DNA of 60,829 bases from Actinomycetaceae bacterium (GTDB lineage: Bacteria; Actinomycetota; Actinomycetes; Actinomycetales; Actinomycetaceae): contig JAUNHH010000015.1 in NCBI GenBank assembly GCA_030524055.1, positions 1 to 60,829 on the forward strand, in the 5' to 3' direction. This document shows positions 1 to 60,829 of the stretch, piece after piece. The notes beneath the pieces are model-generated. The model was not told the DNA's origin and ran no database searches. It saw only the letters and a program-made list of their open reading frames with translations. Positions within the stretch are counted from its first letter, which is position 1. Every line of letters starts with the position of its first letter. The position numbers were made by a program, and so were the translations under genes.

Positions 1-413
1 CGGTGTCAGCCAGTGGGCTGCCTGTACCTGCATTGATCCTTCAACCGGCAGAATTAATTGGTCAGGCAGCCGCGCCCACCGCACTTGTGGCTTTCGGAGC
101 TGGGCTTGTTGGGCAAAAAGTTGTTCCTGACGCTGGCGATCGTGGCGCCATTTTTCTGGGGACGGTGAGCAAACTTCTCTTTCAGCCGTTATGTGCATTT
201 GGCGTGGCACTCGCAATGGGTTTACGAGGGCGGGAAATCATGGCTGTCACACTGATGGCCTGTCTACCAACAGGTCAAAACACCTTTATTGCTGCGGTGC
301 GGGCGGGCGCAGGAATGAGTGTGGCTCGCGGTGTTGTTCTGATGACAACACTTGCCTCTTTGCCGGTCATTTTGCTGGTGGCATCTGCATTTATTCTGCT
401 GGGAATCGGCTAG
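1..413 (+). CDS. AEC (auxin efflux carrier) family transporter, C-terminal part
   Basis: This is the 3' end of a membrane carrier whose start lies before the window. The readable part is about 136 residues of small and hydrophobic sequence with at least three membrane segments, ending in a hydrophobic helix just before the stop. The stretch with FGAGLVG, the VSKLLFQP region and MACLPTGQNTF resembles the second half of the AEC family, permeases that export organic acids or other small anions. The substrate cannot be told. A near-copy of the window-wide 12-mer (ACGAGGGCGGGA) lies inside it at 224-235. The next 100 bases hold no gene and end in a strong ribosome site for the following transporter. 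Confidence 0.7.
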   Translation, partial: VSASGLPVPALILQPAELIGQAAAPTALVAFGAGLVGQKVVPDAGDRGAIFLGTVSKLLFQPLCAFGVALAMGLRGREIMAVTLMACLPTGQNTFIAAVRAGAGMSVARGVVLMTTLASLPVILLVASAFILLGIG

Positions 414-514
414 ACAAAACGGCATCGTGCCGCCGGGTGTTCACCCTATGATCGCCAAAATCCGGTGGGAGATCGGCGCGTTATTCTGGCCAGGTCCCTA
501 AGGAGGCAAACTTT

Positions 515-2083
515 ATGACTCAATCCGCAACGCCCACACAGGGCACTAAAGCGCGGGAAACATGGACCGGCCAAACTGGTTTTCTTCTTGCCGCTATTGG
601 TTCCGCCATTGGTCTGGGCAATATTTGGCGTTTCCCTGGTACTGCCTATGAAAATGGTGGTGGCGCGTTCCTTGTGCCGTACCTTGTTGCCCTTTTAGTT
701 GTGGGTATTCCGGTTTTGTGGCTGGACTACGCTATTGGGCATAAATTCCGGGGATCGCCTCCCTGGGCTTTACGCCGTATTGGGGCTGCCGGCGAATATA
801 TTGGTTGGCTCCAATTCTTTGTCTGCTTTGTCATTCTCACCTATTACGGCGCGGTCATTGCCTGGGGTGTGCAATACGCGATTTATTCGGTGACCCAGGC
901 ATGGGGATCTAATACGGGGGAGTTCTTTACTCAGAACTTCCTGCAGGTCGCTGATGCCTCAGCGGTACATTTTGAGTTGGTGCCAGCGGTAGCTATTCCG
1001 CTATTACTCGTGTGGCTGTTTGTTCTCCTGATTATCGCCCTGGGTGTTTCTAAAGGTGTGGAATTAGCAAATCGTATTTTCCTGCCCCTGCTGGTGATTC
1101 TCTTTATGGTGCTGGTTATCCGCGCCCTCTTCCTTCCCGGCGCAGTCGAAGGCTTGAATGCTTTCTTTACACCAAAGTGGGAATCGCTGGTCGATCCTCA
1201 TGTGTGGCTATCCGCCTTTGCGCAGATTTTCTTCTCCCTGTCAGTGGCTTTCGGCATTATGTTGACCTATGCCTCTTACTTGAAGCCCAAATCTAATCTG
1301 ACAGGAACTGCCCTGGTTGCAGGCTTTGCTAACTCCTCTTTTGAGATTCTCGCTGGCATTGGGGTCTTTAGCGCATTGGGCTTTATGGCTCACCAACAAC
1401 AGATGCAGGTATCTGAACTTGAAGGCCTGACCGGCCCAATCCTTTCCTTTGTCACCTTCCCACAGATTATTTCTATGATGCCGGGTGGCTCCCTTTTTGG
1501 TGTCCTTTTCTTTACCTCACTTGTCCTGGCGGGAATTACCTCCCTTCTGTCACTTCTTCAAGTGGTTTCCGGGGGACTCCAAGACAAATTCGGATTCAGC
1601 CCAGTCAAGGCAGCACTCGTTATTGGTGTTCCTGCAACGATTGCCTCACTCATGCTTTTCGGAACAACCTCCGGCCTCAATACCCTCGATATTGTGGACA
1701 CCTTCGTCAATAATATCGGCGTGGTGGGCTGTGCCGTGCTGATGACTCTCTTTGCCGCATTAGTCGGGCCGCGCCTTAAAGGATTACGCGCCCACCTAAA
1801 TTCTGTTTCCTCAGTCAAAGTTCCAAAATGGTGGGACATTATTGTTGGCATTATTGCGCCTGTCGTCCTCGGGATTATGCTTCTCCTTGCAGTAATTGAC
1901 TATCTCGCTCATGGTTACGGTGGAGGCGATTTTCCCAATTGGTATGTCGGACTATTCGGCTGGGGATCAATTGCTTTTATTGCCATTGGCTCGGCACTCT
2001 TTACTGTTCTTCCCTGGAAACACCGGCCAATTTCCGTACACCCTTCTTCTGATATTGACGATACGGAGGACGATAACGAATGA
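515..2083 (+). CDS. metP: Sodium-dependent neurotransmitter:sodium symporter family transporter (MetP-like large subunit)
   Basis: A 522-residue integral membrane protein of the NSS/SNF family, with about twelve hydrophobic segments. The first helix region carries the family signature GSAIGLGNIWRFPGTAYENG, where the Na+ and amino acid are bound. An AAGGAGG ribosome site lies just before the ATG. The stop overlaps the start of a 52-residue one-helix protein. That pairing is typical of MetPS of Corynebacterium glutamicum, a Na+-coupled importer of methionine and alanine that needs the small subunit. Function as an amino acid importer is well supported; the exact substrate is inferred from the pairing. 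Confidence 0.9.
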   Translation: MTQSATPTQGTKARETWTGQTGFLLAAIGSAIGLGNIWRFPGTAYENGGGAFLVPYLVALLVVGIPVLWLDYAIGHKFRGSPPWALRRIGAAGEYIGWLQFFVCFVILTYYGAVIAWGVQYAIYSVTQAWGSNTGEFFTQNFLQVADASAVHFELVPAVAIPLLLVWLFVLLIIALGVSKGVELANRIFLPLLVILFMVLVIRALFLPGAVEGLNAFFTPKWESLVDPHVWLSAFAQIFFSLSVAFGIMLTYASYLKPKSNLTGTALVAGFANSSFEILAGIGVFSALGFMAHQQQMQVSELEGLTGPILSFVTFPQIISMMPGGSLFGVLFFTSLVLAGITSLLSLLQVVSGGLQDKFGFSPVKAALVIGVPATIASLMLFGTTSGLNTLDIVDTFVNNIGVVGCAVLMTLFAALVGPRLKGLRAHLNSVSSVKVPKWWDIIVGIIAPVVLGIMLLLAVIDYLAHGYGGGDFPNWYVGLFGWGSIAFIAIGSALFTVLPWKHRPISVHPSSDIDDTEDDNE

Positions 2084-2238
2084 GCGCCATTGCCGTACTC
2101 ATGCTGACCATCACCATTCTTTTGGTGTGGGGCGGCCTCGTCGCCTCCATTGTCATGCTCCAAATCCTGCCCGTCCCTGGGGACGCCGACTCGCCATCGG
2201 AGCTCCCTGAGGCAGAACCTGTCCCGGACAATATCTAG
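2080..2238 (+). CDS. metS: MetS-like small subunit of NSS transporter
   Basis: A 52-residue protein whose ATG overlaps the TGA of the large subunit (ATGA), so translation is coupled. It starts MSAIAVLMLTITILLVWGG, a single N-terminal transmembrane helix, followed by a short acidic, Pro-rich tail ending in PVPDNI. Length, single helix and position match the 'methionine/alanine import small subunit' of the MetPS system, which is needed for activity of the large subunit. The acidic tail is probably cytoplasmic. No other coding signal competes in this stretch, and a strong hairpin follows at once. Confidence 0.85.
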   Translation: MSAIAVLMLTITILLVWGGLVASIVMLQILPVPGDADSPSELPEAEPVPDNI

Positions 2239-2259
2239 GGCGACTCGCTTGAGAAATCA

Positions 2260-2300
2260 GGGGTGTCCTGCTGACGTATTGACCGTCAGCAGGGCACCCC
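2260..2300 (+). terminator. Hairpin terminator after metPS
   Basis: A 17-bp stem (GGGGTGTCCTGCTGACG at 2260-2276 pairing with 2284-2300, one G-T wobble) with a 7-base loop, 21 bases after the metS stop. No long T tract follows. It is a conventional hairpin without the window's repeated 12-mer. Confidence 0.75.
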
Positions 2301-2328
2301 AAATGCCTATTCCCGACGCGTCAGGCGG

Positions 2329-2511
2329 ACAAACCGCCACCACGACGCATTTTCAAGCGGTAAACGTCATTGTGGGCGCGGTTTATCAATCGGCGCTGTT
2401 GAACCTGTAATTGGTGACCTGCGCAAATGGGGGCACCGCCCTCGTACATCAAAACAAACCGCCACCACAACGCATTTTCAAGCGCCAATTCTCGTTGTGG
2501 GCGCGGTTTAT
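2329..2511 (-). repeat. Composite 182-bp repeat, copy 1 (reverse orientation)
   Basis: Two 58-bp imperfect palindromes (2329-2386 and 2454-2511) flank a 67-bp spacer. Each unit begins ACAAACCGCC and ends in GCGGTTTAT, with inner arms resembling CCACAACG and CGTTGTGG. The spacer holds a 10-base match of the repeated word (ACCGCCCTCGT at 2435-2445). Reverse-complemented, the unit-spacer-unit order matches copies at 35240 and 50811. The right edge of the second unit touches the stop codon of the minus-strand RNA methylase. No ORF is present, so it looks like a mobile or structural non-coding element (MITE- or REP-like). Confidence 0.8.
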
Positions 2512-3365
2512 CAATTGGGGCGGGTGGCCCAGATAGCCACGGCAGCGGCAGCGGCCACATTGAGGGAATCCACGCCAGCAGCCATAGGAATACGCACCAC
2601 CTGATCACAATTCGCTACTGTCGCCCGGGAAAGGCCATCGCCTTCAGTACCCATAACCAAGGCAATACGGGAATCGGCCGCAGTACATACAGGGCTCGCA
2701 GCAAAATCCTCAAGGGAGACGGAATCGTCCCGCAGTGCCAACGCCGCAGTGGTAAAACCTGCCTGCCGGAAAATCTCAAGATTGGCGGGCCAGCGATCAA
2801 TACGAGTCCATGGCACTTGGAAAATCGTGCCCATCGACACCCGGACACTGCGCCGATATAAGGGATCTGCGCAGCTGGGGGTAACCATCACGGCATCAAC
2901 CCCAAGAGCAGCAGCACTGCGGAACGCCGCTCCCACATTCGTGTGGTCCACCAGATCTTCGAGAATAAGGATTCTGCGCTTTTGCGCCCCGCCCTCGTGA
3001 AGTAACGAGGAAACGCTGGGGAGCTCCGGACGATGCATGGCTGCCAATGCCCCCCGATGGAGATGGAATCCCGTTATCGCCTGAAGGATGTCCTCCTCGG
3101 CAATAAAAACAGGAATGTCGCCCCCATCAGGAAAGCCTGTTGCCCGAGTAAGTAGGGGAGCAAGGGTGTCAATCCAGCGTGGTGCCATAAGAAATGAACG
3201 AGGGCGAATCCCCGCCTCAATAGCGCGCATAATGACATTAGTGGACTCCGCCATAAAAAGGCCGCGCTCTGGCTCAAAACGCGAACGTAAGCGGACATCG
3301 GTCATTGACACATAATCAGCAAGACGCTCATCCTCACCGTCCAGGTGATCAATAGTAATCAGCAC
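2511..3365 (-). CDS. TrmH/SpoU-family RNA 2'-O-methyltransferase
   Basis: A 284-residue SPOUT-class methylase that would transfer a methyl group from S-adenosylmethionine to a ribose 2'-OH in rRNA or tRNA. The N-terminal part (about 1-120) is the substrate-binding domain. The C-terminal SpoU domain shows motif 1 in LVDHTNVGAAFRSAAALG, motif 2 in IALVMGTEGDGLS and motif 3 in IPMAAGVDSLNVAAAAAVA, which form the knot that binds the cofactor. It lies 3 bases after pyrD on the same strand, so the two are cotranscribed. An exact copy of the 12-mer at 2987-2998 encodes HEGGA in the linker between the domains. The target nucleotide cannot be read from sequence. Confidence 0.9.
   Translation of the reverse strand: MLITIDHLDGEDERLADYVSMTDVRLRSRFEPERGLFMAESTNVIMRAIEAGIRPRSFLMAPRWIDTLAPLLTRATGFPDGGDIPVFIAEEDILQAITGFHLHRGALAAMHRPELPSVSSLLHEGGAQKRRILILEDLVDHTNVGAAFRSAAALGVDAVMVTPSCADPLYRRSVRVSMGTIFQVPWTRIDRWPANLEIFRQAGFTTAALALRDDSVSLEDFAASPVCTAADSRIALVMGTEGDGLSRATVANCDQVVRIPMAAGVDSLNVAAAAAVAIWATRPN
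2987..2998 (-). repeat. Exact 12-mer ACGAGGGCGGGG (minus strand), in CDS
   Basis: Solo copy of the window-wide word, read on the coding strand of the TrmH-family gene in the inter-domain linker. Confidence 0.9.
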
Positions 3366-3368
3366 TCT

Positions 3369-4400
3369 TTAGTACTCCGCTAGGGCCCGATTCATCCAAC
3401 CCGGCCAACTTGGCCCCTCATAAATAAAGGCAGTAAAGGACTCAACGAAGTCAGCGCCCGCCTCTAAATAATCCAAGGCATCATCGGGAGTAAAAATACC
3501 ACCCGCCGCAATCAAAATCTGCTCATCCTCAATATGGTGGGCAAGAAGACGCACAACCTGCAGAGCCCGAGTTTTTAATGGGGCCCCAGAAACTCCGCCC
3601 GCACCATGGCGGTGAGCAATCGTCGTATTTGTGGCGACAATCCCCTCAACGCCTAACTCTTTCGTCAATTCGGCGACCGCAATAATATCCTCATCCGCTA
3701 AATCGGGAGCAATCTTCACGAAAAGAGGAATAGAACGGGTCGTGCCCTCCTCAATGCCTTTTCGCGCTGCCTCTAAAATCGGTCGAAGATGATCCGTTGA
3801 CTGTAAATCACGCAAACCCGGAGTATTCGGTGAAGACACATTCACGACAATAAAATCCACCCACCGGGCAAGAGTGCGCGCACAGAAATAATAATCATCG
3901 GCCGCGCGCTCTTCTGGGGTCACTTTATTTTTGCCGATATTGGCACCAATAATTGCCGCCCGCCCATCGCGTGTAGACCGTAATTTCTTAAGGCACTCGG
4001 CGGCGGCAAGAGCCCCCTCATTATTAAATCCCATTCGATTACGTAGGGCCCGCTCATCCATAATGCGCCACAGGCGCGGCTGCTCATTGCCATCCTGAGG
4101 CAGCGGAGTAATAGTCCCCACCTCAATAAAAGCAAAACCCATGGCCGCAAGGCCCGCCGCTGCCTGCGCATCTTTATCCATACCCGCAGCTAAACCAAGA
4201 CGCCCATAAACTGTGCGCTGTCCAATCCGAACCGGCGCTGCCTGGCGCGGCTGATACCCCAGGCACGCACGCATGAGACGGCGGGTCAGGGCGCAATTCC
4301 CTGCCTTTTCAATGGCGGCCACCGCATTGTGGTGGGCCACTTCAGGATCGCTTCGATGAATAAGGGTCCGGAAAAGCTGACGGTAAAGCGCGCGCATCAT
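3369..4400 (-). CDS. pyrD: Dihydroorotate dehydrogenase, quinone-dependent (class 2)
   Basis: A 343-residue FMN enzyme that oxidises dihydroorotate to orotate in pyrimidine synthesis, passing electrons to the membrane quinone pool. The N-terminal helical part (MRALYRQLFRTLIHRSDPEVAHH) is the class 2 membrane-docking extension. The barrel shows GLAAGMDKDA and the VGTITPLPQ FMN region, NRMGFNNEGA for substrate contact, and VNVSSPNTPGLRDLQ, which holds the class 2 catalytic serine. Full length for the family. It is the upstream gene of a two-gene unit with the RNA methylase (3-base gap). No other pyr genes are visible here. Confidence 0.95.
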   Translation of the reverse strand: MMRALYRQLFRTLIHRSDPEVAHHNAVAAIEKAGNCALTRRLMRACLGYQPRQAAPVRIGQRTVYGRLGLAAGMDKDAQAAAGLAAMGFAFIEVGTITPLPQDGNEQPRLWRIMDERALRNRMGFNNEGALAAAECLKKLRSTRDGRAAIIGANIGKNKVTPEERAADDYYFCARTLARWVDFIVVNVSSPNTPGLRDLQSTDHLRPILEAARKGIEEGTTRSIPLFVKIAPDLADEDIIAVAELTKELGVEGIVATNTTIAHRHGAGGVSGAPLKTRALQVVRLLAHHIEDEQILIAAGGIFTPDDALDYLEAGADFVESFTAFIYEGPSWPGWMNRALAEY

Positions 4401-4437
4401 GCCTTAAGGGTACTGGTTGTCTCCCGAATTCCGCGGC

Positions 4438-4995
4438 CTAGTCCCACCAGATCCACCACCCTGGTTTTCCTGTGCCTGGACAGCGCGCAATTGGAAGAAG
4501 TTCGTCGGGCTCGTAGCGTGTCGCCTCCAGTGGGTCAATCCCTATTAGAGGGGCAATCTGGGTCCATTCCTGTAGTAAGGCATAGGACGATAGACGGCTA
4601 TTGAGGGCCTGTTCAGCTGCAGGATCCGGGAGGGACAGAGCATCCACGCTGACTCTTTCATCAATGCGCGGAGCACTAATGAGATATCCATCGAGTGTGA
4701 CGCCAGTGGTGCTGGTGGCAATACGGAGGAGATCCCCTAAAGGGGGCGCAGTATTTTGGCTATCCACCGCCAAACACTGCGTTGGCATAATCTCAAGGAG
4801 GGCAGCAGCCGCCTCTCCATCAAGATGACTAAAACGAATAAAGTCTCCCCACGGTGGGGATGAGGGAATATAGGGGGCGAGAAGATCAGGGATTCCACGA
4901 TCCACTGTCCAGCCCTGTGGGCCATAGAGTCCCTCATCGCCTGGCCGCAGCGGATAGGACATGAGGGGAATAAGGGGAGTTGTTGGGGTACACAT
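4438..4995 (-). CDS. Conserved-looking protein of unknown function
   Basis: I do not recognise this 185-residue protein. I chose the ATG at 4995 because AAGGA lies about 6 bases upstream; an in-frame TTG at 5031 would add 12 residues but has no ribosome site. The protein is soluble, acidic and rich in Pro and Leu, has no signal peptide or membrane segment, and ends in an unusual Trp-rich tail (GWWIWWD). Spacing suggests its own transcription unit or the first gene ahead of pyrD (37-base gap). Codon use is like its neighbours. No catalytic motif is visible. Confidence 0.6.
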   Translation of the reverse strand: MCTPTTPLIPLMSYPLRPGDEGLYGPQGWTVDRGIPDLLAPYIPSSPPWGDFIRFSHLDGEAAAALLEIMPTQCLAVDSQNTAPPLGDLLRIATSTTGVTLDGYLISAPRIDERVSVDALSLPDPAAEQALNSRLSSYALLQEWTQIAPLIGIDPLEATRYEPDELLPIARCPGTGKPGWWIWWD

Positions 4996-5117
4996 AGCGT
5001 CCTTGCCTTTCGGAATATGCCGGTAATGCAAGGAGCTTGGCGCACTGCGCGCCGGTAAATCTACCGGAGTGCGGGCGCCTGTGAATTGGCACTTTTTGCC
5101 ACCGGCCCAATTGTGAA

Positions 5118-5157
5118 AACGGCGTTATCCCACCACTAGGGTGTGGATAACGCCGTT
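5118..5157 (-). terminator. Terminator for the DUF3043 gene
   Basis: A perfect 13-bp stem (AACGGCGTTATCC at 5118-5130 with 5145-5157) lies 36 bases after the DUF3043 stop. On the minus strand it is followed by TTTTC, a short U tract. It carries no copy of the repeated 12-mer. Confidence 0.75.
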
Positions 5158-5193
5158 ACACCTGTGCTGCGCCGCAGATCGGCACACCGCGTC

Positions 5194-5838
5194 TTAGCGG
5201 TGCCGCTTACGCAGGTGCGGGAACTCGCCGCGCGCCACCTGCGGGCGAGGAGAACGCCACGGGCGCACCATAATCATGCGTGAATAAGCGTAAAACCATG
5301 AGCGTGACGGAATCTCATCTGCGTCCACCGCATCAAGAAGCTGCTTCTTCACTTTCCGCCACACAAAGAAGCACTCAATAATCGAGGCAAAGAAAAAGAC
5401 GTACATAATCAGCGTTGTTCCCGCCACCATCCACACTGAAAATGTGGAGGCCTGGGGAATAAAGCTGGTAATGATAATGGCGACAAAAGCTAAACCGACA
5501 ACCGGCATAAAGAGTTCAGAGAAAGAGCGGCGCGCATCCACATAATCGCGGATAAAACGTCGAATCGGGCCTTTATCGCGATACGGCAAATAGCGGTCAT
5601 CACCAGTGACAAGGGCCTCTTGCTCACGCCGATAGGCTTCATCCCGCTTTGCGCGTGCTTCTTTACGCGCTTGTTTCCTGTCAGCAGGAACCAGCGGACG
5701 AAAACGCGCGGCTTCTGCTTCCCTACGGCTACGGGTTGGGCGCCCCTTCTTTTGTGATCCTCGCGTCTTCTGTGATTCTTCAGAAGCAGTAGGGGAGGAC
5801 TCTTCAGGGCTAGGCGTGGAAGAACGGCGGCTGAACAC
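5194..5838 (-). CDS. DUF3043 membrane protein
   Basis: A 214-residue actinobacterial protein of unknown function. The first 80 residues are highly charged and probably disordered (Ser/Pro then Arg/Lys/Glu-rich, with RPLVPADRKQARKEARAKRDEA). A conserved GDDRYLPYRDKGPIRRFIRDYVDARRS-type block follows, then two transmembrane helices (about 110-132 and 136-158), and a basic tail. This matches DUF3043. It is read divergently from the M20 peptidase with a 115-base shared upstream region. Function is not known; the membrane location is inferred from the helices. Confidence 0.85.
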   Translation of the reverse strand: MFSRRSSTPSPEESSPTASEESQKTRGSQKKGRPTRSRREAEAARFRPLVPADRKQARKEARAKRDEAYRREQEALVTGDDRYLPYRDKGPIRRFIRDYVDARRSFSELFMPVVGLAFVAIIITSFIPQASTFSVWMVAGTTLIMYVFFFASIIECFFVWRKVKKQLLDAVDADEIPSRSWFYAYSRMIMVRPWRSPRPQVARGEFPHLRKRHR

Positions 5839-5895
5839 GGCCCCAAGTCTACGGGATAAAGAGGGGCGTCAATATCGGTGCCCACAGCGCCCGCA

Positions 5896-5907
5896 CCCCG
5901 CCCTCGT
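5896..5907 (-). repeat. Exact 12-mer ACGAGGGCGGGG (minus strand), between divergent genes
   Basis: Solo copy in the upstream region shared by the DUF3043 and M20 peptidase genes. Here it cannot act as a terminator for either gene. Confidence 0.9.
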
Positions 5908-5953
5908 CACCTCGGGTGACACTTCTTCGCCAAAGGGCACTACTGTGGTGCCT

Positions 5954-7327
5954 ATGACACATACTTCTCTTCCCTCAACTGACGTTTTGCGTGACCACCT
6001 TGAGGCGGCATTCCCCCAACTTCTGGAGGATCTGTCCACCCTGGTTTCTATCCCTTCGGTCTCCCTGGACCCCAGCAAGGCCAGCGAGCTAGAGCGTTCT
6101 GCTGAAGTGGTGCGTTCCTTCTTTGAAGGCGTTGGCCTCCAGGCGCGGGTGACGAATTCGACCACCGCTGAAGGTGTGGTAGGAAAACCCGCGATTATTG
6201 CGCGCAGCAAGCATATTGAGGGCGCTCCCACCGTTCTTCTCTATGCGCACCACGATGTGCAGCCTGCAGGTGATGAAAGCCGATGGAAGACGAATCCTTT
6301 TACCGCCACCATTGTTGATGACCGTATTTATGGTCGTGGGGCTTCCGATGACGGTGCGGGAATTATTGTCCACCTGGGCGCGCTGCGCACTTTAGGTGAG
6401 GACCTTCCCGTTAATGTTGTCGTCTTTATTGAGGGCGAAGAAGAAATCGCCTCACCCTCATTTAAAACCTTCCTTGCTGAGCACGCCGAAGAATTGCGCG
6501 CCGACGTGATTATTGTGGCCGACTCCGATAACTGGAAAGTCGGAGAGCCTGCCGTCACCACAACTTTGCGCGGCAATTGCGCATTCACTATGGATATTAC
6601 GGTGGCTGATCACGCTGTCCATTCGGGAATGTTTGGCGGCCCCATGGTTGATGCCGTGACCTGCGGCGCCATGCTGATTTCCTCCTTCTATGACGAGGAC
6701 GGGAATATTCGCGTTGAAGGCCTGGGCGGCACCGATAAAGCCGATGTGGATTGGCCCGAAGATGAATATCGTGCGGCCGCTGGCATTCTTGACCAGGTGA
6801 AATTGGCCGGCACCGGTGACCTTGCTGCCCGCGTCTGGACGAAGCCGTCAATTACGGTGATCGGTTGGGATACCACTCGCGTTGCTGACTGCTCGAATAC
6901 GATTGTGCCGTCAACAAAGGTCCGTATTTCTGTGCGGACTGTCCCCGGAATGGCTCCGGAAGAAGCGCTGGATCATATGCGCGCTTATATTGAGAAGAAT
7001 GCGCCTTTTGGTGCCCGCGTTGAGCTTTCTGATTTTGAGCTTGGCCCCGGATATTCCGCTGATGAAAATGCGCCTGCCGTGCATTTGCTACATGAGGTGT
7101 TAACGGAAGCGTGGGGTGTGCCGTCGGTCAATATTGGTGTGGGCGGCTCTATTCCCTTTATTTCCTATTTCCAGCAGACATTCCCCGAAGCGTCAGTATT
7201 GGTGACCGGCATTGAGGATCCCTTTACGAATGCGCATTCAGAAAATGAATCCCAGTCGATTCCTGATCTGAAGAATGCGATTTTGGCGCAGTCTCTTCTG
7301 CTGCAGCGTTTGGCCGCCCAGGCGTGA
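5954..7327 (+). CDS. M20-family metallopeptidase (dipeptidase)
   Basis: A 457-residue cytosolic zinc peptidase of the M20 family. Metal and catalytic motifs are clear: VLLYAHHDVQPAGD (first His and catalytic Asp), RIYGRGASDDGAG (bridging Asp), and VVFIEGEEEIASPSF (catalytic Glu pair). The middle 'lid' domain starts near DADNW and the C-terminal GIEDPFTNAHSENES supplies the last His. I chose the ATG at 5954 because the longer frame runs antisense into the DUF3043 gene. It overlaps the next gene by 4 bases. Substrates are probably small peptides; dipeptidase is the usual annotation for this subgroup. Confidence 0.92.
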   Translation: MTHTSLPSTDVLRDHLEAAFPQLLEDLSTLVSIPSVSLDPSKASELERSAEVVRSFFEGVGLQARVTNSTTAEGVVGKPAIIARSKHIEGAPTVLLYAHHDVQPAGDESRWKTNPFTATIVDDRIYGRGASDDGAGIIVHLGALRTLGEDLPVNVVVFIEGEEEIASPSFKTFLAEHAEELRADVIIVADSDNWKVGEPAVTTTLRGNCAFTMDITVADHAVHSGMFGGPMVDAVTCGAMLISSFYDEDGNIRVEGLGGTDKADVDWPEDEYRAAAGILDQVKLAGTGDLAARVWTKPSITVIGWDTTRVADCSNTIVPSTKVRISVRTVPGMAPEEALDHMRAYIEKNAPFGARVELSDFELGPGYSADENAPAVHLLHEVLTEAWGVPSVNIGVGGSIPFISYFQQTFPEASVLVTGIEDPFTNAHSENESQSIPDLKNAILAQSLLLQRLAAQA

Positions 7328-8301
7328 ATATTGCGCTGATTGGCCACTGGTCTGCTCATCCTCATATTTCTGGCGGGGATGAGCAGACCCGGCCATCCAC
7401 CCCGCAGGCTTTGGCTGACTTGGCACGAGGACTGTCAGCAGGCGGACATGCGGTGGAGGTCCTGCCTTTCGGGTCGGGCGCGGATTGTGCCCGCGCCTTA
7501 GAGGCGGTCTCTTCGCCCTATGTCCCCGTGATCCATGGTGCTGATGAGACGGGGAGTCGAGCACTGGGGGAGCGGCTCCTACAGATCCTGGGGAGTAGCC
7601 AGGCACCGCGCATTATTGTCGAGGGCGGACATAGCGCTTTTCCTGACGCCGGATTTGGTTTTCTTGAAGCCCTGACCGGAATACACCTCCCTTTTGACGC
7701 TTCATCGGTTGCACGCCTACCAGAAGCAATTGCGGCTGCCCGGAAGATTGTGGCTTCCGCACAGATTCGTGTTGCTGCCTCCACTGCTCGGCCCCTGATT
7801 GGCCCAACGTCGCCTCTGCTGATTGGGCCCGATCTTTTGCCCCGCAATGATGTGGACCCCGCCCTCGTGCGTGACCTTGGACGCCTTCGACTGCCCACTG
7901 CTGCCCTGCCTCTGGCAGATACGCAGCCCCCAGACTTTTTCCGCCTCCCCGGTAGCGGCGCGGCTGGAGGAGCCGCCGGAATCCTTGCGGCCTGCGGGGC
8001 ACGGCTGGCCCCCACGGGCGATATTTTGGCCACGCTGACCGATCTTTCTGACCGGATTGCCGCCAGTGACCTGGTGGTCATTGCTGAACCCGAAATGCAT
8101 TCCTCATCTCTTGCCGAAGCGCATGTCGATACGATTGCTCAGCTGGCCGCAGACTATGCCCTCCCTGTTGTGGTGGCTGCCATAGAGAGTTCGTTATCGC
8201 GTCACGAATGGGCCCAGTGGGGTATCCATGGAGTGGTGACTGCAGGTGAGAATTGTGAGGAGCGAGGTCACAGAATCGCCCGAACCTGGGCCCGACCTTG
8301 A
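7324..8301 (+). CDS. Divergent glycerate kinase-like protein
   Basis: A 325-residue protein translationally coupled to the peptidase (GTGA overlap). Two regions recall glycerate kinase (GlxK type): TPQALADLARGLSAGGHAV near the start, and GSGAAGGAAGILAACGARLAP followed by TDLSDRIAASDLVVIAEPEM, which matches the family's Gly-rich and 'ADLVITGEG' segments. The usual N-terminal FKGSLSA and ADGGEGT motifs are not recognisable and the protein is about 50 residues shorter than typical enzymes. It may have changed substrate or lost activity. An exact 12-mer copy at 7857-7868 encodes DPALV in a variable stretch. Confidence 0.6.
   Translation: MNIALIGHWSAHPHISGGDEQTRPSTPQALADLARGLSAGGHAVEVLPFGSGADCARALEAVSSPYVPVIHGADETGSRALGERLLQILGSSQAPRIIVEGGHSAFPDAGFGFLEALTGIHLPFDASSVARLPEAIAAARKIVASAQIRVAASTARPLIGPTSPLLIGPDLLPRNDVDPALVRDLGRLRLPTAALPLADTQPPDFFRLPGSGAAGGAAGILAACGARLAPTGDILATLTDLSDRIAASDLVVIAEPEMHSSSLAEAHVDTIAQLAADYALPVVVAAIESSLSRHEWAQWGIHGVVTAGENCEERGHRIARTWARP
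7857..7868 (-). repeat. Exact 12-mer ACGAGGGCGGGG (minus strand), in CDS
   Basis: Solo copy inside the glycerate kinase-like gene, read on the strand opposite to the coding strand and encoding PALV in the gene's own frame. Confidence 0.9.
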
Positions 8302-8406
8302 GGGGAAACTCACCATTTCGCCATTGGCGCATGCCCGATGGTGTTACTTTGCTGCCTCTAGCCGTAGGCTGGGTGGACTAGGACCGCACCAACGTCAAGG
8401 AGCATG

Positions 8407-8754
8407 ATGTCCGACACTACAACCGCGACCCACGAGGTTCTCCTCACCGATGGGGCAGCAACCAAGGTGAAGAGCCTTCTCGAACAAGAGGGCCGCGACG
8501 ATCTGCGTCTGCGTATTGCTGTACAACCCGGCGGATGCTCCGGGCTGATCTACCAGCTCTACTTTGATGACCGTCTTCTTGATGGCGACGCCATCCGTGA
8601 TTTCGATGGAGTTGAGGTCATTGTTGATCGTATGAGCGTTCCCTACCTTTCGGGCGCCACGATTGACTTCGCTGACACCATTGAGCGTCAGGGCTTCACC
8701 ATTGACAATCCGAATGCACAAAACACCTGTGCATGCGGCGATTCCTTCCACTGA
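8407..8754 (+). CDS. A-type iron-sulfur cluster carrier (IscA/ErpA-like)
   Basis: A 115-residue protein of the HesB/IscA family that holds and passes on Fe-S clusters to target enzymes. The three cluster-binding cysteines are present: one in QPGGCSGLIYQLYFDD and two in NTCACGDSFH at the C-terminus. Two ATGs sit side by side (8404 and 8407); AAGGAG at 8397-8402 is better spaced for the second. It is followed 12 bases later by the FKBP lipoprotein gene on the same strand. No suf genes are nearby; the window's aconitase is a possible client. Confidence 0.9.
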   Translation: MSDTTTATHEVLLTDGAATKVKSLLEQEGRDDLRLRIAVQPGGCSGLIYQLYFDDRLLDGDAIRDFDGVEVIVDRMSVPYLSGATIDFADTIERQGFTIDNPNAQNTCACGDSFH

Positions 8755-8766
8755 CAGGGAGACAAC

Positions 8767-9819
8767 GTGACGATTACCCCCCTTCGCAAAGCCTGCGCGC
8801 TGGGAGCCACATTCACGCTGACCCTGGCTTTAGCGGCATGTACCCCAGCTAGTACACCCGGCTCCGGGGCTTCAGGTGGCGCTGCCAGCGACTGCCCGCC
8901 CGCCGCCGGCCAATCTGGCGCACAAAGTGGCCTTGACACGTCGGTGCCGATTGACCGTAGCGGGAATGGGCCTTTCCCTGAAGTTAAGGCAGGTACAGAA
9001 GGTGCCTCTGGCGCCAGCGCTGCCCCAGTCATTTCCAAGGGAGAAGGGCAGCAGTACGCCGAGGATAAGGTGCTGGCCAAGACCCTGACGAAGGGTGACG
9101 GTCCTGAAGTGTGCGCAGGGGACGTTGTCACTGTTCACTATGTGGGTGCCCTCTGGGATGGAACCGTTTTTGATTCCTCCTGGCCGCGTGGCACCACCAC
9201 GACTTTCAGCCTGGATCAAGTCATCCCCGGATGGAATCACGGCCTTCAAGGGCAGCGCGTGGGTGACCGCGTCGAATTGATTATCCCCGCGGCCTACGCC
9301 TACGGGGAACAGGGAACCCCTGAAAGCCCTGGCTCTCCCGGTATTCCACCGAATTCCACACTGGTTTTCGTTGTGGATATTCAATCGGCTAAGCGCACCA
9401 ATGACCTGTCTATTCTCAGCCAAGCAAAACCCACTGGGCAAAAGGTTGACAATATTGAGGTGACCGGTGATCTCGGTAAAGAGCCGACTGTTGCCTTGAA
9501 GGGTGAGGTCGCCACCGAAGAAAAGGTGGTAACCCTTGCTGAAGGTACCGGCGAAGAAATCTCTGATACCGATAGCGTTGTCCTCCACGGTGTGGCCACA
9601 GTCCCCGGCCAGGAACCCAATTCAACGTGGGCAGTGGGTAAACCGGCTACTGTCAGGGCTAGCCAGCTCAAACTTGGCGGCCAAAAAGTCGGTTCTCGTG
9701 TCCTCGTGGTGCTACCAGTACCTGCCCAACCGCAATCAGCTCTTCCTGAAGGCGCAAAAATCCCCAATGTCCAGGTTTATGTCGTGGATATCGTGGCGGT
9801 GATTGCCTCCACTGGCTGA
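8767..9819 (+). CDS. FKBP-type peptidyl-prolyl isomerase lipoprotein
   Basis: A 350-residue exported lipoprotein. It has an N-terminal signal with basic start, hydrophobic core and lipobox LALAAC (Cys at about residue 20), then a Ser/Gly-rich linker. The FKBP domain (about 100-200) shows the hallmark VTVHYVGALWDGTVFDSSW, a VIPGWNHGLQGQRVGDRVEL block and the YGEQGTPESPGSPGIPPNSTLVF loop. The C-terminal 140 residues look like a second, degenerate FKBP-like unit without the active-site aromatics. It probably helps folding of secreted proteins at the outer face of the membrane. Confidence 0.92.
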   Translation: MTITPLRKACALGATFTLTLALAACTPASTPGSGASGGAASDCPPAAGQSGAQSGLDTSVPIDRSGNGPFPEVKAGTEGASGASAAPVISKGEGQQYAEDKVLAKTLTKGDGPEVCAGDVVTVHYVGALWDGTVFDSSWPRGTTTTFSLDQVIPGWNHGLQGQRVGDRVELIIPAAYAYGEQGTPESPGSPGIPPNSTLVFVVDIQSAKRTNDLSILSQAKPTGQKVDNIEVTGDLGKEPTVALKGEVATEEKVVTLAEGTGEEISDTDSVVLHGVATVPGQEPNSTWAVGKPATVRASQLKLGGQKVGSRVLVVLPVPAQPQSALPEGAKIPNVQVYVVDIVAVIASTG

Positions 9820-9850
9820 TAGGGGTCACCCCGTCACTGAGTGACAAAGA

Positions 9851-9893
9851 AATGGCCGGTTCGCGGCGCATTATGCGCCAAGAACCGGCCATT
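9851..9893 (+). terminator. Bidirectional hairpin between FKBP and MazF genes
   Basis: A 12-bp outer stem (AATGGCCGGTTC at 9851-9862 with 9882-9893) plus an inner GGCGCA/TGCGCC stem. It lies between convergent genes and is free of the 12-mer. Confidence 0.7.
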
Positions 9894-9990
9894 CTTGTGT
9901 GGACTCCGCTGGCCCCGCGACACCGTGAGTTCTTGCCTGCACACATTCTGCGGCGAAACTGCGAATCAGCCAGCCCAGGCACATATGGCA

Positions 9991-10332
9991 CTAGAGATCT
10001 AGGAGGAGGCGCAGGCCCTCATCGACCTGAAACATCAGCTGATAGGGGAGGGTCCCGGCCAACTCAACCAAGCGACTACGGTCAACCACCAAGGTTTGTG
10101 AGACGTTAACGACGCTGTCTTTTGCCAGTCCCGCAACGCCCCGAGGGATCTCGACGTTGCCCGGGGCGGCGGCCAGCCTCAGGTTGCTGGTGAGTGCAGC
10201 CACCATTAACGTGCGAATCCGCGACCGGTTGAACCGATCTGACGACACCACAAGGGCCGGACGGCGAAAGCCCGGCTCTGAGCCCACCGGGTCGCCGAAG
10301 TCAGCCCACCAAATCTCGCCGCGGGCTAGCAC
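9991..10332 (-). CDS. mazF: MazF/PemK-family toxin (endoribonuclease)
   Basis: A 113-residue protein of the PemK/MazF fold, an RNase that cuts mRNA at short sites unless bound by its antitoxin. The family start GEIWWADFGDPVGSEPGFRRPALVVSSD holds the conserved Pro-Gly and Arg-Pro-Ala segments, and RIRTLMVAALTSN holds the active-site Thr strand. The C-terminal helix is present, so it looks intact. Its start overlaps the antitoxin stop by 7 bases, the usual order with the antitoxin first. It could be a recent arrival, since flanking genes are housekeeping. Confidence 0.9.
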   Translation of the reverse strand: MLARGEIWWADFGDPVGSEPGFRRPALVVSSDRFNRSRIRTLMVAALTSNLRLAAAPGNVEIPRGVAGLAKDSVVNVSQTLVVDRSRLVELAGTLPYQLMFQVDEGLRLLLDL

Positions 10333-10556
10333 TCCCAGGCTCCAGCCTCGATAGCGGCTCGTCCAGGGTTACCAACTTCGGACTCCATCTCGTCCGCGAT
10401 GGCATCGAGGGCGGCGGTCACGGGATCTTCGCCCTGGTTGCCGATGAAATCCTCAATGGCTTGGCTGTATAGCCGGGACCTCGTCCAGCCAAGGCGACGA
10501 GCTGTGTCTTCCGCCTTGGCGAAGACATCGTCCGGGATTGAAATCGTGACCTTCAT
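10326..10556 (-). CDS. MazE-like antitoxin (ribbon-helix-helix)
   Basis: A 76-residue protein. The N-terminus MKVTISIPDDVFAKAEDTARRLGWTRS reads as a strand followed by two helices, typical of ribbon-helix-helix DNA-binding antitoxins. The acidic C-terminal part (PVTAALDAIADEMESEVGNPG) is the sort of flexible tail that blocks a MazF active site. It is the first gene of the pair. A 16-bp palindrome just upstream (10564-10579) is its probable operator. Confidence 0.88.
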   Translation of the reverse strand: MKVTISIPDDVFAKAEDTARRLGWTRSRLYSQAIEDFIGNQGEDPVTAALDAIADEMESEVGNPGRAAIEAGAWEC

Positions 10557-10563
10557 ACAGCAA

Positions 10564-10579
10564 GTATGACCGGTAATAC
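10564..10579. promoter_or_regulatory. Palindromic operator of the toxin-antitoxin pair
   Basis: GTATGACCGGTAATAC is a near-perfect palindrome (GTAT-ACCGGT-ATAC core) ending 7 bases before the antitoxin start. The position fits binding by the antitoxin alone or with toxin to repress its own promoter. Confidence 0.55.
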
Positions 10580-10811
10580 CTCCGGCGGATATTCCTCGCC
10601 GCCCGCAGTGCGGCCCCAGGTTGCACTACTCAAGGTCCGCCAGGTGGCGTGACAATGCACCTCCATACCCACCATCAACCCACTGCGCTGGCCCACTATC
10701 AGTCCGGCCTCAGGAAAAGGTGGACCCCATCAGGAATCCGCCCTGAGGTGTGTCTAAAATATGAACGGCAAATACCGGGCCACGCGCCCCCAAGACCCCA
10801 GGAGTGTCCTC

Positions 10812-11204
10812 GTGAGCGTAGCGACCGTCCCCGTCCTCGTTTTTAGTGACGATTCCACAACCCGCAAAGCAGTGGTAGAGGGCGTAGGAATCAAAGCCTC
10901 CAAAGACACCCCCCGTATTGAATGGGTGGAAGCTGCCACCACTTTCGGCGTTGTTGAAGCCGTGAAAGAGCAGGATTTTGCCCTGATCATTCTTGACGCC
11001 GAAACCCAAGGACACGGCGGAATGGGTGTGGCTAAAGAACTCCAGAATGTCATTGAAGAGGATCTGCCCCCGCTGTTGTTCCTCACTGCCCGCCCTCAAG
11101 ATGAGTGGCTTGCTACCTGGGCAGGAGCCAGTGCCGTGGTGACAGCCCCGCTGAGCCCCATTGTGCTGCAGGAAACGGTCGCGTCCCTCTTGGGCGGGCG
11201 CTAA
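10812..11204 (+). CDS. Response-regulator receiver-like protein without output domain
   Basis: A 130-residue stand-alone receiver-like domain. VPVLVFSDDS holds the N-terminal acidic pair, FALIILDAETQG the phospho-acceptor-like Asp, and LLFLTARPQ the conserved Thr. The usual Lys-Pro near the C-terminus is replaced (VVTAPLSP), so phosphorylation chemistry may be altered. I chose GTG 10812, with AGGAG about 9 bases upstream, over a longer frame. TAAAAT at 10754-10759 is a possible -10 box. The stop overlaps the trpD start (TAATG), giving coupled translation, an unexpected partner for a tryptophan enzyme. Confidence 0.65.
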   Translation: MSVATVPVLVFSDDSTTRKAVVEGVGIKASKDTPRIEWVEAATTFGVVEAVKEQDFALIILDAETQGHGGMGVAKELQNVIEEDLPPLLFLTARPQDEWLATWAGASAVVTAPLSPIVLQETVASLLGGR

Positions 11205-12280
11205 TGGCAGGGGCATCAATGAACGCGGCCTCTCACGACTGGGCGGGGTTGATCCGGCCTCTTCTTGCTGGTGGGGCTATGGATACCTCAACGGCCTATT
11301 CCGTGATGGACGAGGTCATGACAGGAAATATGGATCAGGTGCGTTTAGCGTCCCTGCTGACTGCCCTGGCCACCAAGGGCCCCAGTGTTGACGAAGTCCG
11401 CGGTTTCGCTGACGCTATGCGTGACCACGCCCTCAGCGCTGACCTGCCGACCGACGCCCTCGATATTGTGGGCACAGGGGGCGACGGCCACCACACGGTC
11501 AATGTGTCCACAATGGCGATGCTCCTTCTTGCGGCCAGCGGCGTTCCCATGGTGAAACACGGGAATCGTGCCTCGACATCGGCCTGTGGTTCCGCGGATC
11601 TGCTCGAAGCCCTGGGGGTGCGCCTTGATGTGGACCCGCAGCGGGCCACCGACATTTTTCACTCCCTCGGGGTGGCGTTCCTTTTCGCCAACCACTACCA
11701 CCCCTCGATGCGCCATGCGGCGCCAGTGCGGCGGAGCCTTGCTTTCCCGACGGTCTTCAATATTTTGGGGCCGCTGACCAATCCTGCCAGGCCACGTGCC
11801 AGCGCGGTGGGGGCGGCTAATGAACGCCATGCGGAACTCATCGCTGGGGTTTTTGCTGGTCGCGGCCAGGACGCAGTGGTTTTCCGCGGCAGGCGCTGCG
11901 GGTTGGATGAGTTTTCTACCTGCGATACCACTCAGGTGTGGTGGGTGACCTCCGGCGAGATCTCCACGTGGGATGTGGATCCAGTGGCAGATTTCGGCTG
12001 CGAGCCCTCCACATTGGAGGATTTACGTGGTGGCAGTGCCGACGATAATGCGGCTGTGGCCCGTGAGATTCTGGCCGGGGATGGGCCGGTGGCGGTGCGT
12101 GATGCGGTGTGTCTGAATGCGGCAGCTGGAATGGTGGCCTTCCATGGGGCTGGCGGCGAGAAAGACTTTACGGGTGCACTGGGCGCTGGCCTTGACCGTG
12201 CGCGGGAAGTGTTAGCCAGTGGGGCTGGCCTTGACCTCCTTGAGCGGTGGGCTAGTGCCACCCAGCGGGACTTTTCCTAA
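11204..12280 (+). CDS. trpD: Anthranilate phosphoribosyltransferase
   Basis: A 358-residue enzyme that joins anthranilate to PRPP in tryptophan synthesis. The PRPP site GTGGDGHHTVNVST and the KHGNRASTSACGSADLLEALG anthranilate/PRPP region are intact, with the N-terminal helical domain before them and the DEFSTCDTTQVW segment later. The ATG at 11204 overlaps the receiver-like gene's stop. It is apart from other trp genes, as I recall for mycobacteria (Rv2192c), where it also lies near the exonuclease, PlsC and DAHP synthase genes. A 12-mer hairpin follows directly after the stop. Confidence 0.95.
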   Translation: MAGASMNAASHDWAGLIRPLLAGGAMDTSTAYSVMDEVMTGNMDQVRLASLLTALATKGPSVDEVRGFADAMRDHALSADLPTDALDIVGTGGDGHHTVNVSTMAMLLLAASGVPMVKHGNRASTSACGSADLLEALGVRLDVDPQRATDIFHSLGVAFLFANHYHPSMRHAAPVRRSLAFPTVFNILGPLTNPARPRASAVGAANERHAELIAGVFAGRGQDAVVFRGRRCGLDEFSTCDTTQVWWVTSGEISTWDVDPVADFGCEPSTLEDLRGGSADDNAAVAREILAGDGPVAVRDAVCLNAAAGMVAFHGAGGEKDFTGALGAGLDRAREVLASGAGLDLLERWASATQRDFS

Positions 12281-12324
12281 TTCACGAGGGCGGGGCGCCA
12301 GTAGCAACCCCGCCCTCGTGAATT
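12279..12324. terminator. Hairpin of inverted 12-mers after trpD
   Basis: Two exact 12-mers in inverted orientation (12284-12295 and 12308-12319) lie within a perfect 17-bp stem, AATTCACGAGGGCGGGG pairing with its complement at 12308-12324. The stem starts inside the trpD stop codon and the loop is 12 bases. No T tract follows. Confidence 0.8.
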
Positions 12325-12350
12325 GTGATCCGCCAATCTGAAATCAACCC

Positions 12351-12380
12351 TTGAACTTGCAACCGCGCCCCTGTTAGGCT
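12351..12380 (+). promoter_or_regulatory. Promoter of the PTS operon
   Basis: TTGAAC (12351-12356) and TAGGCT (12375-12380) are spaced by 18 bases, a good fit to a principal-sigma promoter. Transcription would start near 12387, about 25 bases before the antiterminator target. Confidence 0.6.
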
Positions 12381-12411
12381 CGCACTACTGTCGCTGAGCA
12401 AGTGACAAACA

Positions 12412-12472
12412 GGGTTGTTACTCAACCGAGGCAAGACCTGGGAACGCTATTTTGCGTACCCGGGTCTTTTTT
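12412..12472 (+). promoter_or_regulatory. RAT antiterminator target overlapping a leader terminator
   Basis: GGGTTGTTACTCAACC then GAGGCAAGACC (12412-12438) matches the ribonucleic antiterminator (RAT) consensus bound by BglG/LicT proteins (GGATTGTTACT...GGCAAAACC). Its 3' end shares 12434-12438 with a terminator: AGACCTGGG pairs with CCCGGGTCT at 12459-12467, an inner ACGC/GCGT stem tightens it, and six T's follow. The two structures exclude each other, so the EIIBCA gene downstream should be read through only when the BglG-type protein encoded at 14610 binds. Confidence 0.88.
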
Positions 12473-12503
12473 CTTACCCGAAAAGGGTGGAAGGACGACG
12501 ACG

Positions 12504-14561
12504 ATGTCAGATAAGACAATGGCGGAGGAAATCCTCGCCGGTGTCGGAGGAGCAGGGAATATTGTCTCCCTGACTCACTGCGCAACCCGTTTGCGCTTTG
12601 AATTGGTTGATGCCTCGAAGGCCGACCAATCTGCCCTTGACCGGGTTGATGGAGTCATGGGTGTGGTGCCCCAGTCCGGCGATCGCCTGCAGGTGGTTGT
12701 TGGTGGCGCCGTACAAAGTGCCTACGCAGCCCTGACCGCAATGCCCGGCGTTGGAGGTGGCGGGACCGTTGCCGCTGACGGAGAGCTTTCTGACGCGGAA
12801 GTCAAAGCTGCGGCCCGCTCGAAAGCACGCGGAAAATTTGCCTGGCTTGACGCTTTCTTCGAGTACCTTTCGGACTCTTTCCGCCCCCTCCTTGGTGTCC
12901 TTCTCGGCGGCTCCCTGATTCTGGCCATTATTGCCGTTGCTGACGCCACAGGAATTGTTGACGTCCACGCCGAACAGGTCCCTGCAGGCTGGGTTTTCCT
13001 TGAATCCATTGCCCAGGCTATTTTCTTCTTCCTGCCAATTATGGTGGCCTATAACGCCTCCAAAAAATTGGATGTGGATCCCTGGTTAGGCGCAGGCATT
13101 ATTGCGGCGCTTATGACCCCCAATCACTTTGTGGCCCTGTCAGATACAGCGCGTTTCCCTGACACCACCTGCGTGCACAATACACTCCTTGACCAGGATC
13201 AATGCACGGCAAATATTTTCGGCCTTCCCCTCCAGCTTTTCGGCTATAACGGAAATGTCTTCGTGCCCCTCATTATGGTGGCGATTCTTGCCCTCCTTGT
13301 GCGCGGATTAAAGAAAGTGATCCCCTCTAATCTGCAAATGGTCTTTGTGCCCTTTATTGCCATGCTTGTGATGGTGCCACTGACCGGTTTCCTTATTGGC
13401 CCCCTCGGCATTGGAATGGGTAATGCTCTTGGTGTTGCCTTTAGCTGGCTGAATAACACTGTGCCTTTTGTTTTCGCCCTCGTTATTCCATTGGCCTACC
13501 CATTCTTAGTGCCCCTTGGTCTGCACTGGCCGCTGAACGCCCTCATGCTGGTCAATATCAATGGGCCGCTCGGCTACGACTTTATTCAAGGCCCCATGGG
13601 CACATGGAATTTCGCGTGCTTCGGCGCCACCGCTGGCGTTGTCCTGTGGTCGATGCGCGATAAAGATGCGCAAATGCGTCAGACCTCATTGGGTGCATTA
13701 GCAGCCGGCCTTCTCGGCGGTATTTCTGAGCCTTCCCTGTACGGTATTCACCTGCGCTTTAAGAAGATTTACCCCCTGATGTTGGTGGGTTGTGCCGCGG
13801 GCGGTCTGACCATTGCTATTCTCGGCAGCCTTTTCGCTGGTGGCTCTGTCACCACAACAGCTTTCGCCTTTACCTCTTTATTGACGATTGCTGTGTTTGA
13901 CCCAATGTGGGTTTACGGCATTTCTATTGCCGTGGCCTTCTTTACCTCTTTCACCCTGGTGGCCCTTTTCGACTACCGCACCCCGGAACAAAAAGCAGAA
14001 ATCCGGGCCCGTATTGCCGCAAGCTCCGGCGCCACCGCCACCGCGGCGGCCGCAAGCCCCGTTGAGGAAGCTGAAGCCTCCTCACCGGTGGAAACTCGCG
14101 CTGAGCCCACCACTGAGGTGGCCGCACCAGTGAGCGGCACCGTCATTTCCCTTGACGAAGTCCCCGATAAAGTCTTTGCCTCCCGCGCCCTGGGCGACGG
14201 CGTCGGCATTGAGATTACCGATGGCCGCATTGTCGCCCCGATTTCCGGGGTGCTCCGCACTGTGGCAGACACCGGTCACGCCTACGGCATTAAAAGCGAT
14301 GACGGGGTGGAAGTTCTGGTCCACGTCGGTATTGACACCGTCCAAATGGAAGGCAAAGGCTTCGAGGTCAATGTCGAAAAGAAACAGCGCGTCACCGTCG
14401 GTGAGCTGCTGGGCACAGTAGACCTCGACGCTGTGCGCGAGGCCGGATACCCGACCACCACAATCGTCACCGTCACCAATACCAAGGCAATGACCTCCGT
14501 GACACCCATAACCGGGACAGAGGTGCGATTAGGCGATACGGTTATTCGTATCGAGCGCTGA
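12504..14561 (+). CDS. PTS beta-glucoside-type transporter EIIBCA
   Basis: A 685-residue membrane permease that imports a sugar while phosphorylating it. EIIB comes first, with the phospho-cysteine in SLTHCATRLRF (Cys26). EIIC (about 115-480) has roughly ten membrane segments. After an Ala/Glu/Pro-rich linker, EIIA shows APVSGTVISLDEVPD, FASRALGDGVGIE and the active His in VLVHVGIDTVQMEGKGF. Domain order and the RAT-controlled leader match the glucose/glucoside family (BglF, ScrA-like), so the sugar is likely a beta-glucoside, sucrose or trehalose; it cannot be fixed from sequence. ATG 12504 follows a GGAAGGA ribosome site. No phospho-glycosidase is nearby. Confidence 0.93.
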   Translation: MSDKTMAEEILAGVGGAGNIVSLTHCATRLRFELVDASKADQSALDRVDGVMGVVPQSGDRLQVVVGGAVQSAYAALTAMPGVGGGGTVAADGELSDAEVKAAARSKARGKFAWLDAFFEYLSDSFRPLLGVLLGGSLILAIIAVADATGIVDVHAEQVPAGWVFLESIAQAIFFFLPIMVAYNASKKLDVDPWLGAGIIAALMTPNHFVALSDTARFPDTTCVHNTLLDQDQCTANIFGLPLQLFGYNGNVFVPLIMVAILALLVRGLKKVIPSNLQMVFVPFIAMLVMVPLTGFLIGPLGIGMGNALGVAFSWLNNTVPFVFALVIPLAYPFLVPLGLHWPLNALMLVNINGPLGYDFIQGPMGTWNFACFGATAGVVLWSMRDKDAQMRQTSLGALAAGLLGGISEPSLYGIHLRFKKIYPLMLVGCAAGGLTIAILGSLFAGGSVTTTAFAFTSLLTIAVFDPMWVYGISIAVAFFTSFTLVALFDYRTPEQKAEIRARIAASSGATATAAAASPVEEAEASSPVETRAEPTTEVAAPVSGTVISLDEVPDKVFASRALGDGVGIEITDGRIVAPISGVLRTVADTGHAYGIKSDDGVEVLVHVGIDTVQMEGKGFEVNVEKKQRVTVGELLGTVDLDAVREAGYPTTTIVTVTNTKAMTSVTPITGTEVRLGDTVIRIER

Positions 14562-14609
14562 CGCTCGACCTTAAGCGACGCAGTGACGCAAAAAGAGGAA
14601 GGATGACTG

Positions 14610-15452
14610 TTGGACGTTCTCCGTGTCTTCAACAACAATGTCGTCCTTGCTCGCTCAGCGGATGGGACGGAGGTGATCCTCACCGGCCGTGGCCTGGGAT
14701 TCCAGGTCCGCAGTGGGGATCGGGTGGACCCAGAAAAAGTCGCCCGCACCTTCGTCCCCGCTGATGGGCGCGACCCTGATCACCTGGCGGAACTCCTTAC
14801 CGGAATCCCCCCAGAACTGGTCCAAATGGTGGCTCAAGGCCTGGGCGAGATCGGCGTGGACGAGAAACTCATTTCTTCACCCACACTGGTCATTGCCCTG
14901 GCTGACCACCTGGGCCTGGCCCTGGTCCGTATTAAAGAAGGAACCCAGATGGAGTACCCCCTCACGGGGGAGGTCCTTCACCTGTATCCGCAAGAACACG
15001 CCCAGGCGCGCGCCCTGCTCCACTGGCTCAATACCCGCCTTGACACGCATCTGCCAGAGTATGAAGCCACAGCTTTTACTTTGCACCTGGTCAACGCTGG
15101 TTTTATTACCGGAGACCTGTCCTATACCTACCAAATGACAGGGGTGATTCAACAGGTCATTCATGTGGTGGAAGCTGAACTTGGTGTCACTCTTGACCCG
15201 CTATCCGTCAATGTTGGCCGCTTCATTACTCATCTGCGTTATCTTTTTGTCCGCGTCCGCCACAAACAACAACTCAACCAGGATGTGAATCCTATCACTT
15301 TAGCGATTCAGCAATCCTGCCCGAAAGAACACGCCTGCGCACAAAATTTGGCGCGCGTAATGGAACTGAGATTGGGGGCTGAGCTTACTCCTGACGAGAT
15401 TTCCTACCTCACATTGCACGTCGCTCGGGTTGCCGCTTCTTCAGAAAAATAA
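14610..15452 (+). CDS. bglG: BglG/LicT-family transcriptional antiterminator
   Basis: A 280-residue RNA-binding regulator. The N-terminal CAT domain (about 1-55) begins MDVLRVFNNNVVLARSADG, the standard start of the family, which fixes the TTG at 14610; AGGAAGG lies 8 bases upstream. Two PRD domains follow (about 65-165 and 175-278), with histidines in ALADHLGLALV and FITHLRYLF and CPKEHACA as candidate PTS phosphorylation sites. It should bind the RAT at 12412 and prevent termination when sugar is present. It lies right after the permease, giving autoregulation of the locus. Confidence 0.93.
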   Translation: MDVLRVFNNNVVLARSADGTEVILTGRGLGFQVRSGDRVDPEKVARTFVPADGRDPDHLAELLTGIPPELVQMVAQGLGEIGVDEKLISSPTLVIALADHLGLALVRIKEGTQMEYPLTGEVLHLYPQEHAQARALLHWLNTRLDTHLPEYEATAFTLHLVNAGFITGDLSYTYQMTGVIQQVIHVVEAELGVTLDPLSVNVGRFITHLRYLFVRVRHKQQLNQDVNPITLAIQQSCPKEHACAQNLARVMELRLGAELTPDEISYLTLHVARVAASSEK

Positions 15453-15464
15453 CCCCGCCCTCGT
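15453..15464 (-). repeat. Exact 12-mer ACGAGGGCGGGG (minus strand), intergenic
   Basis: Solo copy starting right after the BglG stop. Together with the next bases it forms only a short GCCCTC-GT-GAGGGC palindrome, not a full terminator. The rest of the gap to HPr (15465-15590) holds no clear gene. Confidence 0.9.
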
Positions 15465-15590
15465 GAGGGCAAAGAATGCAATCTGGCAAGTGCACGTCTC
15501 AAAACCATGCACACACACCCAAACCATATGACAATCGTATGACACACACGAGGTCGGCCACCGCCGCCCGCACCATTGAAAGGACCAAAG

Positions 15591-15857
15591 ATGATCTCTC
15601 GCACCGCCACAATCGCTTCCTCCGTCGGTCTCCACGCCCGCCCCGCCAGCATCCTCGCTGACGCCGCCGACGAAACCGGCTTCGACATCACTATTTCTTT
15701 CAACGGTGAAGAAGCTGATGCGGCCTCCCTCCTGGAAATCATGACCCTCGGCGCCAAGCACGGCGATGTTGTCACCCTCAGCTGCGACGATGACGCAGCG
15801 GCCGACGCGCTTGACTCCCTCGTTGAGCTCCTCTCCAAGGATCTCGACAAGGAGTGA
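15591..15857 (+). CDS. ptsH: Phosphocarrier protein HPr
   Basis: An 88-residue phosphocarrier that passes phosphate from Enzyme I to the EIIA domain. The active His15 lies in SSVGLHARPAS. Ser46 is present (DAASLLEIMTLG), the position phosphorylated by HPr kinase in Firmicutes, though most Actinobacteria are thought to lack that kinase. AAAGGA upstream supports ATG 15591. Its stop overlaps the Enzyme I start. Placing the general PTS pair directly after a sugar-specific permease and its regulator suggests that this is a principal PTS locus. Confidence 0.95.
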   Translation: MISRTATIASSVGLHARPASILADAADETGFDITISFNGEEADAASLLEIMTLGAKHGDVVTLSCDDDAAADALDSLVELLSKDLDKE

Positions 15858-17545
15858 GCCCCGTGACTGATCACGAGTACAGGTACGGCATCGGCGTCTC
15901 ATCGGGGACCGCCGCCGGCCCTGTTGCCATTGTTCGCGCCGCGCCCTCGTGGGATACCCAAGAGCCTGCCTCTACCGATCCCGCAGCTGACGGCGTTGTC
16001 ATCCGCGAAGCCCTGGCCACCGTGGCCCAGGTCTTACGTGAGCGCGCTGAAGGTGCCCCCGAATCCTCCAAACCCATTTTGGAAGCCACAGCAAAACTTG
16101 CTGCGGATCGTGGGCTCGCCAAAGCAATCGACAAGAAACTCAAAGCAGGTCTGGGACGCACCCAAGCTGTCCATGCTGCCGCTGAAGAATACGCAGAAAT
16201 GTTGCGTGGCCTTGGCGGGTATATGGCTGAGCGCGCCACTGACCTCTATGACGTTCGCGACCGTGCCATCTGTGAACTCCTCGGAGTTCCGGCTCCTGGT
16301 GTGCCCGTTGTCGATAAGCCCAGCATTGTGGTGGCCCGCGATTTAGCCCCGGCTGAAACCGCCACCCTCGACCCAGAACTCATTGTTGGCATTGTCACCG
16401 AGGTCGGTGGGCCTACCAGCCACACAGCTATCCTTGCTGCCCAGCTTGGTATCCCCGCCATTGTGAAGGCCACAGGAATTCTCGATATTGCCGAGGGCGA
16501 GGTCATTGCTATTGACGGTGGCGTCGGAGAAGTTATTTTCCATCCCACCGAAGAGGAAATCTCTGCCCTCCATGAACGTTCGGTCCGTCGCGCTAAAGCC
16601 CTGGCAGGATCCAGCGGCGAAGGAGCTACCTATGACGGCCATAAGGTGAAACTTCTGGCCAATATTGGTACCGCTGATGATGCCGCCCGCGCTGCCACCT
16701 TTGATCTGGAAGGGGCTGGGCTTTTCCGCACAGAATTCCTCTTCCTTGATCGCGCGAGCGCTCCCACCTTGGAAGAACAGACAAAAACCTATGTTGAGGT
16801 TCTGCGCTCCTTTGGGGATCGTCGCGTTGTGGTGCGTACTTTGGATGCTGGAGCGGATAAGCCTCTGTCCTTTGCCGATCTGGGCGAGGAAGAAAACCCC
16901 GCTTTGGGTCGGCGCGGCTTGCGCCTATGTCAGGCACGTGAGGACCTGATTGATACCCAACTCAAAGCCCTCGCCACGGCCTTGAAAGAAACCGGGGCTG
17001 ACCTGTGGGTGATGGCACCAATGGTGTCCACATTGGATGAAGCCGAATGGTTTGCCACAAAAGCCCGTTCCTTCGGGCTTCCTCGGGTGGGCATTATGAT
17101 CGAGGTTCCCGCCGCGGCTTTGCGTGCTGATCGCCTTCTGCATGTGGTCGATTTTGCCTCCATCGGTACTAACGACCTCAGCCAATACACCATGGCGGCC
17201 GACCGTATGGAAGGTGAATTAGCGACGCTGCTGGATCCCTGGCAGCCTGCGGTCCTCCAACTCATTCGGATGGCCTGCGAGGGCGGGCGCGCCACAGGTA
17301 AACCCATTGGCGTCTGTGGTGAAGCTGGCGGCGATCCGCTGCTCGCCCTGGTGCTGACCGGTCTTGGCGTGCAATCTTTGTCGATGGCGCCGTCAAAGGT
17401 CAATGCCGTGCGCGCCGCCTTGCGTCTTCACGACTGGGCGACCTGCCAGCAGATGGCAGCCTTTGCAGTGGATGCACCCAGCGCAGCTGATGGCCGCAAT
17501 GCCGTCTTGAAGCTGGTCTCACCAAATATGCTTGACCTGCTGTAA
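15854..17545 (+). CDS. ptsI: PTS Enzyme I (phosphoenolpyruvate-protein phosphotransferase)
   Basis: A 563-residue cytosolic enzyme that takes phosphate from PEP and gives it to HPr. The N-terminal HPr-binding and phospho-His domain carries the active His in VGGPTSHTAILAAQLG. The C-terminal PEP-binding barrel shows GLFRTEFLFLDR, the metal-binding MIEVPAA and DFASIGTNDLSQYTMA segments, and the proton-donor Cys in IGVCGEAGGDP. GTG 15854 overlaps the HPr stop (GTGA). A one-mismatch copy of the 12-mer lies at 15939-15950 in the variable N-terminus. A long hairpin follows. Confidence 0.95.
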   Translation: MSPVTDHEYRYGIGVSSGTAAGPVAIVRAAPSWDTQEPASTDPAADGVVIREALATVAQVLRERAEGAPESSKPILEATAKLAADRGLAKAIDKKLKAGLGRTQAVHAAAEEYAEMLRGLGGYMAERATDLYDVRDRAICELLGVPAPGVPVVDKPSIVVARDLAPAETATLDPELIVGIVTEVGGPTSHTAILAAQLGIPAIVKATGILDIAEGEVIAIDGGVGEVIFHPTEEEISALHERSVRRAKALAGSSGEGATYDGHKVKLLANIGTADDAARAATFDLEGAGLFRTEFLFLDRASAPTLEEQTKTYVEVLRSFGDRRVVVRTLDAGADKPLSFADLGEEENPALGRRGLRLCQAREDLIDTQLKALATALKETGADLWVMAPMVSTLDEAEWFATKARSFGLPRVGIMIEVPAAALRADRLLHVVDFASIGTNDLSQYTMAADRMEGELATLLDPWQPAVLQLIRMACEGGRATGKPIGVCGEAGGDPLLALVLTGLGVQSLSMAPSKVNAVRAALRLHDWATCQQMAAFAVDAPSAADGRNAVLKLVSPNMLDLL

Positions 17546-17560
17546 CGGGTCCAATTTTTG

Positions 17561-17602
17561 GATGTGGCCCCGGCTGCCCCTTGAGGGTGCCGGGGCCACA
17601 TC
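17561..17602. terminator. Bidirectional terminator after ptsI
   Basis: A perfect 14-bp stem (GATGTGGCCCCGGC at 17561-17574 with 17589-17602) followed by TTTA on the plus strand, between convergent genes. It contains no 12-mer copy. Confidence 0.85.
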
Positions 17603-17603
17603 T

Positions 17604-19415
17604 TTAGGTGCTGGCAGCATCATGAAGGTATTCGCGACTAAGGCCGAGTTTCTTTATCAATGCCGTGGCGCCTAAAGGTGAATGCACTGGATCTTCCCAG
17701 GGTGTTTGCGAATCCCAATGCACTAAACGCGCATTAGCGGCGCGCAATGATGAAGCAATAAGTGCGCATTCTTCCCGGGTGGCAGAGGCAAAAAGAATAT
17801 CTGGCTGAGGCAGAATTTCTTCTTCGAGTAATGCCTCCACCCACGGGGTGGGCAGCGTTTTCGGTGGGGTGACAATAGAGCGAATATGGCGGCCCCACGA
17901 GGCCATATGGAGCTCCCATCCGCCCTGTTCCCGGTAAAACGCCCAAATAATTCGGGCAGATAATGCGACGGGCACAATAGCGCTTCTTTTCGCGACACCA
18001 AGAACATAAGAATGCAGGGCTTCACGCCACCGGGTCGCTGTTTCATAATCTTCCCGCTCACTGGCGCTTTCCATAAACTCCACGCACCTATCCACCACTT
18101 CGCGGTGCTCACCACGGAGCGCTGCGATCACCTGTTTCCGTGACTGCACATCAAATACTCCGCTGCGCAACAGTGGTGCGGATTCAGGTGGGCAATAGGT
18201 GGCCGCTAACGCATCTAAGGCGCGGTCAGCCTGCGCCTTCGTACTAAAAGGCCCGAGAGCACGCTGCAGCGCCTCATTATCGATTAAGGGCACTGTTTCT
18301 AAACGCGATTTCCCAAAAGGTCCAGCCGCCACCCAATATTGCGCATCCTGGCGCGTCGACGCCGAATTGAAAAGTGGCCTCAGGGAGTGAATATCTCGGA
18401 GTTCATTAATGCGCGCTTCGAATTGAGTATGGGTCACCTGCACGTCAACGCCCACAGCTAAATCCAGCATTCGCTGTACTTTCGCGCGCTTTTCAGAGGC
18501 CGTGAAATAGGAACGCACCCGCGAGCGCAAATTCGTTGCCGACCCGATGTATAGGGGCGCTCCGCCCTCGTCAATAAAACGGTAGGTCCCGAATGTGCGC
18601 GGCAAATTGTCGGCCATTGCGACTTTGCGTTTGCGAGAGGTCGGCACGGGCGCACCCAAAGTGGTGAGGTCTTCGAGGGTGGAGACTCCAACGGGTGTCA
18701 TGAGTTCAATGAGCCCCCACAGGACGTCCACGGTAATGAGGGCATCTCCTAGGGCCCGGTGTTGGACGGGGGAGGCATGGAAGTGGCTGGCAAGGGTGGC
18801 GAGTTTATGGTTGGCCACCATGGGGCGCGGCAGGATGAGGCGTGCCAGGGCCAAGGTGTCAACAACGCGGGGTTTTGGCCAGGGAAGATCGCAACTGTGG
18901 GCAGCTCGGCGGAGGAAGGGGATGTCGAAGTTGGCATTGTGGGCGACAAGTACTGGCCCATTGTGAAGTGAAGTAAGCCACCCTGTGTTGTCGGCGGGTG
19001 GGTGTGCCATCTCGTTATCTAGGCCAGCCCAGGCCGCAAACGCAGGGTAGGCCTGGTCGATGGTTGGAGCCCCTTCGACCATGGAATCAGTAATGCCGGT
19101 CAGCGCGGTAATACGTGCGGGGATGGCCACTTCAGGGTTGACCATAGTGTGAAACTCGTCGATAACTGTGCGACCGCGAACTTTAACAGCGCCGATTTCT
19201 GTAATGGCTGCGCGTGCACCTAATCCCGTGGTTTCGAGGTCAACAACAGTCCATTCGACCTCGTCAAGTGGTGTTCCGAGTTGGTCGAGTCCGACTTGGA
19301 CTTCCGGGGTCAGACGCGACTCTATCTGCGTGCGCACATGTGCACGGTGGGCTGCACATGTGTCCGACCCGTCCGATGTGTGCGCAAAGGGGGCGCGGGA
19401 GGGGGCAGAAGTCAT
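17604..19415 (-). CDS. DEDDh exonuclease fused to UvrC-like GIY-YIG domain
   Basis: A 603-residue fusion. The N-terminal half is a DnaQ-type 3'-5' exonuclease with VVDLETTGLG (Asp, Glu), AHNANFDIPFL (Asp) and HRALGDALITVDVL (His, Asp). The second half begins with a GIY-YIG-like nuclease ([30 protein letters not shown]) as in UvrC, followed by a UVR-like region (VEFMESASEREDYETATRWRE). I know this fusion from Actinobacteria (Rv2191 type); it is probably a DNA repair nuclease, but its exact role is unsettled. I chose ATG 19415, with AGGA upstream, over a start 11 codons earlier. A one-mismatch 12-mer at 18560-18571 encodes DEGGA. Confidence 0.88.
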   Translation of the reverse strand: MTSAPSRAPFAHTSDGSDTCAAHRAHVRTQIESRLTPEVQVGLDQLGTPLDEVEWTVVDLETTGLGARAAITEIGAVKVRGRTVIDEFHTMVNPEVAIPARITALTGITDSMVEGAPTIDQAYPAFAAWAGLDNEMAHPPADNTGWLTSLHNGPVLVAHNANFDIPFLRRAAHSCDLPWPKPRVVDTLALARLILPRPMVANHKLATLASHFHASPVQHRALGDALITVDVLWGLIELMTPVGVSTLEDLTTLGAPVPTSRKRKVAMADNLPRTFGTYRFIDEGGAPLYIGSATNLRSRVRSYFTASEKRAKVQRMLDLAVGVDVQVTHTQFEARINELRDIHSLRPLFNSASTRQDAQYWVAAGPFGKSRLETVPLIDNEALQRALGPFSTKAQADRALDALAATYCPPESAPLLRSGVFDVQSRKQVIAALRGEHREVVDRCVEFMESASEREDYETATRWREALHSYVLGVAKRSAIVPVALSARIIWAFYREQGGWELHMASWGRHIRSIVTPPKTLPTPWVEALLEEEILPQPDILFASATREECALIASSLRAANARLVHWDSQTPWEDPVHSPLGATALIKKLGLSREYLHDAAST

Positions 19416-19461
19416 AGAGTTGATCCTAGTTCGCTTTCCGTCCCTCAATGCAGGAGGAATC

Positions 19462-20334
19462 GTGGGTCTGTACCAGGCGTTGAAAATCGCAGGATCTCCT
19501 GTGCTCCAGGCTGCTTATAAGCCGTGGATTCGCGGTAAGGAGAATATTCCGGAGACCGGGCCAGCGATCCTTGCCTCCAATCACAATGCGGTGTGGGATT
19601 CGGTGTTTTTACCCATGATGATTGACCGTGAGGTCGTCTTTATGGGTAAGGCTGACTATTTTACGGGCACGGGGGTTAAAGGGTGGGCAACGAAAACCCT
19701 GATGAGTGCTGTGGGCACAATCCCAGTGGATCGTAGTGGTGGGCGTGCTTCGGAAGCGGCATTAAAAGCCGGGTTGGACCGGTTGAATCGTGGGGAGCTT
19801 TTCGGCATTTATCCTGAAGGCACCCGTAGCCCTGATGGGCGCCTATATCGAGGGAAAACAGGTGTGGCCCGTTTAGCGATTTTGTCGGGTGCGCCAGTGA
19901 TTCCGGTGGCAATGATTGGCCTTCATGATGCGCAGCCTGTGGGTCGGGCAATCCCGAAGACGGGTGTCAATATTGGCATTGTGGTGGGCAAACCTTTGGA
20001 TTTCACTCGCTATCGTGGGTTACATAATGACCGTTTTGTGCTGCGTGCCATTACGGATGAGATTATGTATAACCTCATGTTGCTCTCTGGTCAGGAGTAT
20101 GTGGATCTCTATGCGGCTGATGTGAAAGCACAGATGGCTGCTGATGGTTCTTTTGCGGGACCCGTTCCAGAATCTGCTGGTCGTGCCCCGGGTGGGCGTG
20201 AAGCCCCTGTTGTTGAGGTTCCTGGTCCTCCTGAAGAAGAGGTGTCTAGTGACGAGGGCGGGGCCAACACTCAGGACAAGCCCAGCGATTCTGATGACCA
20301 GGAGGGGAGTGCCTCGGCCGGGGCACAGTCCTGA
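19462..20334 (+). CDS. plsC: 1-acyl-sn-glycerol-3-phosphate acyltransferase (PlsC family)
   Basis: A 290-residue enzyme of phospholipid synthesis at the inner membrane face. The catalytic motif NHNAVWD (residues 40-46, HX4D) and the phosphate-binding GIYPEGTRS (115-123) are clear, with VIPVAMIGLHDAQP later. The last 70 residues are Pro, Gly and acid-rich and probably disordered. The GTG at 19462 follows a near-ideal AGGAGGA. It diverges from the exonuclease with 46 bases between starts, so the promoters overlap. An exact 12-mer copy (20252-20263) encodes DEGGA in the disordered tail. Confidence 0.92.
   Translation: MGLYQALKIAGSPVLQAAYKPWIRGKENIPETGPAILASNHNAVWDSVFLPMMIDREVVFMGKADYFTGTGVKGWATKTLMSAVGTIPVDRSGGRASEAALKAGLDRLNRGELFGIYPEGTRSPDGRLYRGKTGVARLAILSGAPVIPVAMIGLHDAQPVGRAIPKTGVNIGIVVGKPLDFTRYRGLHNDRFVLRAITDEIMYNLMLLSGQEYVDLYAADVKAQMAADGSFAGPVPESAGRAPGGREAPVVEVPGPPEEEVSSDEGGANTQDKPSDSDDQEGSASAGAQS
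20252..20263 (+). repeat. Exact 12-mer ACGAGGGCGGGG (plus strand), in CDS
   Basis: Solo copy in the low-complexity C-terminal tail of PlsC, where protein constraint is weak. Confidence 0.9.
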
Positions 20335-20475
20335 AAAAATCCCCTATGCCTTGGCGTGCCTTCGCCCTCGTCCATCGGGACACAGATCCTGACGCGAAAG
20401 GCAGGTAAGGCACTAGACTAGGACCATCGTGTGCAGGCGAGGGCCTGCTAAACATCTGACGAAAGGTGTCGCCCA

Positions 20476-21693
20476 ATGTCGGTTCGTAGAGTCGCCCTTC
20501 TTACTGCAGGTGGATTTGCCCCCTGTTTATCTTCGGCTGTGGGCGGCCTCATTGAGCGCTACAACGAAATCGATCCCAGCATCGAAATCATTGCCTACCA
20601 AAATGGCTACCACGGTTTGCTCACCGGAAACTTTGTTGTTGTCGATGACGAAGCCCGTGCGAAGGCCGCTATTCTTCACCGTTTCGGCGGCTCACCTATT
20701 GGTAACTCCCGCGTCAAGCTGACGAATGCCGCCAACCTGGTTGAGCGTGGCCTCGTTGCTGAAGGCGAAAACCCCCTGGAAAAGGCTGCCGAACAGCTCC
20801 GTAAAGACGGCGTTGATGTCCTCCACACCATTGGTGGCGATGACACCAATACCACTGCCGCTGACCTGGCTGCCTACCTGCATGAGAATGACTACGAACT
20901 CACCGTTGTGGGTCTGCCAAAGACCATTGACAATGACGTGATTCCGATCCGTCAGTCTCTGGGCGCGTGGACCGCCGCGGAAGAAGCCTCCGAGTTTGCC
21001 CAGAATATTATTGGCGAACACCGCTCCAACCCGCGGATGCTGATTGTCCACGAGGTCATGGGCCGCCACTGCGGGTGGCTGACTGCTGCTGCGGCAGAGC
21101 ACTACACCAAGTGGCTGGACACCCAAGAATGGGTTCCTTCCATTGGCCTGTCGAAAGAACGGTGGAGCATCCACGCCGTATTCCTGCCTGAGCTTGCCCT
21201 GGATATCCAGGCTGAAGCTGCCCGCCTGCGTTCCATTATGGATGAGCAGGGCAATGTCAATATTTTCCTCTCCGAAGGTGCGGGCGTTCCCGAAATCATT
21301 GCGGAATTGGAAGCTGCCGGTGTGGAAGTTCAGCGCGACCCCTTCGGCCACGTCAAGTTAGACACCATTAACCCCGGCCAGTGGTTTGCTAAGCAATTCG
21401 CTGAGCTCATCGGAGCCGAGAAGGTGATGGTCCAAAAGTCCGGCTACTTCTCTCGTTCGTCCCGCGCCAATGCTGATGACCTGCGCCTGATTAAGTCCAT
21501 GACTGATCTGGCTGTGGAATGCGCCCTCAAGGCCGAGTCCGGCGTGATTGGTCACGACGAAGAAAATGGCGACCGCCTGTGCGCAATTCCTTTCCCGCGG
21601 ATTGCTGGCGGCAAGCCTTTCGATATTTCCCAGCAGTGGTTTATTGACCTGATGGGACGTATCGGCCAGTCTGTGGCTCCGGCGGGCAAGTGA
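20476..21693 (+). CDS. pfp: 6-phosphofructokinase, pyrophosphate-dependent type
   Basis: A 405-residue phosphofructokinase. TAGGFAPCLSSAVGG is the N-terminal phosphate loop. HTIGGDDTNTTA has Asp where ATP enzymes have Gly (GGDGS), a mark of PPi use, and LPKTIDNDV is the catalytic loop in the Lys-bearing PPi form. MGRHCGWLTAAAAEHY is the sugar-phosphate region. It makes fructose 1,6-bisphosphate from fructose 6-phosphate with PPi and is reversible. PPi-dependent glycolysis is known in oral Actinomyces, which fits the lineage suggested here. The stop overlaps the start of the DAHP synthase gene. Confidence 0.92.
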   Translation: MSVRRVALLTAGGFAPCLSSAVGGLIERYNEIDPSIEIIAYQNGYHGLLTGNFVVVDDEARAKAAILHRFGGSPIGNSRVKLTNAANLVERGLVAEGENPLEKAAEQLRKDGVDVLHTIGGDDTNTTAADLAAYLHENDYELTVVGLPKTIDNDVIPIRQSLGAWTAAEEASEFAQNIIGEHRSNPRMLIVHEVMGRHCGWLTAAAAEHYTKWLDTQEWVPSIGLSKERWSIHAVFLPELALDIQAEAARLRSIMDEQGNVNIFLSEGAGVPEIIAELEAAGVEVQRDPFGHVKLDTINPGQWFAKQFAELIGAEKVMVQKSGYFSRSSRANADDLRLIKSMTDLAVECALKAESGVIGHDEENGDRLCAIPFPRIAGGKPFDISQQWFIDLMGRIGQSVAPAGK

Positions 21694-23114
21694 GCGCCCC
21701 TCGTATTCCTGGTACAGCGCGCAGCGGGTCGCATCGCCCGCTGCGCGCTGTCGCGCCAGAACACTTGTCTTCTCCTGATCATGGTGCCACTGCTCCGTGG
21801 GATACGTGGCGTCAGCGTGAGGCCCTGCAGCAACCCACCTATCCGGATTCGATCCGCGTGGAGGATGTCACTGCTGAGTTGCGGGGTAAACCGCCGCTGG
21901 TTTTTGCTGGCGAGGTTGATGACCTGCGTGACTGGATGGCCGCAGCTGGCCGGGGGGACGCTTTTGTCCTGACCGGTGGGGATTGCGCGGAAACCTTCGC
22001 GGAAAATACTGCTGACCATTTGCGCTTAAAAATCCAGACTTTGCTGCAGATGGCAGTGGTTTTGACCTATGGTGCGTCGCTGCCTGTGGTCAAGATCGGC
22101 CGGATTGCCGGGCAATATGCCAAGCCCCGTTCAGCTGATACGGAAACCCGTGACGGCGTGACATTGCCGTCCTATCGTGGGGATGCGGTGAACTCTTTTG
22201 AGTTTTCACCTGAGGCTCGCCAGCCGGATCCTGCGCGTCTTCTCGACCTGTATCACCATGCGTCTTCTACATTAAATCTGATTCGTGCCTTTACTAAAGG
22301 CGGATATGCGGATTTACGTTTGGTACACGATTGGAATCGTGGGTTTACTGCGAATCCGGCCTATGCGCGCTACGAGTCTTTGGCAGAAGAAATTCACCGG
22401 GCAGTAAAGTTTATGGAAGCTGCTGGGGCGGATTTTGATTCGCTGCGTGAAGTCGATTTATATTCCTCCCATGAAGCGCTGCTTTTAGAATATGAGTCAG
22501 CAATGACTCGTATTGATTCACGCACAGGTAATGCCTATGACACCTCAGGGCATTTCCTCTGGGTAGGGGAGAGAACCCGCAATTTAGAGGGCGCGCATAT
22601 TGAGCTGCTGGCACGTGTGCGTAATCCTGTGGGCGTGAAATTGGGGCCAACCACCACGGTGGAGGACATGCTGGGCATTATGGACCGGCTGAATCCCGAT
22701 GGTGAGCCAGGAAGACTCACTTTTATTACCCGAATGGGTGCGGATCGGATTCGCCAGGCGTTGCCACCGCTTTTGGAGGCGAGCCTTGCTGATGGTCGGC
22801 CGATCACGTGGACAACTGATCCCATGCATGGCAATACCATTACCTCCACAACGGGCTATAAGACGCGCCGTTTTGAAACGGTTATGGACGAGGTTCGAGG
22901 CTTTTTTGACGCCCACCGGCAGGTTGGTACTGTCCCTGGTGGTATTCATGTGGAACTTACCGGTGATGATGTGACAGAAGTTGTCGGGGGAGCAGAAAAA
23001 CTCGACGATGAATCCCTGCAGCATCGCTATGAGACGCTGGTTGATCCTCGTTTGAATCACCAGCAGTCTTTAGAGATGGCTTTTCTCGTGGCTGAGTTAC
23101 TGCGGCAAGCCTAG
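21690..23114 (+). CDS. 3-deoxy-7-phosphoheptulonate synthase, class II
   Basis: A 474-residue class II (plant-type) DAHP synthase, first enzyme of the shikimate pathway, joining PEP and erythrose 4-phosphate. Class II motifs include GDCAETF near the N-terminus, KIGRIAGQYAKPRS, LVHDWNRGF, SSHEALLLEYE, ERTRNLEGAHIELLARVRNPVGVKLGP and the metal-site stretch TDPMHGNT. GTG 21690 overlaps the phosphofructokinase stop, so the glycolytic and aromatic genes are translationally coupled. As I recall, aroG of M. tuberculosis (Rv2178c) also lies beside PknL and Rv2175c. It ends at a 12-mer hairpin shared with the convergent kinase gene. Confidence 0.94.
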   Translation: MSAPRIPGTARSGSHRPLRAVAPEHLSSPDHGATAPWDTWRQREALQQPTYPDSIRVEDVTAELRGKPPLVFAGEVDDLRDWMAAAGRGDAFVLTGGDCAETFAENTADHLRLKIQTLLQMAVVLTYGASLPVVKIGRIAGQYAKPRSADTETRDGVTLPSYRGDAVNSFEFSPEARQPDPARLLDLYHHASSTLNLIRAFTKGGYADLRLVHDWNRGFTANPAYARYESLAEEIHRAVKFMEAAGADFDSLREVDLYSSHEALLLEYESAMTRIDSRTGNAYDTSGHFLWVGERTRNLEGAHIELLARVRNPVGVKLGPTTTVEDMLGIMDRLNPDGEPGRLTFITRMGADRIRQALPPLLEASLADGRPITWTTDPMHGNTITSTTGYKTRRFETVMDEVRGFFDAHRQVGTVPGGIHVELTGDDVTEVVGGAEKLDDESLQHRYETLVDPRLNHQQSLEMAFLVAELLRQA

Positions 23115-23130
23115 GTTCACTTGACCCACT

Positions 23131-23175
23131 TACGAGGGCGGGGCGCGGATTATCTTCTCCGGCCCCGCCCTCGTG
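23131..23175. terminator. Hairpin of inverted 12-mers between convergent genes
   Basis: Exact copies at 23132-23143 and 23163-23174 pair to give a stem of 12-13 bp with an 18-base loop, between the DAHP synthase and the PASTA kinase. The right arm is followed by GAATTC, as at 52105. Confidence 0.8.
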
Positions 23176-23181
23176 AATTCT

Positions 23182-25254
23182 TTAGATGACTGTCAGCTTG
23201 ACGACGCTGCCGCGCTGCACTTTAGACCCTGCCGCGGGATTGGTGGAACGGACCCGTTTGAAATGGCCACCAAGAACCCGATTGACCTCCACCTGAAGGC
23301 CAGCTTCCTGGAGTTTCTGGACGGCTTCGTTTTCTTGCATCCCCACAACCTGTGGGACTTCCACCATCTGCGGGCCGCGGGAGACCTGAATCGTCACCGT
23401 GTCACCCTTATAGGCGGTGCTACCCGCGTCAGGGCTGACAGATATGACCTGGCCGGCTGGAACCGTATCCGAATGGGCCTCATTTACCGAAGCACTCAAC
23501 CCCAGGTTTTCAATGGCAGACACGGCCTCCTGTCGGGTTTTCCCAGCGACATTCGGAATAGTCAGCGGCTGCGGGCCTTTTGAGACCACCACATCAACAG
23601 GAGTGCTATGTGGAATAGATACGCCAGGTTCTGGAGACTGGGATATTACCTGCCCTGATGGGGCCGTATCAGACCACTCCTGGGTTTGTGTCCCTATTTT
23701 TAGGGATTGACCAGCAAGGGCATTTGCGGCTTCATCTGCACTTTTCTTGGTCACATCGGGGACCGTGCGCATATCAACGCCTTTGGATACCAACACGTGA
23801 ATCGTGGAGGATTTGCGGACCTGCCCACCTGCATCTGGGTCTGTGGAAATCACTGACCCTGAAGGAATTTGGTCAGAAAAACCGGTGGAAAATTCGGGGG
23901 TAAAACCCTGCTCTTCAAGGGTTGATTCTGCGAGGGAACGGCTCAGACCCGACACATTGGGCACTGTACGCAGTGACCCCGGCCCGTGCTCACCCCACCA
24001 CCAGAGGGAAGAGATTGACAGGACAATCACCAGGATCAGCGCCGTAAAAATAAAGGGGAGGAAACGCTGTGACGCTGGTTTTTTCGCAGTGCTAATTGGG
24101 GCGGGGACAGGGTGGTTCGCGTGTGGCGCTGACTCTTGCGAAGCATCGGCTGGCGCAGTGGGAGGCGGCGGGATGGTGGCCACAACAACACCGTGTGGAT
24201 GTGTGCCAACGGCGTGGGTTGATGGGGTGGGAGCGGAGGAGGATTCGGGGGGCGAGGGCGGAGGAATCAACCCCGCAGGCAGGGGAGCAGTTGGTGCCTG
24301 AAAAGGGACTTTCTCTGTGTACTGCCCAGATTCGCCTTCGGTAGTGTCTGCCAGCGGCTCAGCGCGACGTGCCAACACTGCCTCTGGCAGTCCGGCGCGC
24401 GCACCATACAGGATCTCCAGCGCAGCAGCAGTATCAGCTGGCCTCTGAGCAGGGTCACGGGCCGCTAACGCCGCAATACACTCATCAATTTCCGCTGGGA
24501 TCCACCGATGCAGCGACGAGGGAGCAGGAATATCGTGATGCACATGGTGGAAGGCAATCTGAATAGCCGTTTCCCCCTGCCAGGGGACCTGCCCAGTCAC
24601 CATTTCAAAAAGCATGACCCCCACGGAATACAGATCCGTGCGAATATCGATCTGCCCAGTGGTGGCCACTTCAGGGGCCACATAGGACACCGTGCCTAAC
24701 ATGGAGCGCGTCGAGGTCATCGCTGTTTCGCTGAAGGCCCGGGCCAGCCCAAAGTCAGTGACTTTCACGGGCGGATCGGCGGGGACCAACACATTTTCTG
24801 GCTTGATATCGCGGTGAATGACATTGACGCGGTGGGCGGCCCCCAAGGCTTCTAAAAGCTGCTGAGTAATATCGAGCGCCTGCCCTAAAGGTAGGGCGCC
24901 CTCAGTGGAAATAATGCTGCGCAGGGTTTGACCGTGGACCAGCTCCATCACCAGGAAACCCTGATTACCGACCTGACCCTGATCTGTGACCGAGACGACA
25001 CCCGGGTGAATAATACGCGCCGCATTACGTGCTTCAGCGCGGAAACGCTCAAGAAAATCGGGGGAGTCCGCTAAATGCGGATGCATGACTTTGACTGCCA
25101 CTGGACGTTCTAAACGCTCATCATGAGCGACATACACGGTGGCCATTCCACCACGCGCAAGATGGCGCACAATCCGGTAGCGCTCATCCACGAGCTGCCC
25201 AATAAGAGGGTCAGTGGAAGAGTCGTCATTCGTCGGCGGGGCAGAAGTGCTCAC
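23182..25254 (-). CDS. pknL: Serine/threonine protein kinase with PASTA repeats (PknL/PknB type)
   Basis: A 690-residue membrane kinase. The cytosolic kinase domain (about 20-290) has the Gly-rich loop LARGGMATVYVAHD, Lys in AVKVMH, HRDIKPENV and VTDFGLARAF, then a Pro-rich linker. One transmembrane helix (about 400-420) leads to four extracellular PASTA domains, the last near the C-terminus (VEVPQVVGMQENEAVQKLQEAGL), which sense muropeptides. It controls cell wall growth and division by phosphorylation. Position next to a Rv2175c-like gene and the DAHP synthase matches PknL (Rv2176), although four PASTA domains resemble PknB more. Confidence 0.92.
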   Translation of the reverse strand: MSTSAPPTNDDSSTDPLIGQLVDERYRIVRHLARGGMATVYVAHDERLERPVAVKVMHPHLADSPDFLERFRAEARNAARIIHPGVVSVTDQGQVGNQGFLVMELVHGQTLRSIISTEGALPLGQALDITQQLLEALGAAHRVNVIHRDIKPENVLVPADPPVKVTDFGLARAFSETAMTSTRSMLGTVSYVAPEVATTGQIDIRTDLYSVGVMLFEMVTGQVPWQGETAIQIAFHHVHHDIPAPSSLHRWIPAEIDECIAALAARDPAQRPADTAAALEILYGARAGLPEAVLARRAEPLADTTEGESGQYTEKVPFQAPTAPLPAGLIPPPSPPESSSAPTPSTHAVGTHPHGVVVATIPPPPTAPADASQESAPHANHPVPAPISTAKKPASQRFLPFIFTALILVIVLSISSLWWWGEHGPGSLRTVPNVSGLSRSLAESTLEEQGFTPEFSTGFSDQIPSGSVISTDPDAGGQVRKSSTIHVLVSKGVDMRTVPDVTKKSADEAANALAGQSLKIGTQTQEWSDTAPSGQVISQSPEPGVSIPHSTPVDVVVSKGPQPLTIPNVAGKTRQEAVSAIENLGLSASVNEAHSDTVPAGQVISVSPDAGSTAYKGDTVTIQVSRGPQMVEVPQVVGMQENEAVQKLQEAGLQVEVNRVLGGHFKRVRSTNPAAGSKVQRGSVVKLTVI

Positions 25255-25402
25255 CCATGGATTCTAAAGGCCGCCCGCCGCCCGGTGGGCGCTGAGCAAA
25301 GAGTGTGGCGACCCTTGCATTTGTCTGGCCTTAGGCCGTGCAGGGCAGGAGAGGGCAACGTAAGACCTATGCGGATGCCCCATTTCCCGCTACAGTGCGA
25401 CT

Positions 25403-25753
25403 ATGACTCTTTCTTCGGAATTGCTTTCCTATGACGAGGCCGGGGCGCGCCTAGGAATCGACGGGCGCCGTATTAAACAACTTGTCCGCGACCGTATTCT
25501 TTTTAGCGTCAAAGATGGCTCTGGTCGCCCAGCAATTCCGGCCTACCTCATTACCGAGGGTGAAAACGGGCCCGAACCACTTTTTAACCTGCCTGGGACA
25601 CTCACCCTTCTCGCTGACGGCGGATTCAGCCCTGAAGAAGCAGTAGCCTGGCTCCACACCCCGCATGAAGAACTTGGGTCAACCCCAATGGAAGCTCTTC
25701 TTAACGGATTGCACCACCGAGTCAATACGATTGCCAGCGCCCTCGCATTCTGA
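25403..25753 (+). CDS. Rv2175c-like DNA-binding protein
   Basis: A 116-residue protein starting MTLSSELLSYDEAGARLGIDGRRIKQLVRDRILF, a winged-helix HTH, followed by a C-terminal region with NLPGTLTLLADGGFSPEEAVAWLHTP and PMEALLNGLHHRVNTIASALAF. This matches Rv2175c, a DNA-binding protein phosphorylated by PknL in M. tuberculosis. It is divergent from the PASTA kinase across 148 bases, the same pairing. A regulatory link to the kinase is thus likely; its DNA targets are unknown. A variant word ACGAGGCCGGGG lies at 25434-25445. Confidence 0.85.
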   Translation: MTLSSELLSYDEAGARLGIDGRRIKQLVRDRILFSVKDGSGRPAIPAYLITEGENGPEPLFNLPGTLTLLADGGFSPEEAVAWLHTPHEELGSTPMEALLNGLHHRVNTIASALAF

Positions 25754-25811
25754 AAACGGCACGCTAAAAATGGGCGAGGGCGGGCCAGTAGTGTCCTTTC
25801 ACCCCACTGCC

Positions 25812-26900
25812 TTAGGCGCGCCTGCGGGTCACAATCTCGCCAAGCTCGGATAGCCCCTGACGAATATCAGCGGTAAAAGTGCTGCCCATCAGGGCCTGAT
25901 TACCCTGTTCAACAAGGTGAGAGATCATCTCTTCATGGGCGCTTCGCCCTCGTTGATCAATGATGCCCACTGCTGCCTGGATCGCTCCCTGCTCAGCCTG
26001 AGGATTGCCCACCACTCGCATCAGTGCCTCACGTTCAGCCCGGTCAGCGCCGCGCCACGTCAATGCCAACAGTGCCGTGCGTTTGCCCTCCACAAGATCA
26101 TCACCAGCGGGCTTACCCGTCGAATGAGGGTCACCAAAAACTCCTAAATCATCATCACGCAGTTGGAACGCCTGACCCCATGGGGTCAGAACTGCCTCAA
26201 GTTGCGCAACCACATGCTCATCCGCACCCGCACTCAGCGCCCCTAAAACGGTGGGCACCACCACCGAATAACGCGCCGACTTATGGACCACTACCTGGAG
26301 GGCATGCTCCACACTCACGCAAGAATCGTCCTCAGGATTAAGCGGCACCTGCTCGGCCTGAATATCAAGAAACTGGCCCACACCCACTTCAGCGTGCATC
26401 TGATTCCACGTATCCCACACGCGCGCAGCAGTCAGCGGCTCCACAGTGCGACAATGTTGCGCCATCGCCCAACTTGCCGCAGAAAACAACACATCACCTA
26501 AAAGGATTGCTGCACTTACCCCATAGTTCTGCGGCGATCCCACCCACCCTGAAGTCCGGTGCTGATGTGCCATCGCCACATGCGGCGTCGGATTCCCCCG
26601 ACGCGTATCCGCATTATCAATCACATCATCATGAACTAAAGCACTGGCCTGATACAGCTCGACAGCCGCCGCCAAAAACTTCGTATCGACCTGCGCCTGC
26701 CCGGCCACCAGATCAGCCCCCACCATCGACAAAATCCCGCGGAAACGCTTCCCTGAAGCACACGCTCCATGTGCCGCCTCAAAAAGTGGATCCGCCTGGG
26801 CCGAAGAAGGTAACAAGTCAAGAAAAGATAACAGAGCACTAGTCGTGGCACTATCAACGCTGGGACGCAACGACGTAAAGGTGGCACTTAAAGGCGACAT
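25812..26900 (-). CDS. Polyprenyl (geranylgeranyl-type) diphosphate synthase
   Basis: A 362-residue trans-isoprenyl diphosphate synthase that condenses isopentenyl diphosphate onto an allylic primer. The first aspartate-rich motif is in ALVHDDVIDNADTRRGNPTPH and the second in FQLRDDDLGVFGDPHSTGKPAGDD. The start is uncertain: ATG 26900 (MSPLSATFTS) is preferred over a GTG 17 codons upstream because neither has a strong ribosome site and homologues begin near here. The product chain length is not clear; idsA-type enzymes make C15-C20 chains feeding menaquinone or polyprenyl carriers. It is divergent from the sigma factor gene. Confidence 0.9.
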   Translation of the reverse strand: MSPLSATFTSLRPSVDSATTSALLSFLDLLPSSAQADPLFEAAHGACASGKRFRGILSMVGADLVAGQAQVDTKFLAAAVELYQASALVHDDVIDNADTRRGNPTPHVAMAHQHRTSGWVGSPQNYGVSAAILLGDVLFSAASWAMAQHCRTVEPLTAARVWDTWNQMHAEVGVGQFLDIQAEQVPLNPEDDSCVSVEHALQVVVHKSARYSVVVPTVLGALSAGADEHVVAQLEAVLTPWGQAFQLRDDDLGVFGDPHSTGKPAGDDLVEGKRTALLALTWRGADRAEREALMRVVGNPQAEQGAIQAAVGIIDQRGRSAHEEMISHLVEQGNQALMGSTFTADIRQGLSELGEIVTRRRA

Positions 26901-27096
26901 GGCCCCCAGACTAGTCCAGAGGCAGGCCCGCCGATAACCGCGGCAAAGCACCCATAACGGGGAGATAATGACGGGGTGTTCATCACCCTAGGCTCTTCTG
27001 GCCGGGCAAAGAGGCCCAGGCGGATTATAATTGCTAAGTGCGTGTCGGCGGAAGTACCGTTCGGCCAAAATCCCGTCCTCGAAGAAAGGGACCTCT

Positions 27097-28797
27097 GTGA
27101 GTGCCACCCGTGCTGGTCGAAAATCGACGTCCACACCTGACACCACTGAATCCGCAGTAGCGGGCAAGGAGGCCTCAGCCCCCACGAAAAAATCCACCCG
27201 TTCCACGGCAGGCGCATCGAAAGCCAGCGCAAAAAGTGCCACTACCGATGCGGCGAGCGATGCTGCCACCACAGGCACCAGCAAAACTGCCCCCAAGGCC
27301 ACTTCAAAGAGCGGTTCTAAAGCCGCCACAAAGGACGACTCAGCCACGCCCGAAAAGAAGACCGCCACGCGTTCGCGGACCACAAAGAAGGCCGCGCCAG
27401 CAAAGAAGACAGCCTCTAAGGCTGCGCCGGCAAAGGATGACGCCACCGCTACTGATGACAGTGGCGAAACCACCTCGAAAGCGACATCGGCAAAGAAACC
27501 TGCTGCTAAAAAGGCGGCAAGCACAAAGAAGTCTTCAGCAAAGAAGGCCGCTGATGACAGTGCATTATCTGAGCCCAGCACTGAGGAAACTCCCGTGGAT
27601 GATCAGCACGACGACACTGCTGATGACGTCGATGTTGCTGATTTGGATGTCTCCGAAGAAGAAATCGCCGACGAAGAACCCGTTGACGTTTCCGACGACG
27701 ATGATGACGATACCGATGAAGACGCTGAGGATGACGCGGAGGAATCAGACGATGAGCCCGGCGCTAAAGCCGATGGTTCGTCCTTACGTGAACGCACCTC
27801 TGAAGGCATTCAGATTAAAGGCGGCTTCGTCGTGTCCGATTCTGACGACACCGATGAGCCAGTCCAACAGGTGACCGTTGCTGGCGCAACCGCCGACCCT
27901 GTCAAGGACTACCTGAAGCAGATCGGTAAGGTCTCGCTGCTGAATGCCGAACAGGAAGTGGATCTGGCGCGCCGTATTGAGGCGGGACTTTACGCCGAAT
28001 ACAAGTTGAAGAACTTCTCGGATGAGCTGACTTCTAAAGAGCGTCGTGAACTTAACTTCTTGGCTCAAGATGGTCAGCAGGCAAAGAACCACCTTCTTGA
28101 AGCGAATCTTCGTCTGGTTGTCTCCCTGGCAAAGCGCTATACGGGCCGCGGCATGCAATTCCTGGATCTGATCCAGGAAGGCAACTTGGGTCTGATCCGT
28201 GCGGTCGAAAAGTTCGACTACACCAAGGGCTATAAGTTCTCGACGTATGCGACCTGGTGGATTCGTCAGGCTATTACCCGAGCCATGGCTGACCAGGCCA
28301 GGACTATCCGTATTCCTGTGCACATGGTGGAAGTCATTAATAAGTTGGCTCGTGTGCAGCGGCAGATGCTTCAGGATCTGGGTCGTGAACCTACCCCTGA
28401 AGAGCTCGCCAAAGAACTCGATATGACTGCCGAAAAGGTGGTTGAGGTCCAAAAATATGGGCGTGAACCCATTTCGCTGCATACTCCGCTGGGTGAAGAT
28501 GGCGATTCAGAGTTCGGTGACCTTATTGAAGACTCGGAGGCCGTTGTCCCTGCAGATGCAGTGTCCTTTACGCTGCTGCAAGAACAATTGCATCGGGTCC
28601 TCGACACCCTGTCTGAACGGGAAGCTGGCGTTGTCGCCATGCGTTTCGGGCTGGGCGATGGTCAGCCAAAGACCCTCGACGAAATCGGGAAGGTCTATGG
28701 GGTCACCCGCGAGCGTATTCGCCAGATAGAGTCCAAGACCATGTCAAAGCTTCGCCACCCGTCGCGTTCGCAGGTTTTGCGCGATTACCTGGACTGA
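27097..28797 (+). CDS. sigA: Principal RNA polymerase sigma factor (RpoD/HrdB/SigA)
   Basis: A 566-residue group 1 sigma factor. The first 250 residues are low complexity: a Lys/Ala/Ser/Thr-rich half that may bind nucleic acid, then a long Asp/Glu run, as in actinobacterial HrdB. Region 1.2 is [21 protein letters not shown], region 2 includes [21 protein letters not shown] for -10 recognition, and region 4.2 is [20 protein letters not shown] for -35 recognition. GTG 27097 follows GAAAGGG. The gene order sigma, small protein, parE matches the hrdB region of Streptomyces as I recall it. Confidence 0.96.
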
Positions 28798-28805
28798 GAC
28801 AATAA

Positions 28806-28854
28806 ACGAGGGCGGGGCGCCTCTCCTGTGAAAGGGGAAGCGCCCCGCCCTCGT
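28806..28854. terminator. Hairpin of inverted 12-mers after the sigma factor gene
   Basis: Exact copies at 28806-28817 and 28843-28854 lie in a perfect 15-bp stem (to 28820 and from 28840), loop about 19 bases. On the minus strand TTTATT follows, so it may also end the YbjN-like operon. Confidence 0.82.
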
Positions 28855-28877
28855 TGCGATCAAGCGCTGGGAGTGGC

Positions 28878-29339
28878 TCACTCAAAAGGAACTACGGTGA
28901 AGCTCTCCTTGAGCTGTTCGTACATGCCTAGGGTTGTGCCAATGGCACACTTGACCTGCTGAGCGAGCTGATCGTCGGTGACGCCCTTTTCCCAGTCAAT
29001 ATTGACTTCACTCATAATGGCAACGGTGCCGTCATCATTGAGACGGGTGCAGGCCTTTGGCCAGAAACGGCCAGCGTGCCATTCATCAATAAAGTCGCGG
29101 ACAGATTCACGAGGAGCCTCAATACGGGCGTGGAGGGGCGCGACAATTTGGAGGATTTCTTTTTCAGGGCCGGTGACAACAAACCAGAAAATCTGGTCCT
29201 CCCACACGGCACCCATATCGCCGTCTCCATCAACCTGGAAGTGCCAGCCTTCGCGCTTAAAAACGGCGATAAGACGTTCTTGGGACAGGGGTGCGGGGGT
29301 GTCAGACTCAGGTGTGTTGCTCATTCCAAACAGTGCCAT
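28878..29339 (-). CDS. YbjN-like protein, paralogue 1
   Basis: A 153-residue protein, last of three tandem paralogues. Shared features are a start with MALFGM/MGLL/MGLF, the pattern LSQERLIAVFKREGWHFQVDGDGDMGAVWED, an aromatic strand IFWFVVTGPEKEILQI, a Trp-rich helix with EWHAGRFWPKACTRLNDDG, and a TDDQLAQQVKCAIGTTLGMYEQL-type helix. This resembles YbjN-domain proteins, whose role is not firmly known. I chose ATG 29339, with AAAGGAAG upstream. No membrane or export signal is seen. Confidence 0.75.
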   Translation of the reverse strand: MALFGMSNTPESDTPAPLSQERLIAVFKREGWHFQVDGDGDMGAVWEDQIFWFVVTGPEKEILQIVAPLHARIEAPRESVRDFIDEWHAGRFWPKACTRLNDDGTVAIMSEVNIDWEKGVTDDQLAQQVKCAIGTTLGMYEQLKESFTVVPFE

Positions 29340-29430
29340 ATCTGCTTCCTTTCGGTGGTGGTCCAGCATGTGCTGGGGGGTGTGCCCTGGCGGCCGCTCC
29401 CCTGAAGCGGTGGGGCGCAAATCAAAAAAC

Positions 29431-29904
29431 CTAGCCTTCGATTTTCGCGATGCCGAGACGCTCATATACCGTATCCCAGAATTGAGCGCTGTAGGCCAAG
29501 GTCGTGCGAATGTGGTGTATCAACTGTGCATCAGTTGCGCCATATTCATAGTCAATTGTGTGTTCACAATGGACATGAATTTGCGCGTCGTCATTGAGTG
29601 AGTGGTAGACCTTTGGGCCAAGTGTGGTGCGATGCCATTCTTCAATAATATCGAGGAGCTCGTCATAGCGGTCTTGAGGGATCTCTTCACGCATTCTCCC
29701 CGCAATCTGGAGGATCTCTTTTTCTTTCCCACAGAGGATAAAAAAGTAGTAGGCGCTACCCCAGCGGGCTCCCATATGGTCGAGTTCGTTAATATGGTAT
29801 TTCCAGCCCATACGGCCAAAGATATCGATTAGACGTTCGCGGGTGAGGGGACGAATAGTGTCAACGGGTTGGTCCGATGACGTAAAAAGGTCGAGAAGTC
29901 CCAT
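29431..29904 (-). CDS. YbjN-like protein, paralogue 2
   Basis: A 157-residue middle copy of the three. The order of conserved blocks is the same: LTRERLIDIFGRMGWKYHINELDHMGARWG, AYYFFILCGKEKEILQIAGRM, EEWHRTTLGPKVYHSLNDDA and TDAQLIHHIRTTLAYSAQFWD. AAAGGA precedes ATG 29904. Sequence identity to its neighbours looks only moderate, so the duplication is old and the copies have probably diverged in use. The gaps are 91 and 46 bases. Confidence 0.75.
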   Translation of the reverse strand: MGLLDLFTSSDQPVDTIRPLTRERLIDIFGRMGWKYHINELDHMGARWGSAYYFFILCGKEKEILQIAGRMREEIPQDRYDELLDIIEEWHRTTLGPKVYHSLNDDAQIHVHCEHTIDYEYGATDAQLIHHIRTTLAYSAQFWDTVYERLGIAKIEG

Positions 29905-29950
29905 GCGTGCGTCCTTTCTTATCGTTGGGGTGGGCAGGGAATGAGGAATA

Positions 29951-30397
29951 CTACGTGTCGAGGGCGGAGCCCAATGCGGTAAAAAACTCTGTCGATAGGC
30001 CAATGGCGCAACTAATATGCAGATGCAATTGTTTATCTGTGACGCCCATTTCATGGTCAATAGTGAATTCCGTTAATACACGGATACGGCCATGATCGTC
30101 AATACTGAAAAAGCACTTCGGCCAGAGTGTTTCTTGATGCCAACGAGTAATGAATTCACGGAGAGAATCAAGATGTTCCGGGGATAGGACCTGTGACCAT
30201 TTGCCTTGGATATTCAGGATCTCTTTATTCGGGCCGTGGAGGAAGAAAAGGTAGGTATTGTCATCCCAGATCGTCCCAAAAGTGCCTTCATTGTCAATGA
30301 AATAGCGCCACTTGGCTTCGTCGAACATCGCAGTGATGCGTTTTTGCGTCAGTGGCGGCGCGACGATCGGCGTGGGACGGGGAGAAAATAAGCCCAC
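29951..30397 (-). CDS. YbjN-like protein, paralogue 3 (first in operon)
   Basis: A 148-residue protein, the promoter-proximal copy. It has LTQKRITAMFDEAKWRYFIDNEGTFGTIWDD, YLFFLHGPNKEILNIQGKWS, TRWHQETLWPKCFFSIDDHG and TDKQLHLHISCAIGLSTEFF. The GTG start at 30397 has AAGGAGA upstream. A degenerate 12-mer (TCGAGGGCGGAG, 29958-29969) falls in its last codons. The three proteins may work as a hetero-oligomeric set; YbjN proteins share a fold with type III secretion chaperones, so binding other proteins is possible, but this is inference. Confidence 0.75.
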   Translation of the reverse strand: MGLFSPRPTPIVAPPLTQKRITAMFDEAKWRYFIDNEGTFGTIWDDNTYLFFLHGPNKEILNIQGKWSQVLSPEHLDSLREFITRWHQETLWPKCFFSIDDHGRIRVLTEFTIDHEMGVTDKQLHLHISCAIGLSTEFFTALGSALDT

Positions 30398-30487
30398 CTG
30401 TTCTCCTTAACTGTTGGGAATAAGAGTAATCTATCGTGAGGCGGGGGCCTTTCCAACGTGGATGGGGGCGAGGGGGTTATGTGTTTT

Positions 30488-30700
30488 TCACTCTTCGGTG
30501 AGAAGGTGGCGTTCGTCAAGAATCTCCAGAGCAGAGGCGCGCAGGGATTCTAGTGAGCGTCGGGCGTGGTGGGCACAAAAATAGAGATCGCCGGACACTA
30601 ATGTGGCACGCACCCACGCGCGAGCACCGCAGGCGTCACAGCGATCAGCCGCAGTCAGGATGCCGGTAGTGGGGAGAGCTTCAAGAGTCTGGGTTGTCAT
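30488..30700 (-). CDS. Small zinc-finger-like protein (DUF7455 type)
   Basis: A 70-residue protein with RCDACGARAWVRATL in the middle and YFCAHHARRSLESL later, giving a Cys-X2-Cys...Cys-X2-His pattern suited to zinc binding. The flanks are MTTQTLEALPTTGILTAAD and a short acidic C-terminal helix. The family is widespread in Actinobacteria next to the principal sigma factor and ParE, as here. It may bind nucleic acid or polymerase; function is unknown. It is divergent from parE. Confidence 0.8.
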   Translation of the reverse strand: MTTQTLEALPTTGILTAADRCDACGARAWVRATLVSGDLYFCAHHARRSLESLRASALEILDERHLLTEE

Positions 30701-30860
30701 ACATACATCCCACCATGTCTGGGTGGGAAAGGCATCCTCAAAAGGGCCTCGTTCGCCCCTGGCGCAACCTACTTCGCTCGTGGCGCAATGCGCACTATTG
30801 ATTACGTGACTTTCGGCGGGTGGTAGCGCAGGTGTGGGTGGGGCTTCTTAGGATATCTAG

Positions 30861-32969
30861 GTGACTCCAACGTCTTCGTCTGATTACAACGCTCGGCACC
30901 TGTCTGTCCTTGAAGGACTGGAGGCTGTGCGCAAACGCCCCGGTATGTATATCGGTTCCACCGACCACCGTGGCCTTATGCATTGCCTGTGGGAGATTAT
31001 CGATAATGCTGTAGACGAGGCCTTAGAAGGTCACTGTGACACCATCACTGTGCGCCTTCACCCAGACCATTCAGCCTCTGTGGCGGATAACGGTCGAGGT
31101 GTTCCTGTTGATGAAGTCCCCGGAGTTGGGCTGTCAGGTGTGGAAGTGGTCTATACGAAACTTCATGCGGGCGGAAAATTCGGTGGAGGTTCTTATGGGT
31201 CTTCTGGCGGTTTGCACGGTGTGGGTGCATCAGTGGTGAATGCTCTGTCAGCCCGTATGGATGTGGAAGTGGACCGGGCTGGACTTACCCATCAAATGTG
31301 TTTCCGGCGGGGAGAACCAGGAGAGTTTGATGACTCCCGTCAACGCACCCCGAATTCTCCTTTTAACCCATTCACCGATTCCTCTGCCCTGAAAATCACG
31401 GGCAAAGTCAAAAAGAATGTCACCGGTACGCGGGTACGTTTCTGGGCGGATTTCCAGATTTTCCCCAGCACTGAAGGTTTTGACTGGACCACGCTTCTTG
31501 CGCGGGCCCGCCAGACAGCTTTCCTTGTTCCAGGATTGACCATTAACTGCTGGGATGAACGCGGCGAAGAAACGCTCCACGAATCCTTCCACTTTGACGG
31601 TGGCGTCGTCGATTTCGCGAATTGGTTGGCGCCTGACGGACCTGTGACTGACACGTGGCATATCACTGGTCAGGGCACCTTTAAGGAAACCGTTCAGGCC
31701 TTGGATCCCGATTCTGGCCACCTGAAAGCCACAGAGGTAAAACGGACCTGCGAAGTGGATTGCGCGATTCGATGGGGGGTCGGATATGACACCCACTGCC
31801 AGTCCTTCGTCAATATTATTGCCACCCCTAAAGGGGGTACCCACCTGGCCGGTTTCGAGCAGGCTGTTTTGAAAGTCTTGCGCTCACACGTCGATAAGAA
31901 TGCCCGCAAACTCAAAGTCGGACCTAAAGATGGCCGACCAGAAAAAGATGACGTCCTTGCTGGGCTGACCGCTATTGTCACCGTACGTTTCCCCGAGCCT
32001 CAATTTGAGGGGCAGACCAAGGAAATTCTGGGTACCCCGCAAGTGCGAACAGTGGTGGCGAAAGTTGTTGGCGAATGGCTGGAGAAAAAATTCTCCTCTG
32101 CTAAACGCGATGATAAATCCCAAACTGCGCTCCTGCTCGAAAAAGTCGTTGGCGAAATGAAAGCCCGAGTGTCTGCTCGGCTCCACAAAGAGATTTCCCG
32201 GAAAAAGAACGCTCTGGAAACTTCCTCACTGCCCGCAAAATTGGCTGATTGCCGGCTTGAAGGCGTTGAACATACGGAACTCTTTATTGTTGAGGGTGAC
32301 TCCGCCCTCGGAACTGCAAAAGCGGCACGCAATAGTCACTTCCAGGCCCTTTTCCCCATTCGAGGGAAAATCCTTAATGTCCAAAAGGCCTCAACTGCTG
32401 ACATGCTCAGTAATGCGGAATGTGCCAGCATTATTCAGGTGATTGGCGCAGGCTCTGGTCGCACATTTGATCTTGACCAAGCTCGCTATGGGAAAGTCAT
32501 TTTAATGACAGATGCTGACGTTGATGGGGCGCATATTCGTACCCTTCTTCTCACCCTTTTCTTCCGCTATATGCGTCCACTTGTTGAAGCTGGTCGTGTG
32601 TATGCGGCGGTGCCGCCACTGCATCGTATTGAAATCCTCGGTAAGGGCAGAAAAGGCCGCGAATTGGTCTACACCTATTCCGAAGACGAATTGCATCGGA
32701 CTCTCGCTGACTTAAGGAAAAATGGGCGCTCGTGGAAAGAGCCGATCCAACGATATAAAGGTCTCGGCGAAATGGATGCAGACCAGCTTGCTGAAACAAC
32801 AATGGATCGTGAGCATCGCTCGCTTCGCCGGATTACTCTGGCCGATGAGGAGGCTCTGAAAGCCGCCGAAGATGTTTTCGAGCTGCTGATGGGCTCTGTG
32901 GTTGGGCCGCGTCGGGACTTTATTGTCGATGAGGCGGCTCTTCTTGATCGCGAAAGAATTGACGCCTAG
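30861..32969 (+). CDS. parE: DNA topoisomerase IV subunit B
   Basis: A 702-residue type IIA topoisomerase ATPase subunit. The GHKL ATPase shows VRKRPGMYIGSTDHRGL, EIIDNAVDEAL and a GGKFGGGSYGSSGGLHGVGASVVNALS lid. The TOPRIM domain has FIVEGDSALGTAKAARN and LMTDADVDGAHIRTLL for metal binding, ending with RYKGLGEMDADQL. Choice of ParE over GyrB rests on context: it is far from dnaA/recF genes, close to a ParC-type gene at 35568 and to the sigma factor, as in Streptomyces. It unlinks daughter chromosomes together with subunit A. Confidence 0.9.
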   Translation: MTPTSSSDYNARHLSVLEGLEAVRKRPGMYIGSTDHRGLMHCLWEIIDNAVDEALEGHCDTITVRLHPDHSASVADNGRGVPVDEVPGVGLSGVEVVYTKLHAGGKFGGGSYGSSGGLHGVGASVVNALSARMDVEVDRAGLTHQMCFRRGEPGEFDDSRQRTPNSPFNPFTDSSALKITGKVKKNVTGTRVRFWADFQIFPSTEGFDWTTLLARARQTAFLVPGLTINCWDERGEETLHESFHFDGGVVDFANWLAPDGPVTDTWHITGQGTFKETVQALDPDSGHLKATEVKRTCEVDCAIRWGVGYDTHCQSFVNIIATPKGGTHLAGFEQAVLKVLRSHVDKNARKLKVGPKDGRPEKDDVLAGLTAIVTVRFPEPQFEGQTKEILGTPQVRTVVAKVVGEWLEKKFSSAKRDDKSQTALLLEKVVGEMKARVSARLHKEISRKKNALETSSLPAKLADCRLEGVEHTELFIVEGDSALGTAKAARNSHFQALFPIRGKILNVQKASTADMLSNAECASIIQVIGAGSGRTFDLDQARYGKVILMTDADVDGAHIRTLLLTLFFRYMRPLVEAGRVYAAVPPLHRIEILGKGRKGRELVYTYSEDELHRTLADLRKNGRSWKEPIQRYKGLGEMDADQLAETTMDREHRSLRRITLADEEALKAAEDVFELLMGSVVGPRRDFIVDEAALLDRERIDA

Positions 32970-33048
32970 ATGTAGCCCGCTCTAAGGTGTGGGCATTTCG
33001 TCCCATCTTTTGTGACGCGCTGTCCCATGACGCCTTTAAGATGTGACT

Positions 33049-34068
33049 ATGACCGGATTAGCTCAGCGACTGAATGTTCCCGAGGCCGTTCCCTACCCAG
33101 GGGCGCACTTGGGGTTGCGCTGGCGTCCGCTCATTGCTGCTGATGCGCCAGCGGTCTTTGCTCTTTACCTACACGCGGAAAGTACTGACCAGTCCATTGG
33201 GCGCACCTCCGCTGCGGAAGTTGCTGACCTGGTGGAAGGTCCGCGGGGACATGATCTGATGGATGCGATTGTGGGGCTTGATTCCCAGCGGCGTATTGTT
33301 GCTGTCGGGTCGGTACGGGTTTTGCGTGATGTCACGGAATACGCGACAGCTGTGATTCGTGCCGTTATTCATCCCACATGGCGAGGGCGGGGTGTGGGCC
33401 GCTCGCTGCTGCATTGGCAGGATGGGCGCGCCCGGCAACTTCTAGTTCAGGCTTTCGGGCCGGAGAGTACTGTCCCTGTCACTATTGGCAATTTCGTTGA
33501 CTCCCATATGACTGATCGGCGGCGCCTCTATATTGCTGCGGGTTTTAGTGCGAAACGTACCTTTCAGGTGATGTACCGCGAGTTAGAGGGTTCTGAGGTT
33601 GCTCCGAAAGTCCCGGAGGGGATTCGCCTGGTCCGTCCTGATGAGATTCCGCTTGCGGATTTGAAAGCTATCCATCAGGAGACTTTCCTTGACCATTTCC
33701 GTCCCTGGATGAGCCACCGGTGGTTTGCAGAGGGCATTGCTGAAATGGATTCACGCTGGTCGTGGGTGGCGTTGGATGAGAAGGATGCGGTTGCCGGTTA
33801 TATTCTTGTAGGACGCCCCAACGCCGTGTGGGTGTCTACAGGGAAAACGGAAGCCTATATTAGTCTTTTCGGTGTTCCTCGTAGCCATCGGGGGCGTAAA
33901 ATTGCTTCACTGCTGATGAATGCAGCGATTGCTTCAGCAGCTCATAGTGGGGTGTCACGTATTGGCTTAGACGTCGATACGCAATCTCAAAGTAATGCCC
34001 ACGCTATTTATGAGCGTTTTGGTTTTGTCGATGATAAAGCGTATGTTCTCTACGCTATTAATGCGTAA
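33049..34068 (+). CDS. Tandem-GNAT N-acetyltransferase-like protein, copy 1
   Basis: A 339-residue protein with two GNAT domains. The N-terminal domain has the acetyl-CoA loop motif in HPTWRGRGVGRSLLHW and the C-terminal one in VPRSHRGRKIASLLMNAAIA, followed by IGLDVDTQSQSNAHAIYERFGF, a typical GNAT end. The architecture resembles mycothiol synthase and similar double-GNAT enzymes, but it is not clearly MshD. The substrate is unknown. ATG 33049 or GTG 33043 are both possible; no strong ribosome site is seen. A one-mismatch 12-mer (GCGAGGGCGGGG) encodes the loop Arg-Gly-Arg-Gly at 33381-33392. Confidence 0.75.
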   Translation: MTGLAQRLNVPEAVPYPGAHLGLRWRPLIAADAPAVFALYLHAESTDQSIGRTSAAEVADLVEGPRGHDLMDAIVGLDSQRRIVAVGSVRVLRDVTEYATAVIRAVIHPTWRGRGVGRSLLHWQDGRARQLLVQAFGPESTVPVTIGNFVDSHMTDRRRLYIAAGFSAKRTFQVMYRELEGSEVAPKVPEGIRLVRPDEIPLADLKAIHQETFLDHFRPWMSHRWFAEGIAEMDSRWSWVALDEKDAVAGYILVGRPNAVWVSTGKTEAYISLFGVPRSHRGRKIASLLMNAAIASAAHSGVSRIGLDVDTQSQSNAHAIYERFGFVDDKAYVLYAINA

Positions 34069-34110
34069 GTCCTCGGTCTCATAAAGTGCTCATGACAGGA
34101 AGGAGAGAAT

Positions 34111-35154
34111 ATGCCTGATACTCCCACAACGGGAACACTCCCATTGTCTGTGCGCGCGGCAGCGCCTGAAACGCTTCTCTTTCCACAATCTCACCACGGG
34201 GTGCAGTGGTGCGATTTAACCTCTGCGCATCTGCATGACTTAGCGAATCTTTTTGCGCGTATTGAAGCCCGCGATAATCCGCCGTATCGGACGAGTATCG
34301 AAGAGGTTGCCGAAATGTTGGGGACAACAAATCGGTGGCGTGGCTTGGCAGGATTTGCCACCCGTGGAATGGCGAAAGGCCGGATGGTCGCTTTTTCACA
34401 AGTGGCCTTGCGTTTTCCTGGCCATGTGGAAGTTTTATGTCAGGGTGGGGTGGATCCCGTTTTCCGGCGGATTGGTTTAGGGTCAGCTCTTGTGGCTTGG
34501 CAAGAAGGGGCAGCTCGGCAAATGCTTGCCGAAATTCCGTCGAATACTGCTGCCCAAATTGTGGCCCATGTGGAAATGGGTGAGGAAAACCATGAGGAGC
34601 ATTTAAAGGCCCATGGTTTCCATTGGGCGCAAACCTATTATGAATTGCGCGCTGATCTTGATTCTCTTCCTCCGACCCCTGAATTAGAACGCTGGCTCAG
34701 CATTGAGCCCTGGTCAGAAGAATGGGAAGAACCCGTTCGCCATGCCGCTAATCGTCTTTCTGAACAAGAATGGGGTAGGCCTCCGCTCACTGCTGAGCAA
34801 TGGCTTTCTGGGCGGACCTCTTTTATTCCGGAATGGTCGTTTATTGCTGTCGATAAAAAAGGTGACCGGCCGCGCGTCGCAGGATTTTTAATGGCGTCTC
34901 GTTACGTTCAGGATTGGGCGGCTTTGGGGTGGTCTGAAGGCTATATTGACCAAATGAGTGTGGGTCAAGATTATCGGAATGCCCATTTAGTGGAGGCATT
35001 AGTTGTTGCCTCAATGGAGGCCCAAGCCGCCGATGGTATGGAAAGAATTGGTGTGGGAGTAGGCTCGGCGAATCATACGGGAGCACTTGCCCTTTATGAA
35101 TATCTCGGTTTCCGTACCGTTGGGCAATCACGAATGTGGGCGATTGATATTTAG
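34111..35154 (+). CDS. Tandem-GNAT N-acetyltransferase-like protein, copy 2
   Basis: A 347-residue paralogue of the preceding gene, 42 bases downstream with an AGGAAGGAGAG ribosome site. The first GNAT core is seen in VDPVFRRIGLGSALVAWQEG, and the second in VGQDYRNAHLVEALVVASME then IGVGVGSANHTGALALYEYLGF. The second acetyl-CoA loop (YRNAHLVEAL) is weaker than the R-G-R/K form of copy 1, so this domain may not bind acetyl-CoA. Reaction and substrate are unknown. It is followed by the second composite repeat. Confidence 0.72.
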   Translation: MPDTPTTGTLPLSVRAAAPETLLFPQSHHGVQWCDLTSAHLHDLANLFARIEARDNPPYRTSIEEVAEMLGTTNRWRGLAGFATRGMAKGRMVAFSQVALRFPGHVEVLCQGGVDPVFRRIGLGSALVAWQEGAARQMLAEIPSNTAAQIVAHVEMGEENHEEHLKAHGFHWAQTYYELRADLDSLPPTPELERWLSIEPWSEEWEEPVRHAANRLSEQEWGRPPLTAEQWLSGRTSFIPEWSFIAVDKKGDRPRVAGFLMASRYVQDWAALGWSEGYIDQMSVGQDYRNAHLVEALVVASMEAQAADGMERIGVGVGSANHTGALALYEYLGFRTVGQSRMWAIDI

Positions 35155-35239
35155 GGCCTGTTCCTTGGCGCGAATGCACAGGTAGCTGGTCCGCACCTAT
35201 TTGTGCAGGTCGGTAATTGCAGGTCACCAGCCTGAATTG

Positions 35240-35421
35240 ACAAACCGCGCCGACAACGACAATTGCTGCTGGAAAATACGTTGTGGTGGCGGTTTGTATT
35301 GATGTACGAGGGCGGGGCGACTATTTGCCCAGGTCGGTAATTACAGGTCACCAGCCTGAATTGACAAAGCGCGCCCACAATGACAATTGCCGCTGGAAAA
35401 TACGTTGTGGCGGCGGTTTGT
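35240..35421 (+). repeat. Composite 182-bp repeat, copy 2 (with exact 12-mer in spacer)
   Basis: Units of exactly 58 bp at 35240-35297 and 35364-35421 flank a 66-bp spacer. The second unit plus its preceding spacer is a near-direct repeat of the first (CAGGTCGGTAATT and GGTCACCAGCCTGAATTG occur before both), so a partial third period starts near 35199. Unit arms are ACAAACCGC and GCGGTTTGT. The spacer holds an exact 12-mer (35306-35317). The surrounding gap 35155-35567 between convergent genes has no gene; a one-mismatch 12-mer lies at 35520-35531. Confidence 0.85.
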
Positions 35422-35567
35422 CCGCGCTGCGCGATGCGGAGAGGCGCCCAGCCCCTGGTCAGACAAGTGTGCCCCGCTCTCAAGCTAGCTTCTCCAGGCA
35501 CCACAGCAAAAAGGCGCAGCCCCGCCCTCGCCAATGACAAAGAAAGACGAGGCCAGCGAGCAGAAAT

Positions 35568-38027
35568 CTACCCCAGGGTGGCTATTGGTAGGGAAATAGG
35601 CGACCCTGATCCGTCTCGGCGTGGATCTTCGCTTGGCAACTCCACTGGAGCTCCATCAGCAGTACTGGCGCGCACGGGACGCGGCCCCACCCACGCACAG
35701 TCAAGGCGGTCTTCCCCGCGCAGGAAACGCTGCGCGCGCACCCCTTGTCCGCCGCGGCCTTTAGCTGGGTAGAGCTCAAAGGGGGTGACTTTCATTGTGG
35801 TCTGGCCCGTACCCGGCAAAGCCCCAGCAGCAGCAGCCACGGTCACCACCACGGACTCTTCAACGGAGGTAATGACGTGGAAAGCAATGACGCGCGCCCC
35901 GTCAGCGACTTTCATCCCGGCCATTCCGCCAGCTGTACGGCCCTGCGGGCGGACTTTTGCGGCGGGAGTACGCAAAAGATGCGCATCGGAGGTGACAAAC
36001 ACAATGTCAGCCTCATCTGGGCAGGGGAGAAGAGCAACGACACTATCGCCATCGTCCAGGGAAATCACTTCCCACGTGTCACGTTGTAGCACGTCGGGTT
36101 TGAGGCGTTTGACGACGCCGCGCGCTGTGCCCATCGCAACGACAGTGTCCGCATTAGGGTCGAGCAGACCAATGGGGGGTGAGTCCACGGCCAATAGTGA
36201 CGAGGCCGGGGCCGCATTCGACAGTGACAGTCCTGACTCAAAACGCGGCAGCGCCGGCAAATCCAAGACGTCGAGGCGATGCGCCAGCCCATTAGCGGTC
36301 ACCACCGCAATCTGTGAACGCGTGGAGGAGGGGAGCTGAGCGCGCCAAATATCGTCTGCCGTGCGTGGACCCACCTCGACGGGGTCCGCGCCTTCAATTC
36401 GGATGAGCCCCCCTGAAGGGGTGAGAAGAATAGTGCAGGGTTCATCGGCGATTTCCAGATCTAAGCCGCCTTTACGGGCTGACGCTGCTGGCAGAGCGGC
36501 AAGCGCTGCATCCGCATTGGCAGCGATGGTTTCCCCACCGTCTGCAGACAGCAAAATCGTGCGCCGCGGGGTGCCAAGGCGCCTGGCCACCTCCTGGAGT
36601 TCCTCTTTAACTAGGGCATGGAGGCGTTCCGTTGAGGACAGAATCTCCTCTAAATCGCGAATGAGGCCCTGAAGTTCATCACGTTCTCCTTCTAATTCAA
36701 TTCGGGAGAATTTTGTCAGGCGCCGCAGACGTAACTCCAAAATATGATTGGCTTGGAGTTCACTTAAATCAAAGGCATGCATGAGCCGCTGCCGCGCAAT
36801 ATCAGCGTCATCCGAGGAACGAATAATCGCAATCACATCGTCAATATCGAGAACCGCAATAAGGAGGCCCTCGACCAGGTGGAGGCGTTCTTGGTGTTTA
36901 TTTAGGCGGAATTGGCAGCGTCGGGTAATGACATTCACCCGGTGGTCTAAAAACACCTGGAGCATTGCTTTCAGTCCCAGGGTTTGCGGCTGGCCACCCA
37001 CCAGGGCAACGGCATTAATAGAGAAAGAATCCTCTAGTGGGGTGCGCTGGTAGAGGTGCTGGAGAACAGCCTCAGGGTTAAAGCCATTTTTAATCTCGAT
37101 CACCAGGCGTAGACCATGAACCCGGTCAGTGAGATTCTGAACGGAGGAAATACCTTTTAAACGCCCGGCAGTGACATTTTCTTTAATGCGCTCGATGACT
37201 TTTTCTGGCCCCACCATATAGGGCAATTCGGTGACAATAATGCCTGTCCTGCGGGCACTAATCCGTTCAATAGAGACTTTCGCTCGGGTTTTAAATGCGC
37301 CGCGCCCCGTTTCATAGGCGTCTTTTACGCCTTCTAAACCGACAATAATGCCGCCCTCAGGTAAATCTGGGCCGGGAATAAAACGCATGAGATCATCGGT
37401 GGTGGCTTCTGGATGATCAAGGAGATGGCAGGAGGCCGCAATAGTTTCGGCCAGATTATGGGGGGCAATATTGGTGGCCATCCCCACGGCAATACCAGAA
37501 GCACCGTTGACCAGCAGTTGCGGATAGCCAGCGGGGAGAACCTCCGGCTGTTGGAACTGGTTGTCATAGTTGGGGACGAAGGTGACAGTGTCCTCGTCCA
37601 GACCTGCCACAAGGTCCATTGCTGCTGGAGCTAAACGCGCTTCGGTGTACCGGGCCGCTGCTGGGCCATCATCAAGGGACCCAAAATTTCCGTGCCCATC
37701 GATGAGGGGGACACGCAGGTTAAAAGGCTGGGCCAGGCGCACCAGAGCGTCATAAATGGCGCTATCTCCGTGGGGGTGGAGTTTACCCATCACTTCGCCA
37801 ACAACGCGCTGAGATTTCACGTGCCCACGGTCTGGCCGCAGTCCCATTTGTTCCATTTGGAACAGGATGCGCCGCTGTACGGGTTTGAGACCGTCGCGGG
37901 CATCGGGTAGGGCGCGGGCGTGGATAACAGACACTGCGTACTCAAGGAAAGAGGTGCGCATTTCCTGCGAGACATCAATCTCGGAGATATTTTCCTCAAG
38001 ATCAGGGGAGATGGGAGTATCCGTCAT
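35568..38027 (-). CDS. parC: DNA topoisomerase IV subunit A
   Basis: An 819-residue DNA cutting and rejoining subunit. The N-terminus has SFLEYAVSVIHARALPDARDGLKPVQRRIL, the quinolone-region block VVGEVMGKLHPHGDSAIYDALVRLAQPF, and the catalytic Tyr in AARYTEARLAP. A C-terminal beta-propeller wraps DNA; it has repeated blades and lacks an obvious GyrA-box, in line with ParC. The start is ATG 38027 or the ATG two codons upstream (38033). A variant word (ACGAGGCCGGGG) lies at 36200-36211. Partner of the parE gene 2.6 kb away on the other strand. Confidence 0.9.
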   Translation of the reverse strand: MTDTPISPDLEENISEIDVSQEMRTSFLEYAVSVIHARALPDARDGLKPVQRRILFQMEQMGLRPDRGHVKSQRVVGEVMGKLHPHGDSAIYDALVRLAQPFNLRVPLIDGHGNFGSLDDGPAAARYTEARLAPAAMDLVAGLDEDTVTFVPNYDNQFQQPEVLPAGYPQLLVNGASGIAVGMATNIAPHNLAETIAASCHLLDHPEATTDDLMRFIPGPDLPEGGIIVGLEGVKDAYETGRGAFKTRAKVSIERISARRTGIIVTELPYMVGPEKVIERIKENVTAGRLKGISSVQNLTDRVHGLRLVIEIKNGFNPEAVLQHLYQRTPLEDSFSINAVALVGGQPQTLGLKAMLQVFLDHRVNVITRRCQFRLNKHQERLHLVEGLLIAVLDIDDVIAIIRSSDDADIARQRLMHAFDLSELQANHILELRLRRLTKFSRIELEGERDELQGLIRDLEEILSSTERLHALVKEELQEVARRLGTPRRTILLSADGGETIAANADAALAALPAASARKGGLDLEIADEPCTILLTPSGGLIRIEGADPVEVGPRTADDIWRAQLPSSTRSQIAVVTANGLAHRLDVLDLPALPRFESGLSLSNAAPASSLLAVDSPPIGLLDPNADTVVAMGTARGVVKRLKPDVLQRDTWEVISLDDGDSVVALLPCPDEADIVFVTSDAHLLRTPAAKVRPQGRTAGGMAGMKVADGARVIAFHVITSVEESVVVTVAAAAGALPGTGQTTMKVTPFELYPAKGRGGQGVRAQRFLRGEDRLDCAWVGPRPVRASTADGAPVELPSEDPRRDGSGSPISLPIATLG

Positions 38028-38238
38028 GCGCATTGATCTATTGTCCAGTCCGTTCAGGCTTCCGCTTCGACTCCCACGCCGCCAGCAGGCACAATTGGCG
38101 GGTGGACATATGGAGCGTAAATGATCCTGCGGCATTTTACCCAGCTGCACTGCATGGGCCTTCATGGCGGCCACACACTCGGGCCACTCTCGACGCCGGC
38201 CCTCAACTTGCCAGCGCCTTACAGAAAGGGCTCCAGTA

Positions 38239-39444
38239 GTGACCAGTGAGAAGACGCCCCCGGGGAGTGCTCCGTCCAACCAGTCTGATCTTGCGCCTCT
38301 TGCGCGAGCCCGCGCCGATAGTGATGGCGCCCCACATTTGCCACTCCCAGGCGAGTTACACCTCACGGAAGTTCTTGGTGGCGCTATTGCCTCCCTCTCG
38401 CCGGACCTTCCTGGTGCGCTGCCAGATATTGCGACCCGTTTAGGCCTTGATCAGGGCGAGCAGTGTCTGGTGATTCTCGTTGACGGGCTGGGTTTGCTGC
38501 CTTTAGAAGATCACTATGGGCACGCTCCGACCTTGCGTGCGTTGCGCTCATCCACTTTCCCGGCTCATACGGTGGCTCCCTCGACAACGGCGGCGGGGAT
38601 TACGGCATTCGCTACGGGCGCGCGACCGGGGGCAACCCGAATGGTGGGCTATTCGGTGGCGTATAACGGCGCGCAGGTGGCGTCCCTGCTGACCTTCGAG
38701 CATGGGGTGGATCCTCGGTCGTGGCAGGAAGTCCCGCCCCTTTTTGAACGCCTCGCGGCCGAGGGGGTGGAGTGTGCGGTTATTTCTCCGGCCGCTTTCG
38801 CCAATTCTGGCCTGACCCGTGCGGCGCTGAGTGGAGCCCGCCATGTCGCTGCACAAGAATGGACTGAGCGCTGCGAGGCGGCGTTAAAAGAACTCCGCAA
38901 TGGCACCCGCGTGGTGTACCTGTATTGGTCAGAGGTTGACCATGCAGGTCATGGGCATGGGATTGCCTCAGATGAATGGGTGGGCGCTTTGGAGGAGTTT
39001 GACCGTGGCCTGGCAGGTTTGATTCGTCGCTTGCCTGCGACTACGCGGGCAGTACTGACCGCTGACCATGGGATGGTTGATGTCAATCCGGACCTGCATA
39101 TTGACCTGGCCCATCACCCTTTTCTTGCTGAGGGGGTGCGAGTGATCGCGGGCGAAACCCGCGCTGTCCATGTTCATGCTTTTAGTGGCCAGGCTGACAA
39201 CGTGCGTCAGCGCTGGGAGGAAGAGCTTGCCGACCGAGCGTGGATTACTTCTGCTGCGGAGCTTTCTCAGATGATTGGGCCAGGTCCGGGGAGCGCAGAA
39301 ATGGGTGATTTTGTGGCGTGGATGAAAGGCCGCCATGGGATCGTTAACTCGATGACGCAGCATCCGGGGTTGCGCGGTCTGATTGGGGTCCATGGGTCGC
39401 TGACCGCTGAAGAAATGCTGATCCCGGTGGTGCGCCTCCACTAG
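38239..39444 (+). CDS. Alkaline phosphatase superfamily phosphodiesterase
   Basis: A 401-residue protein of the nucleotide pyrophosphatase/phosphodiesterase type. Metal ligands and nucleophile regions are visible: LVILVDGLGLLPLEDHYGH (Asp), TVAPSTTAAGITAFATG (Thr nucleophile), YWSEVDHAGHGHG (Asp, His) and VLTADHGMVD (Asp, His). No signal peptide is seen after the GTG at 38239, so it is probably cytosolic unless exported by another path. AAAGGG lies upstream. It is divergent from parC. The natural substrate is unknown; nucleotide or phosphonate-type diesters are typical. Confidence 0.85.
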   Translation: MTSEKTPPGSAPSNQSDLAPLARARADSDGAPHLPLPGELHLTEVLGGAIASLSPDLPGALPDIATRLGLDQGEQCLVILVDGLGLLPLEDHYGHAPTLRALRSSTFPAHTVAPSTTAAGITAFATGARPGATRMVGYSVAYNGAQVASLLTFEHGVDPRSWQEVPPLFERLAAEGVECAVISPAAFANSGLTRAALSGARHVAAQEWTERCEAALKELRNGTRVVYLYWSEVDHAGHGHGIASDEWVGALEEFDRGLAGLIRRLPATTRAVLTADHGMVDVNPDLHIDLAHHPFLAEGVRVIAGETRAVHVHAFSGQADNVRQRWEEELADRAWITSAAELSQMIGPGPGSAEMGDFVAWMKGRHGIVNSMTQHPGLRGLIGVHGSLTAEEMLIPVVRLH

Positions 39445-39454
39445 CGGAATTTTT

Positions 39455-39496
39455 CACGAGGGCGGGGCACAGCAACACTGACACCCCGCCCTCGTC
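39455..39496. terminator. Hairpin of inverted 12-mers between convergent genes
   Basis: Exact copies at 39456-39467 and 39484-39495 form a 12-bp stem with a 16-base loop between the phosphodiesterase and sepH stops. On the minus strand it is followed by GAAAAATT rather than a T run. Confidence 0.8.
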
Positions 39497-39526
39497 AATT
39501 CATGTGGGCGCCTTGCCCCGAGGACT

Positions 39527-40825
39527 TTACTGTTGGCGGGGGAAAAGAATCTCCTGCCAACCGCGCGCTTCGGAGACTTTCCCGCTGCGTTTTTTCACGG
39601 GAACTTCACCGGTGGGCGAATTTGGCCCATCGGAAGGCTCAGGGGCCTCGTCAGTGGTGGCGGTGGTGCGTGACATCCACGCTGGCCGATTCTTCGGAGG
39701 ATACGAGGGCGGAAGGTCAACGACCTCAGCGGAGGCCTCATCTGTTGCCGCTTCGGTGTCAGCCTGATTCTCCTGGCCTTTCACTGCCGGAATCGTACTG
39801 CCCTGCGTTTGGCGGGCAGCAGCTGAACGTGGAGGAATCGATGGGGGACGAACCCCAAGGGCTGCGGCTGACCCACGAGGCAGGGTCGGTGGAGCAGGGG
39901 AGGAGGCTTCCGAATCAGGATCAATCGGAATATCCTCAGGATCGTCGCCTCCTGACGCGGTAGGAACAGCAACCCCACGAGCCTGAGCCATTTCGTGGAT
40001 ACGCGCCGAAATACTTACTGGCCGTGTTTCCATTTCCCGTTCAGGAACAGGATCCTGCGGGGCAGGAATGGACCGCAGGGGAACCTGATTCGTGTCTTCC
40101 TCATCCGCATCGTCAAACTCGGAAGGGATGTCAATCTCTTCGCGACGTCCCCGCGCCGCATTGAGTTGGTCGAGCAGCATTTCCCGCTGGCGTAGGTCCT
40201 CATCATCTGCCACAGGGGCAGGGGCTTTTGGCGGCATAGGGGTAAAGACCGAGGCTGAGGGCGTGCGATCAACGGTTTCTGTGAGCCACCGCGCTTCCTG
40301 GTCGATGGCTTCGATACCGCCACCATTATTGAGTGTCCACAGTGCCCCTCTTTCGGTGGCGCCCTGGACGAAAGTGAGGCAAATCTGCCACGGCGCGGTG
40401 CCTTCACGGCGGGCTGACCATGTCAATGTGGAGGGGTCAACGCCACGGGCCGCGAGGCGATCCACCACAAGATCACCCATCAGCAGTGAATCGGTATCTT
40501 CCCCAATGGGGGTGTCCAGAGCGCGCCGCAAAGCAAAGTCTTTTTCAGCGCTGACCGGCCCTTCATAGCGGAGGACCTGGGCAACTTCCATCCCATGATT
40601 GCGGGCGATTTCTTCGGCGCTGGCACCTGCACGCAGGAGGGATTGGATATCGCGGGGGCGCAGCGTTGTTCCCGGGCTGGTTACCGGTGCGATGGCGGGG
40701 CGATCTCTGCGTACTGCGCCACGTAATTCGTCAGTGATTTGGACGCTATACCGCTCCCCGTTGGTATCGGTGAAAACCAAGGATTGGCCGTCAGCACCGA
40801 CTCCGAGAAGATCGAGTTCGATCAT
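39527..40825 (-). CDS. sepH: Septation protein SepH
   Basis: A 432-residue cell-division protein of actinobacteria that binds FtsZ and promotes its assembly. The N-terminal DUF3071 region begins MIELDLLGVGADGQSLVFTD, and a helix-turn-helix lies in LRPRDIQSLLRAGASAEEIARNHGM. The C-terminal half is long, Pro and acid-rich and probably disordered, ending in a basic KKRSGKVSEARGWQEILFPRQ segment, like the conserved C-terminal tail. ATG 40825 has AGGAGGT upstream. A degenerate 12-mer at 39703-39714 lies in the disordered part. Confidence 0.92.
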   Translation of the reverse strand: MIELDLLGVGADGQSLVFTDTNGERYSVQITDELRGAVRRDRPAIAPVTSPGTTLRPRDIQSLLRAGASAEEIARNHGMEVAQVLRYEGPVSAEKDFALRRALDTPIGEDTDSLLMGDLVVDRLAARGVDPSTLTWSARREGTAPWQICLTFVQGATERGALWTLNNGGGIEAIDQEARWLTETVDRTPSASVFTPMPPKAPAPVADDEDLRQREMLLDQLNAARGRREEIDIPSEFDDADEEDTNQVPLRSIPAPQDPVPEREMETRPVSISARIHEMAQARGVAVPTASGGDDPEDIPIDPDSEASSPAPPTLPRGSAAALGVRPPSIPPRSAAARQTQGSTIPAVKGQENQADTEAATDEASAEVVDLPPSYPPKNRPAWMSRTTATTDEAPEPSDGPNSPTGEVPVKKRSGKVSEARGWQEILFPRQQ

Positions 40826-41022
40826 GGGGAACCTCCTGTGGGCAGCTATTCGGCTCGATAGTCTCAAAAAGGGGCAGCCAATACACCGCGATGCGTCCGC
40901 GTGTCCGAGATATGGGGGTCATTCAGTTGTCATGTGGCATTGTCGGTGTACAAGTGTTATCCTCCCTGCGCTATGACACCGCCGAGAATCTCGGCAGTCT
41001 GGTTAGGGGAAGGGAACCACAT

Positions 41023-41325
41023 ATGGCCACCGATTACGACGCACCGCGTAAGAATGACGACGATGTCGCAGAGGACTCGATTGAAGAGTTAAAGTCGCGG
41101 CGCAATGACGCTGGCTCCGCCAATGTTGATGAAGACGAGAATGAGGCAGCCGAAAATTTCGAGCTTCCAGGCGCTGATTTATCGAAGGAAGAACTGACTG
41201 TTCATGTTGTTCCTCGGCAGGAGGATGAATTCACCTGCTCTCAGTGTTTTCTTGTCCACCACGCCTCACAACTCGACCATGTCGAGGATGATGGCAGCCC
41301 GGTATGCACCGAGTGTGCTTTCTGA
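41023..41325 (+). CDS. DUF4193 protein
   Basis: A 100-residue acidic protein. It begins MATDYDAPRKNDDD and ends with a zinc-ribbon-like pair: FTCSQCFLVHHASQL and SPVCTECAF. This is the actinobacterial DUF4193 family, often the first gene before DUF3710 (compare Rv2699c and Rv2696c). Function unknown; it may bind RNA polymerase or nucleic acid through the metal site. The ATG at 41023 is chosen from the conserved start; the open frame extends upstream without support. Confidence 0.88.
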   Translation: MATDYDAPRKNDDDVAEDSIEELKSRRNDAGSANVDEDENEAAENFELPGADLSKEELTVHVVPRQEDEFTCSQCFLVHHASQLDHVEDDGSPVCTECAF

Positions 41326-41337
41326 GAGGGTAAACAG

Positions 41338-42003
41338 GTGTTCGGCAGAAAAAAGCATGAGGAGAAGAAAGCGGCACCTGACCGCCCTTCTCCTCGCCCT
41401 GCCACCATGGCAGCAGCACTTCCACAACTCAATGACGATGACCCGATTTGGCGTAAGCCCGGGCCGCGCACCCACGAAGAAGTGGATACTCGCCGCGGAT
41501 TTATCGACATGGGGTCACTGCGGATCCCCGCAGTGCCGGGAATGCAAGTGCAAACTCAAGTTGCAGACGATGGCAGCACAGTGTTACGAACCATGCTGGT
41601 TCTGGGCACGTCAGGCCTGCAGATTTCTGTGGCAGCCGCCCCAAAATCTGGGGGAGTGTGGGATGAAGTCCGCGATGAAATCCACGCGGCTTTAAATGCT
41701 GACGGCGCGAAAGTCGTCGAAAAACAAACCCGCTACGGGATGGAACTTCTTGCTGACGTTCCTGTGACTACTCCCGACGGAGGATCGGCAACCTCCAGGA
41801 TGCGCATTATTGGCCGTGAAGGCCCACGCTGGTTTGCGCGCATTGACATTCTCGGGCCAGCAGCAACCTCATTTAAGGAAGCTGAGCCTATAGAAAAAGT
41901 CATTGATCGCCTCGTGATTGTCCGGGATGAGCATCCCCGGGCACGCCTGGATTTGCTCCCACTGCATATGCCGCATGGCATTGATGGAGTCACTAGTGAC
42001 TGA
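41338..42003 (+). CDS. DUF3710 protein
   Basis: A 221-residue cytosolic protein of the DUF3710 family. A basic start (MFGRKKHEEKK) and Pro-rich stretch lead to a conserved domain with RGFIDMGSLRIPAVPGMQVQ, a hydrophobic strand LQISVAAAPKSGGVWDEVRDEI, and WFARIDILGPAA near the end. The GTG start at 41338 follows GAGAGG by a few bases. It overlaps the OB-fold gene and lies 12 bases after the DUF4193 gene, so this is an operon. Function is unknown. Confidence 0.88.
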   Translation: MFGRKKHEEKKAAPDRPSPRPATMAAALPQLNDDDPIWRKPGPRTHEEVDTRRGFIDMGSLRIPAVPGMQVQTQVADDGSTVLRTMLVLGTSGLQISVAAAPKSGGVWDEVRDEIHAALNADGAKVVEKQTRYGMELLADVPVTTPDGGSATSRMRIIGREGPRWFARIDILGPAATSFKEAEPIEKVIDRLVIVRDEHPRARLDLLPLHMPHGIDGVTSD

Positions 42004-42283
42004 AGGCCTGGTGCCTATTTCAGCGATCGCACAACACCAACGGGTCAAAACCGGCGGTGTTGTGCGTTCTCTTACCTACCCCAGTGCGGGCGCTGCCGCG
42101 ATTATCACAGCAACCTTGTGGGATGGGCAGGCAAGCGTTGATTTACGGTGGCTTGGTCGCCGCACCATTCCCGGTATTCGTGCGGGAGCTCACCTAGAAG
42201 TTGAAGGGGTCGTCGGGCGCTACGACGGTCATCTCGCTATTGTGAATCCCCTATACCGTCTGGTTGTAAAGGAAAACTTGTGA
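41996..42283 (+). CDS. OB-fold nucleic-acid-binding protein
   Basis: A 95-residue single OB-fold protein. Strand patterns include TGGVVRSLTYPSAGAAAIITATLWDG, SVDLRWLGRRTIPGIRAGAHLEVEG and GRYDGHLAIVNPLYRL, like the domain in Rv2694c and tRNA-binding OB proteins. The start GTG 41996 has GGAG upstream and overlaps the end of the DUF3710 gene; ATG 41984 is an alternative. The stop overlaps the DUF3159 start. Probably binds single-stranded DNA or RNA; partner unknown. Confidence 0.82.
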   Translation: MTEGLVPISAIAQHQRVKTGGVVRSLTYPSAGAAAIITATLWDGQASVDLRWLGRRTIPGIRAGAHLEVEGVVGRYDGHLAIVNPLYRLVVKENL

Positions 42284-42987
42284 GCACTACCGAAGAAACA
42301 GCGGCGCAAGCGGCATCCGGCCCAGGAAAAGGCATTTTCTCCCAATTAGATGCCGACGAGTTCTCATGGTCAGCGGCTGTGGGTGGCAAAAGAGGAATGG
42401 TCGAATCGATCCTTCCTGGCCTCATTTTCGTCATTGTGTATATTCCCACACGCAATCTGACGTGGACACTGATTGCCGCTGGCCTATGCGCTGTCGCTTT
42501 CTGCGTCGCTCGCCTTGTCCAACGTCAACCCATTACTCAGGCCCTTTCCGGTGTGATTGGCGTGGTTATTGGCATTATTTGGGCCGCCAGGTCTGGTCGG
42601 GCAGAGAATTTCTTTATCTGGGGCCTCATTATTGGCGCCACAATGGGCACAGTGCTGCTCTTGAGTATTCTTTTCCGCCGTTCAGCCATCACCTGGGCTT
42701 TCGCTTCCGCTAAGGGCCTCGGAAAACAGGTATGGACAGAGCCCCAGTGGGCAGACTTACGTAAACGGGGAACACTTTTAACGTGGCTATGGGCCGCGCA
42801 ATTCCTTATTCGTTTTGGCGTGAAATACCCGCTGTGGGCAGCGGGAATGGCCGCGGAACTCGGCATTGTGAAGATCTTTATCGATACGCCTGCTTTTATT
42901 ATTGCCGCGGCATTAACGTGGCTGGGTTTGCGTCGTTTTGCGCATATCCGCCGAGGCGCCACCTCCCCGGATGACACAGTTCGCTAA
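42280..42987 (+). CDS. DUF3159 membrane protein
   Basis: A 235-residue integral membrane protein with about six hydrophobic segments, starting GTG in an overlap with the OB-fold gene. The N-terminal cytosolic part includes FSWSAAVGGKRGMVESILPGLIF, a conserved block of this family, and later FIWGLIIGATMGTVLLLSILFRRSAITWA. DUF3159 proteins follow the OB-fold gene in many actinobacteria (Rv2693c). Function unknown, and a role with the adjacent TrkA proteins is only a guess from position. A variant word ACGAGGCCGGGG lies right after its stop. Confidence 0.88.
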   Translation: MSTTEETAAQAASGPGKGIFSQLDADEFSWSAAVGGKRGMVESILPGLIFVIVYIPTRNLTWTLIAAGLCAVAFCVARLVQRQPITQALSGVIGVVIGIIWAARSGRAENFFIWGLIIGATMGTVLLLSILFRRSAITWAFASAKGLGKQVWTEPQWADLRKRGTLLTWLWAAQFLIRFGVKYPLWAAGMAAELGIVKIFIDTPAFIIAAALTWLGLRRFAHIRRGATSPDDTVR

Positions 42988-43026
42988 AGGCCGCCGATCG
43001 TCCAATTACGAGGCCGGGGTGCCGCC

Positions 43027-43722
43027 TTATAAATTCCCATCACTGGGGGAGGAGACCAGCGGCGCCACCAAGGCAGTAAGAGCCGCGAGCGCCTCATGAT
43101 CCTCGTCAGGCATCAGAAGAAGAAGTTCGTCTCCTCCTTCGACACTGTCCTGTGGCTGAAGGGAATGGGGCCGGCCATCGCGTAGAAGAGCAGAAAGCAC
43201 GACCCCCGCTGGTAGATCCAAGGATTCCACTGTTCGCCCCGCGATAGCGGTGTCAGTGGGAAGAGTCAGCGCGTACATCGAGATCTCGGAGGAGTTAAAG
43301 GCGAAAAGGCGGACAGGGATACCCACGCTGACTGCCTCTTCAACGAGGGCAGTCATAATTTTCGGCGTTGACACAAGCACATCGACACCCCACGAGCCGT
43401 CAAAAAGCCACTCATTGCGTGGATTATTGAGGCGCGCCACCACACGGGGGACGGCGAATTCGATTTTCGCCAGTAGGGAGATCACAAGATTCGACTTATC
43501 GTCACCGGTGGCAGCCACAAGAACATCAGCGCCCGGAACGCCCGCCTCAGCTAACGCGTCAGGAGAGCAAGCATCGGCTAACACCCATTCAGCGTCAGCG
43601 ACAGAGGCAACACGGAGCTGATCAGGGTGATTATCAATCAGGGTGACCTCGTGGCCGTGTTCTAATAATTCCAATGCGACGGTGCGACCTACTGACCCCG
43701 CTCCAGCAATGACAATCCGCAT
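43027..43722 (-). CDS. TrkA-family potassium uptake regulator (second of pair)
   Basis: A 231-residue cytosolic regulatory subunit with an N-terminal Rossmann RCK domain (MRIVIAGAGSVGRTVALELLEHGHEVTLID, acidic residue binding NAD ribose) and a C-terminal TrkA-C domain from about 140. It gates a Trk/Ktr-type K+ channel according to NAD(H) or nucleotide. It follows its sister gene by 2 bases. The pair corresponds to the CeoB/CeoC arrangement of mycobacteria. No TrkH-type membrane subunit is in the window, so its partner lies elsewhere. Confidence 0.92.
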   Translation of the reverse strand: MRIVIAGAGSVGRTVALELLEHGHEVTLIDNHPDQLRVASVADAEWVLADACSPDALAEAGVPGADVLVAATGDDKSNLVISLLAKIEFAVPRVVARLNNPRNEWLFDGSWGVDVLVSTPKIMTALVEEAVSVGIPVRLFAFNSSEISMYALTLPTDTAIAGRTVESLDLPAGVVLSALLRDGRPHSLQPQDSVEGGDELLLLMPDEDHEALAALTALVAPLVSSPSDGNL

Positions 43723-43724
43723 TC

Positions 43725-44390
43725 TTACATCTCCACCTTTGGTGCGCGCGTGAGCACATTACGTAGTCGTGTTTCGTCTTGACCAGCAATGGCGAAAATC
43801 AATTGGTCGTGTTCTTGGACAACGAGGTCGGAGCGCGCTGGAATAATGGCGCCAAGGCGCGACAAAAAGGCCACTCTCTCACCAGTGAGCTCTTCCACCA
43901 TAGGCAGAGGAATCCCATACCACGGGGCAACAGGGGTGGCTGTCACAAGGGAGACCATTCCTGTGGGGTGGCTCCACGTCACCGAGGCTGATGGGGGCAA
44001 CAGGCGCCGCAAAACTGATTCCATGGTCCGTTTCGCAGTAGCCACTGTAGGAATCCCCAACCGCTCATACACATGGGCACGTGTGGGGTCATAAATACGA
44101 GCCACCACCCGTTCCACACCAAATACTTCACGGGCCACGCGGGCGGCAATAATATTCGTATTGTCACCATTGGAAACGGCAGCAAAAGCGTAGGCATCTT
44201 TAGTGCCAGCTTGCCGCAGAGCATCACGATCCATCCCTAAACCAGTCACGCGCCGACCTGAAAAATCCTGGGGAAGACGGGTAAAAGCCTTGGGATCAGA
44301 GTCAATGACAGCAACGGAATGCCCATCAGCATCCAAAGAGGTAGCTAAAAGAGCGCCAACACGCCCACAACCCATAATGACGAAATGCAC
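43725..44390 (-). CDS. TrkA-family potassium uptake regulator (first of pair)
   Basis: A 221-residue RCK plus TrkA-C protein starting VHFVIMGCGRVGALLATSLDADGHSVAVIDSD, the usual family start, which fixes GTG 44390; longer frames add 15 residues without a ribosome site, and GGGAG sits very close to this start. The RCK core and KTKDAYAFAAV-type stretch (GTKDAYAFAAVSNGDNTNI) are intact. It is transcribed first and probably forms heteromers with the downstream copy. It diverges from the APC permease gene across about 70 bases. Confidence 0.88.
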   Translation of the reverse strand: MHFVIMGCGRVGALLATSLDADGHSVAVIDSDPKAFTRLPQDFSGRRVTGLGMDRDALRQAGTKDAYAFAAVSNGDNTNIIAARVAREVFGVERVVARIYDPTRAHVYERLGIPTVATAKRTMESVLRRLLPPSASVTWSHPTGMVSLVTATPVAPWYGIPLPMVEELTGERVAFLSRLGAIIPARSDLVVQEHDQLIFAIAGQDETRLRNVLTRAPKVEM

Positions 44391-44459
44391 GCTCCCAAAG
44401 TACTCGCCCACACCCTGGAACTCCATCCCCGACACATAAGAGGACTACGCTAAAGCCCC

Positions 44460-46409
44460 GTGCAGCAAATCCGCGCCCACTCTGTGATGGTGCCACCTGG
44501 CCAGGAGTCTTCTACTCAAGGCGCCACGTGGCACCGCTTGCGTAAGCGTGACGCCCTGCTGCTTTTCGCTCCAGGAGTTCTCGCCGCCTCCCTCATAATC
44601 CCAGACGAGATCCTCCTCACCTTTAGTTATGGTGGCACCCCCGCCCTCGTCCACACTGTGGCAACTGCCTGCGCTATTGCCCTTTTCATTGCCATCACAC
44701 TCCTGTCATGGCACCGCACCCTTCAGGCATACCCCGCTGCCCGTGGCGACTATGACATTGCTTCAGTCAATCTCGGAGCACATGGCAGTCTCCTCGTGGG
44801 ATGTGCCCGAATCCTTGAAGCGTTCCTCTATCCGGCCCTGTGCCTGTCAGCTGCCACCAGAGTGTTGACATCAACACTGCCCGCACTCGCCCCTTACCAC
44901 GGGCTCATTGCTGTCCTTACAGCCCTTGTCCTGGCGGCCCTGCGCCTACGACCGCCCATATTGTGGGCCCACCGGGCAGTCACACTCTGTGCCCTCCTCA
45001 CAGTGGCACTCCTTGTCACAGGTTTCGCAGTCGCTGGCCTCATCTCGCCCCCGCCCTCGTCGCCACTGTCACGCCCAGCAATGGACCCACTTCTCGGCAT
45101 GATCCTTATCGCCCACGCCAGCACCTATGGAGGTGCCCTCCTCGGAGGACTTGGCGCCGTGGCCACCGCCTGCCCAGATTTCCACCGGCCCCACTCACGC
45201 TCGGCGATGACTGCGACGAGTATTCTTGCCGGCCTATCCGTGGCTACTCTCACCGCGATTACCCTCCTCATCCCCGCACTATCGGCCTCCCACGTGTGGA
45301 GGGCCGGACCACTCCTGTCCCGCCTCACCACCACAGTGGCAGGCACAGGCACCGCGCTCGCGGCCCTTCTGATTCTTCCTCTCGTAGCCCTGATGATTCT
45401 TGCGGCGAATACCAGCCTGAATGGGTTCCCCACTCTCATTGACACTCTGTCACGCGACTCATTCCTGCCCCGCCACTTCCGCACCAGCAGCGTCCGGCGC
45501 GCCCACCAGACCACCAGTCTTGTCCTCATTTTTGCCGCCCTGGCAATCACCCTTGTCAGTGGAGCTACTACTACTCGGATCCTCCCGCACTACCTCACCT
45601 GCGTCCTCCTCATTGCGACACTGGTTGCCTACGCGATGATCCGCCACTGGAACCACCACCTGCGCCAACCCCAAAGCGGTAACGAAAGACGCCGCGTCCT
45701 GCGGTGGCGCGCAGCCAATGTTGTGGGCTTTATGGCAGCAGGAATTCTCCTCCTTATTGTGGCGATCACCCACTTTATGGATGGAGTGTGGATTAGCCTG
45801 GTAGTAATGGGGCTCCTTTTTGCTATTCAGCGTTTTATTCGCCGCCACTACGAACAGGCGGCACACTACCGTGACCGTGAAATCCACGGCCACGCGGGAT
45901 CAACTGCACCCACCCGAATCCGCGCCCTCATTATCGCCTCCACTATTGACGCCGCCACCAGGCACACAGTGACACTGGCAAAAGCAGGCGCACCCTCGTC
46001 AATGGAAATCCTCGCCGTCGCTGACCCTACTGATCATGGAGAAAAAATCCACGCCACCTGGGAACAAAGCGGCGCCACCATCCCACTCACCATCCTCGAC
46101 GCCCCCAACCGGGATGCCACCGCCGCTATCCTGGCCCACCTGCGCCACCTCAGGAACCGCACCCCCAATGAAATGCTCATGGTGTACCTCCCTGAAATCC
46201 TCACCCCCCAACCGTGGCTTGGATCTCTTCACAATCACGACACTCACCGCCTCGCCCGCAAAGCCCTGGACATCCCCGGAGTGCTCACTGTGACAGTCCC
46301 CTGGACACTCAGCGACACCGAAAACGACACGCCTCCACCAAACGACCCATTCCGACGCACCCCGCCCGGGGCCGCGCACACAATCCCCACCTCAAATCAA
46401 GGAGAATAA
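44460..46409 (+). CDS. APC-family amino acid permease-like protein with C-terminal soluble domain
   Basis: A 649-residue membrane protein. Residues about 30-480 hold roughly twelve hydrophobic helices of an amino acid permease; the start KRDALLLFAPGVLAASLIIPDEIL is like that of APC proteins beside TrkA genes (Rv2690c). The last 150 residues form a soluble alpha/beta domain (RIRALIIASTIDAATRHTVTLAKAG, MEILAVADPTDHGEK). Substrate unknown. The gene ends most codons in C and carries two exact 12-mers on the minus strand, at 44639-44650 and 45049-45060, encoding PALV and PPSS. The start GTG has only a weak ribosome site. Confidence 0.82.
   Translation: MQQIRAHSVMVPPGQESSTQGATWHRLRKRDALLLFAPGVLAASLIIPDEILLTFSYGGTPALVHTVATACAIALFIAITLLSWHRTLQAYPAARGDYDIASVNLGAHGSLLVGCARILEAFLYPALCLSAATRVLTSTLPALAPYHGLIAVLTALVLAALRLRPPILWAHRAVTLCALLTVALLVTGFAVAGLISPPPSSPLSRPAMDPLLGMILIAHASTYGGALLGGLGAVATACPDFHRPHSRSAMTATSILAGLSVATLTAITLLIPALSASHVWRAGPLLSRLTTTVAGTGTALAALLILPLVALMILAANTSLNGFPTLIDTLSRDSFLPRHFRTSSVRRAHQTTSLVLIFAALAITLVSGATTTRILPHYLTCVLLIATLVAYAMIRHWNHHLRQPQSGNERRRVLRWRAANVVGFMAAGILLLIVAITHFMDGVWISLVVMGLLFAIQRFIRRHYEQAAHYRDREIHGHAGSTAPTRIRALIIASTIDAATRHTVTLAKAGAPSSMEILAVADPTDHGEKIHATWEQSGATIPLTILDAPNRDATAAILAHLRHLRNRTPNEMLMVYLPEILTPQPWLGSLHNHDTHRLARKALDIPGVLTVTVPWTLSDTENDTPPPNDPFRRTPPGAAHTIPTSNQGE
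44639..44650 (-). repeat. Exact 12-mer ACGAGGGCGGGG (minus strand), in CDS
   Basis: Solo copy in the permease gene, between predicted membrane helices 1 and 2. Confidence 0.9.
45049..45060 (-). repeat. Exact 12-mer ACGAGGGCGGGG (minus strand), in CDS
   Basis: Second solo copy in the permease gene, 400 bases on, in the Pro/Ser loop SPPPSSPLS between helices. The reading frame relative to the word differs from the first copy. Confidence 0.9.
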
Positions 46410-46415
46410 CGGCCC

Positions 46416-47765
46416 ATGGCCACTCGACATCACAGACGCCGCCGCGGCCCCTCCTCAACACCGGCCACACCCGTGCCCACCGAACTCCTCACCCTGACAG
46501 TTGGCGAACCCGCCCACGGAGGCGCCTGCGTTGCCCGCGCCGACGACGGCAGAGTCATCTTCGTCCGCCACACCCTTCCCGGTGAAACAGTGCGCGTCCG
46601 CCTCACCCGAATGCGCAACACCCTCGCGTGGGGCGATGCCATCGAGATCCTCGACCCCAGCGAAGACCGTATTGACCCGATCTTCCCCCAAGCGGGCCCC
46701 GACGGTGTCGGAGGCGCAGAACTATCTCACGTCCGCCCGGCCGCTCAACGCCAATGGAAAGAAACAGTCCTAGCCGGCCAAATCCGCCGTATCGGCGGAG
46801 AAGACCTCGCCACCGCAGTAGATGCCATTGGTGGAATCCACGTCCAACCAGCCATCGGCGACGACACACCCGGCGACCCACTGACCCACCGCCGCACACG
46901 CATTGAACTCGCCATTGACGCCGACGGCCGCGCGGGAATGCACCGCCACCACCACCGCGACATCCTGCCCCTCGACCACATGCCCCTCGCACACGAGAGC
47001 ATTAACGCCCTCGGACTCTTCGGCGCCAACTCGCCATGGGCAAACCGATGGACAGCAGGGGAGCGCATCCGAGCCCTCGCTCCCACAGGAGATAACCCCG
47101 TCGTCCTTATCGGAAACACCGGCTACGGGCCAGATGGCACCCCCACCGACACCGCCCTGAAATGGAACGTTAATGTCAGAGGTGAGGTCCTCAACTACCA
47201 GGTCCGCGCCGACGGCTTCTGGCAAACCCACCTCCGCGGACCCGACACCCTTGCCCACGCCGTCCTTGGAGCCAGCGGAGCAACCGGAACCACCCTTGAT
47301 GGCAGCCTCGACGGCGCCAACGTCCTCGAACTCTATTCAGGAGCAGGCCTCTTCTCCGCCGTCCTTGGACACGCCGTCGGCAGCAACGGACAGGTCCTCA
47401 CCCTTGAAGGAGACGACGAGGCCGTCATTAACGCCCAAGCCAATACCTCCCACACTGGCGTTGTTGACACCTACGCAGGCGCTGTAGACCCCGAAGGCGT
47501 TCTCGACCTCGCAGGCGAACTCGGCCACACCCCCGACCTCCTCGTCATGGACCCCCCACGATCCGGAGCAGAAAAAGGCGTCATCGAGACCATCGGACAG
47601 ATCGGCCCCACACGCGTCGTCCTCATTTCCTGCGACCCCGCAGCAGGAGCACGCGACCTCGCCCGATTCACCAAAGCAGGCTACGACCTCGACTCCATTC
47701 ACGCCTGGGACCTCTTCCCGCACACTCACCACGTGGAATTCGTTGCGTCGCTGTTACGGAAATAG
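46416..47765 (+). CDS. TrmA/RlmD-family RNA uracil methyltransferase
   Basis: A 449-residue class I SAM-dependent methylase. A TRAM domain starts LTVGEPAHGGACVARADDGRVIFV; the SAM motif is VLELYSGAGLFSAVLG; the catalytic region is VMDPPRSGAEKG and LISCDPAAGARDLA with its nucleophilic Cys. The four iron-sulfur cysteines of RlmD/RlmC are missing (FPQAGPDGVGGAELSHV instead of a Cys-rich motif), as in other actinobacterial members. Target is a uridine (m5U) in rRNA or tRNA. It is 6 bases after the permease and shares its C-ending codon choice. Confidence 0.9.
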   Translation: MATRHHRRRRGPSSTPATPVPTELLTLTVGEPAHGGACVARADDGRVIFVRHTLPGETVRVRLTRMRNTLAWGDAIEILDPSEDRIDPIFPQAGPDGVGGAELSHVRPAAQRQWKETVLAGQIRRIGGEDLATAVDAIGGIHVQPAIGDDTPGDPLTHRRTRIELAIDADGRAGMHRHHHRDILPLDHMPLAHESINALGLFGANSPWANRWTAGERIRALAPTGDNPVVLIGNTGYGPDGTPTDTALKWNVNVRGEVLNYQVRADGFWQTHLRGPDTLAHAVLGASGATGTTLDGSLDGANVLELYSGAGLFSAVLGHAVGSNGQVLTLEGDDEAVINAQANTSHTGVVDTYAGAVDPEGVLDLAGELGHTPDLLVMDPPRSGAEKGVIETIGQIGPTRVVLISCDPAAGARDLARFTKAGYDLDSIHAWDLFPHTHHVEFVASLLRK

Positions 47766-47794
47766 GCCAGGCTCGCGAGTGTAGCGCTCGCGGA

Positions 47795-47846
47795 TCAGCG
47801 AATGCCGCGGTGATTTTCCCTTGGAATACCGCGGCATTTTCGCTGA
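47795..47846 (+). terminator. Hairpin terminator after the RNA methylase
   Basis: TCAGCGAATGCCGCGGT (47795-47811) pairs with ACCGCGGCATTTTCGCTGA (47828-47846), apart from a 2-base bulge, with a 16-base loop. It has no T tract and no copy of the 12-mer. Confidence 0.7.
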
Positions 47847-47892
47847 GATGAGCGGCGCTGATTTTAGGTTTGCACCCGCCTCATGACGAAGT

Positions 47893-47910
47893 TATCTTGA
47901 CGTCGAGATA
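47893..47910 (+). promoter_or_regulatory. Palindromic operator upstream of aconitase
   Basis: TATCTTGACGTCGAGATA is an 18-base palindrome broken at one symmetric pair, 56 bases before the aconitase start. It has the length of a dimeric repressor site and includes TTGACG, which could serve as a -35 box, so bound protein would block the promoter. Similar palindromes are, from memory, seen before TCA genes of other actinobacteria; I cannot name the regulator. Confidence 0.55.
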
Positions 47911-47929
47911 GTTTCGTCCGTGGGCGGCG

Positions 47930-47941
47930 CCCCGCCCTCGT
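47930..47941 (-). repeat. Exact 12-mer ACGAGGGCGGGG (minus strand), in aconitase leader
   Basis: Solo copy between the palindromic operator and the aconitase start, probably in the mRNA leader. No inverted partner within 300 bases, so not a terminator. Confidence 0.88.
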
Positions 47942-47965
47942 CAATGAATAGTGCTTGGAGACCAG

Positions 47966-50656
47966 ATGAGCGCCACTACTGATAGTTTCGGATCGAGGGC
48001 AACCCTCACTGTTGGTGAGAAAGACTATGTCATCTACCGACTTGATGCGGTGCCAGGAACAGAAAAACTGCCCTATTCATTAAAGGTATTGGCCGAGAAT
48101 CTCTTGCGCACCGAAGATGGTGCGAATGTCACCGCCGACCAAATTCGTGCTCTTGCTCAATGGGATCCCACCGCCGAACCTGATACGGAAATCCAATTCA
48201 CCCCGGCCCGCGTGGTCATGCAGGACTTTACTGGCGTGCCCTGCATTGTTGATCTAGCGACAATGCGTGAAGCTGTCGCAGATTTAGGGGGCGACCCGTC
48301 ACGTATTAATCCTTTAGCTCCCGCCGAAATGGTCATCGACCACTCAGTGCAGATTGACGTTTTCGGAACGGCAGATGCTTTTGAACGCAATGTCGAACGC
48401 GAATATGAACGCAATGGAGAACGCTATCAATTCCTGCGTTGGGGCCAGGGCGCTTTTGATAATTTCCGCGTTGTTCCTCCGGGGACGGGCATTGTCCACC
48501 AGGTCAATATTGAGCATCTCGCGCGCACTATTTTTACTCACACTCATGAAGACGGAACTGTCACTGCCTACCCCGACACCTGTGTGGGTACCGATTCACA
48601 CACCACAATGGTTAATGGCCTGGGCGTTTTAGGTTGGGGCGTTGGCGGTATTGAAGCCGAAGCTGCCATGTTGGGCCAGCCCGTGTCCATGCTGATCCCT
48701 AAAGTGGTTGGTTTTAAGCTGACCGGTTCGATTCCCGCAGGCGTGACCGCCACCGACGTTGTCTTAACGATTACCCAAATGCTGCGCGCCCATGGAGTGG
48801 TGGGCAAATTCGTCGAATTCTACGGTGCGTCTGTTGGTGCAGTGCCCCTGGCTAATCGCGCCACTATTGGCAATATGAGCCCCGAATTTGGCTCCACCGC
48901 CGCGATTTTCCCCATTGACGACGTGACGCTGGACTATTTGCGTTTGACTGGGCGTAGCGAAGAATCTATTGCTGTGGTTGAGGCCTATGCAAAAGAGCAG
49001 GGTCTGTGGCATGATCCGGCACGCGAAGTGGCCTATTCGGAGTATTTGGAACTCGATTTATCCACTGTGGTGCCTTCTATTGCTGGGCCAAAACGTCCTC
49101 AAGACCGCATTGAATTATCTGCGGCAAAAACGGCTTTTGGTGAGGTGATTGGCAGCTACGCGCCAGAGGGCGTGCGTGAGGATGTGCCTTTGACATTGGC
49201 TAATGGCACCCAGACCCGAATTAATCACGGGGATGTGGCCATTGCGTCGATTACATCGTGTACGAATACCTCGAATCCTTCTGTCATGCTGGCCGCCGGA
49301 TTGCTGGCAAAGAAAGCCGTTGAGCGGGGACTGACCTCCAAGCCGTGGGTAAAAACCTCAATGGCTCCCGGCTCTAAAGTCGTGTCCGACTATTACGATA
49401 AAGCCGGATTGTGGGAGCCATTAGACGCCCTCGGATTTAACCTTGTGGGCTATGGCTGCGCCACCTGTATTGGTAACTCAGGCCCGCTGCCCGCAGAAGT
49501 TTCCGAAGCGGTGAATGACCACGATCTTGCTGTGGTATCCGTTCTTTCGGGCAATAGGAACTTTGAGGGCCGTATTAATCCCGATGTGAAAATGAATTAC
49601 TTGGCCTCGCCGCCACTAGTTGTTGCCTATGCGCTGGCTGGGACAATGGACTTTGATTTTGATACCCAGCCGCTGGGACAGGATCCAAATGGCGCAGATG
49701 TGTATCTCAAAGACATTTGGCCCACCCCCGAAGAAGTCCAATCCACTATTGATTCCGCTATTGACCGGGACATGTTTGCCCAGTCCTATTCGGATGTCTT
49801 TGCTGGAGATGAGCGCTGGCAAAATCTGGACACTCCCGAAGGCGATCTTTTCGCATGGGACGCTGATTCTACCTATGTCCGCAAACCCCCCTATTTCGAG
49901 GGAATGGCCGCAACCCCTGAGCCTGTCACTGATATTCGCGGGGCACGGGTTCTGCTGAAGCTGGGCGATTCGGTGACGACGGATCACATTTCCCCGGCTG
50001 GGTCTTTTAAGCCGGAAACACCTGCGGGCCAGTATTTGCTTTCCCACGGGGTTGAGCGTCGCGATTTCAATTCCTATGGGTCTCGGCGCGGTAATCATGA
50101 AGTCATGATTCGTGGGACTTTCGCGAATATCCGTATTCGCAATGAGATTGTTCCCGGCGTTGAAGGTGGCTTTACCCGCGACTTTACGAAAGATGACGCG
50201 CCAGTGGTTGCTGTTTATGACGCGGCCCAGTCCTATCTTGCTGCTGAAACTCCTCTGGTGGTTTTGGGCGGTAAAGAATACGGTTCCGGGTCGTCGCGTG
50301 ACTGGGCAGCTAAAGGCACCTCATTGCTGGGTGTGCGTGCGGTAATTACCGAGTCTTTTGAGCGTATCCACCGCTCGAATCTCATTGGTATGGGTGTACT
50401 GCCTTTGCAATTCCCCGAAGGAGAAGATCGCAATTCCCTTGGGCTCACCGGTGAAGAGATTTTCGATATTACCGGGGTAGAAGAACTCAATAGTGGGGTG
50501 ACTCCAAAGACCGTTCATGTGGTGGCTCGCCGCGACGGAGCCGAACCCATTGAGTTTGATGCGGTTGTCCGTATTGATACTCCTGGAGAGGCGGATTACT
50601 ACCGTAATGGCGGTATTCTCCAGTACGTCTTGCGTCAGTTAGCTTCTCAACACTGA
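47966..50656 (+). CDS. acnA: Aconitate hydratase
   Basis: An 896-residue [4Fe-4S] enzyme converting citrate to isocitrate. The cluster cysteines are in [20 protein letters not shown] and [22 protein letters not shown]. Substrate contacts include [23 protein letters not shown] and the swivel domain [19 protein letters not shown] with [20 protein letters not shown] and [18 protein letters not shown] 47966 has GGAG 6 bases upstream; a GTG five codons earlier is less likely. Full length. It interrupts a gene order otherwise like the mycobacterial Rv2680-Rv2699 block. In iron shortage such proteins can bind RNA. Confidence 0.97.
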
Positions 50657-50668
50657 TCTTTGACATTG

Positions 50669-50712
50669 GCGAGGGCGGGGATGCGCTTTTTATGAGTGCG
50701 CCCCGCCCTTGT
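50669..50712. terminator. Hairpin of two imperfect 12-mers after aconitase
   Basis: GCGAGGGCGGGG (50669-50680) and CCCCGCCCTTGT (50701-50712) each differ from the word by one base and pair around a T-rich loop; a second TGCGC/GTGCG step tightens the stem. Two changed bases in opposite arms leave a G-T pair, so the hairpin is kept while the word drifts. Confidence 0.65.
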
Positions 50713-50810
50713 TCTATCTCTTTCTATTACTCCTGCAGATAAGGTTTTACGCGCGCCATAATCGGCTAGTGGAGTCCCAATCTTGTGGTGCGCTGAGCTA
50801 TTTGAAGAGG

Positions 50811-50992
50811 ACAAACCGCGCTCACGACGACAATTGCTGGTTGAAATTGCGTTGTGGTGGCGGTTTGTATTGAGGGACGAGGGCGGAGCCACTATTTGTG
50901 CAGGTCAGAATTTTCGCGGTGCCGTCTATAACTGACAATCCGCTGTCATGACGGCAAGTGCCCTTTGCCACCCCGTCCAGGCGGTGGTTTGT
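50811..50992 (+). repeat. Composite 182-bp repeat, copy 3 (decayed second unit)
   Basis: Unit 1 at 50811-50868 (ACAAACCGC...GCGGTTTGT) is close to copy 2; the 66-bp spacer carries ACGAGGGCGGAG (50877-50888, one mismatch) and CTATTTGTGCAGGTC as in copy 2; unit 2 (50935-50992, ACAATCCGC...GGTGGTTTGT) is decayed, but keeps the exact 58-bp length. Equal lengths in all three copies imply a single ancestral element. Confidence 0.8.
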
Positions 50993-51408
50993 CCTCCTGG
51001 CCCGATGGCGATAGACACCTGAAGGTGCTCTGCCTAATCCAGTCCCTTGAAGAAGGTATTCCTCAAGCCCGGGGCAAGGAAGACATGAATGAAATGAAGA
51101 CCGGCCCTGGACCTAATAAAATAGGTGGAACCGGTCGTAGTGATCATAAGTCAACTAGTCATCACTCTGTGTGACAATTCGCCAGCCTACCTTTGAGCGT
51201 GAGACTGTGGAGAAGGGGCGGCCGAGGGTGTGTCTAAGGATGTAGGCGCTTTGTCGTGGCATTGGATTCCACGCGGACTGGAGTGACACTCGGTGTGAGT
51301 TGACTGAGACATCACCACGTGAACTCTGACCCAGTAGCACAACCTGACCTATAACCCTGTGTAGAGCGGGGATAATAATGCCGATACTCGGGTGAAAGGA
51401 ATCAGCAT
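50993..51408. other. Non-coding gap before the DUF2625 gene
   Basis: About 415 bases without a convincing gene. Weak open frames on both strands lack ribosome sites and recognisable motifs. The stretch 51290-51400 may hold the promoter of the next gene; GAAAGGAATC at 51391-51400 is its ribosome site. Decayed coding sequence is possible, but I could not identify a family. Confidence 0.5.
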
Positions 51409-52056
51409 ATGTCAATCTGGGATGAACTCGTTGAGGAAGTTTCCCGCAGTACAAATAACGCTCGGATTCTGCCTTTGTCCCACAACCGGGGGCCGGAATT
51501 AGCGGCGAGCATTCACGTCAGTGAAAAATCCACCCTTGGGTCAATGATCATGAATTGTGGCGGCATTCTTGTTGACCATGGATGGTTGCGTCTGCTGGCA
51601 GGTGGAACCGATCTTTTACCCGATGTGATTGCCGCCAGTGGGGGAGGAACGCCCACATCCCACATTATTGTTGGCCACGATATTTTAGGTGGACTTTTCG
51701 CTATTGATGGTGGCGGATTGGGTATTAATTCTGGAGAGGTCTGTTATTTTGCTCCTGATTCGCTGGAGTGGGAAGGGCTGAATATTGGCCACACATCTTT
51801 TATCTATTGGGCTCTTTCCGGGCCGAATTATCATAAATTCTATTCCTCATGGCGGTGGGAAGGATGGGAAAAAGAAATCCAGGAGTTTCCTTTAGATCGT
51901 GGTATTTTTGTCTTTCCCTTCCTCTGTAGCGTTGGCGGTACACCTGATTGGGAGACTCTCACCCGAAAGGATGTTCCTATCAGCGAATTGCACGCGCTTT
52001 ATGGGGGTGGTATCCACCAATTGGCTGAACAAATGGACAACGGTGTGGCGGAATAA
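51409..52056 (+). CDS. DUF2625 family protein
   Basis: A 215-residue cytosolic protein with a characteristic centre: MNCGGILVDHGWLRLLAGGTDLLPD, then IIVGHDILGGLFAIDGGGLG and EVCYFAPDSLEWEGLNIGHTSFIYWALSG. This matches the DUF2625 family, whose members have an SMI1/SUKH-like look in that they describe how something is bound or blocked; the function is not known. It is alone, flanked by the long gap and a 12-mer hairpin. The AAAGGAA ribosome site supports ATG 51409. It could be an acquired immunity-type gene, but no toxin lies nearby. Confidence 0.75.
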   Translation: MSIWDELVEEVSRSTNNARILPLSHNRGPELAASIHVSEKSTLGSMIMNCGGILVDHGWLRLLAGGTDLLPDVIAASGGGTPTSHIIVGHDILGGLFAIDGGGLGINSGEVCYFAPDSLEWEGLNIGHTSFIYWALSGPNYHKFYSSWRWEGWEKEIQEFPLDRGIFVFPFLCSVGGTPDWETLTRKDVPISELHALYGGGIHQLAEQMDNGVAE

Positions 52057-52062
52057 AAAAAT

Positions 52063-52105
52063 ACGAGGGCGGGGTGCGCTAAAAATAGTGCAACCCCGCC
52101 CTCGT
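52063..52105. terminator. Hairpin of inverted 12-mers between convergent genes
   Basis: Exact copies at 52063-52074 and 52094-52105 make a 12-bp stem with a 19-base A-rich loop. On the minus strand the stem is followed by ATTTTTTT, a true U tract, so it ends the S9 peptidase transcript; on the plus strand GAATTC follows. Confidence 0.88.
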
Positions 52106-52125
52106 GAATTCTTCATGGCAACTAC

Positions 52126-54129
52126 TCACTCAAGGTTGGCCACCTCAATATCGGCTCCACCCTCAACTTTGAGTCCCCACACTTTGCCGTAGAAACCTAG
52201 CTCGCTTTCCCACGCATCTTTAATGGTGGCAGCCCGCAGGAATCCAGAACTTTCACCCTCATAGATTTTCAACGCCACAGGCGAACCTTTAGCCGCTAAA
52301 GCATCGTGAATAGCGGTCGCTTGCGAAGAGGGAACAATCGGATCATTGGCACCATGAAGAAGAAGCAAAGGCTCGCCAATACCGTCAATATTGTGAATGG
52401 GGGAGCGCTCCTCAAAAACAGGATCCTCCACATTCGACGAACCAATCAAGCCAAAAATGTACCGCGACTCGAACTTATGGGTTTCCTGCGCTAAAGCACG
52501 CAAATCGGTGAGCCCATAGAAGGATGTTCCCGCAGAGAAAACATTTGTTCGCGCCAGGGCGGAAAGAACAGTAAATCCGCCTGCAGAAACCCCTCGAATA
52601 GCCATACGTTGGCCATCAACTAAACCTTGATCGGCTAAATATTGCGCCCCATCCACGCAATCATCGACATCCATAATGCCCCAATTCCCATCAAGACGAT
52701 TACGGTATGCCCGTCCAAATCCGGTTGACCCCCGATAATTCACATCCAAGATAGCGAAACCACGGCTCGTCCAATACTGGAAGGGCACTTGCAGGCCAGC
52801 CCGGGCAGCATCGGTGGGACCGCCATGAACATTCACAATGAGCGGAGGCAATTCGCCCTCAGGCCCAGAAAAATCCGGATTCTTTGGCGGATAGTAGAAC
52901 CCATGTGCCTTTTCGCCATCGCGAGTTGGCCAGGAAATCAACTGTGCCTCGGAAATATATTCCGGATCAACTTCGGCCTCCGAAGAGGGACGAATCACCG
53001 TTGTTTTCCCGTCTTTCACTTCAATAATGGCTGGCGTATGCGTCGCAGAATCCGCCAAGAAAACAACGCGCCCATCTGAAGCCGCGACATTTCCAATAGG
53101 CCACCATCCGGTAGACCATTCCTCCAATAAACCATTATCTAAACGCACTGTTCCCAGATGCCAAATCACATCTTCTTCCCAGGAACAAATGAGATGGTCA
53201 ATATCGTAGTTATCAAAGGAATGCAGACCCAAAAACCAATGCGGATGAGAGAAAGCCTTAGGCGTGGGGTGTAGGGGCCGAGTCCGCAGGCGATCTGCCC
53301 ACGAATCAACATCTTCGCCCTCATGCCAGGTAAAACCTTCTGTCCGGTACAGATTCGCCCACCCAGAAGAATCATCAACGTGAATGAGATCCCCACTCAG
53401 CGTCCACCTGGGCTCGTAGACACACACGCCTGGCCGATCAATCACCGTCACAGTGCGCCCAGGAACGCCCGCAAAATCAAGATTCGCGACAAGTAGTGCG
53501 CTATGGGTCCACGGCATATCCGGGTGATTCCAGGAAATCCACGCCAACTTCATCCCATCGGGAGATAGTGACGGAGAAGACACGAAATCAGTGCCGCTAG
53601 CAACAGTGGAAATCAACGACCCATCGCGTGCGGCTGAGCCATCTAAAGGAACCGCCACCAAAGTATTGACTGGTTCGCCCTCGCCTCGGTGGTCTTCACA
53701 TACGGCGTAGACAACGCCACGTACATCGGCGATCTCGACATCCCCATAGCGCACATCGGCCAGCGGAGTCAGCGGTGTCAAGGTTGATAGGGGGTCCCGT
53801 AAATCGAAACGATAGAGGCGCCCATCAAAAGCATCAGAAAAAACGATGACCCCGCGGTGAACGGCGTAAGCGCGCCCACCATATTCATGAACTCGGGTAC
53901 GCACATCCGGTAGGCGTACGCCATCAATCAGGGGAAGAACTTCCGAGGTTTGCCCCAAACGATTTCGACGCAACAACACATTGCGACCATTATCTCGTGG
54001 GTGACCCTCAACCCAATATGTGTCAGGACCATCCACACGGACCTGAGACAGGGTGACACTTCGCGCAACGAAGGAGTCACCAGTGATGGGGGAGGACCAT
54101 TCGCCGTGAGGGACGCGGGCAAGAGACAT
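52126..54129 (-). CDS. S9-family (acylaminoacyl/prolyl oligopeptidase-like) protein, possible loss of catalytic His
   Basis: A 667-residue protein with an N-terminal beta-propeller (about 1-400) and a C-terminal alpha/beta hydrolase. The nucleophile is in MAIRGVSAGGFTVLSALA and the acid in LLLLHGANDPIVPSSQA. The expected His motif (GEGHGF) reads YEGESSGFLRAA, with Ser in place of His, so the triad appears broken. The oxyanion-region block VNVHGGPTDAARAG is present. It may be an inactive or altered hydrolase. It reads toward a 12-mer hairpin and diverges from dxs. Confidence 0.85.
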   Translation of the reverse strand: MSLARVPHGEWSSPITGDSFVARSVTLSQVRVDGPDTYWVEGHPRDNGRNVLLRRNRLGQTSEVLPLIDGVRLPDVRTRVHEYGGRAYAVHRGVIVFSDAFDGRLYRFDLRDPLSTLTPLTPLADVRYGDVEIADVRGVVYAVCEDHRGEGEPVNTLVAVPLDGSAARDGSLISTVASGTDFVSSPSLSPDGMKLAWISWNHPDMPWTHSALLVANLDFAGVPGRTVTVIDRPGVCVYEPRWTLSGDLIHVDDSSGWANLYRTEGFTWHEGEDVDSWADRLRTRPLHPTPKAFSHPHWFLGLHSFDNYDIDHLICSWEEDVIWHLGTVRLDNGLLEEWSTGWWPIGNVAASDGRVVFLADSATHTPAIIEVKDGKTTVIRPSSEAEVDPEYISEAQLISWPTRDGEKAHGFYYPPKNPDFSGPEGELPPLIVNVHGGPTDAARAGLQVPFQYWTSRGFAILDVNYRGSTGFGRAYRNRLDGNWGIMDVDDCVDGAQYLADQGLVDGQRMAIRGVSAGGFTVLSALARTNVFSAGTSFYGLTDLRALAQETHKFESRYIFGLIGSSNVEDPVFEERSPIHNIDGIGEPLLLLHGANDPIVPSSQATAIHDALAAKGSPVALKIYEGESSGFLRAATIKDAWESELGFYGKVWGLKVEGGADIEVANLE

Positions 54130-54251
54130 GAGAACCTCTTCACATCGGGGGCGGCCACGGTGCGTGGCTACATGGACGAGTCTAGTGCGCCGACCCGTTT
54201 TATTCCCAGATGTGACCGGAGCGTGGGCGGCCTGCCATTAGGATGTCGCCC

Positions 54252-56147
54252 ATGTCCAGAGTTTCTCGGCACGATGATCTACTGGCGCGAATCCACTCGC
54301 CGCGGGATTTGCGGACCTTTACGCCTGCTGAACTTGTTGACCTTGCGGCCCAGATTCGTACTCGCCTTATCGAGTCAGTATCGAAAACTGGAGGCCACCT
54401 CGGCCCCAACCTTGGGGTTGTTGAGCTGACAATTGCTCTGCACCGGGTATTGAACTCGCCGCAGGACTCACTGATTCTGGACACGGGCCACCAGTCTTAT
54501 GTCCATAAGATGCTGACAGGCCGCGCAGATTTCACTCAACTACGGCGCAGCGGCGGCCTGTCCGGTTACCCCAGTCGCGCTGAATCTGACCATGACATTC
54601 TCGAAAACTCCCACGCCTCTGTGTCTCTGTCGTGGGCCGATGGTATTTCACGTGAGAAAACTCGCAATAATGACCCGTCGTGGACTGTGGCCGTTATTGG
54701 TGACGGCGCGCTTACCGGCGGAATGGCCTGGGAAGCGCTGAATAATATTGCCTCCGACCCTGCCCGCAATGTGATGATTGTGGTTAATGACAATGGGCGC
54801 TCCTATGCGCCCACCATTGGCGGGGTTGCGCACCATTTAGATTTCCTGCGTTCCTCAAAAGAATATGAGCGGGCATTAGCGTGGGGCAAACGGCGTCTTT
54901 TGTCTTTAGGGGATCCTGGGCGCGCTGCTTATGACGCTTTACATGGCCTGAAAACAGGGCTTAAAGATGCACTTATTCCCCAGGCAATGTTTGAGGATCT
55001 TGGCCTGAAATATCTCGGCCCTGTTGATGGACACGACATTATTGCTTTAGAGGATCTATTTTTCCGGGCGCGTTCGCTCAAAGGCCCCGTCCTCGTCCAC
55101 GTTCTCACACAAAAAGGATTCGGGTATACCCCAGCGGAAGAAGACGTTGCTGACCGTTTTCATGCGGTGGGTCGTATTCACCCGGAAACAGGATTACCTG
55201 TTGTTCCCGCGCGTTTTGGATGGACGGCTGCATTTGCTGACGAGATTGTCTCTATTGCCCGCAAGCGCCCCGATATTGTCGGCTTAACAGCGGCAATGAT
55301 GGCGCCGGTGGGATTAGGACCGTTCCATTCAGAATTCCCCGATCGTGTGATTGACGTGGGTATTGCCGAGCAGCATGCTGTGGCCGCTGCAGCGGGAATG
55401 GCATTTGCAGGAGCACACCCGGTTTTTGCTGTGTACGCGACTTTCCTGAATCGCGCATTCGATCAGGTCCTAATGGATGTTGCCTTGCATAAAGCGGGAG
55501 TCACATTTGTTCTGGATCGTGCGGGAATTACCGGTGATGACGGGGCATCCCATAATGGTATGTGGGATATTTCCATGCTCAACGTAGTCCCGGGACTGCG
55601 AATGGCAGCCCCTCGGGATGAAGCAACCCTCCGCGAAGAATTACGCGAAGCTGTCGATATTCATGACGCCCCCTCCGTGGTGCGTTTCCGTAAAGGCGAA
55701 TTACCGGATCCTATTCCCGCATTAAGGAATGAGGGCGGGGTCGATATTCTTCTTGATGACGACAACCCGGATATTCTTCTTATTCCCACAGGTTCACTAG
55801 TTCCCACTGCAATGGCAGCTGCTGAGCGTCTACGTAAAGAAGGCTTACGGATTCGGATTGTTGACCCGCGGTGGATTATTCCCGTCCCGCCCGCTCTGGC
55901 TGACCTTGCCAGCGATGTCGATACTGTTCTGACCCTCGAAGACGGTATCGTCGAAGGAGGATTCGGCTGGGCGGTGCGTGATCTTTTATCTGAATCCGGA
56001 CAGAAAGTTATTACCCTTGGGATCCCGCGGCGTTTCCTTGAGCACGCCAGTCGCGATTTATTGTTGGCCTCCACTGGCCTCGACGAGGACGGGGTTGCTA
56101 CCGCTATACGGCAAGCCTGTAGGCCAGCACCGGTGTCCCAGGCTTAG
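54252..56147 (+). CDS. dxs: 1-deoxy-D-xylulose-5-phosphate synthase
   Basis: A 631-residue TPP enzyme that starts the MEP isoprenoid pathway from pyruvate and glyceraldehyde 3-phosphate. Motifs: GGHLGPNLGVVELTIALH near the start, the TPP-binding GDGALTGGMAWEALNN, and the second-half catalytic stretch VDVGIAEQHAVAAAAGMAF and DRAGITGDDGASHNGMWD. ATG 54252 has AGGA 8 bases upstream; ATG 54243 is an alternative start. A one-mismatch 12-mer (55729-55740) encodes NEGG in a variable insert, another (55085-55096) differs by one base. Supplies precursors for the prenyl synthase at 25.8 kb. Confidence 0.95.
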   Translation: MSRVSRHDDLLARIHSPRDLRTFTPAELVDLAAQIRTRLIESVSKTGGHLGPNLGVVELTIALHRVLNSPQDSLILDTGHQSYVHKMLTGRADFTQLRRSGGLSGYPSRAESDHDILENSHASVSLSWADGISREKTRNNDPSWTVAVIGDGALTGGMAWEALNNIASDPARNVMIVVNDNGRSYAPTIGGVAHHLDFLRSSKEYERALAWGKRRLLSLGDPGRAAYDALHGLKTGLKDALIPQAMFEDLGLKYLGPVDGHDIIALEDLFFRARSLKGPVLVHVLTQKGFGYTPAEEDVADRFHAVGRIHPETGLPVVPARFGWTAAFADEIVSIARKRPDIVGLTAAMMAPVGLGPFHSEFPDRVIDVGIAEQHAVAAAAGMAFAGAHPVFAVYATFLNRAFDQVLMDVALHKAGVTFVLDRAGITGDDGASHNGMWDISMLNVVPGLRMAAPRDEATLREELREAVDIHDAPSVVRFRKGELPDPIPALRNEGGVDILLDDDNPDILLIPTGSLVPTAMAAAERLRKEGLRIRIVDPRWIIPVPPALADLASDVDTVLTLEDGIVEGGFGWAVRDLLSESGQKVITLGIPRRFLEHASRDLLLASTGLDEDGVATAIRQACRPAPVSQA

Positions 56148-56177
56148 TCTGGGCACCCACTGGGGTGGATAGCCGCG

Positions 56178-56189
56178 CCCCGCCCTCGT
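56178..56189 (-). repeat. Exact 12-mer ACGAGGGCGGGG (minus strand), between convergent genes
   Basis: Solo copy in the 47-base gap between the dxs and rnd stops, with no inverted partner there. It shows that gene-end copies are not always arranged as hairpins. Confidence 0.9.
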
Positions 56190-56194
56190 ACAAG

Positions 56195-57439
56195 TCAGGA
56201 CTTCAGCGCGGCCACCAACTCAGCAAAGGTCAACTCCACCTGCCACGGACGGGCTGCTGTTTCTGCCAGGCGCCGCTGGACTGCCACCGACACTGGCAGG
56301 CCCGAATCAAGTGGAGCCCACGCTAAATAGCGTTGGACTTTCGGCTCAAGAACCACGTCCGGAGCCATCTGCAGCGGATCCGCCACCTTTTTCACTGCCG
56401 CACGCACTGCCTGAAGGCGCGCATGAGCCTGCGGATCATTGCGCGCCCAAAAACGTGACTCTGGAATAGTCCCTGCAGGAGTCGGCACCCGACGCGGCGG
56501 CAACGCATTATCAGGGGTGTGAATAGCGGTGGTAATCGCGCGAAGCCAAATATCAGTATGGGCCCGGGCAGTAGGAATCCTAAAGTCCTGAATCTGCAAA
56601 AGAGAACGGCGATTACGCGGTGGATTACTGGCTGCCTGAATAAGGGCACTATTTTTCACTAAACGGCCCGGAGCAATATCTAATTCTCGCGCTAAATCCT
56701 CGCGAGCAAACCAGAGTAGGCGTAATACTTCCAGCGAACGCGGACTGGATAATTTTCCAATTCCGGGCAAACTACGCCAGCGATCCGGCTTTGGCGCAGG
56801 TGCAGGAAGACGTATAACATGGTCGAATTCTTCGCTGGCCCATTCCCAACGCCCTAAATCATGAAGGCGCGTCGCCAGATGACGATAGGCTTCCGTTAAA
56901 AGCTCGACATCAAGGGCCGCATAACGCAACCAGTCAGAGGGCAAAGGTCGAATAGACCAATTCGCTGCCTGGTGGTCTTTCGCTAAAGACAACCCCATAA
57001 CCTGTTCACACACTGCTGCCAAGCCAAAACGCTCTAAACCAATGAGCCGCGCCGCAACTTCCGTATCAAATAGCGTCGCTGGCCGCAGACCAACGGCAGC
57101 GAGATTCGGCAGATCCTGATCCGCCGCGTGAAGAATCCACAAATCGTCAGTTCCAGGTGCCAGTGACGATAAATCTGGCAAGGCATGGGAATCAATAAGG
57201 AATGTCCCGACATCTTCCCGGCGGATTTGCACCAGATAGGGATCGGAACCGTAACGATACCCTTGGGCACGCTCAACATCGAGGGCAATGGGTGCCGTTC
57301 CAGCAGCAAGGCGGGATGCCACCTCAGCCAGCTCACGGGCAGAGTCAATCATCGCAGGAGTTCCGCCGCGAGGGGAACTAATAAGGATCGGGTCCTCTGT
57401 GTCCCCGGCAGGAAGTCCCTGGTGATTGTCGATACGCAC
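56195..57439 (-). CDS. rnd: Ribonuclease D
   Basis: A 414-residue 3'-5' exoribonuclease with an N-terminal DEDD nuclease and C-terminal HRDC domain, trimming tRNA and other RNA ends. The acidic residues are in PIALDVERAQGY (Asp-X-Glu), LHAADQDLPNLA (Asp) and LRYAALDVELL (Tyr...Asp). The HRDC domain covers about 220-310. Its GTG start at 57439 lies just after the DUF3000 stop; ribosomes probably re-start there. The order DUF3000, rnd, then dxs on the opposite strand matches Rv2680-Rv2682c as I recall it. Confidence 0.92.
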   Translation of the reverse strand: MRIDNHQGLPAGDTEDPILISSPRGGTPAMIDSARELAEVASRLAAGTAPIALDVERAQGYRYGSDPYLVQIRREDVGTFLIDSHALPDLSSLAPGTDDLWILHAADQDLPNLAAVGLRPATLFDTEVAARLIGLERFGLAAVCEQVMGLSLAKDHQAANWSIRPLPSDWLRYAALDVELLTEAYRHLATRLHDLGRWEWASEEFDHVIRLPAPAPKPDRWRSLPGIGKLSSPRSLEVLRLLWFAREDLARELDIAPGRLVKNSALIQAASNPPRNRRSLLQIQDFRIPTARAHTDIWLRAITTAIHTPDNALPPRRVPTPAGTIPESRFWARNDPQAHARLQAVRAAVKKVADPLQMAPDVVLEPKVQRYLAWAPLDSGLPVSVAVQRRLAETAARPWQVELTFAELVAALKS

Positions 57440-57441
57440 CC

Positions 57442-58032
57442 TTAGGCCCCTAAAAGGTGATTCGGGGCTTGCGCGCCGGAGGTACGGCACATGAGATCGG
57501 CCCAGGCGTGGAGATGCTCACCAAGATAGGGCGTTGAAGGAGTCCATGAGGCGCGGACTTCTACGTGGGCGGTGGCACCGCGTAGCTCTAGTCCTCCAAA
57601 GGACTCTGACAATTCGCGGGTGACAGTCCCATTGAGGTCGTGGTAACTCGCGCCAGCGTCATAGAGACAGTCGTGCATCCAGTCCCACATGGCCGCGGCA
57701 AGAGCAGGATCGGTCCCCATGTCGTGGTCAATTTGCGAGCGGCATTGGGCAACGAGACGGAAATTCCCATTCCATCCAACTTGTTCGATGGGGTCATGGA
57801 GGACAACAAAACGGCCAGAGGCTAATGCTTCGCCATTTTCTTCACTGCGAGTGCGCATGGAAATCGCGGCAGACCATGGGGCGAGGCGGGTTGGCGCGGG
57901 AACCTCTTCGAGATCGACCATCGACGTCCCTCCCGCATCTCGCAGGCTGGTCAGAGCCGTGAGAAAGTCTTCGGGCAGCTGTGTTTCGGTCACCGTTAAA
58001 CAGTAGGCATGCCTCGGGAGCGACGCAGGCAC
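57442..58032 (-). CDS. DUF3000 protein
   Basis: A 196-residue actinobacterial protein with the family's landmarks: APWSAAISMRTRSEENGEALASGRFVVLHDP, WNGNFRLVAQCRSQID, AMWDWMHDCLYDAGASYHDLNGTVTRELSESFGGL, and a C-terminal WADLMCRTSGAQAP. It is cytosolic and of unknown function. The start is uncertain: GTG 58032 lacks a ribosome site and a GTG 13 codons in (57993) is an alternative that fits the conserved core. It precedes rnd with a 2-base gap, so the two are cotranscribed. Confidence 0.85.
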   Translation of the reverse strand: MPASLPRHAYCLTVTETQLPEDFLTALTSLRDAGGTSMVDLEEVPAPTRLAPWSAAISMRTRSEENGEALASGRFVVLHDPIEQVGWNGNFRLVAQCRSQIDHDMGTDPALAAAMWDWMHDCLYDAGASYHDLNGTVTRELSESFGGLELRGATAHVEVRASWTPSTPYLGEHLHAWADLMCRTSGAQAPNHLLGA

Positions 58033-58515
58033 GGCACGCCGCCGAACCTGGGACGAGGCTGTGAAGGGGGTGCGATGACGCTGGATTGAATGGTTATTGA
58101 GTATGCATAGAAATTGGACATGCGGCGAAGCTGTGGTGGCATCTACTTCGGCTGTGCTTCGCGGTGGGTTTTATTAGGTATGGCCTGGGGTTTTATCGAA
58201 TTCGTCGGTGGGAATTTTTTGGCTAAGTGGGGAAGAAGGTGGCCTGAGAGGGAGAGGGGTCGCTCTATGTGTGATCAGGCGTTTTACCTGCAACGCGGAA
58301 AAGTGTGATTTTTAGCACTAAGGTGGATTGGTGGAGGGTGTGTTGCGGCAACGAGGGCGGGGCGCGCATCACTACACGTCAATGATGCTCGCGCCTCGCC
58401 CTCGTCACCTATTGCCCTGCGCCCCAGGCGCTGGTGAAGCAACAGTGTTGGCTGAAAGGCCACTCTTTGGCGTGCCCGGGGTCTTTTACTGTCGAATGCG
58501 ATGTCTTTGGAGGAA
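58033..58515. other. Intergenic region with 12-mer hairpin
   Basis: About 480 bases. A hairpin of one exact copy (58351-58362) and one single-mismatch copy (58394-58405) lies in the middle, extended by GCGCG/CGCGC, and probably ends the GlgX transcript. The rest (58033-58345) holds the likely upstream region of the DUF3000 gene. A 64-codon open frame at 58114-58308 has no known relatives that I recognise and no ribosome site, so I leave it uncalled. Confidence 0.7.
58351..58405. terminator. Hairpin of inverted 12-mers after glgX
   Basis: ACGAGGGCGGGG at 58351-58362 pairs with CCTCGCCCTCGT at 58394-58405 (one mismatch), with an outlying GCGCG/CGCGC step; the loop is about 20 bases. It lies 110 bases after the glgX stop on the minus strand. 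Confidence 0.7.
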
Positions 58516-60639
58516 TTACAGGGCGCTGGACTTGTCCCTGGGGCTACGGAAAATCAGGGCACTGCGCTGCGGAAGGGTGACCCAATCCTGGGCGCGCATG
58601 ACCTTCTCGTCAGAATCGTTTGCAGTATTGACCACCGTAATCCAGTGGGAGCCATATTCCTTGGCAGGCAAAACAAAGGCGACAGGTTCAGGGGCGGCAT
58701 TAAGGAGAAGGAGGAAATCGTCATCAACGATTTTCCGGCCCACCCGATCGGGTTCCTGAATGGCATTGCCGTTATAAAACACCATGGTGGAACGCGCCCA
58801 GGGTTGCCCCCATTCTTCCTCTGTCATATGCAGACCATCAGGGGTAAACCATTCGACTTCACCCAATTCTGATTCGCCACCGCGCTGGGCAGAGCCAGCA
58901 AAAAAGCGGCGCCGACGCATCGCTGGGTGATCGCGGCGTAGGCGAATGAGTTTCTGGGTAAAACGCAAGAGCGCCTTGCGATCCTCATCTAAATCCCAAT
59001 CAACCCAGGTGAGCTCATTGTCCTGGCAGTAGGTATTGTTATTCCCCATTTGTGTACGCGCCATTTCATCCCCATGGGAAATCATGGGAACACCCTGGCT
59101 AAAAATCATTGTGGTGAGGAAATTTCGGTGCTGACGGGCACGCAGAGTGCGAATGGCCGTATTTTCTGTTGGCCCTTCCTCGCCACAATTCCATGAGCGA
59201 TTATGGCTTTCGCCATCGGCATTACCTTCGCCATTGGCTTCATTATGTTTCTCGTTGTATGAGACCAAATCATGCATAGTGAAACCGTCATGGGCGGTGA
59301 CAAAGTTAATGGAGGCTACTGGGCGCCGGCCAGTATGTTCGTAGAGGTCAGCAGAACCTGCCAGGCGTGAGGCGAATTGGGGCAGGGAAGAGAACTCTCC
59401 CCGCCAAAAGTCGCGCACAGTATCGCGATAGCGCCCATTCCATTCAGTCCATAGTGGTGGGAATCCGCCTACCTGGTAGCCACCGGCTCCCACATCCCAG
59501 GGCTCAGCAATAAGTTTGACCTGACTGACAATGGGGTCTTGTTGGATGAGGTCAAAAAAGGCCGACAGGCGGTCTACTTCAGCAAATTGGCGGGCCAATG
59601 TTGACGCCAAATCAAAGCGGAAACCATCCACATGCATTTCCCAAACCCAATAGCGCAGTGAATCCATAATCAACTGCAAAACATGGGGGTGAGACATCAG
59701 CAGGGAATTGCCTGTGCCCGTTGTATCGAAGTAGTGCTGTCGATCCCCTTCAACCAGGCGGTAATAGGAGGCATTGTCGATGCCCTTAAAGGATAGGGTC
59801 GGTCCCAGATGATTACCTTCGGCAGTGTGGTTATAGACCACATCGAGAATGACCTCAATATCAGCGGCATGCATGGCTTTGACCATGGCCTTAAATTCTG
59901 AGACCTGCCCGCCGATTTCCCCGGATGACGAATAGGCATTATGTGGGGCAAAAAAGCCAATAGTGTTATAGCCCCAGTAATTCGATAATCCGCGCCCCTG
60001 AAGAACCGGGTCATTAATGAATTGGTGGATAGGCATTAATTCGAGGGCAGTAATCCCCAGGTCTTTGAGGTGCTCGATAACCGCCGGGTGAGCAAGCCCC
60101 GCATAGGTTCCCCGGATTTCCTTTGGGATTTCCGGATGCTGCATTGTCAGGCCCTTCACATGGGCCTCATAGATAATCGTTTCGGAATAGTCGTGGCGTG
60201 GAGGGCGGTCGTTATCCCAGTCGAAATAGGGGTTCACCACGACAGAAATCATTGTGTCGCGCGCAGAATCTTCCTGATTGCGCAGGGAAGGGTCCGCAAA
60301 GTCGTAGGAATACAGTGACGCAGAGGTGGTGACTTGCCCTGTGATTGCTTTCGCATAGGGGTCAAGAAGGAGCTTTGACGGGTCACAGCGATGCCCCGCT
60401 GCTGGGTCGTAGGGTCCGTGAACGCGGTAGCCATACATCTGCCCAGCCATGATTCCAGGCAGGTAGGCATGCCACACGAAACCATCAACCTCAGTGAGGC
60501 GAATATGTTCTTCCGAACCATCTATATCAATGAGACACAGGTCAACTGCGGTGGCAACGGAAGAGTAGAGAGCGAAATTCGTCCCACGGCCGTCATAGGT
60601 CGCGCCAAGGGGATACGGCTTACCGGGCCAGATCTGCAT
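58516..60639 (-). CDS. glgX: Glycogen debranching enzyme GlgX (isoamylase type)
   Basis: A 707-residue GH13 enzyme that cuts alpha-1,6 branches from glycogen. The start MQIWPGKPYPLGATYDGRGTNFALYS is typical and fixes ATG 60639. A CBM48 domain comes first, then the barrel with VYNHTAEGNHLGPTLSFKG, DGFRFDLASTLAR (nucleophile Asp), LIAEPWDVGAGGYQVGGFPP (acid Glu) and FVTAHDGFTMHDLVSYN (third Asp). A small C-terminal beta domain ends it. It helps degrade stored glycogen and feeds the PPi-PFK glycolysis. Confidence 0.95.
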   Translation of the reverse strand: MQIWPGKPYPLGATYDGRGTNFALYSSVATAVDLCLIDIDGSEEHIRLTEVDGFVWHAYLPGIMAGQMYGYRVHGPYDPAAGHRCDPSKLLLDPYAKAITGQVTTSASLYSYDFADPSLRNQEDSARDTMISVVVNPYFDWDNDRPPRHDYSETIIYEAHVKGLTMQHPEIPKEIRGTYAGLAHPAVIEHLKDLGITALELMPIHQFINDPVLQGRGLSNYWGYNTIGFFAPHNAYSSSGEIGGQVSEFKAMVKAMHAADIEVILDVVYNHTAEGNHLGPTLSFKGIDNASYYRLVEGDRQHYFDTTGTGNSLLMSHPHVLQLIMDSLRYWVWEMHVDGFRFDLASTLARQFAEVDRLSAFFDLIQQDPIVSQVKLIAEPWDVGAGGYQVGGFPPLWTEWNGRYRDTVRDFWRGEFSSLPQFASRLAGSADLYEHTGRRPVASINFVTAHDGFTMHDLVSYNEKHNEANGEGNADGESHNRSWNCGEEGPTENTAIRTLRARQHRNFLTTMIFSQGVPMISHGDEMARTQMGNNNTYCQDNELTWVDWDLDEDRKALLRFTQKLIRLRRDHPAMRRRRFFAGSAQRGGESELGEVEWFTPDGLHMTEEEWGQPWARSTMVFYNGNAIQEPDRVGRKIVDDDFLLLLNAAPEPVAFVLPAKEYGSHWITVVNTANDSDEKVMRAQDWVTLPQRSALIFRSPRDKSSAL

Positions 60640-60726
60640 GTCACAAGGGTGCCATGAAATGGCCGAAAAAGTGAGTTGTGAGCCGAGTCGCACGGTCTAG
60701 ATTTCGCGTAGCGGCCCAAATCCTGT

Positions 60727-60732
60727 TAGGCT
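60727..60732 (+). promoter_or_regulatory. Probable -10 box of the tRNA-Gly gene
   Basis: TAGGCT lies 45 bases before the tRNA and is identical to the -10 box of the PTS operon promoter. A weak -35 (TTCGCG) sits 18 bases before it. Confidence 0.4.
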
Positions 60733-60777
60733 TCCATCCGTTCCGCCGCGGAGATGGCGGGGCAATAAGTCAATAAC

Positions 60778-60829
60778 GCGGATGTGGCTCAGTTGGTAGA
60801 GCATCACCTTGCCAAGGTGAGGGTCGCGG
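60778..60829 (+). tRNA. tRNA-Gly (anticodon GCC), 5' part
   Basis: The first 52 bases of a tRNA are inside the window. The acceptor strand GCGGATG, D arm GCTC-AGTTGGTA-GAGC, and anticodon arm TCACC-TTGCCAA-GGTGA are canonical. The anticodon GCC (60811-60813) reads glycine codons GGC and GGU. The T arm lies past the window's end. Confidence 0.95.

Follow-up and report, generated by a model that had tools for sequence, protein, structure and literature searches.

A dispersed 12-base word in an Actinomycetaceae genome as a candidate DNA uptake sequence

We have analyzed a 12-base word, ACGAGGGCGGGG, which occurs 1001 times in the 3.03-Mb genome of an Actinomycetaceae bacterium (GCA_030524055.1), with 500 copies on the forward strand and 501 on the reverse. 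The word is probably a DNA uptake sequence, convergent with the DUS of the Neisseriaceae and the USS of the Pasteurellaceae, as judged from sequence. This reading was proposed in an earlier note on the window, by which we mean the whole stretch of DNA under analysis (60,829 nt of contig JAUNHH010000015.1). Four observations had been named beforehand as evidence against it: a count near the Markov expectation, confinement to the window, strand polarity relative to the replication origin, and absence of all competence and pilus genes. None of these was made, and an uptake function is strongly suggested. We also lean, with less assurance, towards the wider view that the Gram-positive Actinomycetaceae hold a third independent uptake-sequence system, in which a Tad/Flp-pilus receptor would take the place of the type IVa pilus, with dialects at position 7 of the word in one genus and another word in a second genus. 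Among Gram-positive bacteria a self-recognition tag of this kind seems not to have been described. A search of the open full-text literature yielded nothing on a word of this type in Actinobacteria, and no experiment on uptake or transformation in this organism was found. If the reading is correct, sequence-specific uptake would have a third origin, in a Gram-positive phylum with Tad pili, and one could test which parts self-recognition needs, whether it depends on an outer membrane or on a type IVa pilus, and what makes such words evolve in the first place. Word-guided natural transformation would also be expected in the Actinomycetaceae species that carry the word, and would provide a practical genetic tool for them.

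Abundance and consensus of the word

The earlier note had reported 21 copies in the window, eight on the plus strand and 13 on the minus strand, and every position and strand proved to be right. ACGAGGGCGGGG is the top 12-mer of the window and is absent from 100 dinucleotide shuffles of it. The excess over chance claimed in the note is equally clear in a sample of 480,074 bases (16% of the genome), where 144 copies are found and Markov models of order 3 to order 5 predict 0.12-0.35 copies if the word is masked and 0.14-1.3 if it is not. The reversed word, used as a control, has one copy in the same whole genome. Thus the word is not limited to the window. One-mismatch forms, which the note had proposed to count, are fewer than exact copies: in 385 kb of the genome the exact word (116 copies) outnumbers all 36 such forms combined (108). 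None of these forms departs from the word at position 4 or 6; the mismatch is mostly at position 7 (41) or 11 (25). As a refinement of the note, the word sits in a longer consensus, AT-tg-ACGAGGGCGGGG-C, with frequencies of 0.68 for A at -4, 0.64 for T at -3 and 0.72 for the C after the word. The AT flank is not clearly more frequent in coding copies (17 of 61) than at other ACGAGG sites (66 of 361; p 0.08). Conservation spans about 17 bases in all, and the flanks beyond them are unrelated between copies.

The note had also claimed both orientations and an even spread. Both orientations are borne out by the genome-wide counts and by those on one 254-kb contig (39/32), and no strand polarity is seen, as judged by counts and not against a located replication origin. 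A replication-polarised signal of the Chi or KOPS type was rejected on the same counts. The even spread holds for the window, where the largest gap between sites is 6500 bases and the coefficient of variation of the spacing (0.41) lies below the range that holds 95% of random placements (0.61-1.37). On contig 3 the spacing falls at the even limit of the random range (0.79; random 0.79-1.24), and on C4 and C46 it lies inside that range. The longest gap on contig 3 is 13.1 kb, a size within chance; the genes in it look surface-sugar-like by eye.

Placement among genes and inverted pairs

Placement was assessed with a home-made gene caller. Four of the 21 window copies lie inside genes and 17 between them. 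One genic copy (2987..2998, minus strand) is sense in gene 2511-3365(-); the other three, all on the minus strand, are antisense, at 7857..7868 in gene 7324-8301(+) and at 44639..44650 and 45049..45060 in gene 44487-46409(+). Single intergenic copies occur between divergent genes at 5896..5907 (minus) and at 20252..20263 (plus), the latter divergent by the gene caller, with an open frame, 19168-20334, that also covers the site. Others are found between convergent genes at 35306..35317 (plus) and at 56178..56189 (minus, between dxs and a ribonuclease D-like gene), and between tandem genes at 15453..15464 (minus, immediately 3' of a stop codon), 47930..47941 (minus, upstream of an aconitase gene) and 58351..58362 (plus).

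The remaining 10 copies form five inverted pairs, a second refinement of the earlier note, each with its left arm on the plus strand and its right arm on the minus strand. Pair 1 (12284..12295 and 12308..12319) begins 4 bp past a stop codon between tandem genes, and the segment 12270-12335 folds at -37.7 kcal/mol. The other four lie between convergent genes: pair 2 (23132..23143 and 23163..23174; -40.0 kcal/mol), pair 3 (28806..28817 and 28843..28854; -51.0 kcal/mol), pair 4 (39456..39467 and 39484..39495; -29.9 kcal/mol) and pair 5 (52063..52074 and 52094..52105; -38.1 kcal/mol). The z scores of these folds, which range from -30 to -51 kcal/mol, are -4.4 to -7.6. A T-run follows the hairpin only at pair 5, on the minus strand, and is found on neither strand at the other four window pairs. 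The inverted pairs at gene ends are terminator-like hairpins by sequence, and they may act in termination.

In the 480-kb sample, although genes cover 87% of its bases, 74 of the 144 copies lie between genes and 64 inside them (33 sense, 31 antisense), with 42 of the 64 genic copies in two dominant codon frames. The density between convergent genes is 4.0 copies per kb, compared with 0.95 for tandem and 0.79 for divergent spacers. Thirty copies form 15 inverted pairs, and of these copies 18 lie between convergent genes, nine between tandem genes, three in genes and none between divergent genes.

Dialects, competence genes and pili

Drifted forms of the word, for which the earlier note had proposed a test in related genomes, are found there. 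The C-word, ACGAGGCCGGGG, is present in 119-426 copies in each of 10 sister genomes, as well as in 167 copies in the genome studied here and 185 in a mixed genome, G161; the A-word, ACGAGGACGAGG, has 231 copies in one sister genome (G157). The dialects thus carry G, C or A at position 7 and keep the inner core CGAGG-CG. Inverted pairs of the C-word are present in G009, G102 and G132. In a TadA tree of 17 rows the six C-dialect genomes on the tree form one clade (support 100/99), and the four G-dialect rows are mixed with low-word genomes in the same part of the tree. Outside the genus the words are rare, with at most 15 copies of ACGAGGCCGGGG in 105 genomes of other genera and at most 19 copies of ACGAGGGCGGGG in each of 165. 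In other genera the 9-mer core ACGAGGNCG is up to 1.7 times as frequent as an order-4 model predicts, and 2.5 times in one sample; this survey excluded G179, G042, G085, G125 and G153 (17-20 kb each). A different dispersed word, TGG(A/C)CGACG(C/T)TGCCGCC, is present in a second genus of the family. An apparent polarity of ACGACGYTGCCG in G067, where all matches listed were on the plus strand, was rejected, since samples show both strands. In genus g17, two of 16 sampled copies of the 10-base centre of ACGACGACGCCG lie between genes. Alignment of genic copies to relatives by tblastn gave 27 alignments for 16 of the 64 genic copies; a gap lies within 12 residues of the word in 11 of these and is absent in 16.

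The competence and pilus genes sought at the suggestion of the earlier note are present in the form of a comEA-like gene beside comEC, dprA, and two Tad pilus loci. The comEA, comEC and second TadA matches are below the NCBIfam equivalog or subfamily cut-offs and over the Pfam cut-offs. Both ATPases of the T2SSE family that pass the cut-off are of the Tad type, the ComG side being covered through this ATPase family. Within the genus, 33 of the 35 genomes carry comEC. However, the presence of ComEC and DprA is weak evidence, because both families are common in control genomes (matches in 10/14 and 11/14, respectively). Of the 16 word-rich genomes 15 carry the second Tad locus, as do 12 word-poor ones; it is missing in G132, G139, G150, G186 and G194, none of which is word-rich. 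The association of this locus with the word is weak (Fisher p 0.046, or 0.10 without the fragmented G194, with kinship ignored). Two of the genomes that lack it have the C core above expectation (9 versus 1.2 in G132, 10 versus 1.9 in G186), and these are either relics or a contradiction. Conversely, G159 and G114 carry the second Tad locus, and the core is not clearly enriched in the parts of them that were sampled. Two tyrosine-integrase-family genes were seen in the genome studied here, one of them 2 kb from dprA; no prophage-type integrase stood out, and the two are presumably XerC and XerD.

Candidate function and rival explanations

From these observations we infer competence, an uptake preference, a receptor, molecular drive and a role in termination. 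The word would be a tag through which a competent cell favours DNA of its own kind. Fragments with AT-tg-ACGAGGGCGGGG-C would bind a putative receptor on a Tad/Flp-type pilus (or ComEA), retraction of the pilus would pull the bound DNA through the wall and pass it to ComEA, ComEC would thread a single strand, and DprA would protect it until recombination. Alleles with a better word would be imported and recombined more often, so that words would accumulate by molecular drive where they do little harm. Such sites would be gene ends, where inverted pairs may double as transcription terminators, and genic sites where the residues permit. Drift in receptor specificity would lead to drift of the genomic word, and this to the dialects of clades.

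The main rival to an uptake sequence is a site bound inside the cell by a protein of the nucleoid, of segregation, or of recombination or repair, which would need about one site per 3 kb in either orientation. A dispersed word with a sharp consensus, fixed at its centre and looser in its flank, would fit such a site, as would the even spacing in the window, and the dialects could track a co-evolving protein. However, known high-copy signals of this sort, such as Chi and KOPS, are polarised with replication, unlike the balance seen here (500/501 genome-wide, 39/32 on the 254-kb contig), and the excess of exact copies over all one-mismatch forms combined is unusual for regulatory sites. We know of no family of protein sites in which 1000 non-palindromic 12-mers lie in both orientations, and consider this explanation unlikely.

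Still less probable is a role as transcription terminators or RNA hairpin elements that owe their particular sequence to history. The stable folds of the five window pairs, the preference of paired copies for spacers between convergent genes (18 of 30, with none between divergent ones), and the T-run after pair 5 all agree with termination, yet only 30 of 144 copies are paired and 61 unpaired copies lie in genes on both strands, four of the window pairs lack a T-run, and a terminator requires a hairpin and not one particular sequence. We give little credence to remnants of mobile repeats (REP/BIME or MITE), for which high copy number and inverted pairs could be cited, since the conserved part is so short, its flanks are unrelated, and 16 of the 27 alignments of genic copies cross the word without a nearby gap. 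An explanation by codon or amino-acid usage (Glu-Gly-Gly, or Asp-Glu) seems just as implausible. The modest excess of the core in other genera would be expected of it, and the two dominant frames of our genic copies have a counterpart in 16 Streptomyces loci, where all 20 genic copies of ACGAGGGCG fall in two codon frames; but half of the copies here are intergenic, sense and antisense copies are equally frequent, and the 12-mer is rare in the other genera. For the 12-mer in its own genome this explanation is refuted, and codon usage serves as a caution on weak enrichments in some sister species.

The uptake-sequence reading can be compared with known systems. According to a 2025 paper (PMC12616744), the Neisseriaceae and Pasteurellaceae, both Gram-negative, are the only families known with sequence-specific uptake. 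Micrococcus luteus, of the same phylum, relies for transformation on comEA, comEC and two tad clusters and has no comG cluster, as described in PMC6370729 and PMC8467076; the same layout, with comEA beside comEC and two Tad loci, is seen in the genome studied here, a likeness in genes only. The phrase "uptake sequence" occurs 0 times in the text of PMC8467076. In number, mixed genic and intergenic placement, and inverted repeats, our word resembles the Pasteurellaceae USS, of which there are two types within the family (PMC12616744 and PMC2346458). The USS differs in being a 9-base core of another sequence in a Gram-negative host: ACGAGGGCGGGG contains GCGG but neither USS 9-mer, AAGTGCGGT or ACAAGCGGT, and the C-dialect lacks GCGG as well.

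There is also a likeness in form to the Neisseriaceae DUS as described in PMC3630211 (Frye et al. 2013). DUS are 10-12 bases long with AT on the 5' side and occur in hundreds to thousands of copies, some as inverted pairs where genes end and others inside genes at permissive sites, with tree-following dialects of a few bases in which the inner core is kept. The two are unrelated in sequence, with CTG, the inner core of the Neisseriaceae GCCGTCTGAA, absent from our consensus, whose AT stands two bases off the core. Our host is Gram-positive, its T2SSE ATPases over the cut-off are Tad-type whereas the DUS is bound by ComP on a type IV pilus, and its word has about 330 copies per Mb compared with about 860 for DUS. 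A minority sister dialect is common to both, since N. meningitidis has 165 AG-mucDUS 12-mers beside about 1900 DUS 10-mers, and the genome studied here has 167 C-words beside 1001 G-words.

Abundance and form of the word

All 21 copies of the 12-mer ACGAGGGCGGGG, a candidate DNA uptake sequence, that the earlier note had placed in the window were confirmed at their positions. The word is abundant beyond the window: the source genome (3,034,260 bases in 47 contigs) harbours 1001 copies, and their mixed orientation is reflected in a division of 500 to 501 between the two strands. The reversed-letter control of the word occurs once in this genome. Detailed counts were made in a sample of 480,074 bases (16% of the genome), which contains 144 copies. 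Markov models (orders 3 to 5) expect 0.12 to 0.35 there if the word is masked and 0.14 to 1.3 if it is not. Site spacing in the window is more regular than chance would give, with a coefficient of variation of 0.41 where 95% of simulated placements fall at 0.61-1.37. Contig 3 of the same genome is at the even limit of its random range (0.79; 0.79-1.24), and the stretches of C4 and C46 are inside theirs.

The word is sharply defined at some positions and variable at others. In 385 kb there are 116 exact copies, versus 108 for all 36 one-mismatch forms combined; among these 108 the changed base is at position 7 in 41 and at position 11 in 25, and in none at positions 4 or 6. Masking the exact word leaves shorter relatives, ACGAGGGCGG and ACGAGGACGG for example, among the most enriched 10-mers; the word thus has a halo of degenerate forms. 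The flank consensus has A four bases before the word (0.68), T three bases before it (0.64) and C at the base after it (0.72), while sequences farther out are unrelated among copies. The AT flank accompanies 31 of 53 intergenic single copies, 20 of 30 paired copies and 17 of 61 coding copies. Since AT also precedes 66 of 361 other ACGAGG sites, the excess in coding copies is not significant (p 0.08). Among other repeats, the 14-base ACAAACCGCCACCA or its complement occurs 4 times in the window, and ACAAACCGC is likewise enriched (12 observed vs 0.6 expected in 101 kb).

Placement relative to genes

A home-made, unbenchmarked gene caller predicted 376 genes covering 87% of the 480,074 bases. 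By these predictions 64 of the 144 copies lie in genes, 74 are intergenic, 5 are at stretch edges and 1 crosses a gene end, giving densities of 1.19 per kb in intergenic DNA vs 0.15 in genes. By orientation of the flanking genes, intergenic density is 4.0 per kb for convergent, 0.95 for tandem and 0.79 for divergent neighbours. Genic copies are read in both directions (33 sense, 31 antisense), with two codon frames holding 42 of the 64. Fifteen inverted pairs, with arms spaced 12-52 bases apart, account for 30 of the 144 copies; of these 30, convergent genes flank 18 and tandem genes 9, 3 are genic, and divergent genes flank none. Predicted folding of the five window pairs gives -30 to -51 kcal/mol (z -4.4 to -7.6), and one of the five, pair 5 (52063..52105), has a T-run after the hairpin, on the minus strand.

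Comparison of the genic copies with sampled relatives by tblastn yielded 27 alignments spanning the word and covering 16 of the 64 copies. A gap within 12 residues of the word is absent in 16 of these alignments, so the word often lies within ordinary conserved protein sequence with no visible insertion there. The other 11 have such a gap, which sometimes falls within the word; identity is 24-36% in 5 of them. The window also carries type II topoisomerase subunit B and A genes close together (30861-32969 and 35568-38366); both products score under the gyrase equivalog cut-offs, and they may therefore be subunits of topoisomerase IV.

Dialects in related genomes

The family survey covered 200 genomes, 35 of the source genus, which groups with Actinomyces provencensis in the Actinomycetaceae, and 165 of other genera. 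More than 19 copies of ACGAGGGCGGGG were found only within the genus: 1001 in the source genome, 190 in G161, 157 in G167, 135 in G188, 108 in G192, 93 in G175 and lower numbers in the remainder. Drifted words, sought in related genomes, were found within the genus as C and A forms at position 7. The C form, ACGAGGCCGGGG, has 119-426 strand-balanced copies in 10 genomes of the genus, with 185 in G161 and 167 in the source genome, and at most 15 per genome in 105 genomes of other genera. The A form, ACGAGGACGAGG, reaches 231 copies in G157 and 122 in G161; no other genome of the 35 has more than 74.

The 9-mer ACGAGGNCG was compared with its order-4 expectation in samples of 57-117 kb from 19 sister genomes: the ratio is at least 1.9 in 17 of them, and G159 (1.1x) and G114 (1.5x) are without clear enrichment in their samples; the source genome reaches 11x. 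Controls from seven other genera, mixed related families and Streptomyces gave 0 to 1.7x, except for one (genus g10) at 2.5x, so that enrichment near twofold is weak evidence alone. In Streptomyces, 20 genic copies of ACGAGGGCG at 16 loci are confined to two codon frames. The dialect 9-mer occupies more frames and both strands in G102, G009, G157, G167 and G161. Its intergenic share is somewhat above the non-coding share of bases in the first four (in G009, 13 of 32 copies vs 21%), with no such excess in G161, G171 and G173. In a 17-row tree of TadA from the second Tad locus, a branch with support 100/99 separates the six C-dialect genomes from the rest, among which the G-dialect genomes are mixed with low-word genomes and G157 (A form) is a long separate branch. 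This pattern resembles that of the Neisseriaceae DUS dialects described by Frye et al. (2013, PMC3630211). A. provencensis also carries a 23-base tandem unit with CGAAGTCCGCTC in two arrays that face each other at a distance of about 300 bases (L145:9758-10183).

A second genus, g10, has a possible uptake word of its own, TGG(A/C)CGACG(C/T)TGCCGCC. In 460 kb of its genome G067 (L208-L210, L251-L270), CGACG(C/T)TGCC is dispersed in 103 copies (55/48 by strand) within a consensus that has sharp limits, g-g-TGG(A/C)CGACG(C/T)TGCCGCC. TGG(A/C)CGACG(C/T)T is intergenic in 43 of 105 copies where genes cover 81%, and the codon-like control GACGACGCC in 4 of 53. Against an uptake word count the genic copies of the centre, 60 of 75 being sense and 59 in one frame, and a scan of the 460 kb for inverted pairs, which found none. 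Genome-wide, ACGACGYTGCCG occurs 222 times in G067, 121 in G010 and 14 in G043, all of g10. G067 also contains a longer dispersed repeat, perhaps mobile or structural, with CGGTCG(C/G)ATGTACCCCG near palindromic G-rich stretches (L255:17331, 17483, 2095, 2324; L251:3447, 16589).

Proposed uptake function; competence and Tad genes

Of the explanations tested, a DNA uptake sequence agrees best with the properties readable from the sequence, and our claim is that the word would function like the Neisseriaceae and Pasteurellaceae systems. Membership in either system is ruled out, since the word is unrelated to theirs. A 2025 paper names these as the only families known to have uptake words (PMC12616744). 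The openly accessible full-text literature, outside which most subscription papers and bioRxiv lie, yielded no account of a comparable word from Actinobacteria; the letters of ACGAGGGCGGGG turn up in two papers on human cells.

The source genome carries competence and pilus genes. A comEA-like gene, whose product has SLBB and helix-hairpin-helix domains, lies immediately before comEC, and dprA and two Tad loci are also present. The first locus, of the 'helicase/secretion neighbourhood' type, encodes a DUF4244 protein that is Flp-pilin-like in appearance; the second encodes TadA-, TadB-, TadE- and TadG-like proteins. These proteins exceed Pfam cut-offs wherever Pfam names them, while comEA, comEC (full-length model) and the second TadA fall below those of NCBIfam. 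Two proteins of the genome pass the T2SSE motor family cut-off, both TadA-like. Micrococcus luteus, which serves as the model of transformation in actinobacteria, carries comEA and comEC together with two tad clusters and is without a comG cluster (PMC6370729, PMC8467076); the likeness to the source genome is one of genes only. Tad pili are likewise linked to DNA uptake in Liberibacter crescens (PMC8513845).

Within the genus comEC is found in 33 of 35 genomes and in all 32 good assemblies. The second TadA is absent from G132, G139, G150, G186 (a 19-bit match was scored as absent) and G194 (280 contigs); all five retain comEC and none is word-rich, defined as at least 100 copies of any of the three forms. 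In G132 and G186 the C core is still above expectation. The poor or fragmented assemblies G190, G192 and G198 are without one or both TadA. The second TadA occurs in 15 of 16 word-rich genomes (the exception is G192) and in 12 word-poor ones; with kinship ignored, Fisher p is 0.047 for all 35, 0.046 without G190, G192 and G198, and 0.10 without G194 too. AACCTATCC, half of the palindrome AACCTATCCGGATAGGTTA, is clustered beside the second Tad locus in three C-dialect genomes, with 11, 6 and 9 copies within 17 kb in L222 (G042), L226 (G085) and L225 (G125), respectively. Between the source genome and sister species, TadA of the second locus shares 61-78% identity and the small proteins of that locus (TadE-like, TadG-like and an unassigned 181-residue protein) 29-57%; we infer that these small proteins are the first receptor candidates.
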